In this document: positions 1 to 64,000 of the stretch, in pieces
Layout of the letters: each line of letters begins with the position of its first letter
Position numbering within the stretch: the first letter of the stretch is position 1
NCBI RefSeq assembly: GCF_026210795.1
Contig: NC_089447.1
Location: forward strand, 2,482,501 to 2,546,500
Direction: 5' to 3'
Length of the DNA stretch: 64,000 nucleotides
Origin: Rhizophagus irregularis
Lineage: Eukaryota; Glomeromycota; Glomeromycetes; Glomerales; Glomeraceae
Program-made: the position numbers and the translations under genes
The notes under the pieces: model-generated
The model's input: the letters and a program-made list of their open reading frames with translations, nothing else
What the model was told of the DNA's origin: nothing
The model's database searches: none

Positions 1-1980
1 AATCCCATATTTGACCATCTTGAGTGGCAGCTTTTGCCGAAAGACCAATTCCATAGACATAACGATATTTCTGACCATGGAATTTTGGATTGATTCTGAA
101 TTCATATAAATATATAATGACTTAATATTTACGGATGTTTAAAAAATGATTATCATTTTTCAAAAATACCTTGGTAATTCTAAAGTGGAATCTAAGCAAC
201 GAACATAATTTGCAACAGGCAAAGGATATGTAACTGGTTGAACATTTTTGAATAGACCAACTACAGTATTCTGCAAAGTCTCCAATTGCGTTGCCTGTGG
301 TATTTTCGAAAATTTTATTGATTCAACTTGAATATTTTGTAAAACATATCTACGAACTTCAGCTAAAGGAAGTTCAACAACTAATCCGGTTCTTAAATTT
401 TCAAGTGATAAATCATAACATATTTCTGTATTATCGTAGCATACTATATCTAAATATAAATTATCATCATCATCTTCAAAAGCATTAATATGGTGAAACC
501 TAATTTATTATAAAAATTATTAATAAGAAATTGTAAATTAATAATTCAATGTTCTCAAACTTACGCGAAACATGGTTCCGATCTATATGTAGCAACATGC
601 TGTTTTTCTGCTCTTGATATAACGTAAAATAGTGTAGATTCTTCTGGTCTGTAAGTAAGCGAATCCAAAATATTATCCGACCACTTGAAATTAATACCAG
701 CATTTTTTCCATGAAACGGAAATACAACCTATAACATAAAATGTTTAATTTTCTCTAATTTAGAAGAATAAGAATGACATATTAATTTAATTATATACCA
801 AAATTATAAATCTCTGTGTCACAGCAAAACTATGTACATAACTTGCTTTGGCTGATATACTGGCGATAAATTCACCATTTGGATTCTTTTCCGTGATGGA
901 AAAGAAATTATATTTTGTTCCCAATGCATAAACTTCCATGTTAAAATTGATTAATTCCCCAGTATTATCATCATAATGTGGGTGGGGAGAAGCATGATCA
1001 CCTCTAAAAAGTGGATTTATATCGTTCCAAGAATAAACGCGTGAAGGAGCAAGATCATGTGCATCAAGTTCTACCACCTATTAAGAGGTTAAAATTTAAT
1101 AAAATAAAGTTTATAGCATGACAATTAAAATATAACTTACTTGACTTGCGTGATTTTGACAAAACACTTTAGGTTTTTCGCCAGATTTGTAAAATGGAAA
1201 TTTTGTACTAATATTAACGGAACAAGGTTCCATTTCAGGTTTATCTGTACGTTTTTGTCCAAATAATTTTGCCAGAGGCGTTTGACTTTTATATAAAAAC
1301 ATAATATAAATTAATTTTATTCAAATAAATTAACATAATTAATAATAACATTATTATTACTTTGCATGAGTCTTAAATAATGTAAAAGGATGTCTCGTAA
1401 CGATACCATGATGATCGCGTATTTTAATTTCATATTTTCTACTGGTAATTCTTGACCGATATTTAATCTTACCATCCTTTCCATCAAACTCAAATCGATT
1501 AACGAGTGGTAAACTGATATTAATATGATGATCAGTAAATATTTGTCATGAGAAACAAACGAATCGCTTGACGTACCCATCAAACCAGTGACCCATTGAG
1601 AATGTTTCTGTGGCACTTTCAAATCCTCCTTCACTTTCGATCATACGGGTGTATTTTATGTCGTATGTGCCAGGACCTACTGTGTAAAGTTCACCACTTA
1701 ACCATGAAGGAAGTTCTCCACTAACTTTTAGCTCGACAGGTGTAAGAGTTTCCCCAGCATTGCTGAACCCCTTTTAATTAAATAATTTATTCCTAAATTA
1801 ATATGATAAATATTTTTTTTTTCCTTTTGTAATTACTACCTTACGATAGGGAAGATTAAGTTTCTTAATTTCTACTGTTGGGATTTCAGCATGAGTATTT
1901 CCATTCTCATCCTCTGTAATAATTGTTGGTGGTTCTGAATAAGTATTAAGCTCTACATTTGTAGTATTATCGTCTTCCAT
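1..1980 (-). CDS. Carotenoid oxygenase (RPE65/CCD family), 3' end beyond the window
   Basis: Exons on the minus strand, in transcript order: 1980-1840, 1770-1577, 1513-1361, 1285-1141, 1077-799, 728-565, 499-170 and 95 to the window edge. All junctions are GT-AG and keep frame, giving about 500 residues. The family splits conjugated double bases of carotenoids or apocarotenoids using a non-haem iron held by four histidines. Visible family signatures are GHWFDGLPLVNRFEF spanning the exon 2/3 junction, the first iron-ligand block HASPHPHYDDNTGELINF in exon 5, the second in SYVHSFAVTQRFIIL, and the third in FHHINAFE in exon 7. The fourth histidine block and the stop lie off the left edge. The N terminus is acidic, with no signal peptide or membrane segment, which suggests a cytosolic enzyme. 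The substrate cannot be told from the sequence. Family assignment is firm; exon edges are read from frame and splice consensus. Confidence 0.9.
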
Positions 1981-2740
1981 ATTGGATATAATGAAAACTT
2001 ACAAAGACGGTATCTTAATTTACTATAAAAAATTTTCGCGTAAATCATTTTACGTAATTTGATGGTAATTAATTGTTAAATAAATTAGTGCATGAAGATC
2101 TTGTGGAAAAAAAATAGTCGACGTGTAACGACTTGTTTACTGCCGAAAATTTCCGCAAACACGGGTGTGTTATATAATGGTGACAAATATGATAGCATAT
2201 TTTTTTTACAAAAATAATATCTAATTTTTACTTTTTTATTTACAAAGGTTTTAAATTTTCCCTTTAGCTAAATTTGTTAATTATGAATTATTTTCTATAG
2301 AAGAGACCCACGAAGATATCCATTATCTAACCCTAAATCCTGTTTCAATAAAATTCAACGACCATTTAAAACTTATCCTTGTCGTGAAACTTGTGTTTTT
2401 GGGAGTGATATTATTGTTGTTAGGTTTTGTTAACCGATCTGATCCAACGATATTCTGACTCTTATTTTTCCAACAAGACATGATATTGTAGCATTATTAT
2501 ATATTAAATTATGATTAATCTAATCTTACACATCCTAATAAAACAATTAAAATTATCAAGAACCAGCTTATTTCACTTTAGCAGCTGTAATAGAAAAGGA
2601 AAAGTGTTAATATTTTCCATTCCTAATTTATGTTGTAAGGAAACCATCTCAAAGAATTAAAGCATTTATCTAATTTCTTCCAGAGAAAGAGAAGGAAAAG
2701 CGTACATATTATGTTATTTATTTGCATTAACAGAACAAAA
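1981..2740. other. Intergenic, upstream of the carotenoid oxygenase gene
   Basis: About 760 bases between the start of the carotenoid oxygenase gene and the 3' end of the next minus-strand gene. AT-rich, with no coding signal, RNA gene or clear repeat seen. It should hold the promoter of the oxygenase gene and the 3' untranslated region of its neighbour. Confidence 0.6.
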
Positions 2741-3614
2741 CTAAGAATCTAGAATGAAATCTTGGCCAATCCAATCCGTCAAAAACACATCACCCGATCC
2801 ACCATCCTTGAGTGGACCATTCGGTGAATTATAATTATCATACGTGAAATACGGCGGGTGTACTTCCCATAAGTTAGGATCTCCAACCACTTGGACCGGA
2901 TTTTGTTCCTAGTAAAAAAATATTAGAAATTAAAAATATTTAATAAATTATAAGATTATAATCTTTTTTATAAAATACCTGAATATATATTGAAGGATCT
3001 ATTAACCCAACATTTTCTTCTACATATGTATGATCCGATTTAACATTTGGAACTATCTCCGAATTTGTAAATGGTTCTTCTGATATCACATCGTTTAGTC
3101 TAGCATTATCATTAAATGTAATAATTTGCTCATATTTCAATTTACGTGTACTATTTTTTGAGGATTTTCTCTTGGTGACTTGATTATTACAGGTCTTATG
3201 AAGACTAATAGATGATAGATTGTATTTGCTATTACATGGCGTTGACAAGTCAGAGCTGGTCGAATAATGATCCGGAGTCGAGATTGAACTTTCGGCTGAT
3301 TCCGATGAAACGCTCGTGGATGAGGATTTCGAAAATAGTGTTGTAAATTCAGAAAAATAATCTTGTGATTTTGTATCGCTAAATTCTATTTCGAAAGGAG
3401 AACTAGCTCTAGTTGATATAGGTGAACCGACAATTGTTGCCGAATCGGTAGGGGAGTTGGGAATAGTTGAAGAGTTACTACTACTTGTAGAAGAGTTACT
3501 ATCTTTAGGAGATATTGTCTCGAAATTAAGGCTAAGTAATTTTTTTTCTCCAGTAACTTTATATGGGTATAATGAACCTATCCGATGAAATCTAGGTCCT
3601 AGTTTTCTAACCAT
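2741..3614 (-). CDS. Hypothetical protein, two exons, Ser/Thr-rich
   Basis: Exon 1 is 3614-2979 and exon 2 is 2908-2741, joined by a 70-base GT-AG intron that keeps frame; the product is 267 residues. The N terminus (MVRKLGPRFHRIGSLYPYKV) is basic. Residues about 35-130 are very rich in Ser and Thr and probably disordered. A basic patch (TKRKSSKNSTRKLK) follows and could be a nuclear localisation signal. The C-terminal exon encodes a more ordered, aromatic stretch (NLWEVHPPYFTYDNYNSP, then FLTDWIGQDFILDS) that may be the conserved part. No signal peptide or transmembrane helix is seen. The gene is divergent from COG8, with 318 bases between the two starts. I do not recognise the family. Coding status rests on the long open frame, the clean intron and the low-repeat exon 2. 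Confidence 0.7.
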
Positions 3615-3932
3615 TTTATGTTTAATTTCTATAAAAATTTAAAAGTAAAGTAATATAAATGTTGCTAAGTAAAAATAGTTGGTTATTTCGCAGGAAAATT
3701 AATTACTATCAAAATATTGTTTTTAAATCAGTTTTTCTCGTGAGAAGCGAAAAAAGAACACGGACTACGGAGTATACAATCCTTATCTGAAAATTTGCTT
3801 TGCGTTTGTGAAACCCAACTTAATTTTTATATAGCAAGACTTAGAAAGCGGATTTTGATCTGCGCTGGATGACCGTGTGACGCATCAGCTTAAAAATATC
3901 TAAGCGATCAATTAACAAAATGCATAATAAGT
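3615..3932. promoter_or_regulatory. Shared divergent promoter region
   Basis: The 318 bases between the divergent starts of the hypothetical gene and COG8 must hold both promoters. It is less AT-rich than the neighbouring gaps around 3820-3890. No specific factor site is assigned; the call rests on gene arrangement only. Confidence 0.5.
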
Positions 3933-5741
3933 ATGACCGAGAACGAAAAGTTTTATACTTCAATACTCTCTGATACTAGTCAGGAAATTTTGTTGAGTCA
4001 ATTAATAGAGTCTTTGTCTGAAACACAACAAGAATTAGTTAATAAAGAATGGGGTAAGGATTACCTAGATAGACTTACATCTCTATCCCTAGAATCACTT
4101 AAACACGAGCCTATTTTAGTTAAAGATGAAGAATCTAAAATTCAAAAAGAGTTGGCAGAACTTTCTTTTCGTGAATATAAGTCATGTATTCATGTTAATA
4201 GTTGTTACGCCGATATTAATAATTCTTTAGATAATTTATCTTCACAATTATCCATTCTAACTGCAGAAATACCGTTGTTAGAAACTTCCTCCGAGTCTTT
4301 TTCTCAACAAACTAAACAAATATCATTGCAGCGTAATAAAATTAATACAATTTTAGAACATCATGATAATTTATTAGAAATTTTGGAAATTCCACAATTA
4401 ATGGATACTTGTGTTCGAAATGGTCTATATTCCGAAGTCATGGATTTATCACAACATGTTGCTAGACTTGTCTCAAAACATTCTAATATACCTTTGATTC
4501 AACAAATTGAGCAAGATGTTAAACAAACAATGCAATTAATGTTATCAAAATTAATTTCCCTTTTAAGAGAACAAATCAAGTTGCCAAGCTGTCTAAAAGT
4601 AATTGGTTACCTGAGACGTATGGAAGCATTCGATGAAGCAGAATTACGTCTTGTATTTTTGCTCTCTAGAGATGCCTATTTACAGTCTTTAATTCATACA
4701 ATTGATAAAGAAAGGAAAGATCCTGTACATTATTTGAAAAAATGGATCGATATCTTTAGGGAACATTTTTTTGATATAGTTACTCAGTACAGAACAATTT
4801 TTGCAGATGATGTAGGTGGACTTGCTTCAACACCTATTTATTCTTCATTTATTATTCCACGATCTCCTTCATCCCCATGGACGACGGCATCTTCAGATTC
4901 TAACGAATATTCTTCTGGAAGACGTAATTTAACAGCAACTTCTGTTCTCGCCGATTACACAATTCATATTCTTGATCAATTAACTTTAGTTCTTGCCGAG
5001 TTCACTCCTCTTATTACAGACACTCAATCTCTTTCTTCAATATTGACACAACTTATGTATTGTGGAATGTCATTTGGTCGAGTCGGTGTTGATTTTAGAC
5101 ATCTTGTGACAGGCTATTTTGAAGAAGCTGTTGAAAGAATAGTTAAGAAAATCATATCGGATGGTACACAAGTATTTTTAGACGAATTGAATGAAGCTAT
5201 TAAGAACGTAAATATTCCAAACACATGGATGATTAGTGATAAAAAATCTGTCAATTTGTTTGAATCCATCCCTTCAATACGACCTTCATCATCATCATCA
5301 ATTTCCTCAACAAATTCATCAACAACTGTGACTTCGTCATTCACGCCATTGGTTATTTTATTAGATTATCCGCCTATTGCTTATTTAACGAATGCTTATT
5401 TAACAGCTTTTAATTCACTTCGTGTAATAGCTCCAACATCATTATATTATACTCTTGGTGCTTATCTTTTCCAGAACCTCTTGACAATATCCGAGTCCTT
5501 ACGTGATTACGGAAAACTTCTCATTCAAAATAATCATGATACAACAGTACTTCAAGGGTTTAACGCAACATTTGCTAAAAGTTTTGTACCTTTTATTACA
5601 AGATGTTATGTGGATGGAGTTTACGGAGGATCATTAGGAGACGAAGCTCATTTAAAGGTTATTGACCAAGCTAAGATATTAGATACTTTAAAAGAATTTT
5701 TACCTGCTTCAATTAATATATCAAATAAAGTTGATATCTGA
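3933..5741 (+). CDS. COG8: Conserved oligomeric Golgi complex subunit 8 (Dor1 family)
   Basis: Single-exon gene of 602 residues, close to the usual length of COG8 (about 600). COG8 belongs to lobe B of the eight-subunit COG tether, which captures retrograde vesicles at the Golgi and keeps glycosylation enzymes in place. The N-terminal third is helical and coiled-coil-like (about residues 10-140). It is followed by the Dor1-type core, with YSEVMDLSQHVARLVSKH and VIGYLRRMEAFDEAELRLVFL at about residues 165-245 and the block LKKWIDIFREHFFDIVTQYRTIF near 270-290. A Ser-rich, probably flexible insert follows at about 440-470, then a helical tail. No signal peptide or membrane span is seen, which fits a peripheral complex. 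The start chosen is the first ATG of the frame. The assignment is from recognising the Dor1-type sequence. Confidence 0.85.
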   Translation: MTENEKFYTSILSDTSQEILLSQLIESLSETQQELVNKEWGKDYLDRLTSLSLESLKHEPILVKDEESKIQKELAELSFREYKSCIHVNSCYADINNSLDNLSSQLSILTAEIPLLETSSESFSQQTKQISLQRNKINTILEHHDNLLEILEIPQLMDTCVRNGLYSEVMDLSQHVARLVSKHSNIPLIQQIEQDVKQTMQLMLSKLISLLREQIKLPSCLKVIGYLRRMEAFDEAELRLVFLLSRDAYLQSLIHTIDKERKDPVHYLKKWIDIFREHFFDIVTQYRTIFADDVGGLASTPIYSSFIIPRSPSSPWTTASSDSNEYSSGRRNLTATSVLADYTIHILDQLTLVLAEFTPLITDTQSLSSILTQLMYCGMSFGRVGVDFRHLVTGYFEEAVERIVKKIISDGTQVFLDELNEAIKNVNIPNTWMISDKKSVNLFESIPSIRPSSSSSISSTNSSTTVTSSFTPLVILLDYPPIAYLTNAYLTAFNSLRVIAPTSLYYTLGAYLFQNLLTISESLRDYGKLLIQNNHDTTVLQGFNATFAKSFVPFITRCYVDGVYGGSLGDEAHLKVIDQAKILDTLKEFLPASINISNKVDI

Positions 5742-6814
5742 AATTATTCTTTAATTAATTTAAATAATTAATAGTCAACTAATCAACTTTAGTCAACCAC
5801 AAATCACATTTAAAATTTTCTTTCTTTTTAACTTATTGATCCATTTACACTAACTGCAAAGCTTGTACCTCTAATACTATAATGAACTGATGCTGCTATC
5901 TTAAATATGAACCTACTTTTGCTATCTTAAATATGAACCTATTTTAAATCATATATAAAAAAAGTATTGTATTATGTATCATAAAAAAATATCAATTAGT
6001 TATTAATTTTACTAATTGTTAATATTAATATTTCTAAGTAATTGGAATTACTGTATATAAAGACTTATACCTTTATTATAAGTTAATTTAAAGTGAAAAT
6101 TTGTATTCGAAAACTTTTTAATAATATCAAAGTATTTAGAAATTATAAAATTAAAATACTTTGAAGGTAATTAATTAATTAATATGCTTGTTAAACTTTT
6201 ATAATAGTAAATCTAGATAATAATATTATTTTATTGCAAGATGGAATGTTACACATAAATAACATAAATAATTTTAAAGCAGTAATATCTTTGAAATATC
6301 AAGAGACTATTACATTAAAATAATAGTCTTAAAATTCAAGCTAAACTATTTTGACAATTTGTTTGGGCAACCAAAGAATTATTAAATGCGATGCTCTATT
6401 TAATATGTACACTTGTGTGAAACTAACTATAACAGTACTAAATAATGTGGAACTTTCTTTTTCGCGAATGGTTACATTTTTATTTTCCTGCAGCCAAAAC
6501 TTCCTTTGATCACATTGTTTTCTTTGAAAAGTCACTTTGCTTTTTATAAATTTTTCACGCGCTCACGCGCTCAGAAAATGATGATAAACCCGCAGTTTTA
6601 TTATAATTCTAATTAAAATTTAGTAACAGCATAGGATTATCACCTGACTCTTGACTTTTTTTCACTTCTTTGCCGTAAACAAAAAAAATCTTTACTAGAC
6701 GATTTAATAAAGGGAAAAAAAATAATAAATATAATTTTATAGTATATGAATGGGAACCTTGAGCAAAAATATTACATAATAGAAATACTCACGTAAACTA
6801 TCAGATTTGGACCA
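5742..6814. other. Intergenic between COG8 and the CLASP gene
   Basis: About 1.07 kb of AT-rich DNA. It contains a short direct repeat (GCTATCTTAAATATGAACCTA) around 5894-5942. No coding signal or RNA gene is seen; the short open frames here lack codon structure. Confidence 0.55.
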
Positions 6815-9800
6815 ATGACCGAAGTTGTCGAGAAGGTGCTTCTCGCATTAAAGGGGAATAGTATGTCTTTATTATTTATGTATCAAGTTTTGTTTGTTTT
6901 TAACTTACTGTCGCAAAAAAAACTGATAATAAATACTGTTACATATTTAATTTTGGTTATTATATTCCAAAAAAAACTAATTTTATATAAAAAGACACGG
7001 ACAAAAAAATTGAAGCGATTACAAATTTAGAAGATGAATTATTAGAGGAGACTCCACTGGAGGTTAGTAAATTACAATAAAAAAAACTTAATTTTGATCG
7101 ATTAAAATAACCAAAAATTGAAATTTAAGTTTCGAGGTGAAATAGTAATATTCAATTATTTTTTAATCAATGCTAATTATAACCTTTTTTTATTTAGCCA
7201 CAAGAAATTAATCAGCTCGTACCAGCTTTGAAAGATGCTCTCAAGGGCTCCCAACAGCAAGTTTCATATGCAGCACTGATTTGTCTGAATCCATTTATAT
7301 CTTTAATATCTGAAACACACCCTACATTTCTTAAGGGTGTTGTTATAGCTTTAGCAGCGGCAGTTATAGATAAACTAGGAGATAATAGAGACAAAGCAAG
7401 AGACGCAGCGTCAAATGTTTTATTGACTATGTGGGAGACGGCCACGACGAATGGTGGTAATGCAATTACAGGACCATTAGCGACTATAATTAAAGAGACA
7501 GCTTACGGACATAAACAATGGAGAGTTCGCGAACAGGTGAAAATTTTAAATATTATTCTAATATTTTAAATGTCAATACACATTCTTACATGTTTGTCAT
7601 AATTTCAGATTTTACAATGGATAGTGACATCTACTAGGAGACGCTCAGATTTTTCTATAAAACAATGGTTACCGTATATGGTAAAATTATTGGAAGACCC
7701 TCATGAACAAGTGAGAGAAACTGCAAAAGACAGAATAGTTTTACTTTTCAGGTGAGGTGATATTCTGCTGATCTTTTTAAATCATACAAAGTTTAATGAA
7801 TATTTATGCAATTAATAATTTCAGTGGTGCAGCGACACATGCAAAGTCAGATCTTAAGCGCGAACTTGAGAAACAATCAGTTCGTCCCGCAATAGTAGAA
7901 TACATATTATCAAAAATGGGTTCTAATGTTGAGATAAGTGACGTTGATGTTTATCCTGATAATGTAACAGAGCCCACTGAGGAAGATTATATGAGTGGTG
8001 GTACTCAGAATGAAGAAATACCGAAACCTATGGAACATGCTATTAGACCTCCTAGTTCTGCTGATAGTGAAGTTGGATTAATACATGTAAGTAAAATATT
8101 ACATCTAACCTCGCTAATCATACATATTTCACCGATTATTATTTCCCGTTCTTATAGGTCGAAAGTGCAAGAGAACTGGAAAAAGAGTTTCAAAACTTAT
8201 TGCCAACATTCTCAGGAAAAGAATCTGAACAAAATTGGTTAATTCGTGAGAAAGGGATTAACAGACTAAGATCTTTGACAAGAGGAGAAGCATCACAATA
8301 TCCGGATATATTTATAAATGGGTTGAAATTAATTATGGATGGCATTCTTTCATCAGTATGTTTAAATATTTTGATTTTTTTTTTTAAAAAATAAAAAATA
8401 GCGTTTTTATGAGATAGTCAAAATTTATTTTAATTTTTTTTTTAAAAAAATCGCTTTATCATTCAACTTGTGGGGTGACAAACGATCGCTAGCTTGCAAG
8501 TTTACGAACAACACTTACATTAGCTACAAGTGGATTAATTAAAGATTTGGTATCACACCTTAAAACAGCAATGGACCCTTTTACTGATAATTTACTTGCA
8601 AGTTTAATTAGAATGGTTTCGTCAACAAAAAAAATGGTAGCAAGAGCTGCTGCCAACTCTGCGAACGCATTATTGCAACATTGTTCATATCATGCTAGAC
8701 TTGTAACTCAAATTTGGCATGCAATGGAAGATAAGAATACTCAATTACGAACTCATGCTATCGGATTTGTGAAAACAGTTATTCAAGCACATGTTGATCG
8801 AAGAGATGCAATGGAGCGATCCGGTGGTGTAGAATCACTAGAAAAATGTGTTCGAAAGGGCTTAACTGATGCTGCACCCAAAGTAAGAGAAGGATGTCGT
8901 GAAGTTTTTTGGACATTTTATGAAGTCTGGCCAGATAGAGGAGAAAAGTATGTCGTTTTGTTACAACGCGTTTTCATTGTAGTTTTGAACACAAAATAAA
9001 AGTTTAATCTGGCTAAAATATGTGTAGGATTTTGAAAAATTTGGAACCTGCAGTAAAAAAAAAGGTAGAACGCGATCGATCAAGAAATATTTCAATAACA
9101 TCCTCACCAACGATAACATCATCACCACCAAGACGATCAATAACACCCGCTCCAAGAGGTAGATCTTCAAGTATGGGTAAATCAAGACGACTTAGTATTC
9201 CACAATCGGATAGTATTGCGAATGACAATCAAATGCTAAATGATTCACCAAGAAACGTAAAAGAACCTCAAAAGTCTGCAAAGCCACAAGTAGCATTGCG
9301 TTCAAAATCTCCTGCACCACCTTCAATGAGAAGTAAATCCGCAAACAATATTTCGACAATCAACAATTCACCTACAAAATCATCTATGAAGCCTTCAAGT
9401 TCTTCACAAAGCAAAAAAGGTTCGCCTAATCCCCCACAAATGCAACCCAGAGAGCTGACAATTATTGAACAATTAGAACATAGTGATTGGAATATTCGAC
9501 TTGAAGGATTATTTAATGTGGCCCAATCAGTAGTAAAAAGATCATTAGAACCATCTCCAACAAACGATTTCAAAAAATCTGATGAAGAATTGTCTCCAGT
9601 ATTGCTAAATATGTTACATGATCCAAATCTTAAAGTTATCGAAACTTTTTTGGATCCTAGTGTTATTCCTGAATTGGCAAGAGTTATTCGTCTTGAAAAT
9701 TTAATACCAAAGCTTTTATTAATTGTTAATGACGATAGTAAATCGGAACAATCGATTTTAATTCAAAATCTTTTTCCTGGAGTGAAGAATTCTATCGGAA

Positions 9801-12800
9801 GCGAGTATGCTCTTGGAGGTCTAAATAAATGTTTATCATTACTAAATCCTGTATTGACGCCAAAAAAAGCGTCTGCGGGACCTGTATTTACATTGCCACA
9901 AAAACGTAAAATTTTGAACGGACTTCTATTATGGTTAAATGAAATAATCGAACCAAAATTATCGATTGTTGAAAATGAGCAAGAGCTTACTGGATATTTA
10001 GGGGACTCTGAAAAATATAAACTTCTTACCAACCGAATTATTCCACTAGCAAATAATACCAAGGAGACATCGGAGAATTATCAGCCTCTCAGCACGTTAT
10101 TGGTAAATTTACATAAATTAAATCCCGATTCATTTGAAACGATCTTATTTACTTTCGATAACAAAATAGTAGATTTAGTAGGTAATATGGTTGGATGGGA
10201 GGAAGAATTAGATGAAGCTGAAGAAGAAGTTTTAGCTGAGGAAGAAGCAAAGCTTAAGGAAGAACAAGAACGAGAATGGGAACAACAGCAGTTAGAAAGG
10301 CGTATGTATGAGGAGCAAGTGATTGCAGAACGGAAAGAGCAATTAGAAAGACAACAACGTGAAAGAGAACTGAAAAAGCAACGCGATCGTGAGGCACAAT
10401 TACAACGTGAACGTGAACTACAAGAACAACGTGAGCGTGAAATACAGTTGCAAAAAGAACGAGAATTGCAACAACAACGTGAACGTGAATTACAGCAACA
10501 GCGATTGCGTGAATTACAACAGCAAAGACAAGAGCTCGAATTACAAAAGCAAAAGGAGCGAGAATTACAAAGACAACGTGATCTTGAATTGCAGCGACAG
10601 CGCGAATTGGAATTACAGCAACAGCGAGAGCTGGAATTGCAGCAACGGCAACGCGAATTTGAACTACAGCAATTAGAAATTCAAAAACAGCGCGAATTTG
10701 AACTACAGCAATTAGAAATTCAAAAACAACGCGAATTTGAACTACAGCAATTAGAAATTCAAAAACAACGCGAATTTGAAGCTCAACAACAACGTGAGTT
10801 TGAACTTCAACAACAACGAGAGCTTGAAATACAGCAGCAACGTGAAGCAGAATTACAACAATTACAACAACAGCGTGAAATCGAATTGCAACAGCAACAC
10901 GAATATGAGTTACGTGAGCGTGAATATGAGAGAGAAATGCAATCACATTTATATGCCCAGAGGCCTCCTCCATTGCAGCTCCAGTCGTCAAATAAATTTC
11001 CACCTCAAGATACCCGTAAAAATAACATAAAAGACAATATTAATGATTGGATGGAAAATCAAAGAGCACCACATTTAATGCAAAGAGATGACTTACGAAA
11101 TCAAAAAGAAATTTCGAAAGAACAAGAATGGGCACGAAGAAACCGACCAAAAACTGCTGAACCTCAGTGGCCTGATCCACATGCAAGAGATATTGACAGA
11201 ATAAGGAGGACAAAAACTCCAACGAGAGAGAGTGAATATGAAAGGCGAATGTATAGAGACAGTGGTAATTGGGATGAAAGGGAAAGGCATATGTCTGATG
11301 TATATGAAAAAGATGATAGATATGAAGATAGGCGAAGAGAATTTGAATTGAATGAGAGAGGTAGACGACCAGCAAAGGATGAAAAAAGTCGAATGTTTAG
11401 AGAAAAAACCCCTCATAAGGAAAATAGTTGGAGTGAAAGAGATAGACGTAGAGAATACGAATACGATGAAAAGGACAGGAGGGCACCCAGAGAATTAAGG
11501 GAACATGAATTAGATGGTAGGAATCAACGATTCCTAAGAGATTTACGCGAAGAAGAATGGGATGGAAGAGATAGACGTCCTTTCCCTAGGGGCTCTAACC
11601 AAAGCGATTCAGATGAAAGATTAAATGGAAAACGTTCGCTTAGAAGCTCAAAATCAACTGATTGGGATGATAAAGCTGATCGACTTATACCGAGAGAACG
11701 AGATCTGAGAGAGAACGATTGGGACGAAGTTAGTAGTCGATCTTCTGGAAGAGAAAGAGATTTAAGAGATAATGATTGGGAAGAAAGAAGCGTTCGATCA
11801 TTACCGAGAGACATAAGAGAAAGTGACTGGGATGAAAAATCCAGTCAACCTTCTCCAAGGAGAGATCATGAATGGGACGATAGAATGAATAGACTTCGGC
11901 CGAAAGAGTCTAGGGAAAGTTTGGAAGGTAAAAATACGAGGCCATCCCCCAGAATTTCGAAGGAGAATGAGTGGGATGAGAGAAGTTTAAAGGCATCGCA
12001 GAAGGACCCACGTAGAAATGACTGGGATGAAAGAAATATTTATCGTGACAATGGCAAGACACCTGAACGAGGTTCTGAATTGATAAATAAAGGTAGACGT
12101 AGGTCAAGAGATAGTGATTGGACTGAAAATACAGATAGACCAAGTGAAGGCCATGAAGAAGATGAAGATACTATAAGCGAGTTTGATCTAAATCAATCTG
12201 AGAAATTAAATATCAAAGAAAGAGACCAAATGAATAAACCAGCAGGTCGTATTGTATCGTTACCACCATTACCACATGATTATCAAGAGTTTGATGATAA
12301 GGATCCCGAGCTAGAAAATCTAAAGGAACTTGTAGAAAAACTGGATAGAGAGGAAGATAGTATACATGAGGTAAAGCATTTGTTACTCAATTTTGTCTTA
12401 TTCGCATTTAATATTTATTATTAAGAACAATTCATATTAGGAAAATGTTCCGGATAATTTTGTTGACATGACAATAAGTCGACCAACGAGTATCTTCATT
12501 ACCGAAGATACGTGGGCTCAACTAGCGAATACATTGAATGGTGGTAATATAAATCCATTATATTTGAATCCCGAAGAACGATTCAAAACCGATAATAATG
12601 GAGTAGATGCAAAATTAGCACCAATACAAGAAGTTGAAACTCCAGAACCGACGCATATTGAAGAAAAATCCAAGTCCCTTGATGATGATTCACTTCAAAC
12701 ATCACCTCCCACTTCTCCAATAATTGATTCACACGATACATTAGCTACATCACCAAAACTGTCAAATGTTTCAGAAACGGTTATGGAACAACCTTCAGAG

Positions 12801-14194
12801 ACAGTATTACAAAATACAGATTCAGAAATAATAGAAGAAATTTCAGCAACTGATGTATCAGTTGTTTCCCCGAAAAATACTATATCTGTTCCAAAAGAAT
12901 CATCACCTACTAATATGCCCATAAACAATATTTCTGCAGTAGTTGAAGTACCATCACCTGCATCACCCGCATCTTCTGTGGATAGTGGTAATTCTTCAAT
13001 ATTTGGTGCACGAGACAGAGCTTTAAGAAGAGCTCAACGTTAGTATACACTTTTTTTTAATTCATGAATTAATCTCTGTATCAAATTTGACTTATTTTCA
13101 TTACGAATTTTGTTTTGGCAGGTTTTAATCCTGGGTCACCACTTCCTGGTGCTGCTCAAGAGAGACGTTTATTGCTTGCGACATTATTGGCTCGCTTACA
13201 TGATCACGATACTGACGTCCATTTATTTCGCAAGCTAATTATAATATCCAAAGAGACGCCGTTATCAAATAAGGAATTGGCGGAGGATATATGGGAGAGT
13301 GGAGATAGATTTGTCGAGCTAATCAATGCATTAATGGGTTTCCTGAGTGATTTAGAACAGGTATTTAATTAATCATTTGTTTATTTTGTTTAGTAATTAA
13401 TTTTCTGCGATATTTATTTATTTTAATTTTTATAGCCAAATAATGAATTAAAGGAGGGTGCAGTAATTTTACTTGGACAATTAATTAATAATCAATCAGA
13501 TTATACCAGAAGTCAAGAAAGAGATATATTAAGAGTCTTATTAGAATGTCGGGCTGATCCAGCGGTACATTATTTTTATTATACGAATCACAATAGAAAT
13601 AACATTTGCAATATTTGTTTATTAATCTTTTTTTTTTATCTACAGGTATGCGGACAGGCCGATGATATTTTAGATAATTATATCCAGATAGTAGATGCTA
13701 ATGTCGGACTTTACGCATTAATTGATATAATGGAATCAAATTTTTTTAATACATTCGGAAGTTCGTCGTTACCGAGTAGTAGCTCTCCACAATTAGGATC
13801 AAAGGCAAGCATGAAAGGATCTGCTTTTGTAGTTTTATCAAAATTGGTAAAAAGATTTGATAAAAAATCGTTGGAAAGACAAGTTGGAAGTATTGTGCCA
13901 CTAACTATCAAAGTAAGTTGACGTATATTGTACTTGAATTTTTTTCATGTCATAATATTCAAATTTTACTTTCATTAAATGTTATAGGGGTTCAGCGATC
14001 CAAAACCCGAAATTCGAAAATCGGTAGTCGATGCACTTGTTGCAATTTATTCAGTAATTGGGGACGATAATACATTATTCCAGTATCTTGGTAGTTTAAA
14101 CGCAGCTCAACAAAACCTTCTAAATTATTATTTTGATAAAAGTCGAAAACAGCAAAGAACCACGTCATCACCTGGACGAGGAATCCGAGTATAA
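6815..14194 (+). CDS. CLASP: CLASP-family microtubule-stabilising protein with expanded coiled coil
   Basis: Thirteen GT-AG exons keep one frame: 6815-6860, 6995-7062, 7198-7536, 7609-7751, 7825-8086, 8158-8355, 8493-8947, 9028-12370, 12441-13038, 13122-13360, 13436-13564, 13646-13912, 13988-14194. The product is about 2097 residues, longer than typical CLASPs (about 1500). CLASPs bind tubulin through TOG (HEAT-repeat) domains and promote microtubule rescue at plus ends, kinetochores and the cortex. TOG-like helices lie at about 40-250. The CLASP_N-type domain (EKGINRLRSLTRGE, then MVARAAANSANALLQHC) is at about 290-500, and a C-terminal TOG-like region at about 1820-2090. Between them lie a basic Ser/Pro-rich linker, a long Q/E/R coiled coil (about 894-1140) and a charged region with recurrent NDWDE-type motifs (about 1175-1540). 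The exon 7 start at 8493 is the least certain edge. Relatives are yeast Stu1 and fission yeast Cls1. Confidence 0.88.
10200..10940 (+). repeat. Q/E/R coiled-coil coding repeats inside the CLASP gene
   Basis: This part of exon 8 encodes a degenerate heptad-like repeat of the type ERELQQQR. It includes three near-identical tandem copies of a 39-base unit (about 10650-10765) encoding QREFELQQLEIQK. The near identity of the three units at DNA level points to recent expansion by slippage or unequal exchange. Confidence 0.85.
11230..12130 (+). repeat. Degenerate Trp-Asp-Glu motif repeats inside the CLASP gene
   Basis: Exon 8 here encodes a dozen or so spaced copies of a motif resembling RDLRENDWDERS, separated by 15-25 residues of charged, Arg/Ser-rich sequence. 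The invariant Trp in each copy stands out from a disordered background. Function is unknown; it may be an array of short binding motifs. Confidence 0.75.
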
Positions 14195-15852
14195 TTATAA
14201 TTATTAAAATGAATAAAATTACCCTTTTTTAACTTAAAAAAAACCAAAAACAAAAAATTCTCAAACTATTTATATATATTAATTTATTTAAAAAATTTTA
14301 GTTAAATTATTGTTTAAAAAAAGCGAGAATATGTATTTGTAATATTTTCAATCATTTTATTGTATTTGGAACATCATTTTTAATAGATATAATCACATAG
14401 TTAAGTTATTCAATATTTATTCAAAAAAAAATTAAAAAAAAGTTTTATTAGATAAAAATCACATCTCGAATTATTTGATAGTACAGGATTCAATTTATCC
14501 AAATTTTTTATTTTCTAACCGTTCAGCATCACCGACAAATTGAAATGCACCCCTTGTATCTTTCTTGGACTTCAGATATTGTATGACAAACATATTCTTT
14601 TCTTGACCTGAAAATAAAAGCATTAACGCGTTGTTATTTCATTATTTTTTTTCTTTTACAAGAGTAGAGTATAGACACAAAAAGAATTTTTTTGCAAGAC
14701 ATTAATATAATACTTAATGAAAAAATAATACAGTACTTATTTTTTTTTTAATATTTTATATCAAAACATTATTATATATTGTAAAACTTGATAAAATTGT
14801 AAAAAATAGATAAATATTAACAGATAAGAGAACAAAATTTGATTTTAACAAGTTATTTTCAAAATATTTCTTTTTTGTTTATCACTATCAATTATCGCCG
14901 GCGGGACAAGAAGGTAATTTTTGCATATCTGATCGTACAAGAAAATAGCATCTGATGGTCCAAGAAAGATACATAAAAAGGCAAAAATTACGTTCTTGAC
15001 CCTCCTCGTATTACTTTCTTGACTTGATCAAAATATGCATGATTATGTATGACAAAAATGTTCTTTTCTTGACCTGCAAAAAAACATTAACGCGTTGTTA
15101 TTTTTCTTAAGGAGATCAATATTTAATGTCAAAAAGAATAATTTATTTTTTTATCATTAATGATTAATGACAAAATAATTTATTATTTTTTTTTTATTTT
15201 AATACTTATTTTTATGCGGGTTGTAGTTTAGTATTTATTACCTAATTCTCTTAAATGTAATCTATTTATCGGCTATCTTTTGTAAATAAAATAAAATTAT
15301 TTTATCAATATTGTAGAAATAAAAAAGTATTAAAGAACATTATTTTTGTTAAAGAATAAAATATTTCTTTTTTTGTTTATCGCATATCGCGTTTCAGGTC
15401 AAGAAAGGAACATTTTTGTCATACATAATCATGCATATTTTGACCGGGTCAAGAAAGTAATACAAGGAGGGTCAAGAAGGTAATTTTTGCCATAAAAAGG
15501 GGTGCATATTGTTGCATAATTTGATCGTATAAGAAATAGCACGTGATCGTATAAGAAGTCCAACTTATTTATATAGGGGGTTTAGGATAAAGAACCTGGA
15601 CCCCGGTTCAGGATAAATTTGTCCTTGCGTTTGTGTATAGTGAAATTAGAGAATCATGTGATAATGCACATCATTTTAGATAAAATTGAATTCATCATTA
15701 TCGATTGTGCGACGAAATTTTTAGTGATCAGAAAAAATTTTTTATCTTTAATCACATCAGATTATGAATGGCGTGAGAATTTAATTAACTATAAAAATAC
15801 GGAAATCCTTCGTTTACAAAACCATTTTTTTTTTTTTGTGAATACTTTAATA
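14195..15852. repeat. Foldback repeat region between CLASP and aldolase genes
   Basis: The gap holds an inverted-repeat structure. The left arm at about 14976-15080 and the right arm at about 15394-15500 are reverse complements over about 100 bases with few mismatches; both contain ATGCATGATTATGTATGACA or its complement. The bases between the arms are AT-rich. Outer sequences (about 14909-14960 and 15475-15560) are direct repeats of each other, and a partial extra copy of the arm lies at about 14570-14640. No transposase is present. This looks like one or more overlapping non-autonomous foldback elements; clear target duplications were not found. Confidence 0.65.
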
Positions 15853-17034
15853 ATGGCTTGTAAAGAACTTGGTATTCCAACTGGTGTTGTCACTGGAGAA
15901 AATGTTCGTAAATTGTTAAATTACGCTAGCGATAAAGGTTTTGCTATTCCAGCAGTGAATTGTACTTCTTCTTCAACAGTTAATGCAGCTTTGGAAGCTG
16001 CTCGTGATATCAAAGCACCACTTATTATCCAACTTTCTCAAGGTGGTTCGGCTTATTATGCTGGTAAAGGTTTAAGTAACGACGGACAACGAGCTAGTAT
16101 TATCGGAGCTGTTGCCGCTGCCCATCACGTTAGACTTGTCGCAAAAGAGTACGGGATGTAAGTTAGTAAAAAATTCTAATTTCTTTTATGAAATAAATTC
16201 ATTTTATTTTATTTACTTATTTATGTATCTATTTTTGTTTTTTTTTGATACGATCATAGCCCAGTTATCCTGCATTCTGATCATTGTGCCAAGAAACTTT
16301 TACCTTGGTTTGACGGAATGCTAGAAGCCGATGAAGAATATTTTAAAAAACATGGAGAACCACTTTTCAGTTCGCATATGTTGGATCTTTCGGAAGAGCC
16401 GAAAGATGATAATATCGCAATCTGTAAAAAATATCTTGAACGTATGTCAAAAATCAATCTATTATTAGAAATGGAAATTGGTATTACAGGAGGAGAAGAA
16501 GATGGTGTTGATAATACGGGAGTTGATAATGCATCATTATATACACAACCTGAAGACATTTGGGATGTTTATCGTGAATTGAGTAAAGTTTCTGATATGT
16601 TTACTATTGCTGCTGCATTTGGCAATGTTCATGGAGTTTATAAGCCTGGAAATGTTAAACTTTCTCCTCATTTACTTAAAAAGCATCAAGAGTATGTTAA
16701 AAAACAACTCAGTAGTAAAACCGATAAACCTATTTGGTTTGTTTTTCATGGTGGTAGCGGTTCTGTTAAAGATGAAATTAAAGAAGCTGTTAGTTATGGT
16801 GTTATCAAAATGAATGTTGATACTGATACTCAATGGGCTTATTGGGAAGGTATTAAAAATTATTATGAGGGTAAAAAAGGTTATCTCCAATCTCAAGTTG
16901 GCAATCCTGAAGGTGAAGATAAACCAAACAAAAAATATTATGATCCTCGTGTTTTTATTCGTGAAGCTGAAAAAACTATGACTAAACGTGTTCAAGAAGC
17001 TTGTCGTGATTTAGGAAACGTTGATCGTTTGTGA
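15853..17034 (+). CDS. FBA1: Fructose-bisphosphate aldolase, class II
   Basis: Two exons, 15853-16157 and 16260-17034, joined through a 102-base GT-AG intron that keeps frame, give 359 residues, the normal length of fungal class II aldolase. The enzyme cleaves fructose 1,6-bisphosphate to dihydroxyacetone phosphate and glyceraldehyde 3-phosphate in glycolysis, and runs in reverse in gluconeogenesis, in the cytosol. The zinc-site block PVILHSDHCAKKLLPW, the glutamate-rich block LLEMEIGITGGEEDGVDN, the histidine block AAAFGNVHGVYKPGNVKL and the phosphate-binding block FHGGSGS, then IKMNVDTDTQWAYWEGI, are all present. Upstream in-frame codons extend to 15619, but they cross a poly-T tract and lack similarity, so MACKELGIPTGVV is taken as the true start. 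All key residues seen are intact. Confidence 0.95.
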
Positions 17035-18372
17035 TCATAAGGACCTTCAATATTTATTATGTCGAGAAGAAATATTTAATATAGTTTATATGTTCTTATT
17101 TTGATTAATTTGCTACTTTTCTTAAGAAATGAAACCTAATAAAATTATTTGTCAATTTGAACTTTTTTTTATAAGTAAAAACTAAATATTATTTTTAATA
17201 CCGTATTTGAATATATCTCGTGATCTAATGATTATAAAAAAATAAAATTTAGTTAATTGAATTTGACGAATTTAAAGGTACAAAATTTATAATTTTTAAA
17301 TTAATATCGACTGAGATATCATCAAAAGGTGCTTATATGTGAAGGTGGAGTTCTTAATATCAATCAAATACGGTATTTGGTACAAATTTCTTAATTCACC
17401 TGGTTGATTTATGAAAATCCTTAATTGCAATTCATGCGAATTACTATTATACCTTATTAGTAAATGGAATCCAAAATGTATAAAAATTCATTAACTATCT
17501 TCAATTTAAAATAAATTATATTAATTCAAAAGGAAGATAAATAATATATTTATTAATCTTGATTACTAATTCTAATATTGCATAGGAATGTTGGATTCCA
17601 AAATTATGGAAATTATTATATCCTTATTTTTGTTTCTAATTCTTATATGAAATCTTAAAAATAAGCATTTCCTAAACTTTTCAAATTATGCAAAGTTATA
17701 TATATTACTAATACATTACTTCAGACTTTTTGCTTAAAATTTTTGCAAAATAAAAGTACTTAATTTTAATAAAATATGGTATAATGTTTTACATCAAGTA
17801 ATTTTTTGGGTAAAAAATTATAAATACAATAGGAATTTTCAAAAAATATTTAATATTAAAAAAAAAAACACTAGGATTTTCTACATATTAATAATATATT
17901 AAATTAAAAAAAATAATAGCATTAAACTTTACTAATATTAGCTTTTTATTTTTTTTAAAAAAGTTAGCAGCAGCATATTTAATACTTTATTTGAAAAAAT
18001 AAACATAAAACCAGTTATTCATATATAAAAAAACTAGTAAATTCTAATCTAATTTATTAAGCATTAAACCTCCTATCATCAATCAAGAGTTCAAGATCCT
18101 ATATCAGTTGAAAACTCTAGTTAGAAAAGTAAGTATTGTTTGAAATAACCTTTTTTAGAGGAATTCCTTTCTTCCAGTTTACACCTGTAAATACTCAAAA
18201 GACTCACTATAACTGCAACATGAAACCCAAATTTAAAAAAAGAGTAATAATAAAAAAAAAGCTAGGGTAAAAATTATAAAAATAAAAAAAATATATATAT
18301 ATTTTAAGTATAAAGTAACCACTATAATATTCTATTTGCTCTGTCTATAATTAGCCAAGCTTGTACAATTAT
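17035..18372. other. AT-rich intergenic DNA after the aldolase gene
   Basis: No gene seen. It holds one candidate small inverted-repeat element (17201-17373, listed separately) and long A/T runs. Confidence 0.5.
17201..17373. mobile_element. Candidate small MITE with TA duplication
   Basis: Short perfect inverted ends (CCGTATTTGA and its complement TCAAATACGG) bound 173 bases flanked by TA on both sides, as expected for a Tc1/mariner- or pogo-type non-autonomous element. The ends are only 10 bases, so a chance match in AT-rich DNA is possible. Confidence 0.4.
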
Positions 18373-18380
18373 CCTATTAG

Positions 18381-18778
18381 TAAAGCTCCGAACGGTTCGG
18401 TTTGGTTCTATTTTTTGGTTCTTTTTTGATTGGTCAGAATCCATTTTGCGCAATAACTCGCCATCCAGTGATCGTAGAAACCCGATCTATAGCTCGTTGG
18501 AATCGTCTCGTCGAGACGGTTCGAATGGTACCAAAATTATCGTTCTAGCATCGATAGATGGCGAGTTAATTTTGCCAATTTTTCAAAAAATAACTCGCCA
18601 TCTATTGATGCTAGAAAGATGATTTTGGTACCATTCGAACCGTCTCGACGAGACGATTTCAACGAGCTATAGATCGGGTTTCTAGGATCATTGGATGGCG
18701 AGTTATTGCGCAAAACGGATTCTGACCAATCAGAAAAGAATCGAAAAATGGAACTGAACTGAACCGTTCAGAGCTTTA
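18381..18778. mobile_element. hAT-type foldback MITE with 8-bp duplication
   Basis: Almost the whole 398-base element is an inverted repeat with arms of about 195 bases (ends TAAAGCTC and GAGCTTTA). It is flanked by perfect 8-base direct repeats CCTATTAG (18373-18380 and 18779-18786). An 8-base duplication is the hallmark of hAT-superfamily insertion. No coding capacity. Each arm carries a palindromic core (CGTCTCGTCGAGACG) shared with other elements in this window. Confidence 0.85.
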
Positions 18779-18786
18779 CCTATTAG

Positions 18787-20060
18787 TATATAAGTCTTTT
18801 TAATAAGAAATGAATCTCAGTTAAAACTGTAAGTTTATTTATATTGTTAAAGTCTTTTTATTTTTTATCCATTTTCAGTTTTCCAAAGACTTTCCTTTCT
18901 GCTTTTTATTACCTAAAACCTTATGCATAATATTCAGATTATCACTTTAGTTCTGCTTATAGTTGAAATCCTCCTTTAGTGGTCTATTTTTAGATTTATT
19001 CAAAACCAGCATAAAATACCACTTTTATATATTATTAAATTTATATAAATATTTGTAATCTTATTTAAGTCTATCTAATAGAAATTGTAATATGTGATTA
19101 ATTTATAGTGCATTTTGTTTTAAACAATTTTAAATGCTTTACATTCCATTAATGTAAGCAATAATTGGGCTGAATTATCAGCATGATAAATACATTTATC
19201 ACCACAAATTTGGAAATATTCATTAAAACAGCCTAAATTTCTTGCATTCTTTATGTTACTTCAAATTTCAGATTGCTGAAAATTATCATACTGGTGTTCC
19301 TCTTAATAGAACAATCTATACTTCATTATTCTAATATTTTAAGACTATTTGATTAAAGTCAATCAATACAGTAAATATAATATATTTCTTTTATAATTTT
19401 AATTTTATCGTGATCATATGATCTTATTCTTTAAGATAATTCAGAATATTAAATTAGAACTAAATAAAGAGGAGATTCAGTTATATATGATTATTTTATA
19501 GATATTGTCTTTTAAAACAGATTCATATTTAGTCATAATTGTAAAATTTTTTTTTTTCAGTATATATAACTGTTAGCTTTTAGCTTTTATTTTAATGTTC
19601 TCACTGGATTTTTTCTACTATTTACTAGATAAAGTAGAAGAACTAAACTAGCTATTATTTTTTATATATTTAAAATATACTTAAAGCACATTTTAAGAAT
19701 ATTTTAAACATGTAAAAAATACAATTATATTGTACTTAAATTCTAGTTTAAATATATTTTAAGTATAATTTAAATACTTGGGCAAAAATCAAGTATATTA
19801 AAAGTATAACTTTAAGCATATTATAAGTATATTATAAATTAAAATTAATACTTATTTTAAGTATATTTTAATAAAATTTTAAGTATATTTTAAGTATAAA
19901 AACTTTTTATAGGAATAATAAAAGCTCTTATAAATTAGAACCAAGTTCATCATGCACTTAAAAGAAAATTTATATAGTATGTGCATTTATAAAGAATGCA
20001 CTTATATAGTGTTCAACCTGCAGATAATCTGTTATTCATCAATCTAATCTGTTTAATATC
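18787..20060. other. AT-rich gene-free DNA
   Basis: No gene or RNA seen. Around 19660-19900 there is a low-complexity stretch of recurring TTAAGTATATTTT-like words that reads as a degenerate minisatellite. Confidence 0.45.
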
Positions 20061-20586
20061 TACATCAGGAAATTTGTTTAGGCGTAATTTAGTGTAATAT
20101 TTCGAAGGTGGTGTAAAATTTCGAAATATTACACTAAAAACGTAATATTACAAAAGTTTACGCTCTTAAATTTGAATAATTATAGTAATTTAAGAATATC
20201 TCGCTATCTACTGATCCAATCAAGACGATCTATAGCTCATTGGAATCAGCTCATCAAGACGGATCGAATGGTAGTAAAATCGCATTTCTACAGTTGATAG
20301 AACGCTCTATAGTATGCAGTAAAGTTTTAAATTAATAGAAAATCATCTATCGAACGTAAAGATACGATTTTACTACCATTCGATTCGTCTTGATGAGCTG
20401 ATTCCAATGAGCTATAGATCGTCTTGATTGGATCAGTAGATAGCGAGATATTCTTAAATTACTATAATTATTCAAATTTAAGAGCGTAAACTTTTGTAAT
20501 ATTACGTTTTTAGTGTAATATTTCGAAATTTTACACCACCTTCGAAATATTACACTAAATTACGCCTAAACAAATTTCCTGATGTA
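20061..20586. mobile_element. Foldback element, about 526 bases
   Basis: Inverted arms of about 230 bases begin TACATCAGGAAATTTGTTTA on one side and end with the exact complement on the other. The arms carry the same regulatory-looking palindromic core (GCTCATCAAGACG next to ATCGAATGGTAGTAAAATCG) found in the other elements here. The flanks on both sides resemble each other (TTATTCATCAATCTAATCTG and TTATTTATCAATCTGATCTG), which may be a long target duplication or insertion into a pre-existing local repeat. No coding capacity. Confidence 0.75.
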
Positions 20587-20701
20587 TTATTTATCAATCT
20601 GATCTGTCTAATAAATACAATTTGAATATCTGTAGTGATAAATTGAAAATTATCTGAATATTTTAACAGATTCATTTGAATACTCTTTAATAATCTAAAT
20701 A

Positions 20702-22220
20702 CAGTCAACTCCCTCTATAGTCACTTCCGTTATAGTCACATTCTACTATATAGTCACACCAGTTGAATGTTCAAAACACTTTATTATTAAAATCTATCCT
20801 ATATAGTCACAATCTATCTATAGTCACTATCACACCTATCTTTAAAAATCTTATATTAAAAAGAACCGTTTATAATCACAGTTATATAAAGAATATATTA
20901 AATAACTTGGCATCTAATAATCGTACAAAGATGTATCATAGCTTGTTAGAATCGTCTCACTGAGACGAATCGATGGTGGTAGTTTTATCCTTTTCCTGTG
21001 CAAACAGTCTTACGACTTTATCTTTTATTTATATTTAGAACTTCAAAAATAACATCGAACAATATTACAAAAATAAGAAAATAAACTAATAAAAAATAAA
21101 AAAGAGTAGCTTCACGACTCATACAAGTAAAGAAATCTAAACTAAAATAAATTAAAGCAAAGAAAAACTAAACTATTACAGAATCGCATACCCCAACTTT
21201 ACCCGAAGGCCAGTGTGAGTCAACTATCCAACATCCAAAAATCCAGTCTGTTACCAGAAAGAGATCCTAAGAGGTTGAACTGTTAAGCGGCGCAGAAAAT
21301 CCAGGTGCGAGATCCATGATCCACCCCGAATTATAGAAGAGGATATCCAAGAAATCCAGGAATCCTGAGAAACTGTCGCCAAAGAGGAGTCGTGATGATG
21401 AGGAGAGATAGTATAAGAAGAAGAATTTGTAGAAGGGCCACGTAATTTGGAAGCAGTCGAGATACCCTGCGACTCTTCCCAAGCATGAAAAAGAACATTC
21501 CGGCATAGCCAAATTTCACCATATAATTCGACTTGGAAGTTTTATCCTTTTCCGATCACTGGCTGACGAGTTATTCAACAAAATGTTAAACATCGGCATT
21601 ATAATATTTCTTGATTTACGTTTACTGTGCCATTTAACATTTTGCTAGATTTCTCGGTACCTAGTGATTGTAAAAAGACGATTTATAGCTCGTTAGAATC
21701 GCCTCATCGAGACGAATCGAATGGTGGTAAGCTCATCTCTTTGTAATTAATATTGACGGAGTTATTACTTAAAAACCATTTAATATTTTTTAATTTCGGA
21801 AATTGATCTAGTGATTGGATTTCGATGTATCTTATACCATTAGATTCGTCTCATCAAGACGAATCGAATGGTAGTAAGATCGTCTTTCTAGGATCAATAT
21901 TGGCAGAGTTATTACACAAAAACCATTAATATTTTTTTTTAATTTCAGAAATTAATCTAGTGATTGGATTTCGACGTATTTTATACCATTAGAACCATCT
22001 CATCAAGACGAATCGAATGGCGGTAAGATCATCTCTCTACGATTAATATTGGCGAAGTTACGATACAATAAAGTTTTAAGTATAATTCTGGCTAAAATTA
22101 TGTTAATTTTTGGCCGGAATTATGATATATAAATATAAGAAATTTTTTATATAGTCACATCTCTTCATAATCACCAAATATGGACTGTCCCAAATATGTG
22201 ACTATAAAGAGAGTTGACTG
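20702..22220 (+). mobile_element. Pogo-like non-autonomous DNA transposon, copy 1
   Basis: Ends are CAGTCAACTCCCTCTATAGTCAC and its partner GTGACTATAAAGAGAGTTGACTG, with TA on both flanks, as in pogo/Tigger-type Tc1/mariner elements. The A end carries five TATAGTCAC-like words within about 130 bases, typical of subterminal transposase-binding repeats. The B half has 2.5 tandem copies of an about 145-base unit, each starting with a GACGAATCGAATGG palindromic core. No transposase gene is recognisable. Site A at 20980 is filled by a truncated LINE; site B (22166-22188) is empty and intact. This copy defines the host element used for comparison with the copies at 32011 and 41692. Confidence 0.82.
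20997..21537 (-). mobile_element. 5'-truncated family A LINE nested at site A of copy 1
   Basis: The 541-base insert matches the 3' end of the family A LINEs at 41426 and 43076 in reverse orientation: the 3' tail, the untranslated region with AAGGCCAGTGTGAGTCAACT, and the last codons of ORF2 (the LRIPGFLGYPLL frame is an out-of-frame reading of the QDSWISW block). It is bounded by direct repeats of AGTTTTATCCTTTTCC (20981-20996 and 21539-21554). It is a dead 3' fragment, as commonly left by target-primed reverse transcription. Confidence 0.85.
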
Positions 22221-22222
22221 TA

Positions 22223-23060
22223 TATGAAGATTTACTAAGTTAAAAAACTGAAAAATCTAAAAAAGAAAAACAAAATTAGTAAAAAAAAATAAAAAAAGGT
22301 AACCTAACTATTGTCTTTGAAGCTAGTGGTAAAATTATCCAGATTATCCATTAATGATACAAATAATCCAGATAATCTGTTATTAATATTTTTTAATCTT
22401 CTCATTCATATCCATTTATCATCTATATCTGTTTAAAAAATCCTATCCAGATAATCATAAATGGCAAATATCTGTTCACAAATATAAATTGTGGATAAAT
22501 AGATTGAAACATTATATTTATAGAAATAATTCAAAATTAATTTCTAATTCTATACAGTATTAAAAATTATATTATACTATAACAAATCAAATATTTATCG
22601 CACTTTTCAAAATTGTGCTATTCCCTATAGATCATCTAATAAAAAAATTATTAGATTACAGAATAATTACCAAGCAAAAATTGGACAATGTTGTCCTGTA
22701 ATCATCCACCTGTGTCGTCCTGCAACTGTCCATTAATCACTTAATCATCACAATGTACACAGAATTCTGAAAACTGCGATAATGCAATTTGATTAGTAAA
22801 TATATTAGATTTTTAAAATAAAAAAAATATTTTAATAAAATATAATAAATATTTTTAAAAATTATATAATATTATAATTTATTAATAGATAAACTGAATT
22901 ATGATATATTTTATTTATAATATTTTAATATAATGCATTTTTATTGGTCAATTTATATTATATAAAAAAAAAATTTTACTTTTAGCAAAAATTGAAATTT
23001 GAATTATATAAGAGTTTTTTAAAAAGAAAATTTATTTGCCAATTATTTAATAAAAAAATT
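22223..23060. other. AT-rich gene-free DNA
   Basis: No gene seen. Recurring ATCCAGATAATC words occur at 22335-22460. Otherwise low-complexity A/T sequence. Confidence 0.4.
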
Positions 23061-23815
23061 TTTTTTTTTTAGGGTTGTCAGATAAATACTATAAACTGGA
23101 CTTTAGAATTAAGGTAAATAGAGAAGGGGAAGTATATTTATTTATTTATTTTAAAAGAAATGTTTCTAATATTTCTTTTTTCTTTTTTATAGGTTTTTAG
23201 ATGAATATTACAAATTGAACTCTAGAATTGAAGTAAATAAAAGAGAAAAAGTATATTTATTTAAAAGAAATGTTTCTAATATTTTTTCTTTTCTTTTTTG
23301 TAAATTGCTAGACAAATACTACAAACCAGATTCTAGAATTGAGGTAAATAAAAAAGAGGAGTATATTTATTTATTTTTTTTTAAAAAAAAACATTTCTAA
23401 CATTTTTTCTTTTCTTTTTTATAAGTTATTAAACAAATATTACAAACTGAACTTTAAATTTGAAGTAAATGGAAAGTTCTTTATTATTATTAATAAAAAC
23501 AATTTTAGCGTTTCTTTTCTTTTTTATAGGTTACCAGATTTTTAATAATAAAATGAATCTGGACTTACGTAATAAAATAGAATAGAAGAAATAGGAATTC
23601 TCTTAATATTAAAGAAACATACTAACATTTCTTATTTATTTTATTTAGATTGCCAGACTTTTAGATGAACCTGAATTTGAAATACTTGGAATGTAAACTT
23701 AAGAAAAGGAAAAGAATTTTTTTTTAAATATATTAAAGAAATATACTAACATTTTTTTTATTTATTTTTTAGGTTGCTGAACTTTTAAGCAAATCTAATT
23801 AATAAAAAACTTTTT
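23060..23815 (+). repeat. Tandem array of seven exon-like units
   Basis: Seven units begin at about 23072, 23193, 23305, 23425, 23530, 23649 and 23773, with a period of 105-124 bases. Each has a pyrimidine tract ending in AG or a decayed AG, then about 40 bases; in the first four units GTAAAT follows, like a 3' splice site, micro-exon and 5' splice site. In the first four units the 40-base part translates to variants of one peptide (LSDKYYKLDFRIK, FLDEYYKLNSRIE, LLDKYYKPDSRIE, LLNKYYKLNFKFE). Units 5-7 have stops. It is either a degenerate minisatellite derived from a gene fragment or the remains of a gene built of repeated micro-exons. No flanking start or stop exon is recognised. Confidence 0.6.
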
Positions 23816-25153
23816 TATTATAATAAGTAAAATTATTAAATAAAACAATAAATAAAATATTGCAAAAAATTTTAATTACATGAAAAAAAAAAGAAAAAAT
23901 TATTACTAGTAAAAAAATCAAAACTATGCTGAAATTCATATAAAATATTAATATCAGTTATATTAAAATTATGCCAAATGCTAAAATAATTTTGGCAGTT
24001 TTAGCAGTTTTAATATTTTGGCATTTTAGCAATTTCGGTATTATATAAAGTAAACATGAGCCTGAAATCTTTATAAGGATTTTTGAAAGTTTTAAGTTTT
24101 AGAATATATAAAATGAAACCTTTTTCAAAACTCTAAAGTGAATCTGAATCTCAAAACTAATTCCAAATTCTGAAACTAGCTTCAATTATTCTAAAACCTC
24201 TCTTAAAACCTGAAATTATTATCAAATTTATTTACTAATGATAATTGTGAATAGGGTTCATTTTAAAATGACTTAAAATTTGGAAATCTTAAATGTACTT
24301 GATTTAGATTTAATGTTTAATGTTAAGGATAAATCAGATGATTTAATGAATAGGATAATAGGTAATTAATAGAACAATAATTGAACAAGAGAGATAATTT
24401 GATTTAGTTTTATAAGTGTAATACTAAAATGAGGTTTTAATATAATTGAAACTAGTTTTAAGTTTTAGACTAGGTTTTTGATTTCAAGTTTTGGGAAATA
24501 AGTATATATAAAAGAATTCAAAAGGTTTTAGTTTTAAGCTTCATATTTAATGTAGAAAGTCAATTTTTGGCATTAGGCTAAATGAATTTCAGCAAGCAAC
24601 TTTAGTAATAACTGGTAGTATAATTAGACTTATAAGAAGACAAAAAATATTATTAATAATATTATAATAAATCTAATAACAAATTTTATTCTGGATTTAA
24701 ATTTATCAATTTTAAAAGGAGAAAAGAATAGATAAAAAGATAAAAAAAATATCAAATCAATATCAGTATAATTTAAATTAATAAATATAGTATTGCTTAT
24801 TTTTATTTTACTTTTATTTTTATTTGTATTTTGATGATTATATTCTACTGGTTAAATATAGCTCCGTTATAATAATTTGTTTTAATAAAGTATATATAAA
24901 TTATTAAAATATATATATATGTATATATATAATTATATTTAATAAATTTTAATTATTTAATTTATTTTATTAATATAAATATTAAATTAAATAACAGAAA
25001 AATGTAAAATTATCTTTTTATAATTAATATTAGTTTTATTAAAATAAATCAAATAATGATAACGATAAAATTATTTTTTTATAATTATTATGCTTTTTAA
25101 AATTTTGCTATTTTCCATATAAATCACCTAATAAAAAAATTATTAAATATATA
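23816..25153. other. AT-rich gene-free DNA
   Basis: No gene seen. A TTTTGGCAGTTTTAGCAG-like stretch near 23990-24040 and GCATTAGGCTAAATGAATTTCAGCAAGCAAC at 24569-24599 (only partly quoted families) resemble the inverted-repeat element at 31091 and may be relics of it. A TA microsatellite lies near 24915. Confidence 0.4.
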
Positions 25154-25155
25154 TA

Positions 25156-25341
25156 CAGTCATCCTCCCATATAATCACACCCTTCGGGACCATAAAAAAA
25201 TGGTGTGACTATAAAAATTATATATGATGTGATTAAAGGGAAGGTTTTTTTAATAAGTTTATTAGTAACTTAGGATTAATGTAAATGTGCTTATAAGGGA
25301 GTTTTGATTATACAGGGGGTGACTATATGGGAGGATGACTG
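25156..25341. mobile_element. Pogo-like MITE, 186 bases
   Basis: Near-perfect inverted ends of 23 bases (CAGTCATCCTCCCATATAATCAC and GTGACTATATGGGAGGATGACTG) flanked by TA. It shares the CAGTCA start and the TATA(G/A)TCAC words with the larger host transposon but has a different end sequence, so it is a separate family using a related transposase. No coding capacity. Confidence 0.85.
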
Positions 25342-25343
25342 TA

Positions 25344-27730
25344 TAGGGCTATGTGTATTTTTGACTGCTCTACAAGTTTTCTTAATATATCAAAAAGGAT
25401 TTAGAATGTAATTTTTGACTTTTATATGTAACATATTATAGGATATAATATAATACAAGTGCAATAAAAAACAAAACCCTATTTATTTATCCATTTTTAG
25501 AAGATTTTGTATTAAAAACTAATTATTAATTATATTATAATTGATAGCTTTGAAAATTTGTATAATTCAGAAAGATTTGCATTTTTCAAATAAAAAAATT
25601 ATTTGTAATAACAATATTGTCTTTCAATATAGTAGTAATAGTTTTGAAGCTTTTTACTCATTTTTTAATTTTTTTAAAATGAAAAAATAAAAAAAATCAA
25701 GCAAAGAAATAGTTTTCAACAATAAGGTATATTACATTTATATTCACTGATTAATTGTGTAAATGGTAGGAAATAAATCAATTATCCTTCACTCTCTATT
25801 GAATCAGCCATAACTAATCAAACAAATATAATTAGAAAGAGGAATTACTTTCCAGTGTATCAATTCTCCCGAATTTACATTAAGCTGTACTAAAAATCTA
25901 TTCTTTTAAATATATAATTGTTTTTGTTAAAAAGAAATTCATAATAATAATAATAATACAAAATAGTAACAGGTAATAAATACTTACAATTCAAGTTTTA
26001 TAATTCTTAAAAATTAAGATTTTTTTTTTAACCTTTTCACCAATTTATTACTATAATCTAATTTTCATGATATACATAACTTGTCACTCTGTATTCCTGC
26101 ATTATGCCCTTTATTAATTTCACTAAATGATAAGTAAATTCGGCATACCTTATTTGTAATGCTTTATAATTTGTAATTTGTATATGCAAAATACATATAT
26201 ATCATATGAATTCTGAAACAAAATTAACAGAACTTTAATTGAAGAATAGATTTAAATAAAGTTTTATTATGCAAAACATATTAATATAGCATATAGGTTC
26301 CTTGCAATCTGGTCTAATATTTTATGAAATTTACCGTTACAGAAAAAGGTTATCAGATAAGGCAGTTTCAGTATTGCATATGATTTCTTTCTTATACAAC
26401 ATCAATGTTAATGCAATTTGGGATACGTTAAAATACTTCTCATTAAATATGCACATAAATCATTTTCTCAAATAAATCAGCTCTCAGATACTTCATTACG
26501 GTAAAAAAGATGATCCTCATATTACTTATTTGAACATGAATTGAAACAGAATTGGAAGCCTTAGATCCACAAATAACAACGATAGATTTCACCTGTAACT
26601 TTCTAAGAAAATTAATATAATATGCAATAAATATTACGAGAATTTACATATCTGTACTCCATAATGAAGGAAGGGGGAAGTATTCATAATCACAAGCGAA
26701 AGCTACATCATATACAGTCATGAACCTATTTCCCGGTTAAAGTATAATTCCCTTGAAAAAAATAATTGACTCCAACTGAGATCATTGGTCCATTAGATAT
26801 CAAATATGAAAGGGATTTGATTGAAAGAATGGAAGAGTTTTATTTTGATAAGACTAACACCTATTTATGTCCGATTACAGTATCGGTGACACTTTTAATT
26901 TCAGCGTTTAATTTCAGCATAAAGTGAAACTCCAGTGGATAGTAAAATGCATAAAATTAATTGAGGTTGAGTAACCTAACCAACCATGCTTGTTTACAAT
27001 ACTTCGTTCATGTACATACAATTGGTGGTATCACATTTGGAATTTTCTAATCACGCCAGTTTCTTGTATCACGTTCTGTGCTCAAACGTCAATGCATCTT
27101 CACATGGCGTGAAAGCAGCTTTGTGATATTATAAAATTAGCACACGCGTTGAAATTATAAAGACTAATAAAATTTTATCATATGAGCAGGAAATAGAGCT
27201 TGTCTTATTGATTAAATTTTATCGCAAAACATATACCAGATACTGTATAATAAGATATTAACTGTTATTTCACAACTTTCATCGAAAGAAAGATCAAACT
27301 GTAAAATATTTTTACTCCCTGTTACAATAAAAGAAATACGATAATCAAGAGCATAATTATACATTGCATTGCCCTATAATAAACTGATGGAACCCCTATA
27401 AAAAATTTTATCCGTTATTTCAAACTCCGTAAAAATGAGCCTTTCACGGATCCATTCACGGAAAATGTAAATTTACGGAAAAAAGATGGAATATAAAAAA
27501 CGGATCGACTTTTTTTACAGGGAACAAAATGCAGGAAGCACTTTATGTTTGCTTCAGGAAATTCAGATAGTTTAAAGAAATTAAATAATACTGACAGTAA
27601 CGATTAGTGTTTTATGATTTAACAATTTTTTATTAATTCGCGTATTTTCGCTGGTTACAAAAATTGATTAAACTATCTATTATAAAATATGTAGTAAATA
27701 CATGTTTTTATTATTTGCTTAATAATAAAA
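25344..27730. other. AT-rich gene-free DNA
   Basis: No gene, tRNA or rRNA seen across about 2.4 kb. It includes an AATAATAAT run near 25940 and one candidate small element at 27394, listed separately. Confidence 0.45.
27394..27522. mobile_element. Possible small inverted-repeat element
   Basis: CCCTATAAAAAATTTTATCC at the left and TTTTTTTACAGGG at the right are imperfect complements. The interior is partly palindromic around repeated CCGTAAA/CACGGA words. Target duplications are not clear (only AAC on both sides). Confidence 0.35.
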
Positions 27731-27736
27731 AAAAAA

Positions 27737-27854
27737 TGAATGAATGAATGAATGATAATATTTTATAAAGATAAAATGAAAAATGAATGAATGAATGAAT
27801 GAATGAATGAATGAATGTTTGAAATGAATGAATGTTGAAATGAATGAATGTTGA
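27737..27854. repeat. GAAT microsatellite
   Basis: Runs of ATGA/GAAT tetranucleotides interrupted by short A/T-rich spacers, the longest being about nine tandem units near 27783-27816. Likely length-variable. Confidence 0.9.
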
Positions 27855-28035
27855 AGACATTATGCAAGTTTGCAAAAATATCTTTATGATGCTGTAAAAA
27901 TTGTTATGTACAAATTTGATAATGTGATAAAATTGAAAATAAATGATTGTGATGATTTGAGAATGTTTGTTTGCTGTTTACCCGTTTAAGGTAAAATAAT
28001 AAAACTATGGTTTAAGGTAATAAACAAAAATGCCA

Positions 28036-28644
28036 TTAATTTTTAGAGGACAAATAATCCATTACTATAACGTAATTTAGCGTTTTTGGATTTTGTGAAA
28101 TTCCATAGACTTGTGTTGAATTTTTCTTGTCACATTCAATTTCAGCTACAATCTGTTAAAAAATAAAATAATTATATTTAATTAATCTTATATAATAAAA
28201 TAAAGTAAATAAATATGTATATAATTATTTTTTACTTACCAATTTTAAATCATTCTGAGTCATATGGGAAGAATTATTTAATTCTTTCAATAAAACTTTC
28301 CAATCTTTCGATTTATTCAAATCAGCACTTTTCCACTTGGCAGAATAATTGAAAGAATTGCTACTGTTTGAATGATATGATATGTTATCAAATTGATCGT
28401 AGATAATCCAAAATAAATTGTCGCTTTTCAACGCTTTTTGTTGTTTGTTTATTTCAAATTTTATTTCATCAAATACATCAACGTAATCCTTTTTTTGTGA
28501 AACTTTAACTGAAGAATAATATTGTTGTTCTAATTTAAATGCAAGTTCATATGCGTCTATTATTGAGGAAATCGATTTTTCATTATAATCGGTTGGAGCA
28601 ATTTCATAATCTGCATATTTACTTTTGCTGATTTTACAACCCAT
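28036..28644 (-). CDS. Short protein with dual-acylation-like N terminus and truncated kinase-like tail
   Basis: Exon 1 is 28644-28240 and exon 2 is 28152-28036, joined by an 87-base GT-AG intron that keeps frame; the product is 173 residues. The N terminus MGCKISKSK has Gly2 and Cys3 followed by lysines, the usual pattern for N-myristoylation plus palmitoylation, so membrane attachment is inferred. The middle is charged and probably helical. The last exon (VYGISQNPKTLNYVIVMDYL) closely resembles the beta-4 to hinge segment of the protein kinases that are greatly expanded in Rhizophagus-type fungi, then stops, so the catalytic lobe is absent. It may be a gene fragment, a pseudogene or a small adaptor. 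The isolated position in a repeat-rich desert favours a relic, but both exons and the intron are intact. Confidence 0.6.
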
Positions 28645-31086
28645 ATCTAAAAAATGGTAGTCTTTTAAAAAAAATTTATGATGAAATTTATGATATTAGG
28701 AATTTCGATCCACGAAATTAATGGTCTTGGGATATTTTTCTTGTTCTATTTATAATGATAATTGTAGAGGTATGAAATGATGTAAATCAACTCCGATTAT
28801 GGGATGGATTGTATTTATAACAAAGTTTCTATTCTACAAAGTCTACAAAGTCTAAAGTCTAAATCTAAAGTTTCAACGAAAAAAAAGGAAAGTGTTTATC
28901 AAATAAAATTTATAATGAAAAGAAAAATCATGGTGTGGATATTCTGATTGTTTTTCCTCATTTATATGTCATTTTATAGATTTCTTTGTCTGTGCTTTTT
29001 TTTTGTTACCAACTTTAAAGGACTGGACCAATAAATATTCAACAAATTATTGGGATACGAATTACATTCTAAAATAAAATATGACCTGCATTCCAAAGAG
29101 AACAAGGTCATTTCCTTATTTGGCCGTAATATCTGGTTTTTAATTTGTTGTTATTTGCTATTTGACAAAGAAAATTTATCCTTTATTTTGACACAAAGAA
29201 AACAAAATTTTATTGGGGCGGACTCAATTTAATTATAGTATAAAAAAGGAATACTTTTATTTTAATTAGATTAATGTTGTACAACCGAAAGAAATGAAGA
29301 TTTTCTTGGTATGTATAAAGTTGGAAGAGAGGAAGTAATTTGTAAAATAGAGGGAAAACAAGATAAAATGACCAAGTTCATTGTCTTGTATAGACTAAAA
29401 CTTACGGATGTAATAATAATAAGATAAACGACGGATGAAATAATAAGATCGAGCGAGAGTAATAACATTATTTGTTTATTAAACAGTATGTACTTTTATG
29501 CCTTTATGATACGACGTCATATAGAGTAAAATTACTCAATATTTACTATAATTCACATTTCACGTGTTGAATTTATTTTTTATATTAACTGTGTTATTAT
29601 CACTAAACAAATATAGGTGATCGTTAGTGAGTTCGTTATTTTCTTTCCTTAATAAGTAAATTTGCATTATAAATTTGGTTTTAAAGGCTGAATAGATGTT
29701 TGATATTTGATATTTTCCGAAAAGAAAGAAAAGAAACATCTTATCTGTTACATCTTAATGATATCAAACAAAATGGCTTTTTTTTTTTCTTAATCAGTAG
29801 AATAGCACATAATAATAAGTTGTTATATTCCAAAAAAAGTAAAATTCTACATTGTGCGATTTTATTCGTTAAATCAATGTGCAGGGGATTTGAATCGGAA
29901 GTCATGTGCAATGTGCATGTGGCCATGTGCATTATTAGTAGCAAATGATTCGCTTCGCCAATAGTGAGTGACGAATTAACAATATATCAGATATGTGTGC
30001 ATGTTACAATGTATAGAAAATTAACTTGTTAAAAAGGATCCACTGAGTTTTTTGGCTCTGTTATTTTTGACTGATTTTTTACATTGATCTTTTCGCATAT
30101 ATGGAAAGGAAATTTTGTTGGCAGAATTTGGCAACTATTTATCCTTCTCACCTTTCGAATTATAGATGGAATTTAAATTAGTTTCAATTATGTTTAAACT
30201 ATTAAATTTATGAATGTATTTGAAGAAGATGAAAATTTATAAATCACACTTCTTATTTATATATTAATGTCTAACAAGTTTAAAAAATATTGTAATATTA
30301 TTAATACAAATGCTTTAATAGATTTTGAACTTACTGCAATCAAATCTATTTATACAGAATTTTTATTCAAACATATTTAAATAACTTTATCATCTTGTTT
30401 TATAATATTTTGATTACTATAATTGAATTATATGTTATAAAGTTGGTATTATTTTCTTTTTTTAAAATAAAATCCTAAAACATTTCATATAAAACTTACA
30501 ACTTATTTAATACAATTTGCTTTTTTAGATCTTTACAATTATTGTCTTAGTATTCAGTAATTCCCTATAATTTAAAAAAAATTAGCTAAATTATTGATTA
30601 ATAAAATAATTGCAAAAATTACTTTTTTGAATTTTAAATTTATTTTAACATTAAATTTACTAATTGCCTTTTTTTTTTATTTATACTATAAAATTGAATT
30701 ATAAATTATTATATTAAAAATATTTGAAATTTATAAGAAATTTTACAATGCAATAAATTTTTATTTAAAAAATTTAATCTATTAAATTTTAATCCAAGTA
30801 AATATTTATTAATTTTTTTTTTTAACCACTGCACATTTATTAAGAACAAGCTAAACCATTACAAATATACAGAATATATATAAGCAAGCTACCTAAACTA
30901 TCTATCAAAATAAACTACTTGCCATCCCATTTTGGGACCTCACTTATGCACAGTCAGACAGGTATAAAGCTATACAGATACAGTTCATATGAAATGAACT
31001 TTATCTTAACCCTAATAGGCCCTGTAGTTTAAACTTAACAAACTACAAACTAATTCCAATATATATGAAACATAATATTATTATTA
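28645..31086. other. AT-rich gene-free DNA
   Basis: No supported gene; the short open frames around 29050, 29271 and 29700 lack intron, family or composition support. From about 30817 a poly-T tract is followed by about 250 bases of less AT-rich unique sequence (to about 31060), which could be the 3' end of an unidentified minus-strand retroelement. Confidence 0.4.
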
Positions 31087-31090
31087 TTAA

Positions 31091-31328
31091 GGTTGCTTGT
31101 CTAAACCTCTTCAAAATCCTACGATTAGTTTCATCAAAATTTTACTATAGATTTATTATAGTTTCGGCAGTGTTTCAGCAGTTTCGGCATTTATAATAAG
31201 TTTTGGCAGTTTCACCTTTCTCCAAAGTTTTGCCAGTTTTTTAATATAACTTTAATATAGTTTCAGCAGAATTTCACTTTTCGGCAAAACGCCATCTTGC
31301 TTAAACCCCTAAGTTTCGGCAAGCAACC
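31091..31328. mobile_element. Candidate TTAA-flanked inverted-repeat element
   Basis: Ends GGTTGCTTG and CAAGCAACC bound 238 bases and are flanked by TTAA on both sides, the duplication made by piggyBac-type transposases. The interior repeats GTTTCGGCAG/TTTTGCCAG words. The ends are short and TTAA is common in this AT-rich DNA, so superfamily assignment is tentative. Confidence 0.5.
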
Positions 31329-31614
31329 TTAATTACTATTATAAAAACATTAAAAATAAAAAAGTAATGTAAAGAGTCAAGTCTTTTATAAAATACTTAT
31401 TAATTATATATCTTGTCTAACTATTTATATATATTTTTCTTAATAGTTAATACTTATATACTAGTAGCAATTTTTCTTTCAAAAGATTTATAATAATATA
31501 TAATTATTTTTTATTATAAATTTCTTTACTTTTTGAAATTTAATTGATATTATTATTTAATAATAATATTATTTAAATAGTAATATTTGGATTGTTTATT
31601 ATTACAGATTAAAA

Positions 31615-32008
31615 TTAAGAAGAGCAAGACCATGTTTAAGGAAGGAAGCAGCAGATTGGCTAGAAGAAATACAAGAATTAAATAATTTTGATGAAACAGC
31701 CAATAATACTAATTTAGTATATCAGATGAAAAGTAAATATACTAGTGCTGTTAGATAACAATAATAGATAGGAGAATTACAATCCATTAAACAGAAAGAA
31801 AAAGAAAATGTAAATGAATATGCAGTAAGATTTAATAAATTATTGAAAAAAGTAGCATCAGACAATAATGATTTACATAAAAGATTTAAAATAAATTATT
31901 TTATACAAGGATTAAACCCAATAATTGGAAGAAAAATGTTTGAAGAAAACCCAGATATTTTAGCAGAAGTACTGTAATTACCAGAGCAAAAGGTATAGAA
32001 GCAGGTAA
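31615..32008 (+). pseudogene. Decayed Gag-like fragment of an LTR retrotransposon
   Basis: One frame reads KEAADWLEEIQELNNF, KSKYTSAVR, then EYAVRFNKLLKKVAS and FKINYFIQGLNPIIGRKMF, the pattern of a Ty3/gypsy-type Gag (retrotrans_gag). At least five in-frame stops break it (a cluster at about 31755-31770, then about 31975 and 31995). The fragment ends abruptly where the pogo-like element copy 2 begins at 32011, so that element probably inserted into it. No LTRs or pol are seen nearby. Confidence 0.6.
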
Positions 32009-32209
32009 TACAGTCAACTCTCTTTATAGTCACACATTTGGGACAGTCCATATTTGGTGATTATAAAGAGATGTGACTATATAAAAAATTTCTTATATTA
32101 GTATATCATAATTCCGGCCAAAAATTAACATAATTTTAGCCAAAATTATACTCAAAACTTTATTGTATCGTAACTCCGCCAATATTAATCGTAGAGAGAT
32201 GATCTTACC

Positions 32210-34880
32210 TAGGGATGGTAAATTACTGTAATTTATGAAATTTATTGTTACGTTACGGTAATTTTCTATAAGTTACATTACACTATTTTATTGTAACATT
32301 CAATTTGATATAAATTAAAGATGATCAAAGATAATCAATTTTTAAAAAAATGCCAAAACAAAGATATTCTTTCTGGTCAGAGTTTGAAGAAATAATAGAT
32401 TCCAATGGAAAAAAACGATATAAATGCATATATTGTAATTCTGATTGGGCAAAAAATGCGACAAGATTACAAGAACATCTTAATACTTGTCTTGCAAGGA
32501 AAATTACAATGGAATCCATCATATCTGAATCTGAACCTGCTGTAAACCAAACTAATAAACGTAAACAAACTACTTTAAATCACTATATGCCTTTTTTTAC
32601 AAAACAAGATCAGGAAGAATTAGAATCATGATTAGTTCGTGCATTTTGCAGTACTGGTCTACTGGAATTCCTTTTAATGTAATAGAAAATGTTGATTTTC
32701 AAGCATTTTTACAAAAAGCATGTCTTTCATTTCACATTCTGTCACGTCACACATTATCTGGTAATTTACTAAATAAAGAATATAAAGATTTGAAAAAATT
32801 AGTCTGAAATGTTTTTAATGAAACACCATATTTTTGCATAACTAGTGATGGATGGTCAAACATAAATAAAGCTCCAATAGTTAATTACATAATAACTACT
32901 CCAAAACCTATTTTTTATAAATCGGTATATACAAAAGAAGAGCATCATACTGGGGAAAATATAGCCAAAGGTATAGAAGAATGTATGATATCAATTGGAA
33001 TTGACAAATTTACGGCTGTAATAACTGATAATGCTAATAATATGAAATCAGCATGGAGAATACTTAAAGAAAAGTATGCTGATAAGATTTTTCTTGGATG
33101 TTGGGCACATGAAATTAATTTGTGGGTAAAAGATATAATGAAACACAAATGGGCTAATGATATCTTAGAAAAAGCGAAACGATTGGCTTTATATTTTCGT
33201 AATCACCAAATTCCATTAGCTACACTTTGGAGAATACAAAAAGAAAAGTATGGATATGAAGTTGCTTTAACATTAACTGTTGAAACAAGATGGATGTCAG
33301 TGTTTGAGTGTTTAGATCATATTTTGAAAACAAAAATTGCAATGAGAGCATTGTTGGCGGAAGAAAATATTATTTTAAATCAAGAAATTAAAAATTACAT
33401 TATTGATGATTGTTTTTGGGAAGAACTTAAAAATCTTCGTGATTTTTTGGAACTGTTTATAAATTTTATACGAAAATTAAAAGAAGACGAACCTTATCTT
33501 TCATCAGCTTTTGTTACATTACGAGATATTGAAAATAACATCTTATTAAATAATAAAATTCCAAATGATTTAGTTGAATATTCAATAGATAGAGCTAAAT
33601 ATCGGTGGGACAACTTTTTATATAATCCTGCGGTTATTGTTGCATATAGATTAGATCCTAGATTTAATGGAGAACTAGTAAATAGTGGTAATTGGCATGA
33701 TATTATAGAAGAAGAAATTATACGTATTGCCAGAAAAGAGAATGAAGTTCGGGTATTAATTGAATTAAGTGAATATATAGGAAGACGCGGAGGATTTGCT
33801 AAAAAACATTTGTGGAGTGGATTAAATCAAATGCCAATTAATTGGTAGAATTTATTAAAGTCAAGATACCCACTACTTAGTTCGGTTGCAATTAAAGTTT
33901 TATCAATTCCGGCTTCTTCAGCAGCAAGTAAAAGAAATTGGTCTACATATAATTTTATTCATTCCAAATTGCGAAATAGAATGGTTATTGATCGAGCAGA
34001 AAAATTAGTATATATATATTGGAATATTAGAATTCTTCGAGAATTGGATGTGCCACTTACGGTCAAAGAATTAATTAAAAGTAGCGTAAAAATGAGTGAT
34101 TTAGAATCAGATGACGAAAAGTTAGGTGAAGAATCAGATAAAGAACTGGAAGGTGACATTGATAGCAATTTCAAAACTTTAACAGAATATGAAGAAAATG
34201 AGTTTGATTTAGATTTAGATGATTGATATGTATTTCTTACGATTTAAAAATAAATGATTATGCAATCAGCGGTTCGTTGCCATTTCTATAAATTTAAAGA
34301 AAAATGTTAGTACTGTTTTATAGTACTGTTTTATTAAGTAAATGCTGACATTCCCCCATACTCACTCATTTTGCCTTTTAAACAGTTTCCCAAAGCTCTG
34401 TTTTCCTACAAAATAGAAGAAGAACATTACTAATGGTTCATTAAGTAAATGCTGACGTTCTTCCTCATACTCACCCATTTCGTCTTTTAATTAGTTTTCT
34501 AAAACTCCGTTTTCAACAAAATTTAAAAAATATTAGAACTGTTTCAGTTCTTTAAGTAAATTCTAGTGTTCCTTCTTGATCTTACAAATAGTTTCTCTAT
34601 TCCGATCCCATTAAAAAAAAAAATAAAGAATTAAAAAAATTTTATTAATCGGTCATACCAAAAAAATAATTATGTAATTAAACTGCGCCCAATATTTTTT
34701 TTATGCAAATCTTTCATATAAATTATATAACTCGGCCAAAATTAGTTTTTAACTAAGTAATGCTGGTCGAATCAGCTTAATTCTGGTAAACATATAAATG
34801 TAATGTTACATCAAGCCTATGTAACTTACAATGTAAGTTACGTAACGTAATGTAACGTAATGTAACACTTAGCATCCCTA
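32210..34880 (+). mobile_element. hAT transposon with 8-bp target duplication
   Basis: Ends TAGGGATG and CATCCCTA, with further subterminal TGTAACGTAA-type repeats. Exact 8-base duplications ATCTTACC lie at 32202-32209 and 34881-34888. The length (2671 bases), ends and a BED-finger transposase gene identify the hAT superfamily. It inserted into the third subrepeat of pogo-like copy 2. The 3' untranslated part (about 34315-34570) contains 2.5 tandem copies of an about 115-base unit with GTAAATGCTGACNTTC. Confidence 0.9.
32350..34226 (+). pseudogene. hAT transposase, interrupted
   Basis: The N-terminal BED zinc finger reads YKCIYCNSDW then LQEHLNTCLA (C-X2-C, H-X4-C). Later blocks are TSDGWSNINKAPIVNYI (first catalytic Asp region), VITDNANNMKSAW (second Asp), LGCWAHEINLWVKD (the C..H block), a helical insertion, and the C-terminal hAT dimerisation block SIPASSAASKRNWSTYNFIHS. 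The acidic tail ends at 34226. In-frame stops occur at 32629 (TGA), 32805 (TGA) and 33846 (TAG). The frame shifts by 8 bases at about 32652-32665, where TACTGGTC is followed by a second TACTGG. The element is therefore not autonomous as it stands. The remaining frame is long (287 residues uninterrupted), so it decayed fairly recently. Confidence 0.88.
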
Positions 34881-35501
34881 ATCTTACCGCCATTCGATTC
34901 GTCTTGATCAGACGGTTCTAATGGTATAAAATACATCTAAATCCAATCACTAGATTAATTTCCGAAATTAAAAAAATATTAATGGTTTTTGTGTAATAAC
35001 TCTGCCAATATTGATCCTAGAGAGATGATCTTACCGCCATTCGATTCGTCTTGATGAGACGGTTCTAATGGTATAAAATACATCGAAATCCAATCACTAG
35101 ATCAATTTCCGAAATTAAAAAATATTAAATGGCTTTTAAGTAGTAACTCCGTCAATATTGATCACAGAGAGATGAGCTTACCACCATTCGATTCGTCTTG
35201 ATGAGGCGATTCCAACGAGCTATTAATCGTCTTTTTTCAATCACTAGGTACTGAGAAATTTAGCAAAATGTTAAATGACGCAGTAAACGTAAATCAAGAA
35301 ATATAATAATGCCGATGCTTAACATTTTGTTGAATAACTCATCAGCCAGTGATCGCAAAAGGATAAAACTAAAAAACTAAAAACTCTCTCCCGTTCTGCT
35401 CACTTGACAATATTTACGAAAAGATAAAAAATTTTTTCAAAGTTTTTTATTACTTTTTCTTTATATTTTCTTTATTTTAGATAACTAAGACACTCTACAA
35501 A

Positions 35502-35711
35502 ATGACTAAAGATAACAAGAAGAAAAATAACAAGTCTAACAATGATACTACTTCTAAACGTCCTGCCTCTAGCTCTCCAACTGGTATTGATATGGAACAG
35601 CGTCTCTCCTCTCTTTCTGATACTGTTGCCTCTTTGGCTGGCTCGATTAAAGAAGGAATCCAACAAAACAACATCATCTTAGCTCGCCAAAATGGCCAAG
35701 CTAATCATTAA
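35502..35711 (+). CDS. Remnant ORF1 of LINE family A copy 1 (69 aa)
   Basis: Its first 20 or so residues (KNNKSNN, KRPASSSP) match the start, and its last 40 (MEQRLSSLSDTVASLAGSIK) match the end, of the 667-residue ORF1 at 50775-48772. An in-frame deletion of about 1.8 kb removed the RNA-binding and zinc-knuckle parts. What remains is a short coiled-coil-like peptide. The open frame and its start and stop are kept 60 bases before ORF2, as in the intact element. Whether it is translated is unknown. Confidence 0.65.
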   Translation: MTKDNKKKNNKSNNDTTSKRPASSSPTGIDMEQRLSSLSDTVASLAGSIKEGIQQNNIILARQNGQANH

Positions 35712-35771
35712 TTATTCTGTCTCTTTCCCTTTTCCCCTTTTCTTTATTACCCGTTTTATCAGTGTGTAATA

Positions 35772-38700
35772 ATGATGGACAACAAAAAACATAATTTTTC
35801 CCCCCACTTCTCTCCTCTTCTTAGATTTGGTCAAATTAATGTAAATAGTCTTGTTTCCCCAGTACGTCAACAACATCTTCTTAATTTTTTTCTTCACTCT
35901 TCCTTTGGTGCATTATCATTGAATGATACTCGTCTTTCTCCTGCTAATGCTAAATTTATTTTTAAAAATGAACATATTAAACATCACTTTCGGTCCTATT
36001 GGGCCTGTTCATCTTCTTCTCGTCCTCATGATGGCGTTGATATTTTACTTCGCAACCCTCTGCATAAACATGTTCAAACAATTGACTCTTGGAATGGTCG
36101 CCTTCTTAAATTAGATTTATTTTTTCATCAAACAAAAATTTCTATTATTTCTTTATATTACCCCCTTCTGGTTCTATTCACCAATCTATTTGTAATGATC
36201 TTATTGCCAAATTGCTTTCCTGGCTTGATCATGCACGTTCTAATAACTACTTTGTGGTCCTTCTTGGCGATTTCAATATTGATGAAGTTGCTCATTCCAA
36301 CTATTCACACAATCATTTCAGACTTCTCCGTTTACTTTCTTCTTGATTTTTTACCGACCATTATGCTTATTCCTCTTCTTTGGATGGTCCTAGTCCTACC
36401 TTTTTTCATGCCAATGGTTCCTCTCAATTGGACTATATTTGGTCCTCGCCTGGTTTTCCTGCTCCTGGCCTTTTCTCATAAGTGACTACTTGCCCCTATC
36501 TCCTTGATCGCCCCTTTACTGATCATAAAGTTCTTATCACTGTTTTTGACTTTAGTACTTGCTTAGCTATATTAGCCAAATCCCGTCTTAAACAAAAAAA
36601 AGAAATGCGTACCGTTTTTTCTTATACTTCTACTTCCGAAGAACAATGGATGAAATTTGCCACTGAAGTGGATGATTCTCTTGGCGTGTACCTAAATAAA
36701 CAATATACTACTTGTTCTGATTTTTCTTCCCTATCTTTAGATCGTATGTGGTATGCCTTAAAAGCCGCCATATTTAGCGCTGCAATTGAAACACTATCCT
36801 TTCATAAGGTTTCCAACACACATCGTTCCACATACTCCCCAGAATTGTCTAAACTTATTGCCATTAACAAGTTTTTAGATAGATTTTTATATCGTTTTAC
36901 TACTCGTCATCCTAATCGGCCTACCCAGATCTTACAAATGACTGCAGAATTACCATCTCATCTTGTTAATCTCACATCCTTACTTCCTGATTATTCAATT
37001 CCTACTTATTCTACAACTCCTTTGTCTGGATTTAAATCCTTTTTACGCTCACAAAAGAATTTAGTTTCTGCTTTTTTGGGTACTAAGTTCGCTCAGAATC
37101 TTTCAGACTCTGTAGAATACTACACAGCTCTACGTGATGAACATTTTTCAGACTCGCTTGGCACTTTTATTGATTCTGCCTTATCAGTTGAAAAATGTTC
37201 AATTGTTCTTGATCGCGTCCTGGTTGTCTTGGACTTCATCCCCACTCTTCTAACGGACCCTTCGGATATCAAACAAGCTGCTGTTGCTCATTTTCAATCA
37301 GTTGTCTCTCCTCCTTTGGTCCAATATCATTCTATTGCTTCCTTCCCTCCACGTTGGCAACAAGCTTACACTCCTCTTCCTGATGTGTCAGCTTCATTAT
37401 ATGATCCTGTTTTAACACCAATCACTCTACAAGAATGGTCTGATGTCATCTCTTCTATGCCTAACAACAAAGCTTCTAGCCCTTCGAAGATCTCCTATGA
37501 GATGATAAAACATTTGTCTGGTGAAGCCTTGGATTTTTCTCTTTTACTTGCCAATACCTGCCTTTCTCGCGGTGATATTCCTGCTGACTGGCGTGAAGCT
37601 GTGGTCTATCCTATTCCTAAACCTCATGATTTTGATGCTCAGCTCAAGAACACTCGACCTATTACTCTTCTGGAAACTGTTCAGAAATGTGTGGTTAAAG
37701 TCGTCACCAATCGACTCTCTGCTATCCTTGCTGACAATAAAATTCTTCAAGGAGGAAATTTTGCTGGTTTACCCGGTGGCTCCACGGATGTTCCTATCAA
37801 AATGCTTGATGCGATTATTCATCAACAAAAACATGACTCTACTGATGATCAGGAATTATGGATCATTTCTCAAGATATCTCTAAAGCTTTTGATTCTATG
37901 GATTTAAACATGCTCAGATTAGCTTTAGATAGATTACACATACCTGCACTTTTAGTTCAATTTATTTTGAATCTTTTTACACGACGTAATAATAAGATAA
38001 TTACTTGCCATGGCGATACAGCTGCTTATCGAGTACGTGTTGGTATCGATCAAGGAGAAATCATTTCCCCTCTTCTTTGGGTTATTTATTTGGATCCTTT
38101 ACTTACTGTTTTAAACCAAGAAACACGAGATCCTTTTGTTCTGAAATCTTCTGCTCTTTTAGATTATTCTTCATTAGCATTTGAACAACAATTTTTACCA
38201 ATTTCTCATTTGACTTTTATGGATGACTCTACCCTTATTGCCTCTTCGAAATCTGGAATTGAAAATCGCTTTCTATTACTGCTGAATTTTATACTTTAAA
38301 TAATGTTCAAGCCAATTCAGCCAAATATGTTCTTTTTTCATCCTCTTCCCCCTCTTCGAAGATTATTTTTGATCTTTCACCTTCTCCTCTAGTTTCCATT
38401 CCTTCCCTTTCCCTTTTTTCCTTACCTGTTAATACTTCGTTTCGTTTTTTAGGAGTTTGGTTTTCTTTGTCCGCCTCTTCTGATTTTGTTCTCAGACAAG
38501 CGCGCTCTATGGTCAAAGATATGGCAGCTCTTCTTAGTTCTAAGAAATTATTAGCACAACATGTGGCCTATCTCTATAATGCTGTCCTTCTTCCGAGATT
38601 GGAATTTTGTCTCCAAACTACTCTTTTCTCTGAAAGTACTATTCAGTCGATAGTCAAGCCTATGTTTTCAGCACTTAGAAGAAAAGCTGGCCTTGCAGCT

Positions 38701-41174
38701 ACTACTCCACTAGCTTTGCTTTTCTTGAAACTTTCTTTCTCTATTCAAAATGCCTTTTATCGTTTTCTCTCTTCTCACGTGGCTTCTTGGCAAAAAATCT
38801 TCACTCACCCAGATTTTAAAAATTTTGCCGCCTATGCTATTTCTTATCTTCAAGGCTTTCTGGGCGCTGAAAGTTGCCCAACTACCATTAACCTAGAACC
38901 GTGGTCTCAAGTTGTTTCCTTGCGGACACATACTTTGTTTAATTCTCTTTTGTTCACTTCAAGATTAAATATCACGTGGTCTCTTTCTTTTTGACCTCCG
39001 AGGCGTGATCTACAACCTGCTCTGCCACTCCGATCTATTCTACCACATTCCATTTTTCAAACAAGTTGGAAACTTTGGAAACACTTGCATATTTTTGTGC
39101 TTGCCCAAATAGCTTCTCCTTGTGGACATTATCTTATAAATTGGTCTGATCTTCATTACCTTGGTATCGTTGGCCGTAAAGGACGGATCCCCACTTGGTT
39201 TAATTTTATTAAAAACAATTTTCTTTCTTTTTCTTTTTCTTCATTACTTTTATTTTCGTATTTTATTAATACTTATTTTACATTAGCTTCACCTTGTTTA
39301 TTAGATAATACTGTTAAAGATTATCATTTTTATCCCCAATGGGCTATTAATTTTAATTCCACTACCCAAACTTTATCTGTTGGCCGTGCGTGTATCACTT
39401 ACAAGAAACAAGACTCCGCTATCATGTCACATTGGCTTCCTGTATCTACTTCTGCCAATGAACGATCTTACAATCCTTGCCCTGGTTGTTCTTACAATGT
39501 ACCCGCTTTGTCAAAGAAATTCGCGATTAAACAGCGCTGTAATAGCGAGAAATGCTTCTTCAATGTTTCCTTATCTGAAACCGTTGGTTACCCCACGAAG
39601 CATGCCAAAGTTTTTGCAGCTTATCTTCCTATAACTTTGTCTACGTCCTGGAGTTATGCTACTTCCTTAGCCCTTACATATCTTGAGAGTTTATCGTTTA
39701 CTCCTTCTTCTAATGATAATTTTTCTTCCACATCGACGAATGATGCGAATGATAATACCTTTGTTCCATCCTTGCCTCCTTCAGTACAGAATTTGTACAC
39801 TGATCATTCCTTCCGCCACGCATCTGAATCTACTCCTCCTTCTATGTCACCCGCCTGGTTAGCCCTTGATGATGATGGATTTATATTGGATTCTTTCTCT
39901 ATAAGCCTCCCTTCGTGTTCACCCTCAGCTCTACGTTCTGAAATTTATGCTGTGGTACTAGGACTTTATGCTCTTCCTTTTGGCTCTTCCATTACAATTA
40001 ATACCGACTGTAGTCAACTTATTTCTCTTTGGACAAGTTTTGTCAATGTTCCATTTTCGCCAAAACTGTTTCGTCAAATTAATCATCTTCTTTGGCTTTC
40101 TATCCGACATATTGTTAAGAATCTTGATTTGAAAGTTAAATTGAACAAAATCCCTGCTCACAAGAATAACGCACATAACATACAAGTTGATTCTCTGGCT
40201 AAAAACGCTCACTCATTTATGCAACCTACCTTTTCACCAATGGCTATTTATCAAGCTCCGTGTTTGCTTAAGTTCAATTCCTTACCTATTGACATGAATA
40301 TTCGTCACTTTCTCCGTTCTATCGCAGATGCTCGTGCCCTTTTATCCTTTTGTTCCATGACACGCTTTACTGCACTTGGCTCTTCTGCACTCTTCGATTG
40401 GGCTGGTATACATTTTTGCCTTTCACAAATTAAAGGTTTTGCTTCTCATAAGAATGGTCGTCCTGAATTTTGGATCTTCTGTATAAAACTTCTCTTGGAT
40501 ATGTTGCCTACCTTGACTACTTTACAACAACAGAAATTCCATTTATATTCTCCGGACTGGCTTTGTCCACAATGCAATTCCTTTCCTGAAAATTTGAACC
40601 ATCTCTGGACTTGTCCTTATATCCTTCCAGAACTTAATCCCTGTTTAACACATCGTTCTGAAGTTATTACATTTAGGGACGCTTGTATTAAATCATTTTC
40701 GTCCTTAAAATCTTTGGACCTTTCTTTCCCTGATGAATTTTTGCTTTGGACTGCTGGGATTTTGAAACTCCTTTTTCGTCCTGCCTTTGGCTTACTCGAA
40801 GCTTACTTCCTGCCCATTTAACTTTGTTTTTGAAACAATATTTTCCTCTTTCAGTCATTTATAAAATTATTTCTCCGCTTCTTAATGACTTCCAAGTTAA
40901 ATTATATGGTGAAATCTGGCTTTGTCAGAATGTTCTTTTCCACGCTTGGGAGGAATCACAGGGTATTACTGCTACTTCAAAATTACGTGGCCCTTCTACA
41001 ACTACCGCCTCTACTATTTCTCCTTATCATCATAACTCTTCTCTGGCGACAGTTTCTCAGGATTCCTGGATTTCCTGGATATCCTCTTCTATAATTCGGG
41101 GTGGATCTTAGATCTCGCACTTGGATTTTCTGCGCTGCTTAACAGTTCAACCTCTTAGGATTTCTTTCTGGTAA
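35772..41174 (+). pseudogene. LINE family A ORF2 (EN-RT-RNase H), interrupted, copy 1
   Basis: Domains in order: APE-type endonuclease (FGQINVNS to LGDFNIDEVAHS, 35820-36480), reverse transcriptase (SQDISKAFDSMDLNM at about 37866, GIDQGEIISPLLW at about 38043, FMDDSTLIASS at about 38217), RNase H (LYTDHSF at about 39795, KIPAHKNN at about 40147) and a C-terminal finger (WLCPQCNS, then LNHLWTCPYI, at about 40558-40625). Damage: frameshift near 36155, TGA near 36344, TAA near 36479, frameshift near 38268, TGA at 38992, frameshift near 40743 and TAG at 41109. The RNase H motif reads Asp-His-Ser instead of Asp-Gly-Ser. Not functional. Confidence 0.85.
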
Positions 41175-41987
41175 CGGTTTGAATTTTTGGATGTTGGATA
41201 GTTGACTCACACTGGCCTTCGGGTAAAGTTGGGGTATGCGATTCTGTAATAGTTTAGTTTTTCTTTGCTTTAATGTTATTTTAGTTTAGATTCTTTACTT
41301 GTATGAGTCGTGAAGCTACTCTTTTTATTTTTTATTAGTTTATTTTCTTATTTTGTAATATTGTTCGACTATTATTTTCGAAGTTTAAATATAAATAAAA
41401 GATAAAGTCAAAATACTGTTTGCACGGCAAAAGGATAAAACTACCACCATTTGATTCATCTCAGTGAGACGATTCTAACAAGCTATGATACATCTTTGTA
41501 CAATTATTAGATACCAAGTTATTTAATATATTCTTTATATAACTGTGATTATAAACGGTTCTTTTTAATATAAGATTTTTGAGGATAGGTGTGATAGTGA
41601 CTATAGATAGATTGTGACTATATAGGATAGTTTTCAATAATAAAGTGTTTTGAACATTCAACTGGTGTGACTATATAGTAGAATGTGACTACAGTCAACT
41701 CCCTCTATAGTCGCTCCCGTTATAGTCACATTCTACTATATAGTCACACCGGTTGAATGTTCAAAACACTTTATTATTAAAATCTATCCTATATAGTCAC
41801 AATCTATCTATAGTCACTATCACACCTATCCTCAAAAATCTTATATTAAAAAGAACCGTTTATAATCGCAGTTATATAAAGAATATATTAAATAACTTGG
41901 CATCTAATAATCGTACAAAGATGTATCATAGCTTGTTAGAATCGTCTCACTGAGACGAATCGAATGGTGGTAGTTTTATCCTTTTCC

Positions 41988-42970
41988 TTTGCTAGTGTTT
42001 ACGGCCAGACCACCCATTACCTCTTATGAGACTAATCTCGGGTCTGTGTCCTATCATCTTCACTGGGCAACTATTATACCGAGTACTTAATTCCTCAGGT
42101 AACAGCACCACTTTGAAGACATGCCCCCATCGCCGTTTTAAGCTGATGCGGTTTGTACGCGCCGCCTACTCATCCTATATCCATTGCGTGATACTGATAC
42201 TTTCAATTTATTTTACGACCTTTAGAGAGCATCTACTTTCATGGAGGACTTTCGACAGGTAACATCAACCATCTAGTACCCTTCCATACCACCATTTTAG
42301 GTACTAAGTCTCCATCAAAGGCCACTAATGCCTGTGATTACCTGCGTGATAGTACAGTTGTTTCTGCCCCAGAAAGTGTATTTGTTTTAGTGACCACTCG
42401 GACCAGGAAGTAGCAGGCATTTGTCCAGGATCACCCCTTATGGTGGGTATCAACCACCGCATCACCAACCAGGACCTGGGCGAGAGAATCCGAACCCTAT
42501 AACCACGCTACCTGTTCTGCGCACGAACACTTTGGTTGGCCTAAAACCTAACAGAAGGTCTAACTATCACTAAGACATTGCACCCTCAGCTTTACCATCT
42601 AGGACGACCATCTAGCCATTACTGACCACAAGTGGTATCGTGGAGTGACCACCCGGACAGGAAGTCCTCCTCAAGGTATAGTAGTGACCTTAAGGACAGG
42701 GGAACTGCTTGCTTGCGTGCCAATGGCCTCATAGGGAACGTTAGAAGGACACCATGACCCTTAGTTGAAATGTGCGGCCTAACTGTACACACTAATTCAC
42801 CATGATGCAGTCTAACTACACTAATCCCTGTACCTTCACGCTATTGGTTGTAGCGTCCGCAGTAAAATTCTTTTTATTTCCGTGGTCATGGGAATCGAAC
42901 CTGCGACCTCACCATACTCAGGCTTAATGAGGGTCTCAGTGACTAACCATTGAGATAGGGTGACCAACCC
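41988..42970 (-). mobile_element. tRNA-headed SINE A at site A
   Basis: A 983-base insert flanked by TAGTTTTATCCTTTTCC (41971-41987 and 42971-42987). On the minus strand it starts with a tRNA-like head (42968-42887) that has an A-box-like CTCAATGGTTAGT and a B box GGTTCGATTCC. A second tRNA-like module starts near 42591 (TGCAATGTCTTAGTGATAG), with a decayed B box near 42485. The 3' part (42470-41988) matches SINE C at 50923. No protein frame. RNA polymerase III transcription from the head is inferred from the boxes. Its 3' end GCAAAGG plus the target word is the same as in the LINEs. Confidence 0.7.
42887..42968 (-). ncRNA. tRNA-like head of SINE A
   Basis: The minus strand reads GGTCACCC at the 5' side and CATGACCA at the 3' side, giving a partial acceptor stem (GGTCA/TGACC). 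CTCAATGGTTAG fits a D-arm/A box, and GGTTCGATTCC is a perfect T-loop/B box. The anticodon arm is not convincing, and the sequence sits at the 5' end of a retroelement, so it is called a SINE promoter and not a working tRNA gene. Confidence 0.6.
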
Positions 42971-42987
42971 TAGTTTTATCCTTTTCC

Positions 42988-43058
42988 TTTGCTAGTGTTT
43001 ACAGCCAGACCACCCATTGCCTCTTATGAGACTAATTTCGGGTCTGTGTCCTATCATC
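42988..43058 (-). mobile_element. 5'-truncated SINE B fragment
   Basis: 71 bases matching the 3' end of SINE A and SINE C (TTTGCTAGTGTTTACAGCC onward). It is bounded by site A words at 42971-42987 and 43059-43075. A dead end product of incomplete reverse transcription. Confidence 0.8.
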
Positions 43059-43330
43059 TAGTTTTATCTTTTTCCTGTGCAAACAGTCTTGTGACTTTAT
43101 CTTTTATTTATATTTTAAACTTCGAAGACATGATCGAACAATATTACAAAAAATAAGAAAATAAACTAATAAAAAATAAAAAGAGTAGCTTCACGACTCA
43201 TACAAGTAAAGAAATCTAAACTAAAATAAAATTAAAGCAAAGAAAAACTAAACTATTACAGAATCGCATACCCCAACTTTACCCGAAGGCCAGTGTGAGT
43301 CAACTATCTAACATCCAAAAATCCAGTCCG

Positions 43331-46300
43331 TTACCAGAAAGAAATCCTAAGAGGTTGAACTGTTAAGTGGCACAGAAAATCCAAGTGCGAGATCCATGAT
43401 CCACCCCAGATTATAGAAGAGGATATCCAAGAAATCCAGGAATCCTGAGAAACTGACGCCAAAGAAGAGTTGTTTTTTTGTGAAGAAGTAGCAATAGAAG
43501 GAGAAGTTGTAGATGAGCCACGTAATTTAGAAGCAGCCAAGATACCCTGTGACTCTTCCCAAAGCATGGAAAAGAACATTCCGCCAGCACATCTGCAAAA
43601 GTGCGACTTGGAAGTCGTTCAAGAAGAGGAGAAATAGTGTTTGTATATAACGAGAGAGAGAAGTGTTGATTCAAAAATGCCGTTAAATGCGCAGGTAACA
43701 ATCCTCTAGTAAGCCAAAGACAGGACGGAGAAGGAGTTTCATAGTTCCAACAATCTAAAGTAGAGAAACCAGTTTGGAAGGTAATATCCAAAGGCTTCAG
43801 AAATAAGAACGAAGATAAACAAGAATCTCTGAATTTAACAATTTCAGACTGATGTGTTAAATATGGATTAAGATCTGGGAGAATATAAGGACAAGTCCAA
43901 AGATGATTCAAATCTTCAGGAGCTGAGTTGCATTGTGGACAAAGCCAGTAAGGAAAATATAAATAAGGCTTGCGTTGTTGAAGAGTAGTTAAGGTAGGCA
44001 ACATATCCAAAAGGAGTTTGATACAGAAGATCCAAAATTCAGGATGACCATTTTTATGCGAAGCAAAACCTTTAATTTGTGAAAGGCAGAAATATATACC
44101 AGCCCAATCAAAAAGTGAAGGAGAACCAAGAGCAGTAAAACGTGCCATGGAACAGAAAGATAAAAGAGCACGAGCATCGGCTATAGAGCGGAGAAAATGA
44201 CGAATATTCATGTCAATAGGCAAAGTGTTAAAAGTCAACAAACATGGAGCATTACAAAATGCCGAAGGGAAAACAGTAGGTTGTAAAGACGAATGAGCAT
44301 CTTTTGCCAGAGAATCCGCTTGTATATTGTGGATATCATCGCCATAAGCAAGGACTTTAATCAAATCGACTTTAAGATTACGATCTATGATAAGTTGTCG
44401 AATAGAAAGCCAAAAAAGATGATTAGGTTCTCGAAGCAACTTCGGTGAGAAGGGAGCATTAACAAAACGTGTCCATAAGGAAACTAATTGACTACAATCA
44501 GTATAAACAGAGATTGAAGAGTCATGGGAGAGGGCGCTTAATCCCGATAAAATAGCAAAAATTTCAGAATGCAAAGCCGAAGGAAAACAAGAAGGGAGAT
44601 GCACAGATGAAGATTCAAGGATAAAACCATCATCATCAAGAGCAATCCAAGCAGAAGTCATGGAAGAGAGTGAAGATTCTTTGGCAGGATGGAAAGAACC
44701 ATCGGTATATAAAGTTTGCACAAAAGACGGCAGAACATCAACTTCAATTCTGTCTTGAAAGGAAGGAGAAAGGGTGGGAGAAACGGATAAGAGGGGCGAG
44801 TTTGTCAAATGAACAAAAGCTAAAAAAGTAACATAACTCCATGAAGTAGATAGAGTTATGGGAAGGTAAGCCGCAAATACTTTGGCATTTCTGGTAGGAT
44901 AGCCCACAGTTTCCGATAGGATTACATTGAAAAAGCATTTTTCGCTATTGCATTGTTGTTTAATGGCAGATTTTCTGGATAATGCTGGAATATTAAGGGC
45001 ACAACCAGGACAAGGGTTATAGGTTCGTTCATCAGCCGAGGTAGATACAGGAAGCCAATGAGACATAATAGCTGAGTTTTGTTTCTTGTAGGTGATACAC
45101 ACACGGCCAACAGATAAAGTTTGAGTAGCAGAATCAAGATTAATAGCCCATTGAGGATAAAAATGATAATCTTTAACAGTATGATCTAATAAACAAGGAG
45201 AAGCTAAAGTAAAAGAAGAATTAATAAAATACAAAGACAAAAGTAAAGAAGAAGAAGAAGAGGAAAGAAAATTATTTTTTATAAAATTAAACCAAGCAGG
45301 AATGCGTCCTTTACGACCAATGATACCAAGGTACCGAAGGTCAGGCCAATTCATGAGATACTGTCCACAAGGAGAAACCAATTGAGCGAGCATAAATATA
45401 TTCAAATTTTTCCAAAGTTTCCAACTCGACTGAAAAATAGAATGTGGTAGAATGGATCGGAGCGGCATAGCCGGTTGTAGATCACGCCTCAGAGGTCGGA
45501 AAGATAGAGACCACGTGATAGTAAGTCGTGAAGAAAACAAAAGAGTGTTAAACAAAGTATGTGTCTATAAGTAGACAACTTGTGACCACAGTTCTAAGTT
45601 AATAGTAGTCGGGCAACTCTCCGCGCCCAAAAAGTCTTGAAGATATGAAATGGCATAGTTGGCAAACAATCGAAAATCTGGATGAGTGAAAATCTTTTGC
45701 CAAGAAGCCATATGAAAAGAAAGAAATCAGTAAAAAGCATTCTGAATAGAGAAAGGAAGTTTCAAGAAGAGCAAAGCTAATGGAGTAGTAGCGGCAAGAC
45801 CAGCTTTTCTTCTAAGAACTGAAAACATAGGTGTAACAATTGATTGAACAGTGTTTTCTGAAAAGAGAGCGGTTTGAAGACGAAATTCCAATCTCGGAAG
45901 GAGAACAGCATTGTACAGATAGGCTACATGTTGCGCCAATAATTTTTTCGGACCAAGAAGAGCAGCCATATCTTTAACCATAGAACGCGCTTGTTTAAGC
46001 ACAAATTGAGGAGAAGCAGATAAAGAAAACCAAACTCCTAAAAAACGGAATGAAGTATTCAAAAATAAAGAGGAAAGGGAAAGAGACAAATTGGAAACTA
46101 AAGAAGAAGGTGAAAGATCAAAAACTATCTTCGAAGAAGGGGAAAAGGAGGAAAGAAAAACATATTTAGCCGAATTAGCTTGAACATTATTCAAAGTATA
46201 AAATTCAGCAGTAATAGAAAGACGATCTTCAATGCCGGGCTTCGAAGAAGCAATAAGTGTAGAATCGTCCATAAATGTCAAATGTGAAATAGGTAAGGAA

Positions 46301-48717
46301 TGTTGTTCAAAATCAAGTGGAGAATATTCTAAGAGAGCTGAAGATTTCAAGACGAAAGGATCTTGTGCTTCTTGATTTAAAACAGTAAGTAAAGGGTCCA
46401 AATAAATAACCCAAAGTAAGGGGAAAATAATTTCTCCTTGATCGATACAAACACGGACTCTATAAGCAGCTGTATCGCCATAACAAGTTATAATTTTGTT
46501 ATTACGTCGTGTAAAAAGATTTAAAATAAATTGCACTAAAAGTGCAAGAATATGTAATCTAACTAAAGTTAATTTAAGCATATTCAGATCCATAGAATCA
46601 AAAGCTTTAGAGATATCTTGAGAAACGATCCATAATTCATGATCATCAGAAGAGTCATGTTTTTGTTGATAAATAATTGCATCAAGCATTTTGATAGGGA
46701 CATCAGTAGAACCACTAGGTAAACCCGCAAAGTTACCTCCTTGAAGAATTTTATTATCAGCAAGGATGTTGGAGAGACGATTCGTGACGACCTTAACAAC
46801 ACATTTTCGAACTATATCCAGAAGGGTAATAGGTCGAGTGTTCTTGAGTTGAGCATCAAAGTCATGGGGCTTGGGAATAGGATAAATCACGGCTTCACGC
46901 CAATCAGCAGGAATATCGCCGCGAGAAAGGCAAGTGTTGGCAAGTAAAAGAGAAAATCCTAAGGCATCACCGGACAAATGTTTGATCATCTCATAAGAAA
47001 TTTTTGAAGGGCCGGAAGCTTTGTTATTTGGCATGGAGGAAATAACACTAGACCATTCTTGTAAGGAAATAGGTGCTAAAACAGGATCATATAATAAAAC
47101 AGACACATCCGCAAGAGGAGTGTAGGCTTGTTGCCATCGAGCAGGAAATGAAGCAATAGAAGAATAATGGACCAACGGAGGAGAAACAATTGACTGGAAA
47201 TGAGCAATAGCAGCTTGTTTAATATCCAAAGGATCCGTTAAAAATGTAGGAGTAGAGTCCAGGACAACCAGGACGCGGTCAAGAACAATCAAACATTTTT
47301 CAACCGATAGAGCAGAGTCTATGAAGGTGCCAAGCGAGTTCGAAAAATGTTCGTCACGTAATGCTGTATAGAATTCCACAGAGTCCGTAAGATGTTGGGC
47401 GAATTTAGTAGATAAGAAGGCAGAAACTAAATTCTTTTGTGATCGTAAAAACGATTTAAAAACAGATATAGGAGTTGTGGAATAGGTAGGGATTAAATAA
47501 TCAGGAAGCAAGGATGTAAGATTCTCAAGATGGGAAGGTAAAGCAGCAGTCATTTGCGCAATTTGAGTAGGCCGATTGGAACGACAAGTGGTAAGGCGAT
47601 ATAAAAATCGATCTAAAAACTTGTTAATAGCAATAAGTTTAGTTAATTCAAGAGAGTATGAATATCGGTGTGTGTTGGAGACTTTTTGAAAAGGTAATGT
47701 TTCAATTGCAGCACTAAGTATGGCAGCTTTTAAAGCATGCCACATACGATCAAGAGAAAGAAAAGAGAAATCAAGACGAGAATTATATTGTCTATCTAAA
47801 TATACTCCAAGAGAATCATCCACTTCAGTGGTAAAATTATTCCATTGTTCATCCGAAGTGGAAGTATAAGAAAAGATAGTACGCATTTCTTTTTTTTGTT
47901 TGAGACGAGACTTAGCCAAAATAGCCAAGCAAGAACTAAAGTCAAAAACAGTTATAAGAACTTTGTGATCAGTAAAAGGACGATCAAGTAGATTAGGGCA
48001 AGTAACCACTTGCGTAAAAAGACCAGGGGCAGGAAAACCAGGTGAAGACCAGATATAATCCAGTCTAGAAGATCCATTATCATGGAAAAAAGTGGGATCA
48101 AGACCATCGGTAGAGGAGTGAGCTTGATGATCAGTAAAAAACTGAAAAGAGAGTAAACGAAGAAGCGTGAAGTGAGTGGATGAATAGTTGGAATGAGCGA
48201 CTTCATCAATATTGAAGTCGCCAAGGATGATTACAAAATAGTTATTAGCACGGGCATGATCAAGCCAAGAAAGAAGTTTGGCAATAAGATCAGCACCTAT
48301 AGACTGATGAATAGAGCCAGAAGGGGGATAATATATAGAGATAATAAAAATTTTCGTTTGATGAAAAAATAGATCCAATTTAAGAAGACGACCATTCCAA
48401 GGATCAATTGTTTGAACATGTTTATGAAGGGGATTACGTAATAAAATACCAACACCATCATGAGGACGAGAAGAAGACGAACAGGCCCAATAGGACCTAA
48501 AGTGATGTTGGAAATGTTCATTTTTGAAAATAAATTTAGCATTTGAAGGGGAAAGGCGGGTATCATTAATAGACAAAGCACCAAAAGAAGAATGAAGAAA
48601 AAAATTAAGCAAATGTTGTTGTCTAACTGGGGAACATAAGCCATTAACATTAATTTGACCAAATTTAATAAAGGGAGAAGGGTGAGGAGAAAAATTATGT
48701 TTTGTATTGTCCATCAT
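43331..48717 (-). pseudogene. LINE family A ORF2 (EN-RT-RNase H), nearly intact, copy 2
   Basis: One frame from 48717 (MMDNTKHNFSP) covers APE-type endonuclease (FGQINVNGLCS, then ILGDFNIDEVAHS near 48215), reverse transcriptase (SQDISKAFDSMDLNM near 46600, FMDDSTLIASS near 46265), RNase H (LYTDGSF near 44710, with later Glu, Asp and His blocks) and the C-terminal finger WLCPQCNS (near 43930). A TGA at 45727-45729 replaces an Arg codon kept in copy 1, and a TAG lies near 45568. A single-base frameshift near 43590 moves the last 80 residues (EESQGILAAS to RISFW) into another frame ending at 43331. Full length would be about 1795 codons. The family B copy carries the same domains. Confidence 0.88.
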
Positions 48718-48771
48718 TACTACACTATGATAAAAGGTAAGTAGTAGAGGGAAATAATTGGTAGTTAAAAA

Positions 48772-50775
48772 TTATTGGGAGTTCGCGTTATCGCGAGCAG
48801 CCAAGAATTGTTTTTGTTGAGCCATGCCTTGTTGTACTGTTTTAGTGAGTTCAGTGACTGTAGCAGTAAGGGAGGAAAGGCGATCTTGTGGTGATGTGGC
48901 AGGGCCAGGGATCAAATTCATACGGGGAGGAAGGAGAATATGTGAATGAGCAGTGAAATTAGGATCATTCGATGGTGAAACAGGAGAACTAAAATCCATG
49001 AGGTTGTCACTAAGACGTCGAGGATCAGAGGGTTCAATATTATCCCATCCTTGGTTCATAGATTTAATTTCGGGGGCAGGAGGAGCTTGAGGTTGTTGGG
49101 ACCTTGGAATAGGAGGGGAAGAATAGTGGTCTTCTAGCCATTTAACCCGATTTTGAAGTTGGGCAAATTCTGTGGTGAGGTGAGTAATTTCTTCGAGTAT
49201 GATAGTGATTTGTTCGGTGATATGTTGCCAATCCATTAAGGGTGGGATATTCATTGCAACTGTGTCATAGTCCAATTCAGATTGAGAAGGACGATGAGGA
49301 CGATGACGATGATTATTATGTTGAGAGCGCGAATGGGAAGATCTAGGGCGGGAATGGGATCGGGAGGGAGCTTTTCTTCCAGCAGCGTCAGCATAAGATC
49401 GTTGCCAGGAATTATCAGGACGCGCAAAACGATTATGACGTTTAGCGGGATGAGAAGAAGGTAAGTGTTTATTATATAATTCACGCAATTTATCATTGCT
49501 AGACCACGGACGAGAGGGACATTGAAGAGCACGTGACGAAGCGCATCTATCCGGAGTACATCCGGGATGACCACAACAATGGCAAAGAGAGGAGACTTCG
49601 GTAGGTTCATGCCAAGTAAGGCCAATAGATTTGAGAGCACAAGTAATCCCCATAGCCGATTCTTTAGTAGCAGCAGAGGAAAAGTGTACATACGCATAAG
49701 GTTTAGGATTGTAAGAATTGTAGGAGAAAGGGATGTTGACGCTTTTAGCAGAAACTTCTTTGGCAATTTCAGAAAGGTCGGCGGCAACAGAACCTCGAGG
49801 AAGGCCGGCAAGAAGTGCAACGTGGGCGCGTCTGATAGCGCGTTGATCAGATGAATGAGAAGCAGGGCAGACGCGTAAACAATGTCCAGTACAAAGAACA
49901 GCCCACGTGTTTTCAAATTGTTCCATGGCAGCGGTGGAGTCAAAAACTATATACGCAGTGCGATAAAGTTTCGAAAGACGCGTACGGCAGTGGGTAACAA
50001 TACCATAACAGGAGAATGTACCCCTTAATTGTGCATCGGTGACAAAGAGAGGGATGTCGGTAACTACCAGGATACGAAGCTGTTCATCTACCTTTTTAGC
50101 AGATGGGTCATGTTTGTGAAACTGTAGATCATGCAGGGAGGAGATAGGCGCAGCGATAGCTTTTTCCATATCGGGTTTGGAACGAAAGAAGGCAACGATA
50201 ATTTTATTATCGCCTGATCCTTGAGTGGTAGCTTTACTACCATAAGAGGAAAAGGAGGAGAATTCTCTGTCAGTCACGTCGCAAGCTTCGCGATTGGTTT
50301 TGAAGTGGGTCCAAAATCCTTTGATAGTAGAGGGCGCAGCCGCAGCATAAAAGCGAAGAAGGGAAGATTGTATAGCGGCGGCAGACGCGTCGGGAGACGC
50401 AGCGCGTTCAGGGTCAGGAGATAAAATTTCTACAGATTTTCCTTTATCTGCAGAGTTAGAAGGGGAGTGTTGGGAATCATCAAGGGAAGAACCAGAGTCG
50501 GGGGCCAAAAGGGACGCGTTGGTGTCAACGGGAGGAGAAGGCGAAGTTGAAGTATTTTCCTGAGGAGCAGGAGGAGTCAAAATATTGTCTTGGTCCATAA
50601 CGGGTTCAGAAGAAACCCGTGTGCATTTTGCAGAGTTGTCGGTCAAAGGTTGCGAAGTAGGACCTGGGATAGAAGCAGAAGAACCTTGACCTTGAACGTT
50701 GCCAGAAGGAGGACTCTGGGCAGGACGTTTTGGAGCAGAAGAACCGGAAGCTTTATTATTTCGTCTGTTAGTCAT
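48772..50775 (-). CDS. LINE family A ORF1 protein (RNA-binding, zinc knuckle), intact
   Basis: 667 residues with no interruption. The N terminus (about 1-150) is Ser/Pro-rich and disordered. An RRM-like fold is suggested at about 230-300 (LRILVVTDIPLFVTDAQLRG then GIVTHCRTRLSK). A second nucleic-acid-binding-like stretch follows at about 315-380. A compact cysteine-histidine motif CHCCGHPGCTPDRC lies near 400. Basic Arg/Ser/His repeats (SRSHSRPRSSHSRSQHNNHRH) follow at about 470-500, then a coiled coil (about 520-550) and a C-terminal helix. LINE ORF1 proteins coat the element RNA and escort it to the target. The start is 5' of all similarity and has no upstream alternative. Confidence 0.85.
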   Translation of the reverse strand: MTNRRNNKASGSSAPKRPAQSPPSGNVQGQGSSASIPGPTSQPLTDNSAKCTRVSSEPVMDQDNILTPPAPQENTSTSPSPPVDTNASLLAPDSGSSLDDSQHSPSNSADKGKSVEILSPDPERAASPDASAAAIQSSLLRFYAAAAPSTIKGFWTHFKTNREACDVTDREFSSFSSYGSKATTQGSGDNKIIVAFFRSKPDMEKAIAAPISSLHDLQFHKHDPSAKKVDEQLRILVVTDIPLFVTDAQLRGTFSCYGIVTHCRTRLSKLYRTAYIVFDSTAAMEQFENTWAVLCTGHCLRVCPASHSSDQRAIRRAHVALLAGLPRGSVAADLSEIAKEVSAKSVNIPFSYNSYNPKPYAYVHFSSAATKESAMGITCALKSIGLTWHEPTEVSSLCHCCGHPGCTPDRCASSRALQCPSRPWSSNDKLRELYNKHLPSSHPAKRHNRFARPDNSWQRSYADAAGRKAPSRSHSRPRSSHSRSQHNNHRHRPHRPSQSELDYDTVAMNIPPLMDWQHITEQITIILEEITHLTTEFAQLQNRVKWLEDHYSSPPIPRSQQPQAPPAPEIKSMNQGWDNIEPSDPRRLSDNLMDFSSPVSPSNDPNFTAHSHILLPPRMNLIPGPATSPQDRLSSLTATVTELTKTVQQGMAQQKQFLAARDNANSQ

Positions 50776-50922
50776 AGCTAAAAGTAGAAGGGAGAACTCA
50801 AATATGTAATAGTTAGAAGTAACGCGAAGTAAATAATAAAAATACTTCGAAAAAATCTTTTTTATTTTTTGTCGCTATATTGTCGTGAAGGCAACAGGAG
50901 AGAGTTAGTTTTATCCTTTTCC

Positions 50923-51525
50923 TTTGCTAGTGTTTACGGCCAGACCACCCATTGCCTCTTATGAAACTAATCTCGGGTCTGTGTCCTATCATCTTCAATG
51001 GGCAACTATTATACCGAGTACTTAATTCCTCAGGTAGCAGCACCACTATAGAAGACATCTTCCATCGGGCCATTATAGGCTGATCTGAAGCTAGGTACAC
51101 ACCGCCTACTCATCCTATACCCATTGCATGATACTGATACTCAATTTATTTAACGACCTTTAGAGAGCATCTACTTTCATGGAGGACTTTCGACAGGTAA
51201 CATCAACCATCTAGTACCCTTCCATACCACCATTTTAGGTACTAAGTCTCACTCAAAGGCCACTACAGCCCGCGATTACCTAGCACCAATAGTACAGTTG
51301 TTTACCCCAAGTGGTATACTTTGTAGTGATCACTCAGACAGGAAGTAGCAGGCTTCTGTCCAGGATCACCCCTTATGGTGGGTATCAACCACCAGGGATC
51401 ACCAACCAGGCCACCCAAGAAGTGGGGAATCGAACCCCATAACCATGCTACCTGTTCTGTGCACGAACACCTTGGTTGGTCTAAGACCTAACAGAAGGTC
51501 AAACTACCACTAAGACATTGCACCC
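50923..51525 (-). mobile_element. tRNA-headed SINE C at site A
   Basis: A 603-base insert between site A words at 50906-50922 and 51526-51542. The minus strand starts GGGTGCAATGTCTTAGTGGTAG (A-box-like), with GGGTTCGATTCCCCAC (B box) at about 51440-51425. The body matches the 3' two thirds of SINE A with about 10-15 percent differences by eye. It lacks the outer tRNA-like head of SINE A, so SINE A may be a compound or longer form. Confidence 0.72.
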
Positions 51526-51542
51526 TAGTTTTATCCTTTTCC

Positions 51543-52032
51543 TTTGCAAACAGTCTTATGACTTTTATCTTTTATTCATATTTAAAATTTCGAAAACGTA
51601 ATCGAACAATATTACAAAAATAAGAAAATAAACTAATAAAAAATAAAAAGAGTAGCTTCACGACTCATACAAGTAAAGAAATCTAAACTAAAATAAAATT
51701 AGAGCAAAGAAAAACTAAACTATTACAGAATCGTATACCCCAACTTTACCCGAAGCCGCTGAGTGAATAACTATCCAACATCCAAAAAATCCAGTCCGTT
51801 ACCAGAAAGAAATCCTAAGAGGTTGAACTGTTAAGCGGCACAGAAAATCCAAGTGCGAGATCCATGATCCACCCCGAATTATAGAAGAAGATATCCAAGA
51901 AATCCAGGAATCCTGAGAAACTGTTGCCAAAGAAGAGTTGTGTTTATGTGAAAAAGTAGCAAAAGAGGAGAAATTTGTAGACGGGCCACATAATTTGGAA
52001 GCAGCCGAGATACCCTGCGACTCTTCCCAAGC
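51543..52032 (-). mobile_element. 5'-truncated LINE family A copy 3
   Basis: 490 bases matching the 3' end of family A copy 2: the tail, the untranslated region, and the last 70 or so codons of ORF2 (AWEESQGISAASKL to VQPLRISFW, in frame down to 51799). It is bounded by TAGTTTTATCCTTTTCC (51526-51542) and AAGTTTTATCCTTTTCC (52033-52049). Confidence 0.85.
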
Positions 52033-52675
52033 AAGTTTTATCCTTTTCCGATCACTGGCTGACGAGTTATTCAACAAAATGTTAAACATCGGCATTATAA
52101 TATTTCTTGATTTACGTTTACTGCGCCATTTAACATTTTGCTAAATTTCTCAGTACCTAGTGATTGTAAAAAGACGATTTATAGATCGTTGGCATCGCCT
52201 TATCGAGACAAATCGAATGGTGGTAAGCTCATCTCTCTGTGATCAATATTGACGGAGTTATTACTTAAAAACCATTTAATATTTTTTAATTTCGGAAATT
52301 GATCTAGTGATTGGATTTCGATGTATCTTATACCATTAGATTCGTCTCATCAAGACGAATTGAATGGTAGTAAGATCGTCTTTCTAGGATCAATATTGGC
52401 AGAGTTATTACACAAAAACCATTAATATTTTTTTAATTTCGGAATTTAATCTAGTAATTGGGTTTCGACGTATTTTATACCATTAGAACCGCCTCATCAA
52501 GACGAATCAAATGGCAGTAAGATCATCTCTCTACGATTAATATTGGCGAAATTACGATACAATAAAGTTTTAAGTATAATTCTGGCTAAAATTATGTTAA
52601 TTTTTGGCCAGAATTATGATATACAAATATAAGAAATTTTTTTATATAGTCACATCTCTTTATAATCACCAAATA

Positions 52676-55600
52676 TTTTCCATTACTGCTGAATTTTACA
52701 CTTTAAATAATATTCAAGCAAATTCAGCAAAATATATCCTTCTTTCTTCTGAACATTTTTCTCAAACTATTGTATTTGATCTATTCCCATCTTCTTTAAA
52801 TACGATTCATACCCTTACTTTAAAGGCGTTAGCCTTATCTACATCTTTTCGGTTTTTAGGTGTTTGGTTTAACCTTTCGGCTTCTTCTCATTTCGTTCAT
52901 AACCAAACTGCTTCCATGGTCAAAGACATGGCCGCTCTACTCAGTCCTAAAAAACTTTTAGCACAACATATAGCTTATCTTTATAACGTTGTCCTACTTC
53001 CGCGGCTAGAATTTCGCCTACAAACCACATTATTTGCAGAATCTACCATTAATCGCATGGTTTCTCCAATGCTTTCTCTTATTCGTCAGAAGGCTGGTTT
53101 GGCCTCAGTTACTCCTCTTTCCGCGCTTTTCACTCTGTTGCCTTTCTCTATTCAACAAGCGTTTGGTCGATTTCTATCATCCCATGTGGCTTCATGGCAG
53201 AAAATTTTCTCTCACCCTTCATATAAGCTATTTGCTAATTATATGATTACTTATCTCCAAGGTTTTTGGACTGTGATGCCTGCCCTTCTACTATTGATCT
53301 GGAACCATGGTCCCATACCTTTTCCTTGCGAACACATTCTTTATTTAATTCTTTATTGTTCTCCTCTCGTTTAAATATCACGTGGTTTTTATTGTTCCGA
53401 CCTCCGAGAAAAGACTTACGTCCGGCGATTCCACTCCGGTCTATTTTACCGAAAGATTTATTTACTTCCATGAAAAATGTTCGAAACAATTTTGGCACTC
53501 GTTTTCTTGCCCAACTGGTTTCTCCGTGTGGCTCTCGACTTCTCTCATGGAAAGATTTACACTTTCTTAAACGAGTTTCGAACAAAGGATCTGTGCCTGC
53601 TTGGTTTACTTTCTTATTTAATTTTATTGTTATTTCTGATTCTTCTTCCTTTTTTGTTTTACCGCAATTTAAGATTCCTATTTTTCATACAGTAGCTTCC
53701 ATTTCTTTTATCGACGTTAGTCGAAATTATTGGTTTAACCCTCAATGGGCTATTTCTTTTAATCGTAATACTAACTCTTTTCTTGTTGGCCGTGTGATTA
53801 CTACCTATCCTACTCCACGTAATGAAGCTCTTATTTCACATTGGATTGCGTCTTCAGTTGATGACTTGCTTTCTGATTTTACTGCATGCCAAGGTTGTGC
53901 CTCTGCTATTCCGCGATCCTCTACTTCTAAGACTTTGATTAAACGATGTCCCTCCGAAGGATGTTTTTCTCATGTTCCGTTATCAAGTTTGATCCGTTAT
54001 CCTACGAAACCACGTACTTATATACATGCAGATACTCGCTCGGTTTCACTTTCTGCCTCGTTAGGCTATGCCAAATCTCTTTTATTATTCCAGCTTTTTG
54101 CTTCGGTTCAACTACCTCCTATAACTGATCAAGTGTCTAGGACTTCCGATATTCAACTTCCTTCTTCGGTGTCTACACTTTATATTGATGGTTCCTTTCT
54201 TCCTCCTTCTAGTCATCCGGTATCCTCGATGGCTTACGCATGGACTGCTATAGATCCTGATGGATTTATTTTAGAATCTCACTATAATATTATTTCTTCC
54301 ATTTTTCCTTCTGCTTTACGTTCAGAAGTTTTTGCTTTATTACATGGATTAGACTCCCTCCCTCGGAATTCTTCGATAACTGTCGCCACTGATTGTGCTC
54401 AATTACTTTCTTTATGGTCTTTATATGTGGATGCTCCTTTTATTCCCAGAATGCTTAAAGAATCCAACCACCTTTTGTGGTCCTCCATACGCACTATTAT
54501 GTTGCAAAAGAATCTGGATGTTACCTTGATTAAGGTCCCTGCTCATGCTGACGATCATTTGAATAATCATGTGGATGCATTAGCCAAAGCCGCTCATTTT
54601 GACTCACAGCTTTCTTCTTGTCTACCATTGGAATTAATGGCTCCTTGCATTTTACAATTTAATTCCTTACCTGTGGATATAAATATCCGGAAATTTATTA
54701 GAGATATTTTTGACGCCAAAAGTCTTTTGACTCTTGCTGTATTACCAAGATTTAATTCCTATTTTTCAACTTCTGATATTGATTGGGCTTGTGCCAAATT
54801 TTGTCTCAATAACAATAAGCAATTTGCCTCTCATCGGAATGGCCGTTCTGAGTTTTGTGGTTTCCGTATCAAATTACTTTTAGATATGCTTCCAACGCTT
54901 ACAACTCTTCAAAGACGAAAGCCTCACCTTTATGATCCGAGTTGGCTTTGTCCTCAATGTAATTCTTTTCCTGAGACTTTAGACCACTTGTGGACTTGTC
55001 CTTATATCTTACCGGAATTTAGCCCTTTAAATACTTTTAAAACACTTCTATTGGCTCTCCGAACTAATTATCTTGACAAATTCCTTTCCACGTCATCTTT
55101 AATACCTTTACCGGACTCTTTTGTTGCTGAATTTATGGCTCTTGATTGTTGGAATTGTGACCCTCCTTCATTTTCTTGCCTGAGACATCGCAGATTTAAT
55201 TTATACCGATATCCCTTACAAAATTCCTTGGAAATTATTTTTCTTCACTTACCATATGGTCTATTTTAAATACACCTTTGCACGACTTTCATTTTGACCT
55301 TTATGTCCAAATCTGGTTGTGCCGTTCCGTTTTCTTTCATCATTGGGAATCAGCTCAAGGCATTACAAAAAAAATGAAATCGTCAGCTCTTGGGCCTTCT
55401 TCTATTCTTTGTCCTTCCACTAATATTCCTCTTGACTCTTCGACACCTTCCTTGGCGACAGCTTCCTTGGATTCCTGGGTTTCTTGGGTTTCCTCTTCTA
55501 TAATCCGTGGGGGATCTTGGATTTCACATTTGGATTTTTGGCGCCGCTTAACAGTTCAGCCTCTACTTAGGATTTCCTTTTGGTAACGGATTGGATCTTA

Positions 55601-55853
55601 GGACATGCTGGATAGTTGACTCACACTGGCCCTTCGGGTAAAGTTGGGGTATGCGTATTCTGTAATAGTTTAGTTTTTCTTTACTTAATTTTATTTTGTT
55701 TAGATTTCTTTACTTGTATGAATCGTGAAGCTAGTTCTTTTTATTTTTTATGTTTATTTTCTATATTTGATATTTGTAATATTGTTCGATTTGTTTGTTG
55801 TACTTTTCGTTTAAAATTAATAATAAAAGATAAAGTCATAAGACTGTTTGCTC
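52676..55853 (+). mobile_element. 5'-truncated LINE family B copy at site B
   Basis: Begins mid reverse transcriptase (TTTCCATTACTGCTGAATTT) and ends AGACTGTTTGCTC. It is flanked by direct repeats ATAATCACCAAATA (52662-52675 and 55854-55867), which is site B of the host transposon. The coding part (to about 55586) includes the end of RT, RNase H with intact-looking LYIDGSF (54178), and the finger WLCPQCNS (54949). The frame breaks near 53262 and near 55200, so it is dead. Confidence 0.88.
52677..55586 (+). pseudogene. LINE family B ORF2 3' fragment
   Basis: The frame starts inside RT just after the FMDDS block and continues through the thumb (SFRFLGVWFNLSASS), a frameshift near 53262, then a 667-residue open stretch (53266-55269) holding RNase H (DGS, Glu in LRSEVFALL, Asp in TVATDCAQL, His-Asp in KVPAHADD and VDALAKAAH) and the CCHC-like finger. 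A second frameshift near 55200 shifts the last about 110 codons (DFHFDLYVQIWLCRSVFF to RISFW), which end at 55586. By eye it is very close to the full-length copy at 55870-63859. Confidence 0.85.
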
Positions 55854-56010
55854 ATAATCACCAAATATGGAGGATCATCGCAACTCTCTCCTGAATTTTT
55901 GAAAATACTAATAAAATTTATTTTTGAAATTTTCGTTCAAAAATTTCTAAGTGCTCGTTCACAATACTAATATTTCCACAGTTGCTTTCCTCTTTACTGA
56001 GCTTTAAACT

Positions 56011-58129
56011 ATGACTACACCTCCAGCTCCTTCTGTTATTAACCCGGATATTCTACCACCACCGTGTCCTATTGTTTCTACTCCCTCTGGAGCCGACCTT
56101 TATCTCCCACTAGTACCGTTGGCGCACCCAATAAACGTACATGTACTGTCTCTGATGACGCGATGAATGTTGATATAACTTCGCCTCAGCTCCTGCTCCC
56201 ACCCTTGCTTCTACCGTTCCTTCTGGTCTTCCTGTCAACAAAGTCCAAGTGATCACCTCTCCTCAAAATACTACTACTCCTATTGAAACTGTTGACGCTT
56301 CTATCCATGCCCCCTCTAACACTGACGGTAAAGGCAAAGCTGTTGCCTTCGATATCCCAGAACGCCGACCATCCCCTGATGGTAATGCTGCCGCTATCAA
56401 ATCTGCACCCACTCGTTATCATGCTGCGGCATATCTACGCGACGCGCCTGACGCGTTCAAAGCTAAATTCACCACCAATCGCTCCATGTGTGACGAAGTG
56501 GATTGTTCACTCTCCCGATATTCTTCTTATAGCGCCCGTGCACGTTGCGATGGATCAGGCGATAACAAAAAGATCCTTGTCTTCTTTTATGATCAGCATG
56601 ATTATACTGATTGTGTCAGCTCCCCACGTGCTGATCTTCTCAATTTAGCCTTCACCCATTATTCTCCTGCAGATGCCAAACTCAATGACGAAGCAAAGTC
56701 TTTGTTTGTTACCGACATCCCACTCTTCCTAAACGAGACGCAAGTCTGCCAAGCATTTTCCCGATATGGCACTGTGATTAAGTGTAAACTCACCCCTAAG
56801 AAACATTATTACAATGGCCATATCCAATTTTCCTCCGCAGATGCAATTGCCCAATTTAATGATATCTGGGCGATTATCTGCCTAGGCAATTCTTTACGTG
56901 TCTGCCCGGCATCCTTTTCGAAAACCCAACGTGATAGCTGAAGAGAACATGTCGCTATCCTCGCTGGTATTCCAAAAAATATCAAAGAAGCTGACCTTCT
57001 AGAAATCGCTTCCCAAGTTAACGCGAAAGCTCTTAACGTACCTCTTTCTGTCAACTCTTACAAGCCCAAACCTTATGTCTATTTAAATTTCTCCTCGTTT
57101 GATACCCTTGAAGCTGCTAAAGAATTATCTGTGGCTTTCCGAGGCAAAGGCTTAACATGGCATCCTCCCAACGAAGCTCACACCTTGTGTCATGTATGCG
57201 GACGTCAAGGTTGCTCCCCTTCTGTATGCAACCCTCGTCCTACACGCAAAGTGGATGATCGACTTAATAAACTTTATTCACGTTTCAATGCTAGCCCTAA
57301 GCGTGGCCATCAGGATTCACGCCAATCACGTAACAATTCTAATTCCCGTTCAAGATCGTGATCCAATTCTAGATCCCGCAATAATAATCCCTCTTCATCC
57401 CGTTCCGGCAATAGCAACAATAATACTAACACTTCTCAATGCCCTCCTCGAAGTAACAACCGGACCAACAATAATGCTAATAATCACAGGAACAATGAAA
57501 AAAGTTCTTCCAGTTCTACTCAACCTCCACATAAACCTCATTCTGTCAGTTCTACACCAGCTACTTCTCCATCTGACAATCCTGCCCATATACTTCCTCA
57601 ACATGTTATTGATGATTTAAAGGCGCAAATTAAAGAGATCGCTAACACCCTACGTACTCTAGAGGAAACTGTCTCTTGGATGAATGATACTATCACGTCC
57701 CATGAGTATAGGCTATCTGAGCTTGAGTCAATGATGAATTATGACAACCCTGGTGACGCTGATTTGTATCCGCCTCGTGATGATCATGAAAATCAATATC
57801 ATTCTTATAATAATGGATGGGATGATGCCACAACCCAAGACACGAATTCTGGATTCAATCTTCCCCCTCATACTACCCCTTCTCTTATGGACACTTCTCC
57901 TGATGCCTCCTTCTCAGCTCTGGATCCTAACTCCGTCTTATCACGCAGACATGTCCCATTACCTAACTCCCATCCTATTATCGTTAACCCCGATGTTACT
58001 ACTTCCCGTCTGCAATCGGAAATTTCTAATGTCACCAATACACAAAAGAATCTTTCTGCCCAACTTGGTTCGATTATGGAAAAATTGGACTCCTTCTCTC
58101 ACCCAAAACCCTCCCCTTCCAATGATTGA
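56011..58129 (+). pseudogene. LINE family B ORF1, lightly damaged
   Basis: Starts MTTPPAPSVINPD at 56011. A frameshift near 56100 and another before about 56249 lead into the main frame, which runs to 58129 with TGA at 56939 and 57359. Features: a Pro/Thr-rich N terminus; a block FTTNRSMCDEVDCSLSRYSS shared with family A (FKTNREACDVTDREFSSFSS); an RRM-like LFVTDIPLFLNETQVCQAFS; the knuckle CHVCGRQGCSPSVC (57195); Arg/Ser/Asn-rich tracts; a coiled coil (IKEIANTLRTLEETVSWMND); and a C-terminal helix. Both TGA codons sit where CGA (Arg) is expected. It is the counterpart of the intact 667-residue protein at 50775-48772. Confidence 0.8.
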
Positions 58130-61100
58130 ACACCAATTTATATCGGGTGTTTCACAGGGATCTCACCCCCCTGATAGTGCGCTATTTAATATTAATTGTC
58201 TTAATAACTCCCCTTCTTCCTTTTCCCCTTTTATTAACTTTGGACAAATCAATGTTAATGGTTTGTGCTCCCCTGTTCGACAATTGCATTTGTTAAATTA
58301 TTTTCTTCATTCTTCTTTTGGTGTTTTATCTTTAAATGATACTCGTCTTACTTCTTCCAGTGCTAAATTTATTTATCAAAATGAACATTCCCAACATAAT
58401 TTTAAGTCCTATTGGGCTCCTTCCCCTTCTAATTCACGACCACATGATGGTGTTGGTCTTTTACTTCGCCATCCTTTACATAAACATGTTCAGAAGATTG
58501 ATCCTTGGAAAGGTCGTCTTTTAAAATTGGATCTTTTTTTCCATCAAACAAAAATTTCTATCATCTCTGTTTATATTCCTTCTTATCATTCTATTCATTA
58601 CAAAGAACGTGATGCTATTTTTGCCTAACTAATTTATAACTTGATAAAGCCCGTTCTAATAACTATCATGTAATCATCCTTGGTGATTTTAATGCAGATG
58701 AAATTTCACATTCACATCTTCCTCAACATCATTTGAAAATTTTGCGATCACTTTCTTCTCGATATTTTACGGATCATCAATCCCATATTTCTTCAATTTC
58801 CGGTCCTAGTCTTACCTTTTATCATCAGAATGGTTCTTCAAGACTTGACTATATTTGGTCATCTCCTGGATTTCCTGCTTCTGGTCTTTTCTCTCAAGTT
58901 GAAACTTGTCCTAAGCTGAATGATAATCAATTTACTGATCACCGTGTACTTATAACCGCTTTTGATTTTAGCTCCTGTTTCGCTACTCTAGCTAAAGCTA
59001 GATTAAAACAAAAAAGCGAACAACGCACCATTTTTCTCTACAAAAACTTGAATGATGATATTTGGGACAAATTTTCTAACGAAGTAAACTCACGTCTTGA
59101 GCTGTATTTGGCCACACATCATCCTTCTATATCTTCACTTTCAGCTCTTTCTTTGGACAAACTTTGGCACGCTCTTAAACGTTCTATTCTTGGTGGTGCC
59201 ATTGATTCTCTACCATTTCAACATGTATCCAATACTCACCATCATAAATATCCTCCCGAGCTTATCATGCTTATTGCTATTAACAAATTCTTGGATAGAT
59301 TATTGTTTAAATTGACCACATCTAGGCCTAATCGTCCTGCTCAAATTTCACAAATGATTAATTCTTTACCTACCCAATTAATCCTTCTTAAATCTATTTT
59401 AACAGATTATACTATACCTTTTTATAGTACAACACCACTTTCTATTTTTGTCAAATTTTTGCGTTCACAAAAAGCTTTGGTCTCAGCCTATCTTTCCACG
59501 CAATTTCATCAACATCGTGTAGATTCCATTGAATATTATACTGCTCTTAGAGATGAACATTTCTCTACGTCTCCGGGCTCTTTCATTTTTTCAGCCCTAT
59601 CAGTGGAACATCGTTCTATTGTTCTTGATAGAGTTTTGGTCGTAATTGACTCCAAACCCACTTTACTTACTGATCCCACAGATATCAAACAAGCTGCTAT
59701 TAAACACTTCCAATCGGTCGTTACTCCTCCTTTGGTCCAGTATTCTTCTACGGATTCATTTCCTCCACGATGGCAAAGAGCATATACTCCTCTTTCTGAT
59801 CTTGATTCGTCATTATACAACTCGGTCATGTCTCCTATCCTGGAAGATGAATGGAAGAACATTCTCCATTCTATGCCTAATAATAAAGCCTCTGGTCCTT
59901 CAAAAATTTCTTATGAGATGCTCAAACATTTAACCGGCGAAGCTTTCAATTTATCCCTTGTCTTAGCTAACGCCTGCCTCATTCATGGAGATATTCCCGC
60001 TGATTGGCGTGAAGCGCTTGCTTATCCCATTCCAAAACCTCATGAATTTGACGCACAATTAAAGAATACGCGACCTATCACTTTGTTGGAAACTGTACGA
60101 AAATGTGTGGTTAAGGTCGTTACAACTCGACTTTCAAAAATCCTAGCTGATAATCAAGTGCTCCAAGGTGGTAATTTTGCTGGATTGCCAGGCGGTTCTA
60201 CTGACATCCCTATTAAGATGCTTGATGCTATTATTCATCAACGACGCTTTGACAAAACTGATGACCAAGAATTATGGATTGTTTCTCAGGACATTTCCAA
60301 GGCCTTTGACTCAATCGATTTAAACATGCTTAGATTAGCTTTACTCCGTCTGCATATACCGTCTTTGTTGATTAAATTTATCATTAACCTTTTTACAAGA
60401 CGTAATAATAAAATTATTACTTGCCATGGTGATACTCCTGGATACAGAGTTAGAATTGGTATAGACCAGGGTGAAATTATTTCTCCGTTATTATGGGTAA
60501 TTTATTTAGATCCTTTGTTCACAACACTTAATCGAGAAGCTAGTGATCCTTTTATTTTGAAATCCTTCGCATTATTGGATTATTCTCCAATTGAATATGA
60601 ACAACACAATTTCCCTGTTTCACATATTACATTTATGGATGATTCTACTTTGATCGCTTCATCTAAACGAGGAATTGAAGATCGCCTTTCCATTACTGCT
60701 GAATTTTATACTTTAAATAATACTCAAGCAAATTCAGCAAAATATATCCTTCTTTCTTCTGAACAATTTTCTCAAACTATAGAGTTTGATCTTTCTCCTT
60801 CTCCTTTAATTTTTAATTCTTTCCTTACTTTAAAGGCGTTAGCCTTATCTACATCCTTCCGTTTTTTAGGTGTTTGGTTTAATCTTTCAGCTTCTTCTCG
60901 TTTTGTTCATAACCAAACTATTTCCATGGTTAAAGACATGGCTGCTTTACTCAGTCCTAAAAAACTTTTGGCACAGCATGTGGCTTATCTTTACAATATT
61001 GTCTTGCTTCCGAGACTAGAATTTCGCCTACAAACCACATTATTTGCCGAATCTACCACTAATCGCATGGTCTCTCCGATGCTTTCCCTCATTCGAAAAA

Positions 61101-63595
61101 AGGCTGGTCTTGCCTCAGTCACTCCTCTTTCTGCGCTTTTCACATTGTTACCGTTCTCAATTCAGCAAGCTTTTGGCCGATTTTTATCATCACATGTTGC
61201 CTCATGGCAGAAAATTTTTTCTCATCCTTCATATAAGATTTTTGCCAATTATATGATTACTTATTTGCAAGGTTTTTTGGACTGTGATGCCTGTCCTTCT
61301 ATTATTGATTTGGAACCATGGTCTCATACCTTTTCCCTGCGTACACACTCTTTGTTCAATTCTTTACTGTTTTCTTCCCGATTGAATATCACGTGGTCTC
61401 TAACATTCCGACCTCCGAGAAAAGATCTACGTCTGGCAATACCACTCCGGTCTATCTTACCAAAAGAATTACTTACTTCCATGGAAAATGTTCGGAAGAA
61501 TTTCTGCACTCATTTTCTTGCTCAATTGATTACACCGTGTGGTTCTCGATTTCTCCCATGGAAAGATCTTTGCTTCCTTAAACGAGTATCGAACAAAGGA
61601 TCTGTGCCTGCTTGGTTTACTTATTTGTTTAATTTAGTTGTTATTCCTAATTCTTTTTCCTTTTTTGTTTTACCACAATTTAAAATATCTAATTCTTATA
61701 CTGTAGCTTCTATTTTTCCTATAGATATTAGTCGTAATTATTGGTTTAACCCTCAATGGGCTATTTCTTTTAATCGTAATACTAACTCTTTTCTTGTTGG
61801 CTGTGTGATTACTACATATCCAGCTCCACGTAACGAAGCTCTTATTTCACATTGGATTGCGTCATCTGTCGATGACTTATTATCTGATTTTATTGCATGC
61901 CAAGGATGTGCCTCTGCTTATCCGCGATCCTCCACTTCCAAAACATTGCTTAAACGATGTCCCTCTGAAAAGTGCTTCTCTTATGTGCCTTTATCAAATC
62001 TCATCCGTTACCCTACGAAGCCTCGTACTTATATACATGCGGACACTCGATCGGTCTCACTTTCCGCTTCGTTAAGCTATGCCAAATCTTCATTATTATT
62101 TCATCTTTTTGCTCCGGTTCGATCACCTCTTATGAACAATCAAGTGTCTCAGATTTCTGATATCCAACTTCCTTCTTCGGCTTCTGCACTGTATATTGAT
62201 GGTTCCTTCCTCCCTCCTTCTAGTCATCTGATATCTTCGATGACTTATGCATGGACTGCTATAGATCCTGATGGATTCATTTTGGAATCTCATTATAATA
62301 TCACTCCTTGCGTTTTTCCTTCTGCTTTACGTTCAGAAATTTTCGCTTTATTGCACGGACTGGACTCCCTCCCTCGGAATTCAAAGATTACTGTCGCCAC
62401 TGATTGTCCCCAATTACTTTCTTTATGGTCTTTGTATGCGGATGCTCCTTTTATTCCCAGAATGCTTAAAGAATCCAACCACCTTTTGTGGACCTCCATA
62501 CGAACTATTATGTCGCAGAAGAATCTGGATGTTACTTTGATCAAGGTTCCCGCTCACGCTGATGACCCTTTGAATAATCATGTGGATGCTTTAGCTAAAG
62601 CCGCTCATACTGATTTGCATCTTCCTTCCCATTCATCATCGGAATTACTTGCTCCTTGTATTTTACAATTTAATTCTTTACCTGTGGATATGAATATCCG
62701 GAAATTCATTGGAGATATTTTTGACGCCAAGAGTCTCTTGACTCTTGCTTTACTCCCAAGATTCAATCTTAATTCCTCTATTTCAGATATTGATTGGGCT
62801 TGTACCAAATTTTGTTTTAATAATAAACAACTACAATTCTCCCATCGAAATGGCCGGTCTGATTTTTGTGCTTTCCGTATCAAGATTTTATTGGATATGC
62901 TTCCGACACTCACAACTCTTCAAAGACGAAAGCCTCATATTTATGATCCGAGTTGGCTCTGTCCTCAGTGCAACTCCTTTCCTGAGACTTTAGACCATTT
63001 ATGGACTTGTCCTTATATTTTACCTGAATTTAGTCCTTTTAATACTTTTAAAACACTTCTCCTGGTCCTTAGAACCGTTTGTCTTGGAAAATTTCTTTCC
63101 ACGACTCCTTTGAAATCTCTACCGGACTCCTTTGTTATGGAATTTACGGCTATGGATTGTTGGGACTGTGATCCTCCTTCAAATTCTTGTCTGCGACTTA
63201 CACGTGGACTTATACCGATGTCTCTTACTAGTTTTCTTGGAACATATTTTTCATTATCCACTATTTGTTCTATTCTTGATACACCTTTACATGATTTTCA
63301 TTTTGATCTCTACGTACAAATCTGGTTGTGCCGTTCCGTTTTCTTTCATCATTGGGAATCAGCTCAAGGCATTACCAATAAAATGAAATCGTCCGTTATT
63401 GGGCCTTCTTCTACTACTCATCCTTTCTCGCAAATTTCTTCTGCAATTTTGACACCTTCTTTGGCGACAGCTTCCTTGGATTCCTGGGTTTCTTGGGTTT
63501 CCTCTTATATAATCCATGGGGGATCTTGGATTTCGCATTTGGATTTTTAGCGCCGCTTAACAGTTCAGCCTCTACTTAGGATTTCTTTTTGGTAA
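58122..63595 (+). pseudogene. LINE family B ORF2 (EN-RT-RNase H), nearly intact
   Basis: The ATG at 58122 overlaps the ORF1 stop (ATGATTGA). The frame runs through the endonuclease start (FGQINVNGLCSPVRQ at 58239), meets a TAA at 58626 and a single-base frameshift near 58650, then stays open for 1605 codons (58733-63550) to a TAG at 63548, which replaces Trp; the last codons end at 63595. Reverse transcriptase blocks: SQDISKAFDSIDLNM (60286), GIDQGEIISPLLW (60459), FMDDSTLIASS (60634). RNase H: LYIDGSF (62188), LRSEIFALL (62328), TVATDCPQL (62390), KVPAHADD (62543) and VDALAKAAH, a complete acidic set. Finger: WLCPQCNS with LDHLWTCPYI (62950-63020). Confidence 0.88.
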
Positions 63596-63875
63596 CGGAT
63601 TGGATCTTTGGATATGCTGAATAGTTGACTCACACTGGCCTTCGGGTAAAGTTGGGGTATGCGTTTCTGTAATAGTTTAGTTTTTCTTTACTTAATTTTA
63701 TTTTGTTTAGATTTCTTTACTTGTATGAATCGTGAAGCTAGTTCTTTTTATTTTTTATGTTTAATTTTCTATATTTTATTTGTAATATTGTTCGATTTGA
63801 GTTTTGTACTTTTCGTTTAAAATTTAAAATAAAAGATAAAGTCATAAGACTGTTTGCTCATAATCACCAAATATG

Positions 63876-64000
63876 AAAATCATCGCAACTCTTTCCTGAA
63901 ATTTTGAAAATACTAATAAAAATTTAATTTTGAAATTTTCGTTCGAAAATTTCTAAGTGCTCGTTCACAATACTAATATTTTCCCAGTTGCTTTCCTCTT
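63876..64000 (+). mobile_element. 5' end of a further family B LINE
   Basis: The last 125 bases match the leader of the copy at 55870 almost base for base (ATCATCGCAACTCTTTCCTG, then CGAAAATTTCTAAGTGCTCG). They follow a site B word at 63860. The array therefore continues past the window. Confidence 0.9.

Follow-up and report, generated by a model that had tools for sequence, protein, structure and literature searches.

A 965-bp, presumably non-autonomous pogo-like DNA transposon of Rhizophagus irregularis is, with high probability, the target of a guild of retroelements that enter it through site-specific target-primed reverse transcription, a reading that is not backed by any cleavage or retrotransposition assay. 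The DNA analyzed in this study (hereafter the window) is a stretch of 64,000 nucleotides and possesses three copies of this host element. As an initial annotation of the window had observed, all three are occupied at the same position (site A); the occupants are a 3′ fragment of a LINE (LINE A) measuring 540 bases, another LINE A copy of 6.06 kb, and a string of LINEs and SINEs, respectively (Table 1). That annotation had described one LINE family at one site; site A is confirmed, but the host offers at least three sites (A, B, and C) to at least two LINEs and several groups of SINEs. The term SINE is used here loosely for a short non-autonomous element, because no 3′ tail is shared with a LINE beyond about seven terminal bases.

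Table 1. Host transposon copies, insertion sites, and inserted retroelements in the window.
Feature	Coordinates	Strand
Host copy 1, pogo-like non-autonomous transposon with both terminal repeats, broken at site A	20700..22222	+
Site A copy adjoining insert 3′ end (AGTTTTATCCTTTTCC), host copy 1	20981..20996	+
LINE A, 5′-truncated 3′ fragment, 540 bases, in host copy 1	20997..21536	-
Site A, duplicated copy at insert 5′ end, host copy 1	21538..21553	+
Site C, unoccupied in host copy 1; SINEs occupy the same word elsewhere	21670..21685	-
Site B of host copy 1, unoccupied	22167..22181	+
Host copy 2, reversed; LINE A occupies site A, and a hAT-like element is also present; left end broken by host copy 3	32009..41691	-
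LINE A copy in host copy 2, 6.06 kb, shorter than full-length copies by about 1.8 kb in the 5′ half	35372..41426	+
Host copy 3; site A holds an array and site B holds LINE B, which continues beyond	41690..52676	+
SINE of 983 bp whose 3′ end directly abuts site A; exact B box in the head	41988..42970	-
SINE 3′ fragment, 5′-truncated, flanked by two site-A words	42988..43058	-
LINE A, about 7.83 kb; ORF1 with RRM and CHCC-type knuckle, ORF2 with APE endonuclease and RT, and with RNase H marginally below cut-off	43076..50905	-
SINE2 of 603 bp whose 3′ end directly abuts site A; exact B box in the head	50923..51525	-
LINE A 3′ fragment, 490 bases, 5′-truncated	51543..52032	-
Site B (ATAATCACCAAATAT) of host copy 3	52662..52676	+
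LINE B at site B, 5′-truncated	52677..55853	+
LINE B, second copy in tandem, full-length-like, interrupted reading frame; site-B words at 55854-55868 and 63860-63874	55869..63859	+
Third LINE B copy, beginning only, cut by the window end	63875..64000	+

With respect to its ends, the host element conforms to a pogo-like transposon in possessing terminal inverted repeats bounded by TA. Its left terminal repeat was present in all 16 empty host loci that were fetched, and both repeats, bounded by TA, were recovered in eight of them (up to four mismatches); the right repeat was not found within the fetched stretch of the remaining eight. Left ends of the host were counted 510 times in the genome when up to three mismatches were allowed, and at least 100 are exact. 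A search for an autonomous partner via the DDE_1 domain did not reveal an exact partner among the 15 loci fetched; two of these (L162 and L171) are flanked by repeats possessing the host-type tip TACAGTCAACTCT without being fully related to the host.

The duplication at site A comprises 16 bp (AGTTTTATCCTTTTCC). Within the window, the site A word is found, exactly or with one mismatch, at positions 20980, 21537, 35355 (minus strand), 41427 (minus strand), 41971, 42971, 43059, 50906, 51526, and 52033. With up to three mismatches allowed, 12 matches were obtained where 0.82 are expected, a number that none of 100 shuffles reached; the matches at 1962 and 27991 carry three mismatches each and lie away from the junctions. 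Further exact site A words were located within hosts or arrays in 20 of 20 cases, and the site accommodates variants of the word, e.g., TTTTAC and TTTTAT. Site C is the top second match to the site-A core inside the host (14 of 19 positions, a score reached in 5 of 500 shuffles); site B is positioned near the right terminal repeat.

Among the 100 exact host left ends listed, 42 were filled and 58 were empty at site A, so that the earlier claim that every copy is filled holds for the window copies only. Of the filled hosts, 12 have LINE A as their first insert, 18 have SINE, and 12 have SINE2, and the single orientation relative to the host that had been noted for the window was found throughout these 42 hosts as well. 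In all filled hosts but one, i.e., 41 of 42, the insert starts with the first base of the reference 3′ end (with base 4 in L031), and the target-site duplication measures 16 bp (14 in L110). Where they adjoin the right host flank, the 5′ ends of the inserts lie at about 95, 120, 124, 219, 247, 266, 292, 317, 319, 490, 517, 540, or 627 bases, or at full length. When the flanks of one filled copy were joined, they matched 40 natural empty loci (40 of 1106 candidates were scored) end to end over 317 of 317 bases with 97-99% identity; 230 empty-site 35-mers were found (up to three mismatches). The criteria for site-specific non-LTR insertion, i.e., a 3′ junction at one defined sequence, a duplication, and variable 5′ truncation, are met.

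Both LINEs fulfill the criterion of possessing an APE endonuclease and a reverse transcriptase. In LINE A, PF03372 (2.2e-08) and PF00078 (1.8e-12) both score above the cut-off; LINE B yielded PF03372 with 25.5 bits (cut-off 24.5) and PF00078 with 8.9e-17. When the ORF2 of LINE A was compared to PDB, the matches were L1 ORF2 and R2 chains plus a single chain bearing no other name than RNA-directed DNA polymerase. LINE B is about 70% identical to LINE A across most of ORF2 and, on the strength of its sequence, is a sister of LINE A. It occupies site B in an orientation opposite to that of LINE A at site A.

We assessed where the retroelement 3′ ends lie in the genome using exact or near-exact 3′ ends, a choice that leaves room for diverged copies to sit elsewhere. 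A check proposed by the initial annotation, whether 3′ junctions elsewhere in the genome lie at unrelated sequences, came out in its favor: 40 of 40 sampled LINE ends adjoin host words, 21 of them site A (one degenerate) and 19 site B (321 ends were counted, and the first 40 of 100 listed were scored). No LINE 3′ end was found at site C in this sample of 40. SINEs with the A-type tail (tail A) were located at host words in 20 of 20 cases (15 at site A, 5 at site C), and those with tail B at site B in 20 of 20. Taken together, all 80 sampled ends (40 LINE, 20 tail-A SINE, and 20 tail-B SINE) adjoin host word A, B, or C. The far flank of the first 60 of the sampled ends was host in 31 cases, another element in 28, and without a match in one.

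A mere broad preference for AT-rich DNA, with most copies lying elsewhere and the host just carrying some of them, would find support in the AT-richness of the site words and in the tolerance of variants; we give it almost no credence, since three host words take 80 of 80 sampled 3′ ends and the 17-base site A word has 360 exact matches in the genome compared to none for the reversed-word control. The 3′-end sample leads us to reject it, unless diverged copies behave differently. Only a little less improbable is that the host transposase or a segmental duplication amplified a single nested unit of host and insert and copied the junctions along with it. Movement of a filled copy is conceivable, the host being of a mobile type with a high copy number and TA-bounded terminal repeats, and the truncation points of L004 and L020 lie within two bases of each other; the 3′ variants of these two copies differ, however. 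One and the same site also holds three insert families with many 5′ ends, and many hosts are empty. The full-length LINE A inserts are 90.7% identical, compared to 97.2% for their host flanks, with the insert being more divergent in 3 of 3 pairs; for the SINE inserts, the corresponding values are 91.0% and 96.3% (6 of 6 pairs). Since these full-length inserts diverge more than their host flanks, amplification of one nested unit is rejected for the copies compared. The contrast is weak for short SINE2 fragments (host 97.5%, insert 96.1%), where the insert is the more diverged partner in 10 of 15 pairs; for six short SINE2 inserts, the divergence of host and insert is close. With this reservation for SINE2, the argument of the initial annotation that different inserts speak against one amplified unit was upheld by the many 5′ ends, the three families, and the full-length pairs, and the 3′ junctions and insert divergence support its proposal of site-specific target-primed reverse transcription.

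With respect to the SINEs, the heads of SINE and SINE2 both carry the exact B box GGTTCGATTCC, while A-box matches were found only with one mismatch. ARAGORN did not detect a tRNA in these heads at default settings, and loosened runs produced hundreds of meaningless matches; in Rfam, SINE had no match and SINE2 a single one far under the cut-off. In many known SINEs the tail is shared with the partner LINE (PMC3747384). This criterion is not met here: the SINE tails agree with some LINE A copies over only about seven terminal bases, and with LINE B over fewer, and the SINE partner is therefore not established by homology. A third, unseen LINE might thus serve the SINEs instead of LINE A and LINE B, a possibility to which the presence of SINEs at site C, where none of the 40 sampled LINE 3′ ends sits, also lends some weight; we consider it rather unlikely, as the SINEs share site and orientation with LINE A (site A) and LINE B (site B) and are mixed with them in tandem. 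We lean slightly toward the view that the SINE 3′ tail is an exchangeable address label, with SINEs of similar heads and bodies bearing different tails, by which the machineries of sister LINEs recognize them and send them to different fixed sites, and with the whole guild depending on the host copy number in a stable chain of parasites on parasites. If this is true, a swapped tail would move a SINE to another site of the same DNA transposon.

Our samples directly show the sites in use and those left empty, the flush 3′ ends and their orientation, the duplications and truncations, and the match of tail to site; a route by which target-primed reverse transcription might produce this pattern can be inferred. 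Judged from the junctions, LINE A would nick the plus strand of the host after AGTTTTATCCTTTTCC and before RATCACT, and its RNA would be reverse-transcribed from the primer at that nick. A second nick 16 bp upstream, likewise deduced from the junctions, would create the 16-bp duplication, and reverse transcription that often halts early would leave 5′-truncated copies. The order of the nicks and the recognition by the endonuclease are inferences. Each insertion would leave two copies of the site, and further elements could therefore insert alongside so that arrays grow. At site B, LINE B would act likewise on the opposite strand. The LINE machinery would also insert the SINEs with their putative tRNA-like promoter boxes, tail A guiding them to sites A and C, the latter being A-like, and tail B to site B; this LINE-to-SINE pairing is inferred as well.

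A DNA transposon as a dedicated LINE target had been regarded as unusual by the initial annotation, but there is a precedent: in Xenopus laevis, the APE-type LINE Tx1L has a specific site within the DNA transposon Tx1D. LINE A and LINE B are alike in this respect and meet the criterion of a Tx1L/Tx1D-like arrangement, a dedicated LINE site in a DNA transposon. In contrast to Tx1L, the R. irregularis LINE is fungal, possesses an RNase H domain (just under the cut-off), and generates a 16-bp duplication; moreover, the system offers at least three sites in one host and consists of two sister LINEs on opposite strands together with SINEs carrying site-matched tails, and we know of no such SINEs for Tx1. 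The R1 clade (R1, SART, and TRAS) resembles LINE A and LINE B in its APE endonuclease and fixed target, but its targets are rDNA or telomeric repeats, whereas LINE A and LINE B, whose clade is undetermined, target a DNA transposon. To our knowledge, most dedicated LINE targets are host genes or telomeres. The R2 endonuclease is restriction-like; unlike the R2 system at 28S rDNA, the SINEs studied here carry putative tRNA-like promoter boxes and did not arise from a LINE by internal deletion.

In the literature, Tx1 is described as a LINE with target-specific insertion (PMC3747384), the APE-type target-specific groups are given as the R1 and Tx1 clades (PMC4640811), and non-autonomous derivatives of R2 share the fixed site with the autonomous LINE (PMC3414825). 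The SINEs of R. irregularis resemble these derivatives as non-autonomous elements tied to the fixed site of an autonomous LINE. The curated transposable element library of R. irregularis includes SINE and several LINE groups, L1-Tx1, L1-R1, and I among them; in the main text of that paper, neither "target site" nor "insertion site" nor "nested" occurs (PMC11075540). Among the literature titles listed as matches, which were mostly off-topic and did not cover subscription papers, there was no report of retroelements targeting the pogo-like host.

The target of these retroelements is itself mobile and expendable, and its three sites serve several SINE groups as well as at least two LINEs. Natural matched pairs for tests of DNA-target and RNA-template choice are at hand, as the sister LINEs differ in target and SINEs of similar body differ in tail. 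The hundreds of host copies, both filled and empty, along with other isolates of the species, would allow the history of insertion to be read directly. In this root-symbiotic fungus, one genomic parasite acts as a landing pad for several others.

Among 16 fetched empty copies of the host transposon, both ends were identified in eight, which measured 964-965 bp; in the remaining eight, the right terminal repeat was not found within the fetched stretch. Empty copies share a mean pairwise identity of 98.3%, and the host ends in the terminal repeats TACAGTCAACTC with TA on either side. Two of 15 fetched DDE_1 loci lie between repeats sharing the host's terminal tip, and its putative naming as pogo-like rests on them; no autonomous partner was found among these 15 loci.

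Host copies in the window, with their inserts and neighbors
Feature	Positions	Remarks
Host copy 1	20700-22222	Subunit repeats with inverted repeats inside the host
Host copy 2	32009-41691	Reversed
hAT-like element	32202-34888	Inside host copy 2; DUF659 protein; TIR TAGGGATG/CATCCCTA; 8-bp duplication ATCTTACC
TAGTTTT-like repeats	35355-35400	At a LINE A 5' end
Host-in-host junction	41685-41695	Host copy 3 within left terminal repeat of copy 2, at TA, head to head; the host appears to have inserted into itself
Host copy 3	41690-52676
String at site A of host copy 3	41988-52032	Order: SINE, SINE fragment, LINE A, SINE2, LINE A fragment; site-A word at every boundary
Tandem LINE B	52677-64000	Truncated, full-length-like, and a third cut by the window end; copies separated by the site-B word

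The initial annotation held that retroelements occupy one 17-base word, site A, in every host copy and in a single orientation. The window sequence bore this out for its three host copies; from the 6.06-kb LINE among their inserts, some 1.8 kb of the 5' half present in full-length copies is missing. The word and its variants match the window 12 times versus 0.82 expected (10 junction sites and two non-junction matches with three mismatches). Genome-wide pattern counts, covering 146.75 Mb on 32 contigs with the window at C19:2482501-2546500, gave 360 exact matches and none for the reversed pattern. About 30 exact words among the matches listed had no prior explanation; all 20 of those fetched fell either within host sequence or between an element end and the host, and one of these was an empty site. 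When the flanks of host copy 3 were joined, the resulting sequence aligned end to end with 40 loci (40 of 1106 candidates scored). With up to three mismatches, we counted 510 host left flanks with the word, 230 empty sites and 435 host right flanks with the word; since these patterns are unequal in length and strictness, their differences give only rough numbers of filled sites. For an exact census we used the 100 host left ends among the matches listed, all exact and on contigs C1-C15. Already among the listed empties were 42; the other 58 were fetched and proved to be 42 filled and 16 empty, the latter carrying altered words or junction bases. Occupancy is thus not universal, 58 of the 100 sites being empty and 42 filled, but the constant orientation held in all 42 filled copies. 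Their first inserts (12 LINE A, 18 of the 983-bp SINE, 12 of the 603-bp SINE2) invariably start with the element 3' end, at reference base 1 in 41 copies and base 4 in locus L031.

The initial annotation asked what fraction of family A 3' ends lie at the site-A word. In the first 40 of 100 listed LINE ends (321 counted), all lay at host words, 20 at site A and one at a degenerate A (L076); the other 19 were at a different word, site B. Tail-A SINE ends (first 22 exact matches minus two from the window; 100 listed, 273 counted) lay at A in 15 of 20 cases and at a third word, site C, in five. All 20 tail-B SINE ends (first 22 minus two previously fetched; 72 counted) lay at B, as did the two excluded ends, L119 and L120. 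For all 40 SINE ends sampled, the insertion site could be predicted from the tail, tail A lying at A or C and tail B at B. Some words at sampled ends carry one or two base changes. On the far side of the 60 LINE and tail-A ends lay host in 31 cases and a further retroelement in 28, with one lacking any match; for the 20 tail-B ends it was host in 11, other elements in seven and without a hit in two. Tail-B SINEs resemble the 983-bp SINE in head and body but not in the tail (two copies compared). The 983-bp and 603-bp elements have a common 3' region and exact B boxes in their heads.

Site B (ATAATCACCAAATAT) adjoins the right terminal repeat, and LINE B lies there in the sense opposite to that of LINE A. 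With up to three mismatches, empty B was counted 378 times and host-B joined to a LINE B end 81 times; in some of these 81, among the matches with two or three mismatches, the left side is a different element instead of host. LINE B 5' ends at host-B junctions differ among the four copies read (window copy, L007, L112, L113). Site C lies on the opposite host strand, has a duplication of about 16 bp (based on a single copy, L009, of which both ends were read, with L083 for its other side) and was empty in 435 copies with up to three mismatches. A and C have a common core around the inferred nick, TC(C/T)TTTT(C/A)C^(G/A)ATCACT(G/A)G, which B lacks; after A itself, the closest match to the site-A core within the host is C (14 of 19, reached by 5 of 500 shuffles). 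An imperfect inverted repeat, judged by eye, precedes both A and C. The host holds additional weak matches to the core (12 of 19).

Filled copies could descend from one nested unit amplified with its host. Mean identity across three full-length LINE loci was 97.2% in host parts and 90.7% in inserts, and across four SINE loci 96.3% and 91.0%, the insert being the less similar in 3/3 LINE and 6/6 SINE pairs. The full-length insert lineages hence predate the split of their host copies, which rules out a single amplified unit for the full-length copies compared; judged from these alignments, and for the compared LINE and SINE loci only, the inserts entered their host copies separately. In six truncated SINE2 loci the contrast was weak (host 97.5%, insert 96.1%; insert lower in 10/15 pairs).

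Target-primed reverse transcription leaves the combination seen here, a constant 3' end, a fixed duplication and a variable 5' end. In copies read through to the right host flank (two of them in the window), the last insert stopped after about 95, 120, 124, 219, 247, 266, 292, 317, 319, 490, 517, 540 or 627 bases, or was full length, and was followed by the word and then host; L012 and L114 in this sample show extra rearrangements. The word also flanks both ends of three full-length LINE A loci (~7.85 kb), its right copy being slightly rearranged in L158. Duplication on both flanks, as originally proposed, was therefore confirmed, but its length is 16 bp rather than 17, because the base preceding AGTTTT varies (A, G, C, T); in L110 it is 14 bp. 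Under this mechanism the primer would be the host strand with the TTTTCC end, and the second nick would fall 16 bp upstream. Variable extra TAGTTTT-like repeats beside the duplicated site at full-length LINE A 5' ends (L157, L158, L159 and the window) perhaps reflect slippage during second-strand joining.

LINE A ORF1 encodes an RRM and a knuckle; ORF2 has an APE endonuclease and RT together with an RNase H match scoring 25.6 bits, just under the cut-off of 25.8; in LINE B that match reaches 28 and exceeds it. The two are 69.8% identical over 845 ORF2 residues, 46.5% in the ORF2 C-terminal part and 39-47% in ORF1; on sequence grounds they are sister families with different sites within one host. 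That their enzymes also mobilise the SINEs is inferred from the sites in common and has not been shown.

A review describes Tx1 as target-specific (PMC3747384). Among the literature matches listed, we found no report of LINEs or SINEs targeting this host transposon. The nearest precedent is Tx1L, which reportedly lies in the Tx1D transposon; given this precedent and the lack of a report found, the present system extends a known kind of arrangement, and what is notable in it is the number of partners, the number of sites and the site-matched SINE tails.

Follow-up and report, generated by a model that had tools for sequence, protein, structure and literature searches.

Two parallel LINE/SINE pairs, each specific for its own site in one small DNA transposon of Rhizophagus irregularis and each regenerating that site through target-site duplications, are very probably responsible for the nested repeats in the 64,000-bp stretch of DNA analysed here (the window); judged from the sequence, this is the best explanation. 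Seen directly were the fixed site, the fixed orientation, near-precise 3' junctions, more variable 5' junctions and a target word at every junction examined. The genome searched was the R. irregularis assembly (146.7 Mb, 32 scaffolds). Coordinates above 64000 are positions on contig C19 minus 2482500.

The host transposon and its two arrays

The host is a small non-autonomous DNA transposon, 963 bp (~1 kb) when empty, of which several hundred copies are present in the genome; a pattern for its end with two degenerate bases gave 809 matches. The copies in the window have inverted repeats that start with CAGT and pair at 21 of 23 terminal bases; TA is found at the ends of these copies. The sequence-only reading called this element pogo-like. 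Its termini and TA duplication do fit a pogo/Tc1-mariner-like transposon, and the host is probably one, the label extending as far as these two features. Host copy 1 (20702..22220, + strand), with 23-bp terminal inverted repeats flanked by TA, contains a 5'-truncated LINE-A in site A and an empty site B. Host copy 2 (32011..41691, inverted, - strand) has one LINE-A in site A and again an empty site B, and is split by a DUF659 element at ~32209-34881. Host copy 3 (41692..64000 in the window, ending at 85707, + strand; start CAGTCAACTCCC, terminus GAGTTGACTG) was inserted at a TA within the left end of host copy 2, the left tip of which resumes at 85710-85740. Both arrays lie inside copy 3.

The site-B word ATAATCACCAAATATGGA was found exactly at 22167-22184 (+) and 32047-32064 (-), confirming that it is intact in two empty host sites, and at 55854-55871 (+). 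It was also found with one mismatch at 63860-63877, and 15 of its 18 bases were present at 52662, the start of a 5'-truncated LINE-B copy. Shuffled controls gave a mean of 0.29 matches, with five or more in 0 of 100. The order that had been read from the sequence (a truncated, a full and the start of a third LINE-B copy, head to tail, with a site-B word at each junction) was borne out. On the + strand, the 15 bp of the host-side word retained at the 5' junction (52662..52676) are followed by the 5'-truncated copy 1 (52677..55853), a word (55854..55871), the full-length copy 2 (7,988 bp; 55872..63859), a second junction word (63860..63877) and copy 3, which runs from 63879 through the end of the window at 64000 to 75337. 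Copy 2 encodes an APE-type endonuclease (~58220-58950), a reverse transcriptase (RT, ~60029-60877) and an RNase H (~62312-62605), and its ORF2 is broken, the frame being lost near 58626-58640 in the endonuclease region. Two stretches that span successive junctions, 52677-55994 with the truncated copy and the beginning of copy 2, and 60687-64000 with the final part of copy 2 and the beginning of copy 3, share 86.6% identity.

The order of the LINE-B copies thus stands, but the array is not made of LINEs only: it extends to 85667 and includes SINEs that had been overlooked. Beyond the window, also on the + strand, it continues with one SINE-B (75353-76353), a second (76372-77376) and a last LINE-B (77394-85653), next to which the host end is found; the further site-B words start at 75338, 76354, 77377 and 85654. 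In total, four LINE-B and two ~1-kb SINE-B units, with seven words, occupy 33 kb within a single ~1-kb host, and all units at site B have the same orientation.

Site A, GGAAAAGGATAAAAC, lies ~280 bp inside the host, counted from its left end. As had been proposed, family A is inserted there in the orientation opposite to that of family B relative to the host. The site-A word at 41973..41987 (- strand) recurs in the same array at 42973, 43061 (one mismatch), 50908, 51528 and 52035. The units in between, all on the - strand, are a full-length SINE-A (41988..42970) with a tRNA-like head and a box-B-like GGTTCGATTCC, a SINE-A fragment consisting of the 3' tail only and flanked by site-A words (42988..43060), a LINE-A unit (43076..50907) with an RRM in ORF1 and an APE endonuclease, RT and RNase H in ORF2, a 5'-truncated SINE-A (50923..51527) and a 5'-truncated LINE-A (51543..52034).

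Site specificity of the LINE and SINE families

The exact site-B word occurs 436 times in the genome and its reversed control 0 times. All 28 occurrences examined (the 8 at the head of the list, and 20 chosen by hand among the 100 listed places on C1-C9) lay within the host element or an array: 18 in empty hosts, 7 at LINE-B/host, 1 at SINE-B/host, 1 at LINE-B/LINE-B and 1 at host/LINE-B junctions. At the LINE-B 3' ends (best 40 of 347 candidates, one of them from the window), ATAATCACCAAATAT or a near variant adjoined 40 of 40, with at most one difference in the first 14 bases. The word or a near variant likewise preceded 40 of 40 LINE-B 5' ends (best 40 of 108 candidates), after exclusion as partial of two copies (L014 and L017) whose 5' alignments started at query base 102. 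LINE-B thus begins and ends at the site-B word, as claimed earlier, and none of the copies examined lies at another site, random or otherwise; these were the best-scored places rather than a random sample (40 best of 75-439 candidates), and old divergent copies elsewhere may escape such a selection. Exact-pattern searches found 183 junctions at site B alone, 114 of LINE-B and 69 of SINE-B, with 0 for either reversed control. Some 3' junctions deviate: 6 additional bases are present in one LINE-B (L122), and some others are longer or shorter by one base. The LINE-B 5' junction is moderately variable, with one of two fillers in 46 of 58 instances (overlapping loci kept), and units of both LINE/SINE pairs are 5'-truncated at many points. 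Near-precise 3' junction, 5' truncation and target-site duplication, all traits of LINEs, are present.

LINE-A was found at site A in 20 of the 20 copies examined (41 listed), with at most 2 differences from the word. Each LINE family is accompanied by its own SINE: 20 of 20 SINE-A ends examined were at site A and 20 of 20 SINE-B ends at site B, again with at most 2 differences. Site swaps between A and B elements numbered 0 among the LINE and SINE ends examined. SINE-B joins the word at the base that LINE-B uses, points in the same direction and occurs in the arrays of LINE-B; many SINE copies are flanked by target-site duplications. Head and body are common to SINE-A and SINE-B; the 3' tail is different. 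When the SINE heads were compared with the consensus of tRNA boxes A and B, they contained GGTTCGATTCC and also a stretch resembling TAGTGGTTAGT. ARAGORN found no tRNA in either head, and Rfam at its gathering cut-offs gave no match within the window. When one full SINE-A and ten SINE-B were compared, their tails resembled the 3' untranslated region (UTR) of neither LINE, and a search for a terminal fold common to the LINE and SINE 3' ends revealed none.

A LINE sharing the SINE-B tail was sought upstream of 10 tail places outside the first SINE list (best 40 of 75). Seven of the 10 tails belonged to SINE-B bodies, three of these directly after host sequence, and those on C18 and C29 belonged to SINE-B interrupted by ~0.4 and 3.2 kb of other sequence, respectively. 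The tenth, on C6 (near 2140026 and 2140300), retains the SINE-B tail from ~position 733 onwards; next to it lie at least 3.3 kb of other sequence, which had no similarity to the 120 LINE proteins compared. No LINE with this tail was recognised at the 10 places.

By their profile matches, LINE-A and LINE-B are APE-type non-LTR retrotransposons, RT and apurinic-type endonuclease being present in both. LINE-B matched RVT_1 (8.9e-17), Exo_endo_phos (1.3e-05) and RNase_H (2.7e-06); LINE-A matched RVT_1 (1.8e-12) and Exo_endo_phos (2.2e-08), and its RNase_H match (1.5e-05) scored 25.6 bits against a cut-off of 25.8. The two families are 70.7% identical in the endonuclease and 75.4% in the RT region. 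At the DNA level, the common 3' UTR noticed in the sequence-only reading is real and, at 82-85%, more alike than the coding region (mostly 72-75%). These identities, and a tree of Rhizophagus proteins and two further proteins, support the proposed target switch within one host insofar as A and B are related families with two sites in one host element. The tree contained a third LINE clade from other R. irregularis entries (P0025, P0027, P0052, P0053, P0063, P0064 and P0065), of which no close copy was found in this genome (best 73% identity among the best 27 of 1902 candidates).

Growth of the arrays and alternative explanations

We propose that the host transposon is a landing ground for the two pairs. 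The LINE-B endonuclease would nick the strand complementary to ATAATCACC, just before the word, and the 3' end released in this way would serve as primer for target-primed reverse transcription (TPRT) of the LINE-B RNA or, acting in trans, of that of SINE-B. Cleavage of the second strand ~15-17 bp further on would duplicate the word, so that an insertion restores the whole target on both flanks. Since the target would be restored on both sides, later LINE-B and SINE-B copies could enter in the same orientation, and mixed head-to-tail arrays would grow. An equivalent process, in the opposite orientation, is envisaged for LINE-A and SINE-A at GGAAAAGGATAAAAC, with a predicted nick before GGAAAAGG on its strand. 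Of these steps, we infer from the sequence the nick itself, the movement of SINE-B by the LINE-B protein, and the choice of enzyme and site by the SINE 3' tail.

Arrays of this kind recur in the genome. On C1-C28, 152 junctions (drawing on 100 listed of the 114 LINE-B places) formed 83 clusters; 109 junctions were in the 40 clusters of two or more, and 24 clusters were mixed. The next unit was host in 26 and another unit in 33 of 59 cases after LINE-B junctions, 12 and 24 of 36 after SINE-B, 6 and 19 of 25 after LINE-A, and 8 and 14 of 23 after SINE-A, where one case fell in neither class. None of these downstream neighbours was an adjoining unit in opposite orientation. The patterns used demand a target-like word and so classify neighbours only, the specificity counts given above coming from junction sets examined individually; SINE classes were pooled, the A and B heads being indistinguishable on short stretches.

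Such arrays could also be produced if a unit of LINE plus word were duplicated in tandem or multiplied by unequal crossing-over, and this would account for the fact that many LINE-B ends follow one another at regular intervals near 8,010 bp. In the window array W3 and W4 are 94.0% identical, W3 being the nearest relative of W4, and the median identity of LINE-B copies within arrays (92.0%, 13 pairs) exceeds that between loci (88.0%). The means, however, are equal (89.1% for 12 true array pairs and 89.2% for 422 pairs between loci; 435 of 528 pairs counted, alignment of at least 900 bp), and for 12 of 13 array copies the closest relative lies at a different locus, which argues against simple tandem duplication. 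These figures exclude one same-locus pair (L028/L037) that lies 33 kb apart on opposite strands and forms no array; with it they become 89.4% and 14 of 15. The units are moreover mixed in kind and truncated differently, and we consider duplication very unlikely. The word might instead be carried in the element RNA, by read-through or RNA-to-RNA template jumping, rather than copied from the target: every element end examined is at the word, and a read-through RNA would hold it and could be aided by it in priming. Yet the words track the array and not the element. In the C12 array (3.79-3.82 Mb), ATAATCAACAAATAT was present in 8 of 8 words found, at host, LINE and SINE junctions, whereas C stands at the variant position in the other listed junctions, 97 of LINE-B and 67 of SINE-B (either base allowed in the search). 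Another variant marks 5 of 5 words examined in the C5 array (1.809-1.844 Mb), one of them ambiguous through microhomology; the interiors of both arrays were examined in part. Because the private variant marks all C12 words, at LINE and SINE alike, the word appears to be copied from local DNA, and the C12 LINE units are nearest to relatives at other loci; transport in RNA has very little probability. On these comparisons the array units are mostly independent in origin, and the words are inherited within an array. Two arrays (C23, 3.615 Mb; C10, 2.52 Mb) contain a deviant internal word, which under target-site duplication must be a later mutation.

An assembly artefact, with collapsed or chimeric repeats, is extremely improbable. 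Repeats of 8 kb are difficult to assemble, but the units of one array diverge by 3-16%, words are private to arrays, and the pattern recurs in the 40 clusters on C1-C28. The assembly is a Nanopore assembly with 10 gaps and uniform reported coverage (PMC10234402). Because of this divergence, the private words and the type of assembly, the collapse of unrelated copies, raised earlier as a possible objection, is unlikely. As the SINE tails resemble neither LINE 3' UTR, another helper is possible: LINEs so far unseen that nick at these sites and end in a SINE-like tail. The 3' ends also showed no common fold, and the C6 tail is joined to sequence other than a SINE-B body. Against this, nine of the ten additional tails come from SINE-B bodies (two interrupted by insertions), the flank of the tenth is without similarity to the LINE proteins compared, and SINE-B and LINE-B are alike in junction base, orientation and arrays. 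We regard such helpers as unlikely.

The preferred reading, with LINE-A and LINE-B moving their own SINEs, can be taken one step further, to a point on which we are evenly divided. Two orthogonal channels would split one 1-kb transposon, endonuclease A and tail A leading to site A, and endonuclease B and tail B to site B. SINEs would switch by exchange of the 3' tail with the head kept, LINEs by change of the endonuclease with the 3' UTR kept. The address would be regenerated at each write, and arrays would be a serial record.

Comparison with known systems

By what route a LINE endonuclease comes to recognise a different strict target, and how SINEs are matched with a particular LINE enzyme, are open questions in the field. 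With related families at two targets and SINEs of one head and two tails in one genome, both become testable with chimeras. With private words tying insertions to their locus, the arrays can also be used to test growth by target-site duplication, and two independent, self-restored address words may interest builders of site-specific LINE writers. LINEs that target transposons are already known; two-site LINE/SINE pairs that stack in arrays look new. LINE and SINE families have been reported in a transposable element library of R. irregularis (PMC11075540), in the main text of which the words 'nested' and 'tandem' are absent and, in the passages covered, target sites are not mentioned. Among titles and the beginnings of abstracts, with most subscription journals outside the search, no paper on a target-specific Rhizophagus LINE or SINE was found; novelty is unproven.

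Tx1L in the Tx1D element of Xenopus is an APE-type LINE that inserts into a DNA transposon at a fixed position, and the elements described here share with it both the class and the fixed site in a repeated DNA transposon. Tx1L uses a single site and is not known to have a companion SINE or to form mixed arrays, whereas two sites, paired SINEs and mixed arrays are found here. Tx1/L1 elements are also not known to carry an RNase H domain, in contrast to the RNase H match of LINE-A and LINE-B. The TRAS/SART LINEs of telomere repeats and the R1/R2 LINEs of rDNA have strict site specificity via TPRT, and their targets are pre-existing tandem repeats; here, a single-site target multiplies via target-site duplication. 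Strict sites and target change within a clade are common to both. Tx1 has been described as a target-specific LINE (PMC3747384, PMC4640811), and a change of target has been reported for R2 (PMC5035012). Various SINEs have 3' ends derived from their partner LINE (PMC3747384); as in those reported pairs, SINE-A and SINE-B are non-autonomous elements that a partner LINE would move, and their head is tRNA-like. However, they do not share a 3' tail with it, as stringent-type SINEs do: the target site is shared instead, with one head, two tails and two sites. Non-autonomous R2 and R2/R1 hybrid elements in rDNA also occupy the site of a site-specific LINE (PMC3414825), as SINE-A and SINE-B do; those are reported as internally deleted LINEs, whereas SINE-A and SINE-B start with a tRNA-like head and are not similar to LINEs.

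The host transposon and its two arrays

The empty host, a non-autonomous pogo-like DNA transposon, measured 963 bp, with inverted ends of 23 bp (21 of the 23 paired) and TA flanks on both sides. Site A lies approximately 280 bp from its left end and site B starts 54 bp from its right end. In the 146,748,485 bases (32 contigs) covered by the pattern counts, a pattern for the host ends (either end, two degenerate bases) occurred 809 times, which suggests a host copy number on the order of 400; the exact empty site A occurred 53 times genome-wide.

Within the window, C19:2482501-2546500, three host copies are present. Immediately left of copy 1 is a near-perfect palindrome of 0.5 kb (20061-20586, 93% self-complementary), perhaps a foldback element. 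Copy 2 is interrupted by a DUF659-containing element (32209-34881, Pfam E 3.5e-22), which we take to be hAT-like. Copy 3 has inserted at a TA in the left tip (terminal repeat) of copy 2 (41681-41691 and 85708-85740), making it a host in a host. Copy 3 bears both arrays and has expanded from a 1-kb transposon to 44 kb, its right end being at 85707 (window coordinates beyond 64000 are positions on contig C19 minus 2482500).

The sequence-only reading had described a head-to-tail array of truncated, full and third LINE-B copies separated by site-B words, with empty host sites elsewhere and family A in the opposite orientation; all of these were recovered at the positions and in the orientation it gave. 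Reading 24 kb further completed the site-B array, the order being host, truncated LINE-B, LINE-B, LINE-B, SINE-B, SINE-B, LINE-B and host end, with seven words (the short target sequence repeated at the junctions) and every unit in the same orientation. The third LINE-B copy is split by approximately 3.45 kb of other sequence (67011-70463, listed as L179) and the fourth and last carries an insertion of 280 bp (77522-77802). The site-A array of this host copy, which points the opposite way, has six words; its units, in its own reading direction, are truncated LINE-A, truncated SINE-A, LINE-A, the tail fragment of a SINE-A and full SINE-A. At C29:1942811-1943656, SINE-B matches on both strands lie within 1 kb; this departure from a single orientation may be a local rearrangement.

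Target specificity and array growth

LINE-B was located at the site-B word at all scored 3’ ends (40/40) and 5’ ends (40/40). The places read, for LINE-B as for the other elements, were the best-scored ones. LINE-A was at site A in 20 of 20 (41 rows listed), SINE-B at site B in 20 of 20 (80 listed) and SINE-A at site A in 20 of 20 (43 listed), one of the latter with downstream sequence of unknown kind. For all four elements, the junctions read differed from the word at no more than two positions, some being one base longer or shorter. Among the places read, no element of one LINE/SINE pair was found at the site of the other pair. Junction patterns at site B numbered 114 for LINE-B and 69 for SINE-B, and the reversed patterns 0.

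The mean identity of LINE-B copies was 89.1% within the same array (12 pairs) and 89.2% between loci (422 pairs), although the medians showed the opposite trend (92.0% within arrays, 88.0% between loci). For 12 of 13 array units the nearest relative was at another locus; two units of the window array may have arisen by duplication. LINE and SINE units were mixed in 24 of 83 clusters, with various truncations. The array on C12 (host, LINE-B, four SINE-B, LINE-B, LINE-B, host) has the same private base in all 8 words found, and among the listed junctions found with either base it was confined to this array. Another private base was present in the C5 array in 5 of the 5 words read, one of them ambiguous (the right end was not reached), and the C23 and C10 arrays contained one discordant internal word each. 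Since the words of C12 and C5 are local to their array, the word is copied from the chromosome upon insertion and new units enter old words. Since every intra-array word is bordered by a LINE or SINE unit on one side or on both, we infer that the endonuclease recognises no more than the word and a single flank.

The LINE enzymes

Both LINEs encode an APE endonuclease, a reverse transcriptase (RT) and an RNase H domain, the last slightly below the cut-off in LINE-A, of which ORF1 contains an RRM. Matches without inner stops were present in both groups. The closest proteins with a named source were those of R. irregularis. In the RT tree, LINE-B formed a clade beside LINE-A and a third clade of other R. 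irregularis entries, the support for grouping LINE-A with the third clade being only 88/77. Comparison of 8 A and 6 B sequences gave identities of 70.7% (endonuclease), 61.2% (linker) and 75.4% (RT), with 111 fixed differences within residues 36-930, including nine of residues 148-167. A length difference of one residue lies about 17 residues ahead of the SRLDYI motif. From work on LINE endonucleases, this region may be close to the DNA-binding hairpin. Compared with genomic LINE-A and LINE-B copies (e.g. C18:1394709-1394797), one database protein of this family skips approximately 85-95 bp in mid ORF2, a stretch that in the genome is often an open frame; it may be a genuine intron or one introduced by gene calling.

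SINE tails and the question of a helper

SINE-B is a unit of approximately 1.0 kb, downstream of many LINE-B 3’ ends, which starts with GGGTTGGTCACCC, has the box-B-like word GGTTCGATTCC and ends in CACTTGTAAA, abutting the site-B word. SINE-A, the second form, terminates with either CTAGCAAA or CTTGCAAA, where it meets the site-A word. When ten SINE-B were compared with one SINE-A, identity was 94% and 97% in the first two blocks of 100 bases (within SINE-B 91% and 97%), 78% and 89% in the next two (87% and 85%), 72-77% from base 400 to 700 (90-96%) and 62% from 700 to 800. Past base 800 there is no similarity (31-40%; within SINE-B 75-87%). The LINEs have the reverse pattern: the last 400 bp are 82-85% alike and the coding regions mostly 72-75%. 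The greater likeness of the 3’ UTRs (LINE-B 63456-63857, LINE-A 43079-43467) suggests constraint or exchange. The place lists show runs of at least 4 SINE matches ending near SINE-B position 733-797 at C23:659997-665579 and C1:1408187-1413231, which include site-A-type tails.

The main alternative to recognition of SINE-B by LINE-B is a separate helper, and the SINE tails, being unlike the LINE 3’ ends, speak for it. A further point for it is C6:2137000-2140594 (L202/L174), where 3.3 kb or more of unidentified sequence adjoins a SINE-B tail. This tail starts at approximately position 733, the point at which SINE-A and SINE-B diverge, and the junction may represent either another element with a SINE-B tail or an insertion.

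Tx1L in Tx1D is the classic transposon-targeting LINE. The literature searched yielded no case of two sites in one host, of a cognate SINE for each site, of SINE tails matched to the site, or of ordered mixed arrays from repeated use of a duplicated target. Transposon-targeting LINEs as such are counted among the target-specific kinds in passages of two papers (PMC4640811, PMC5035012).
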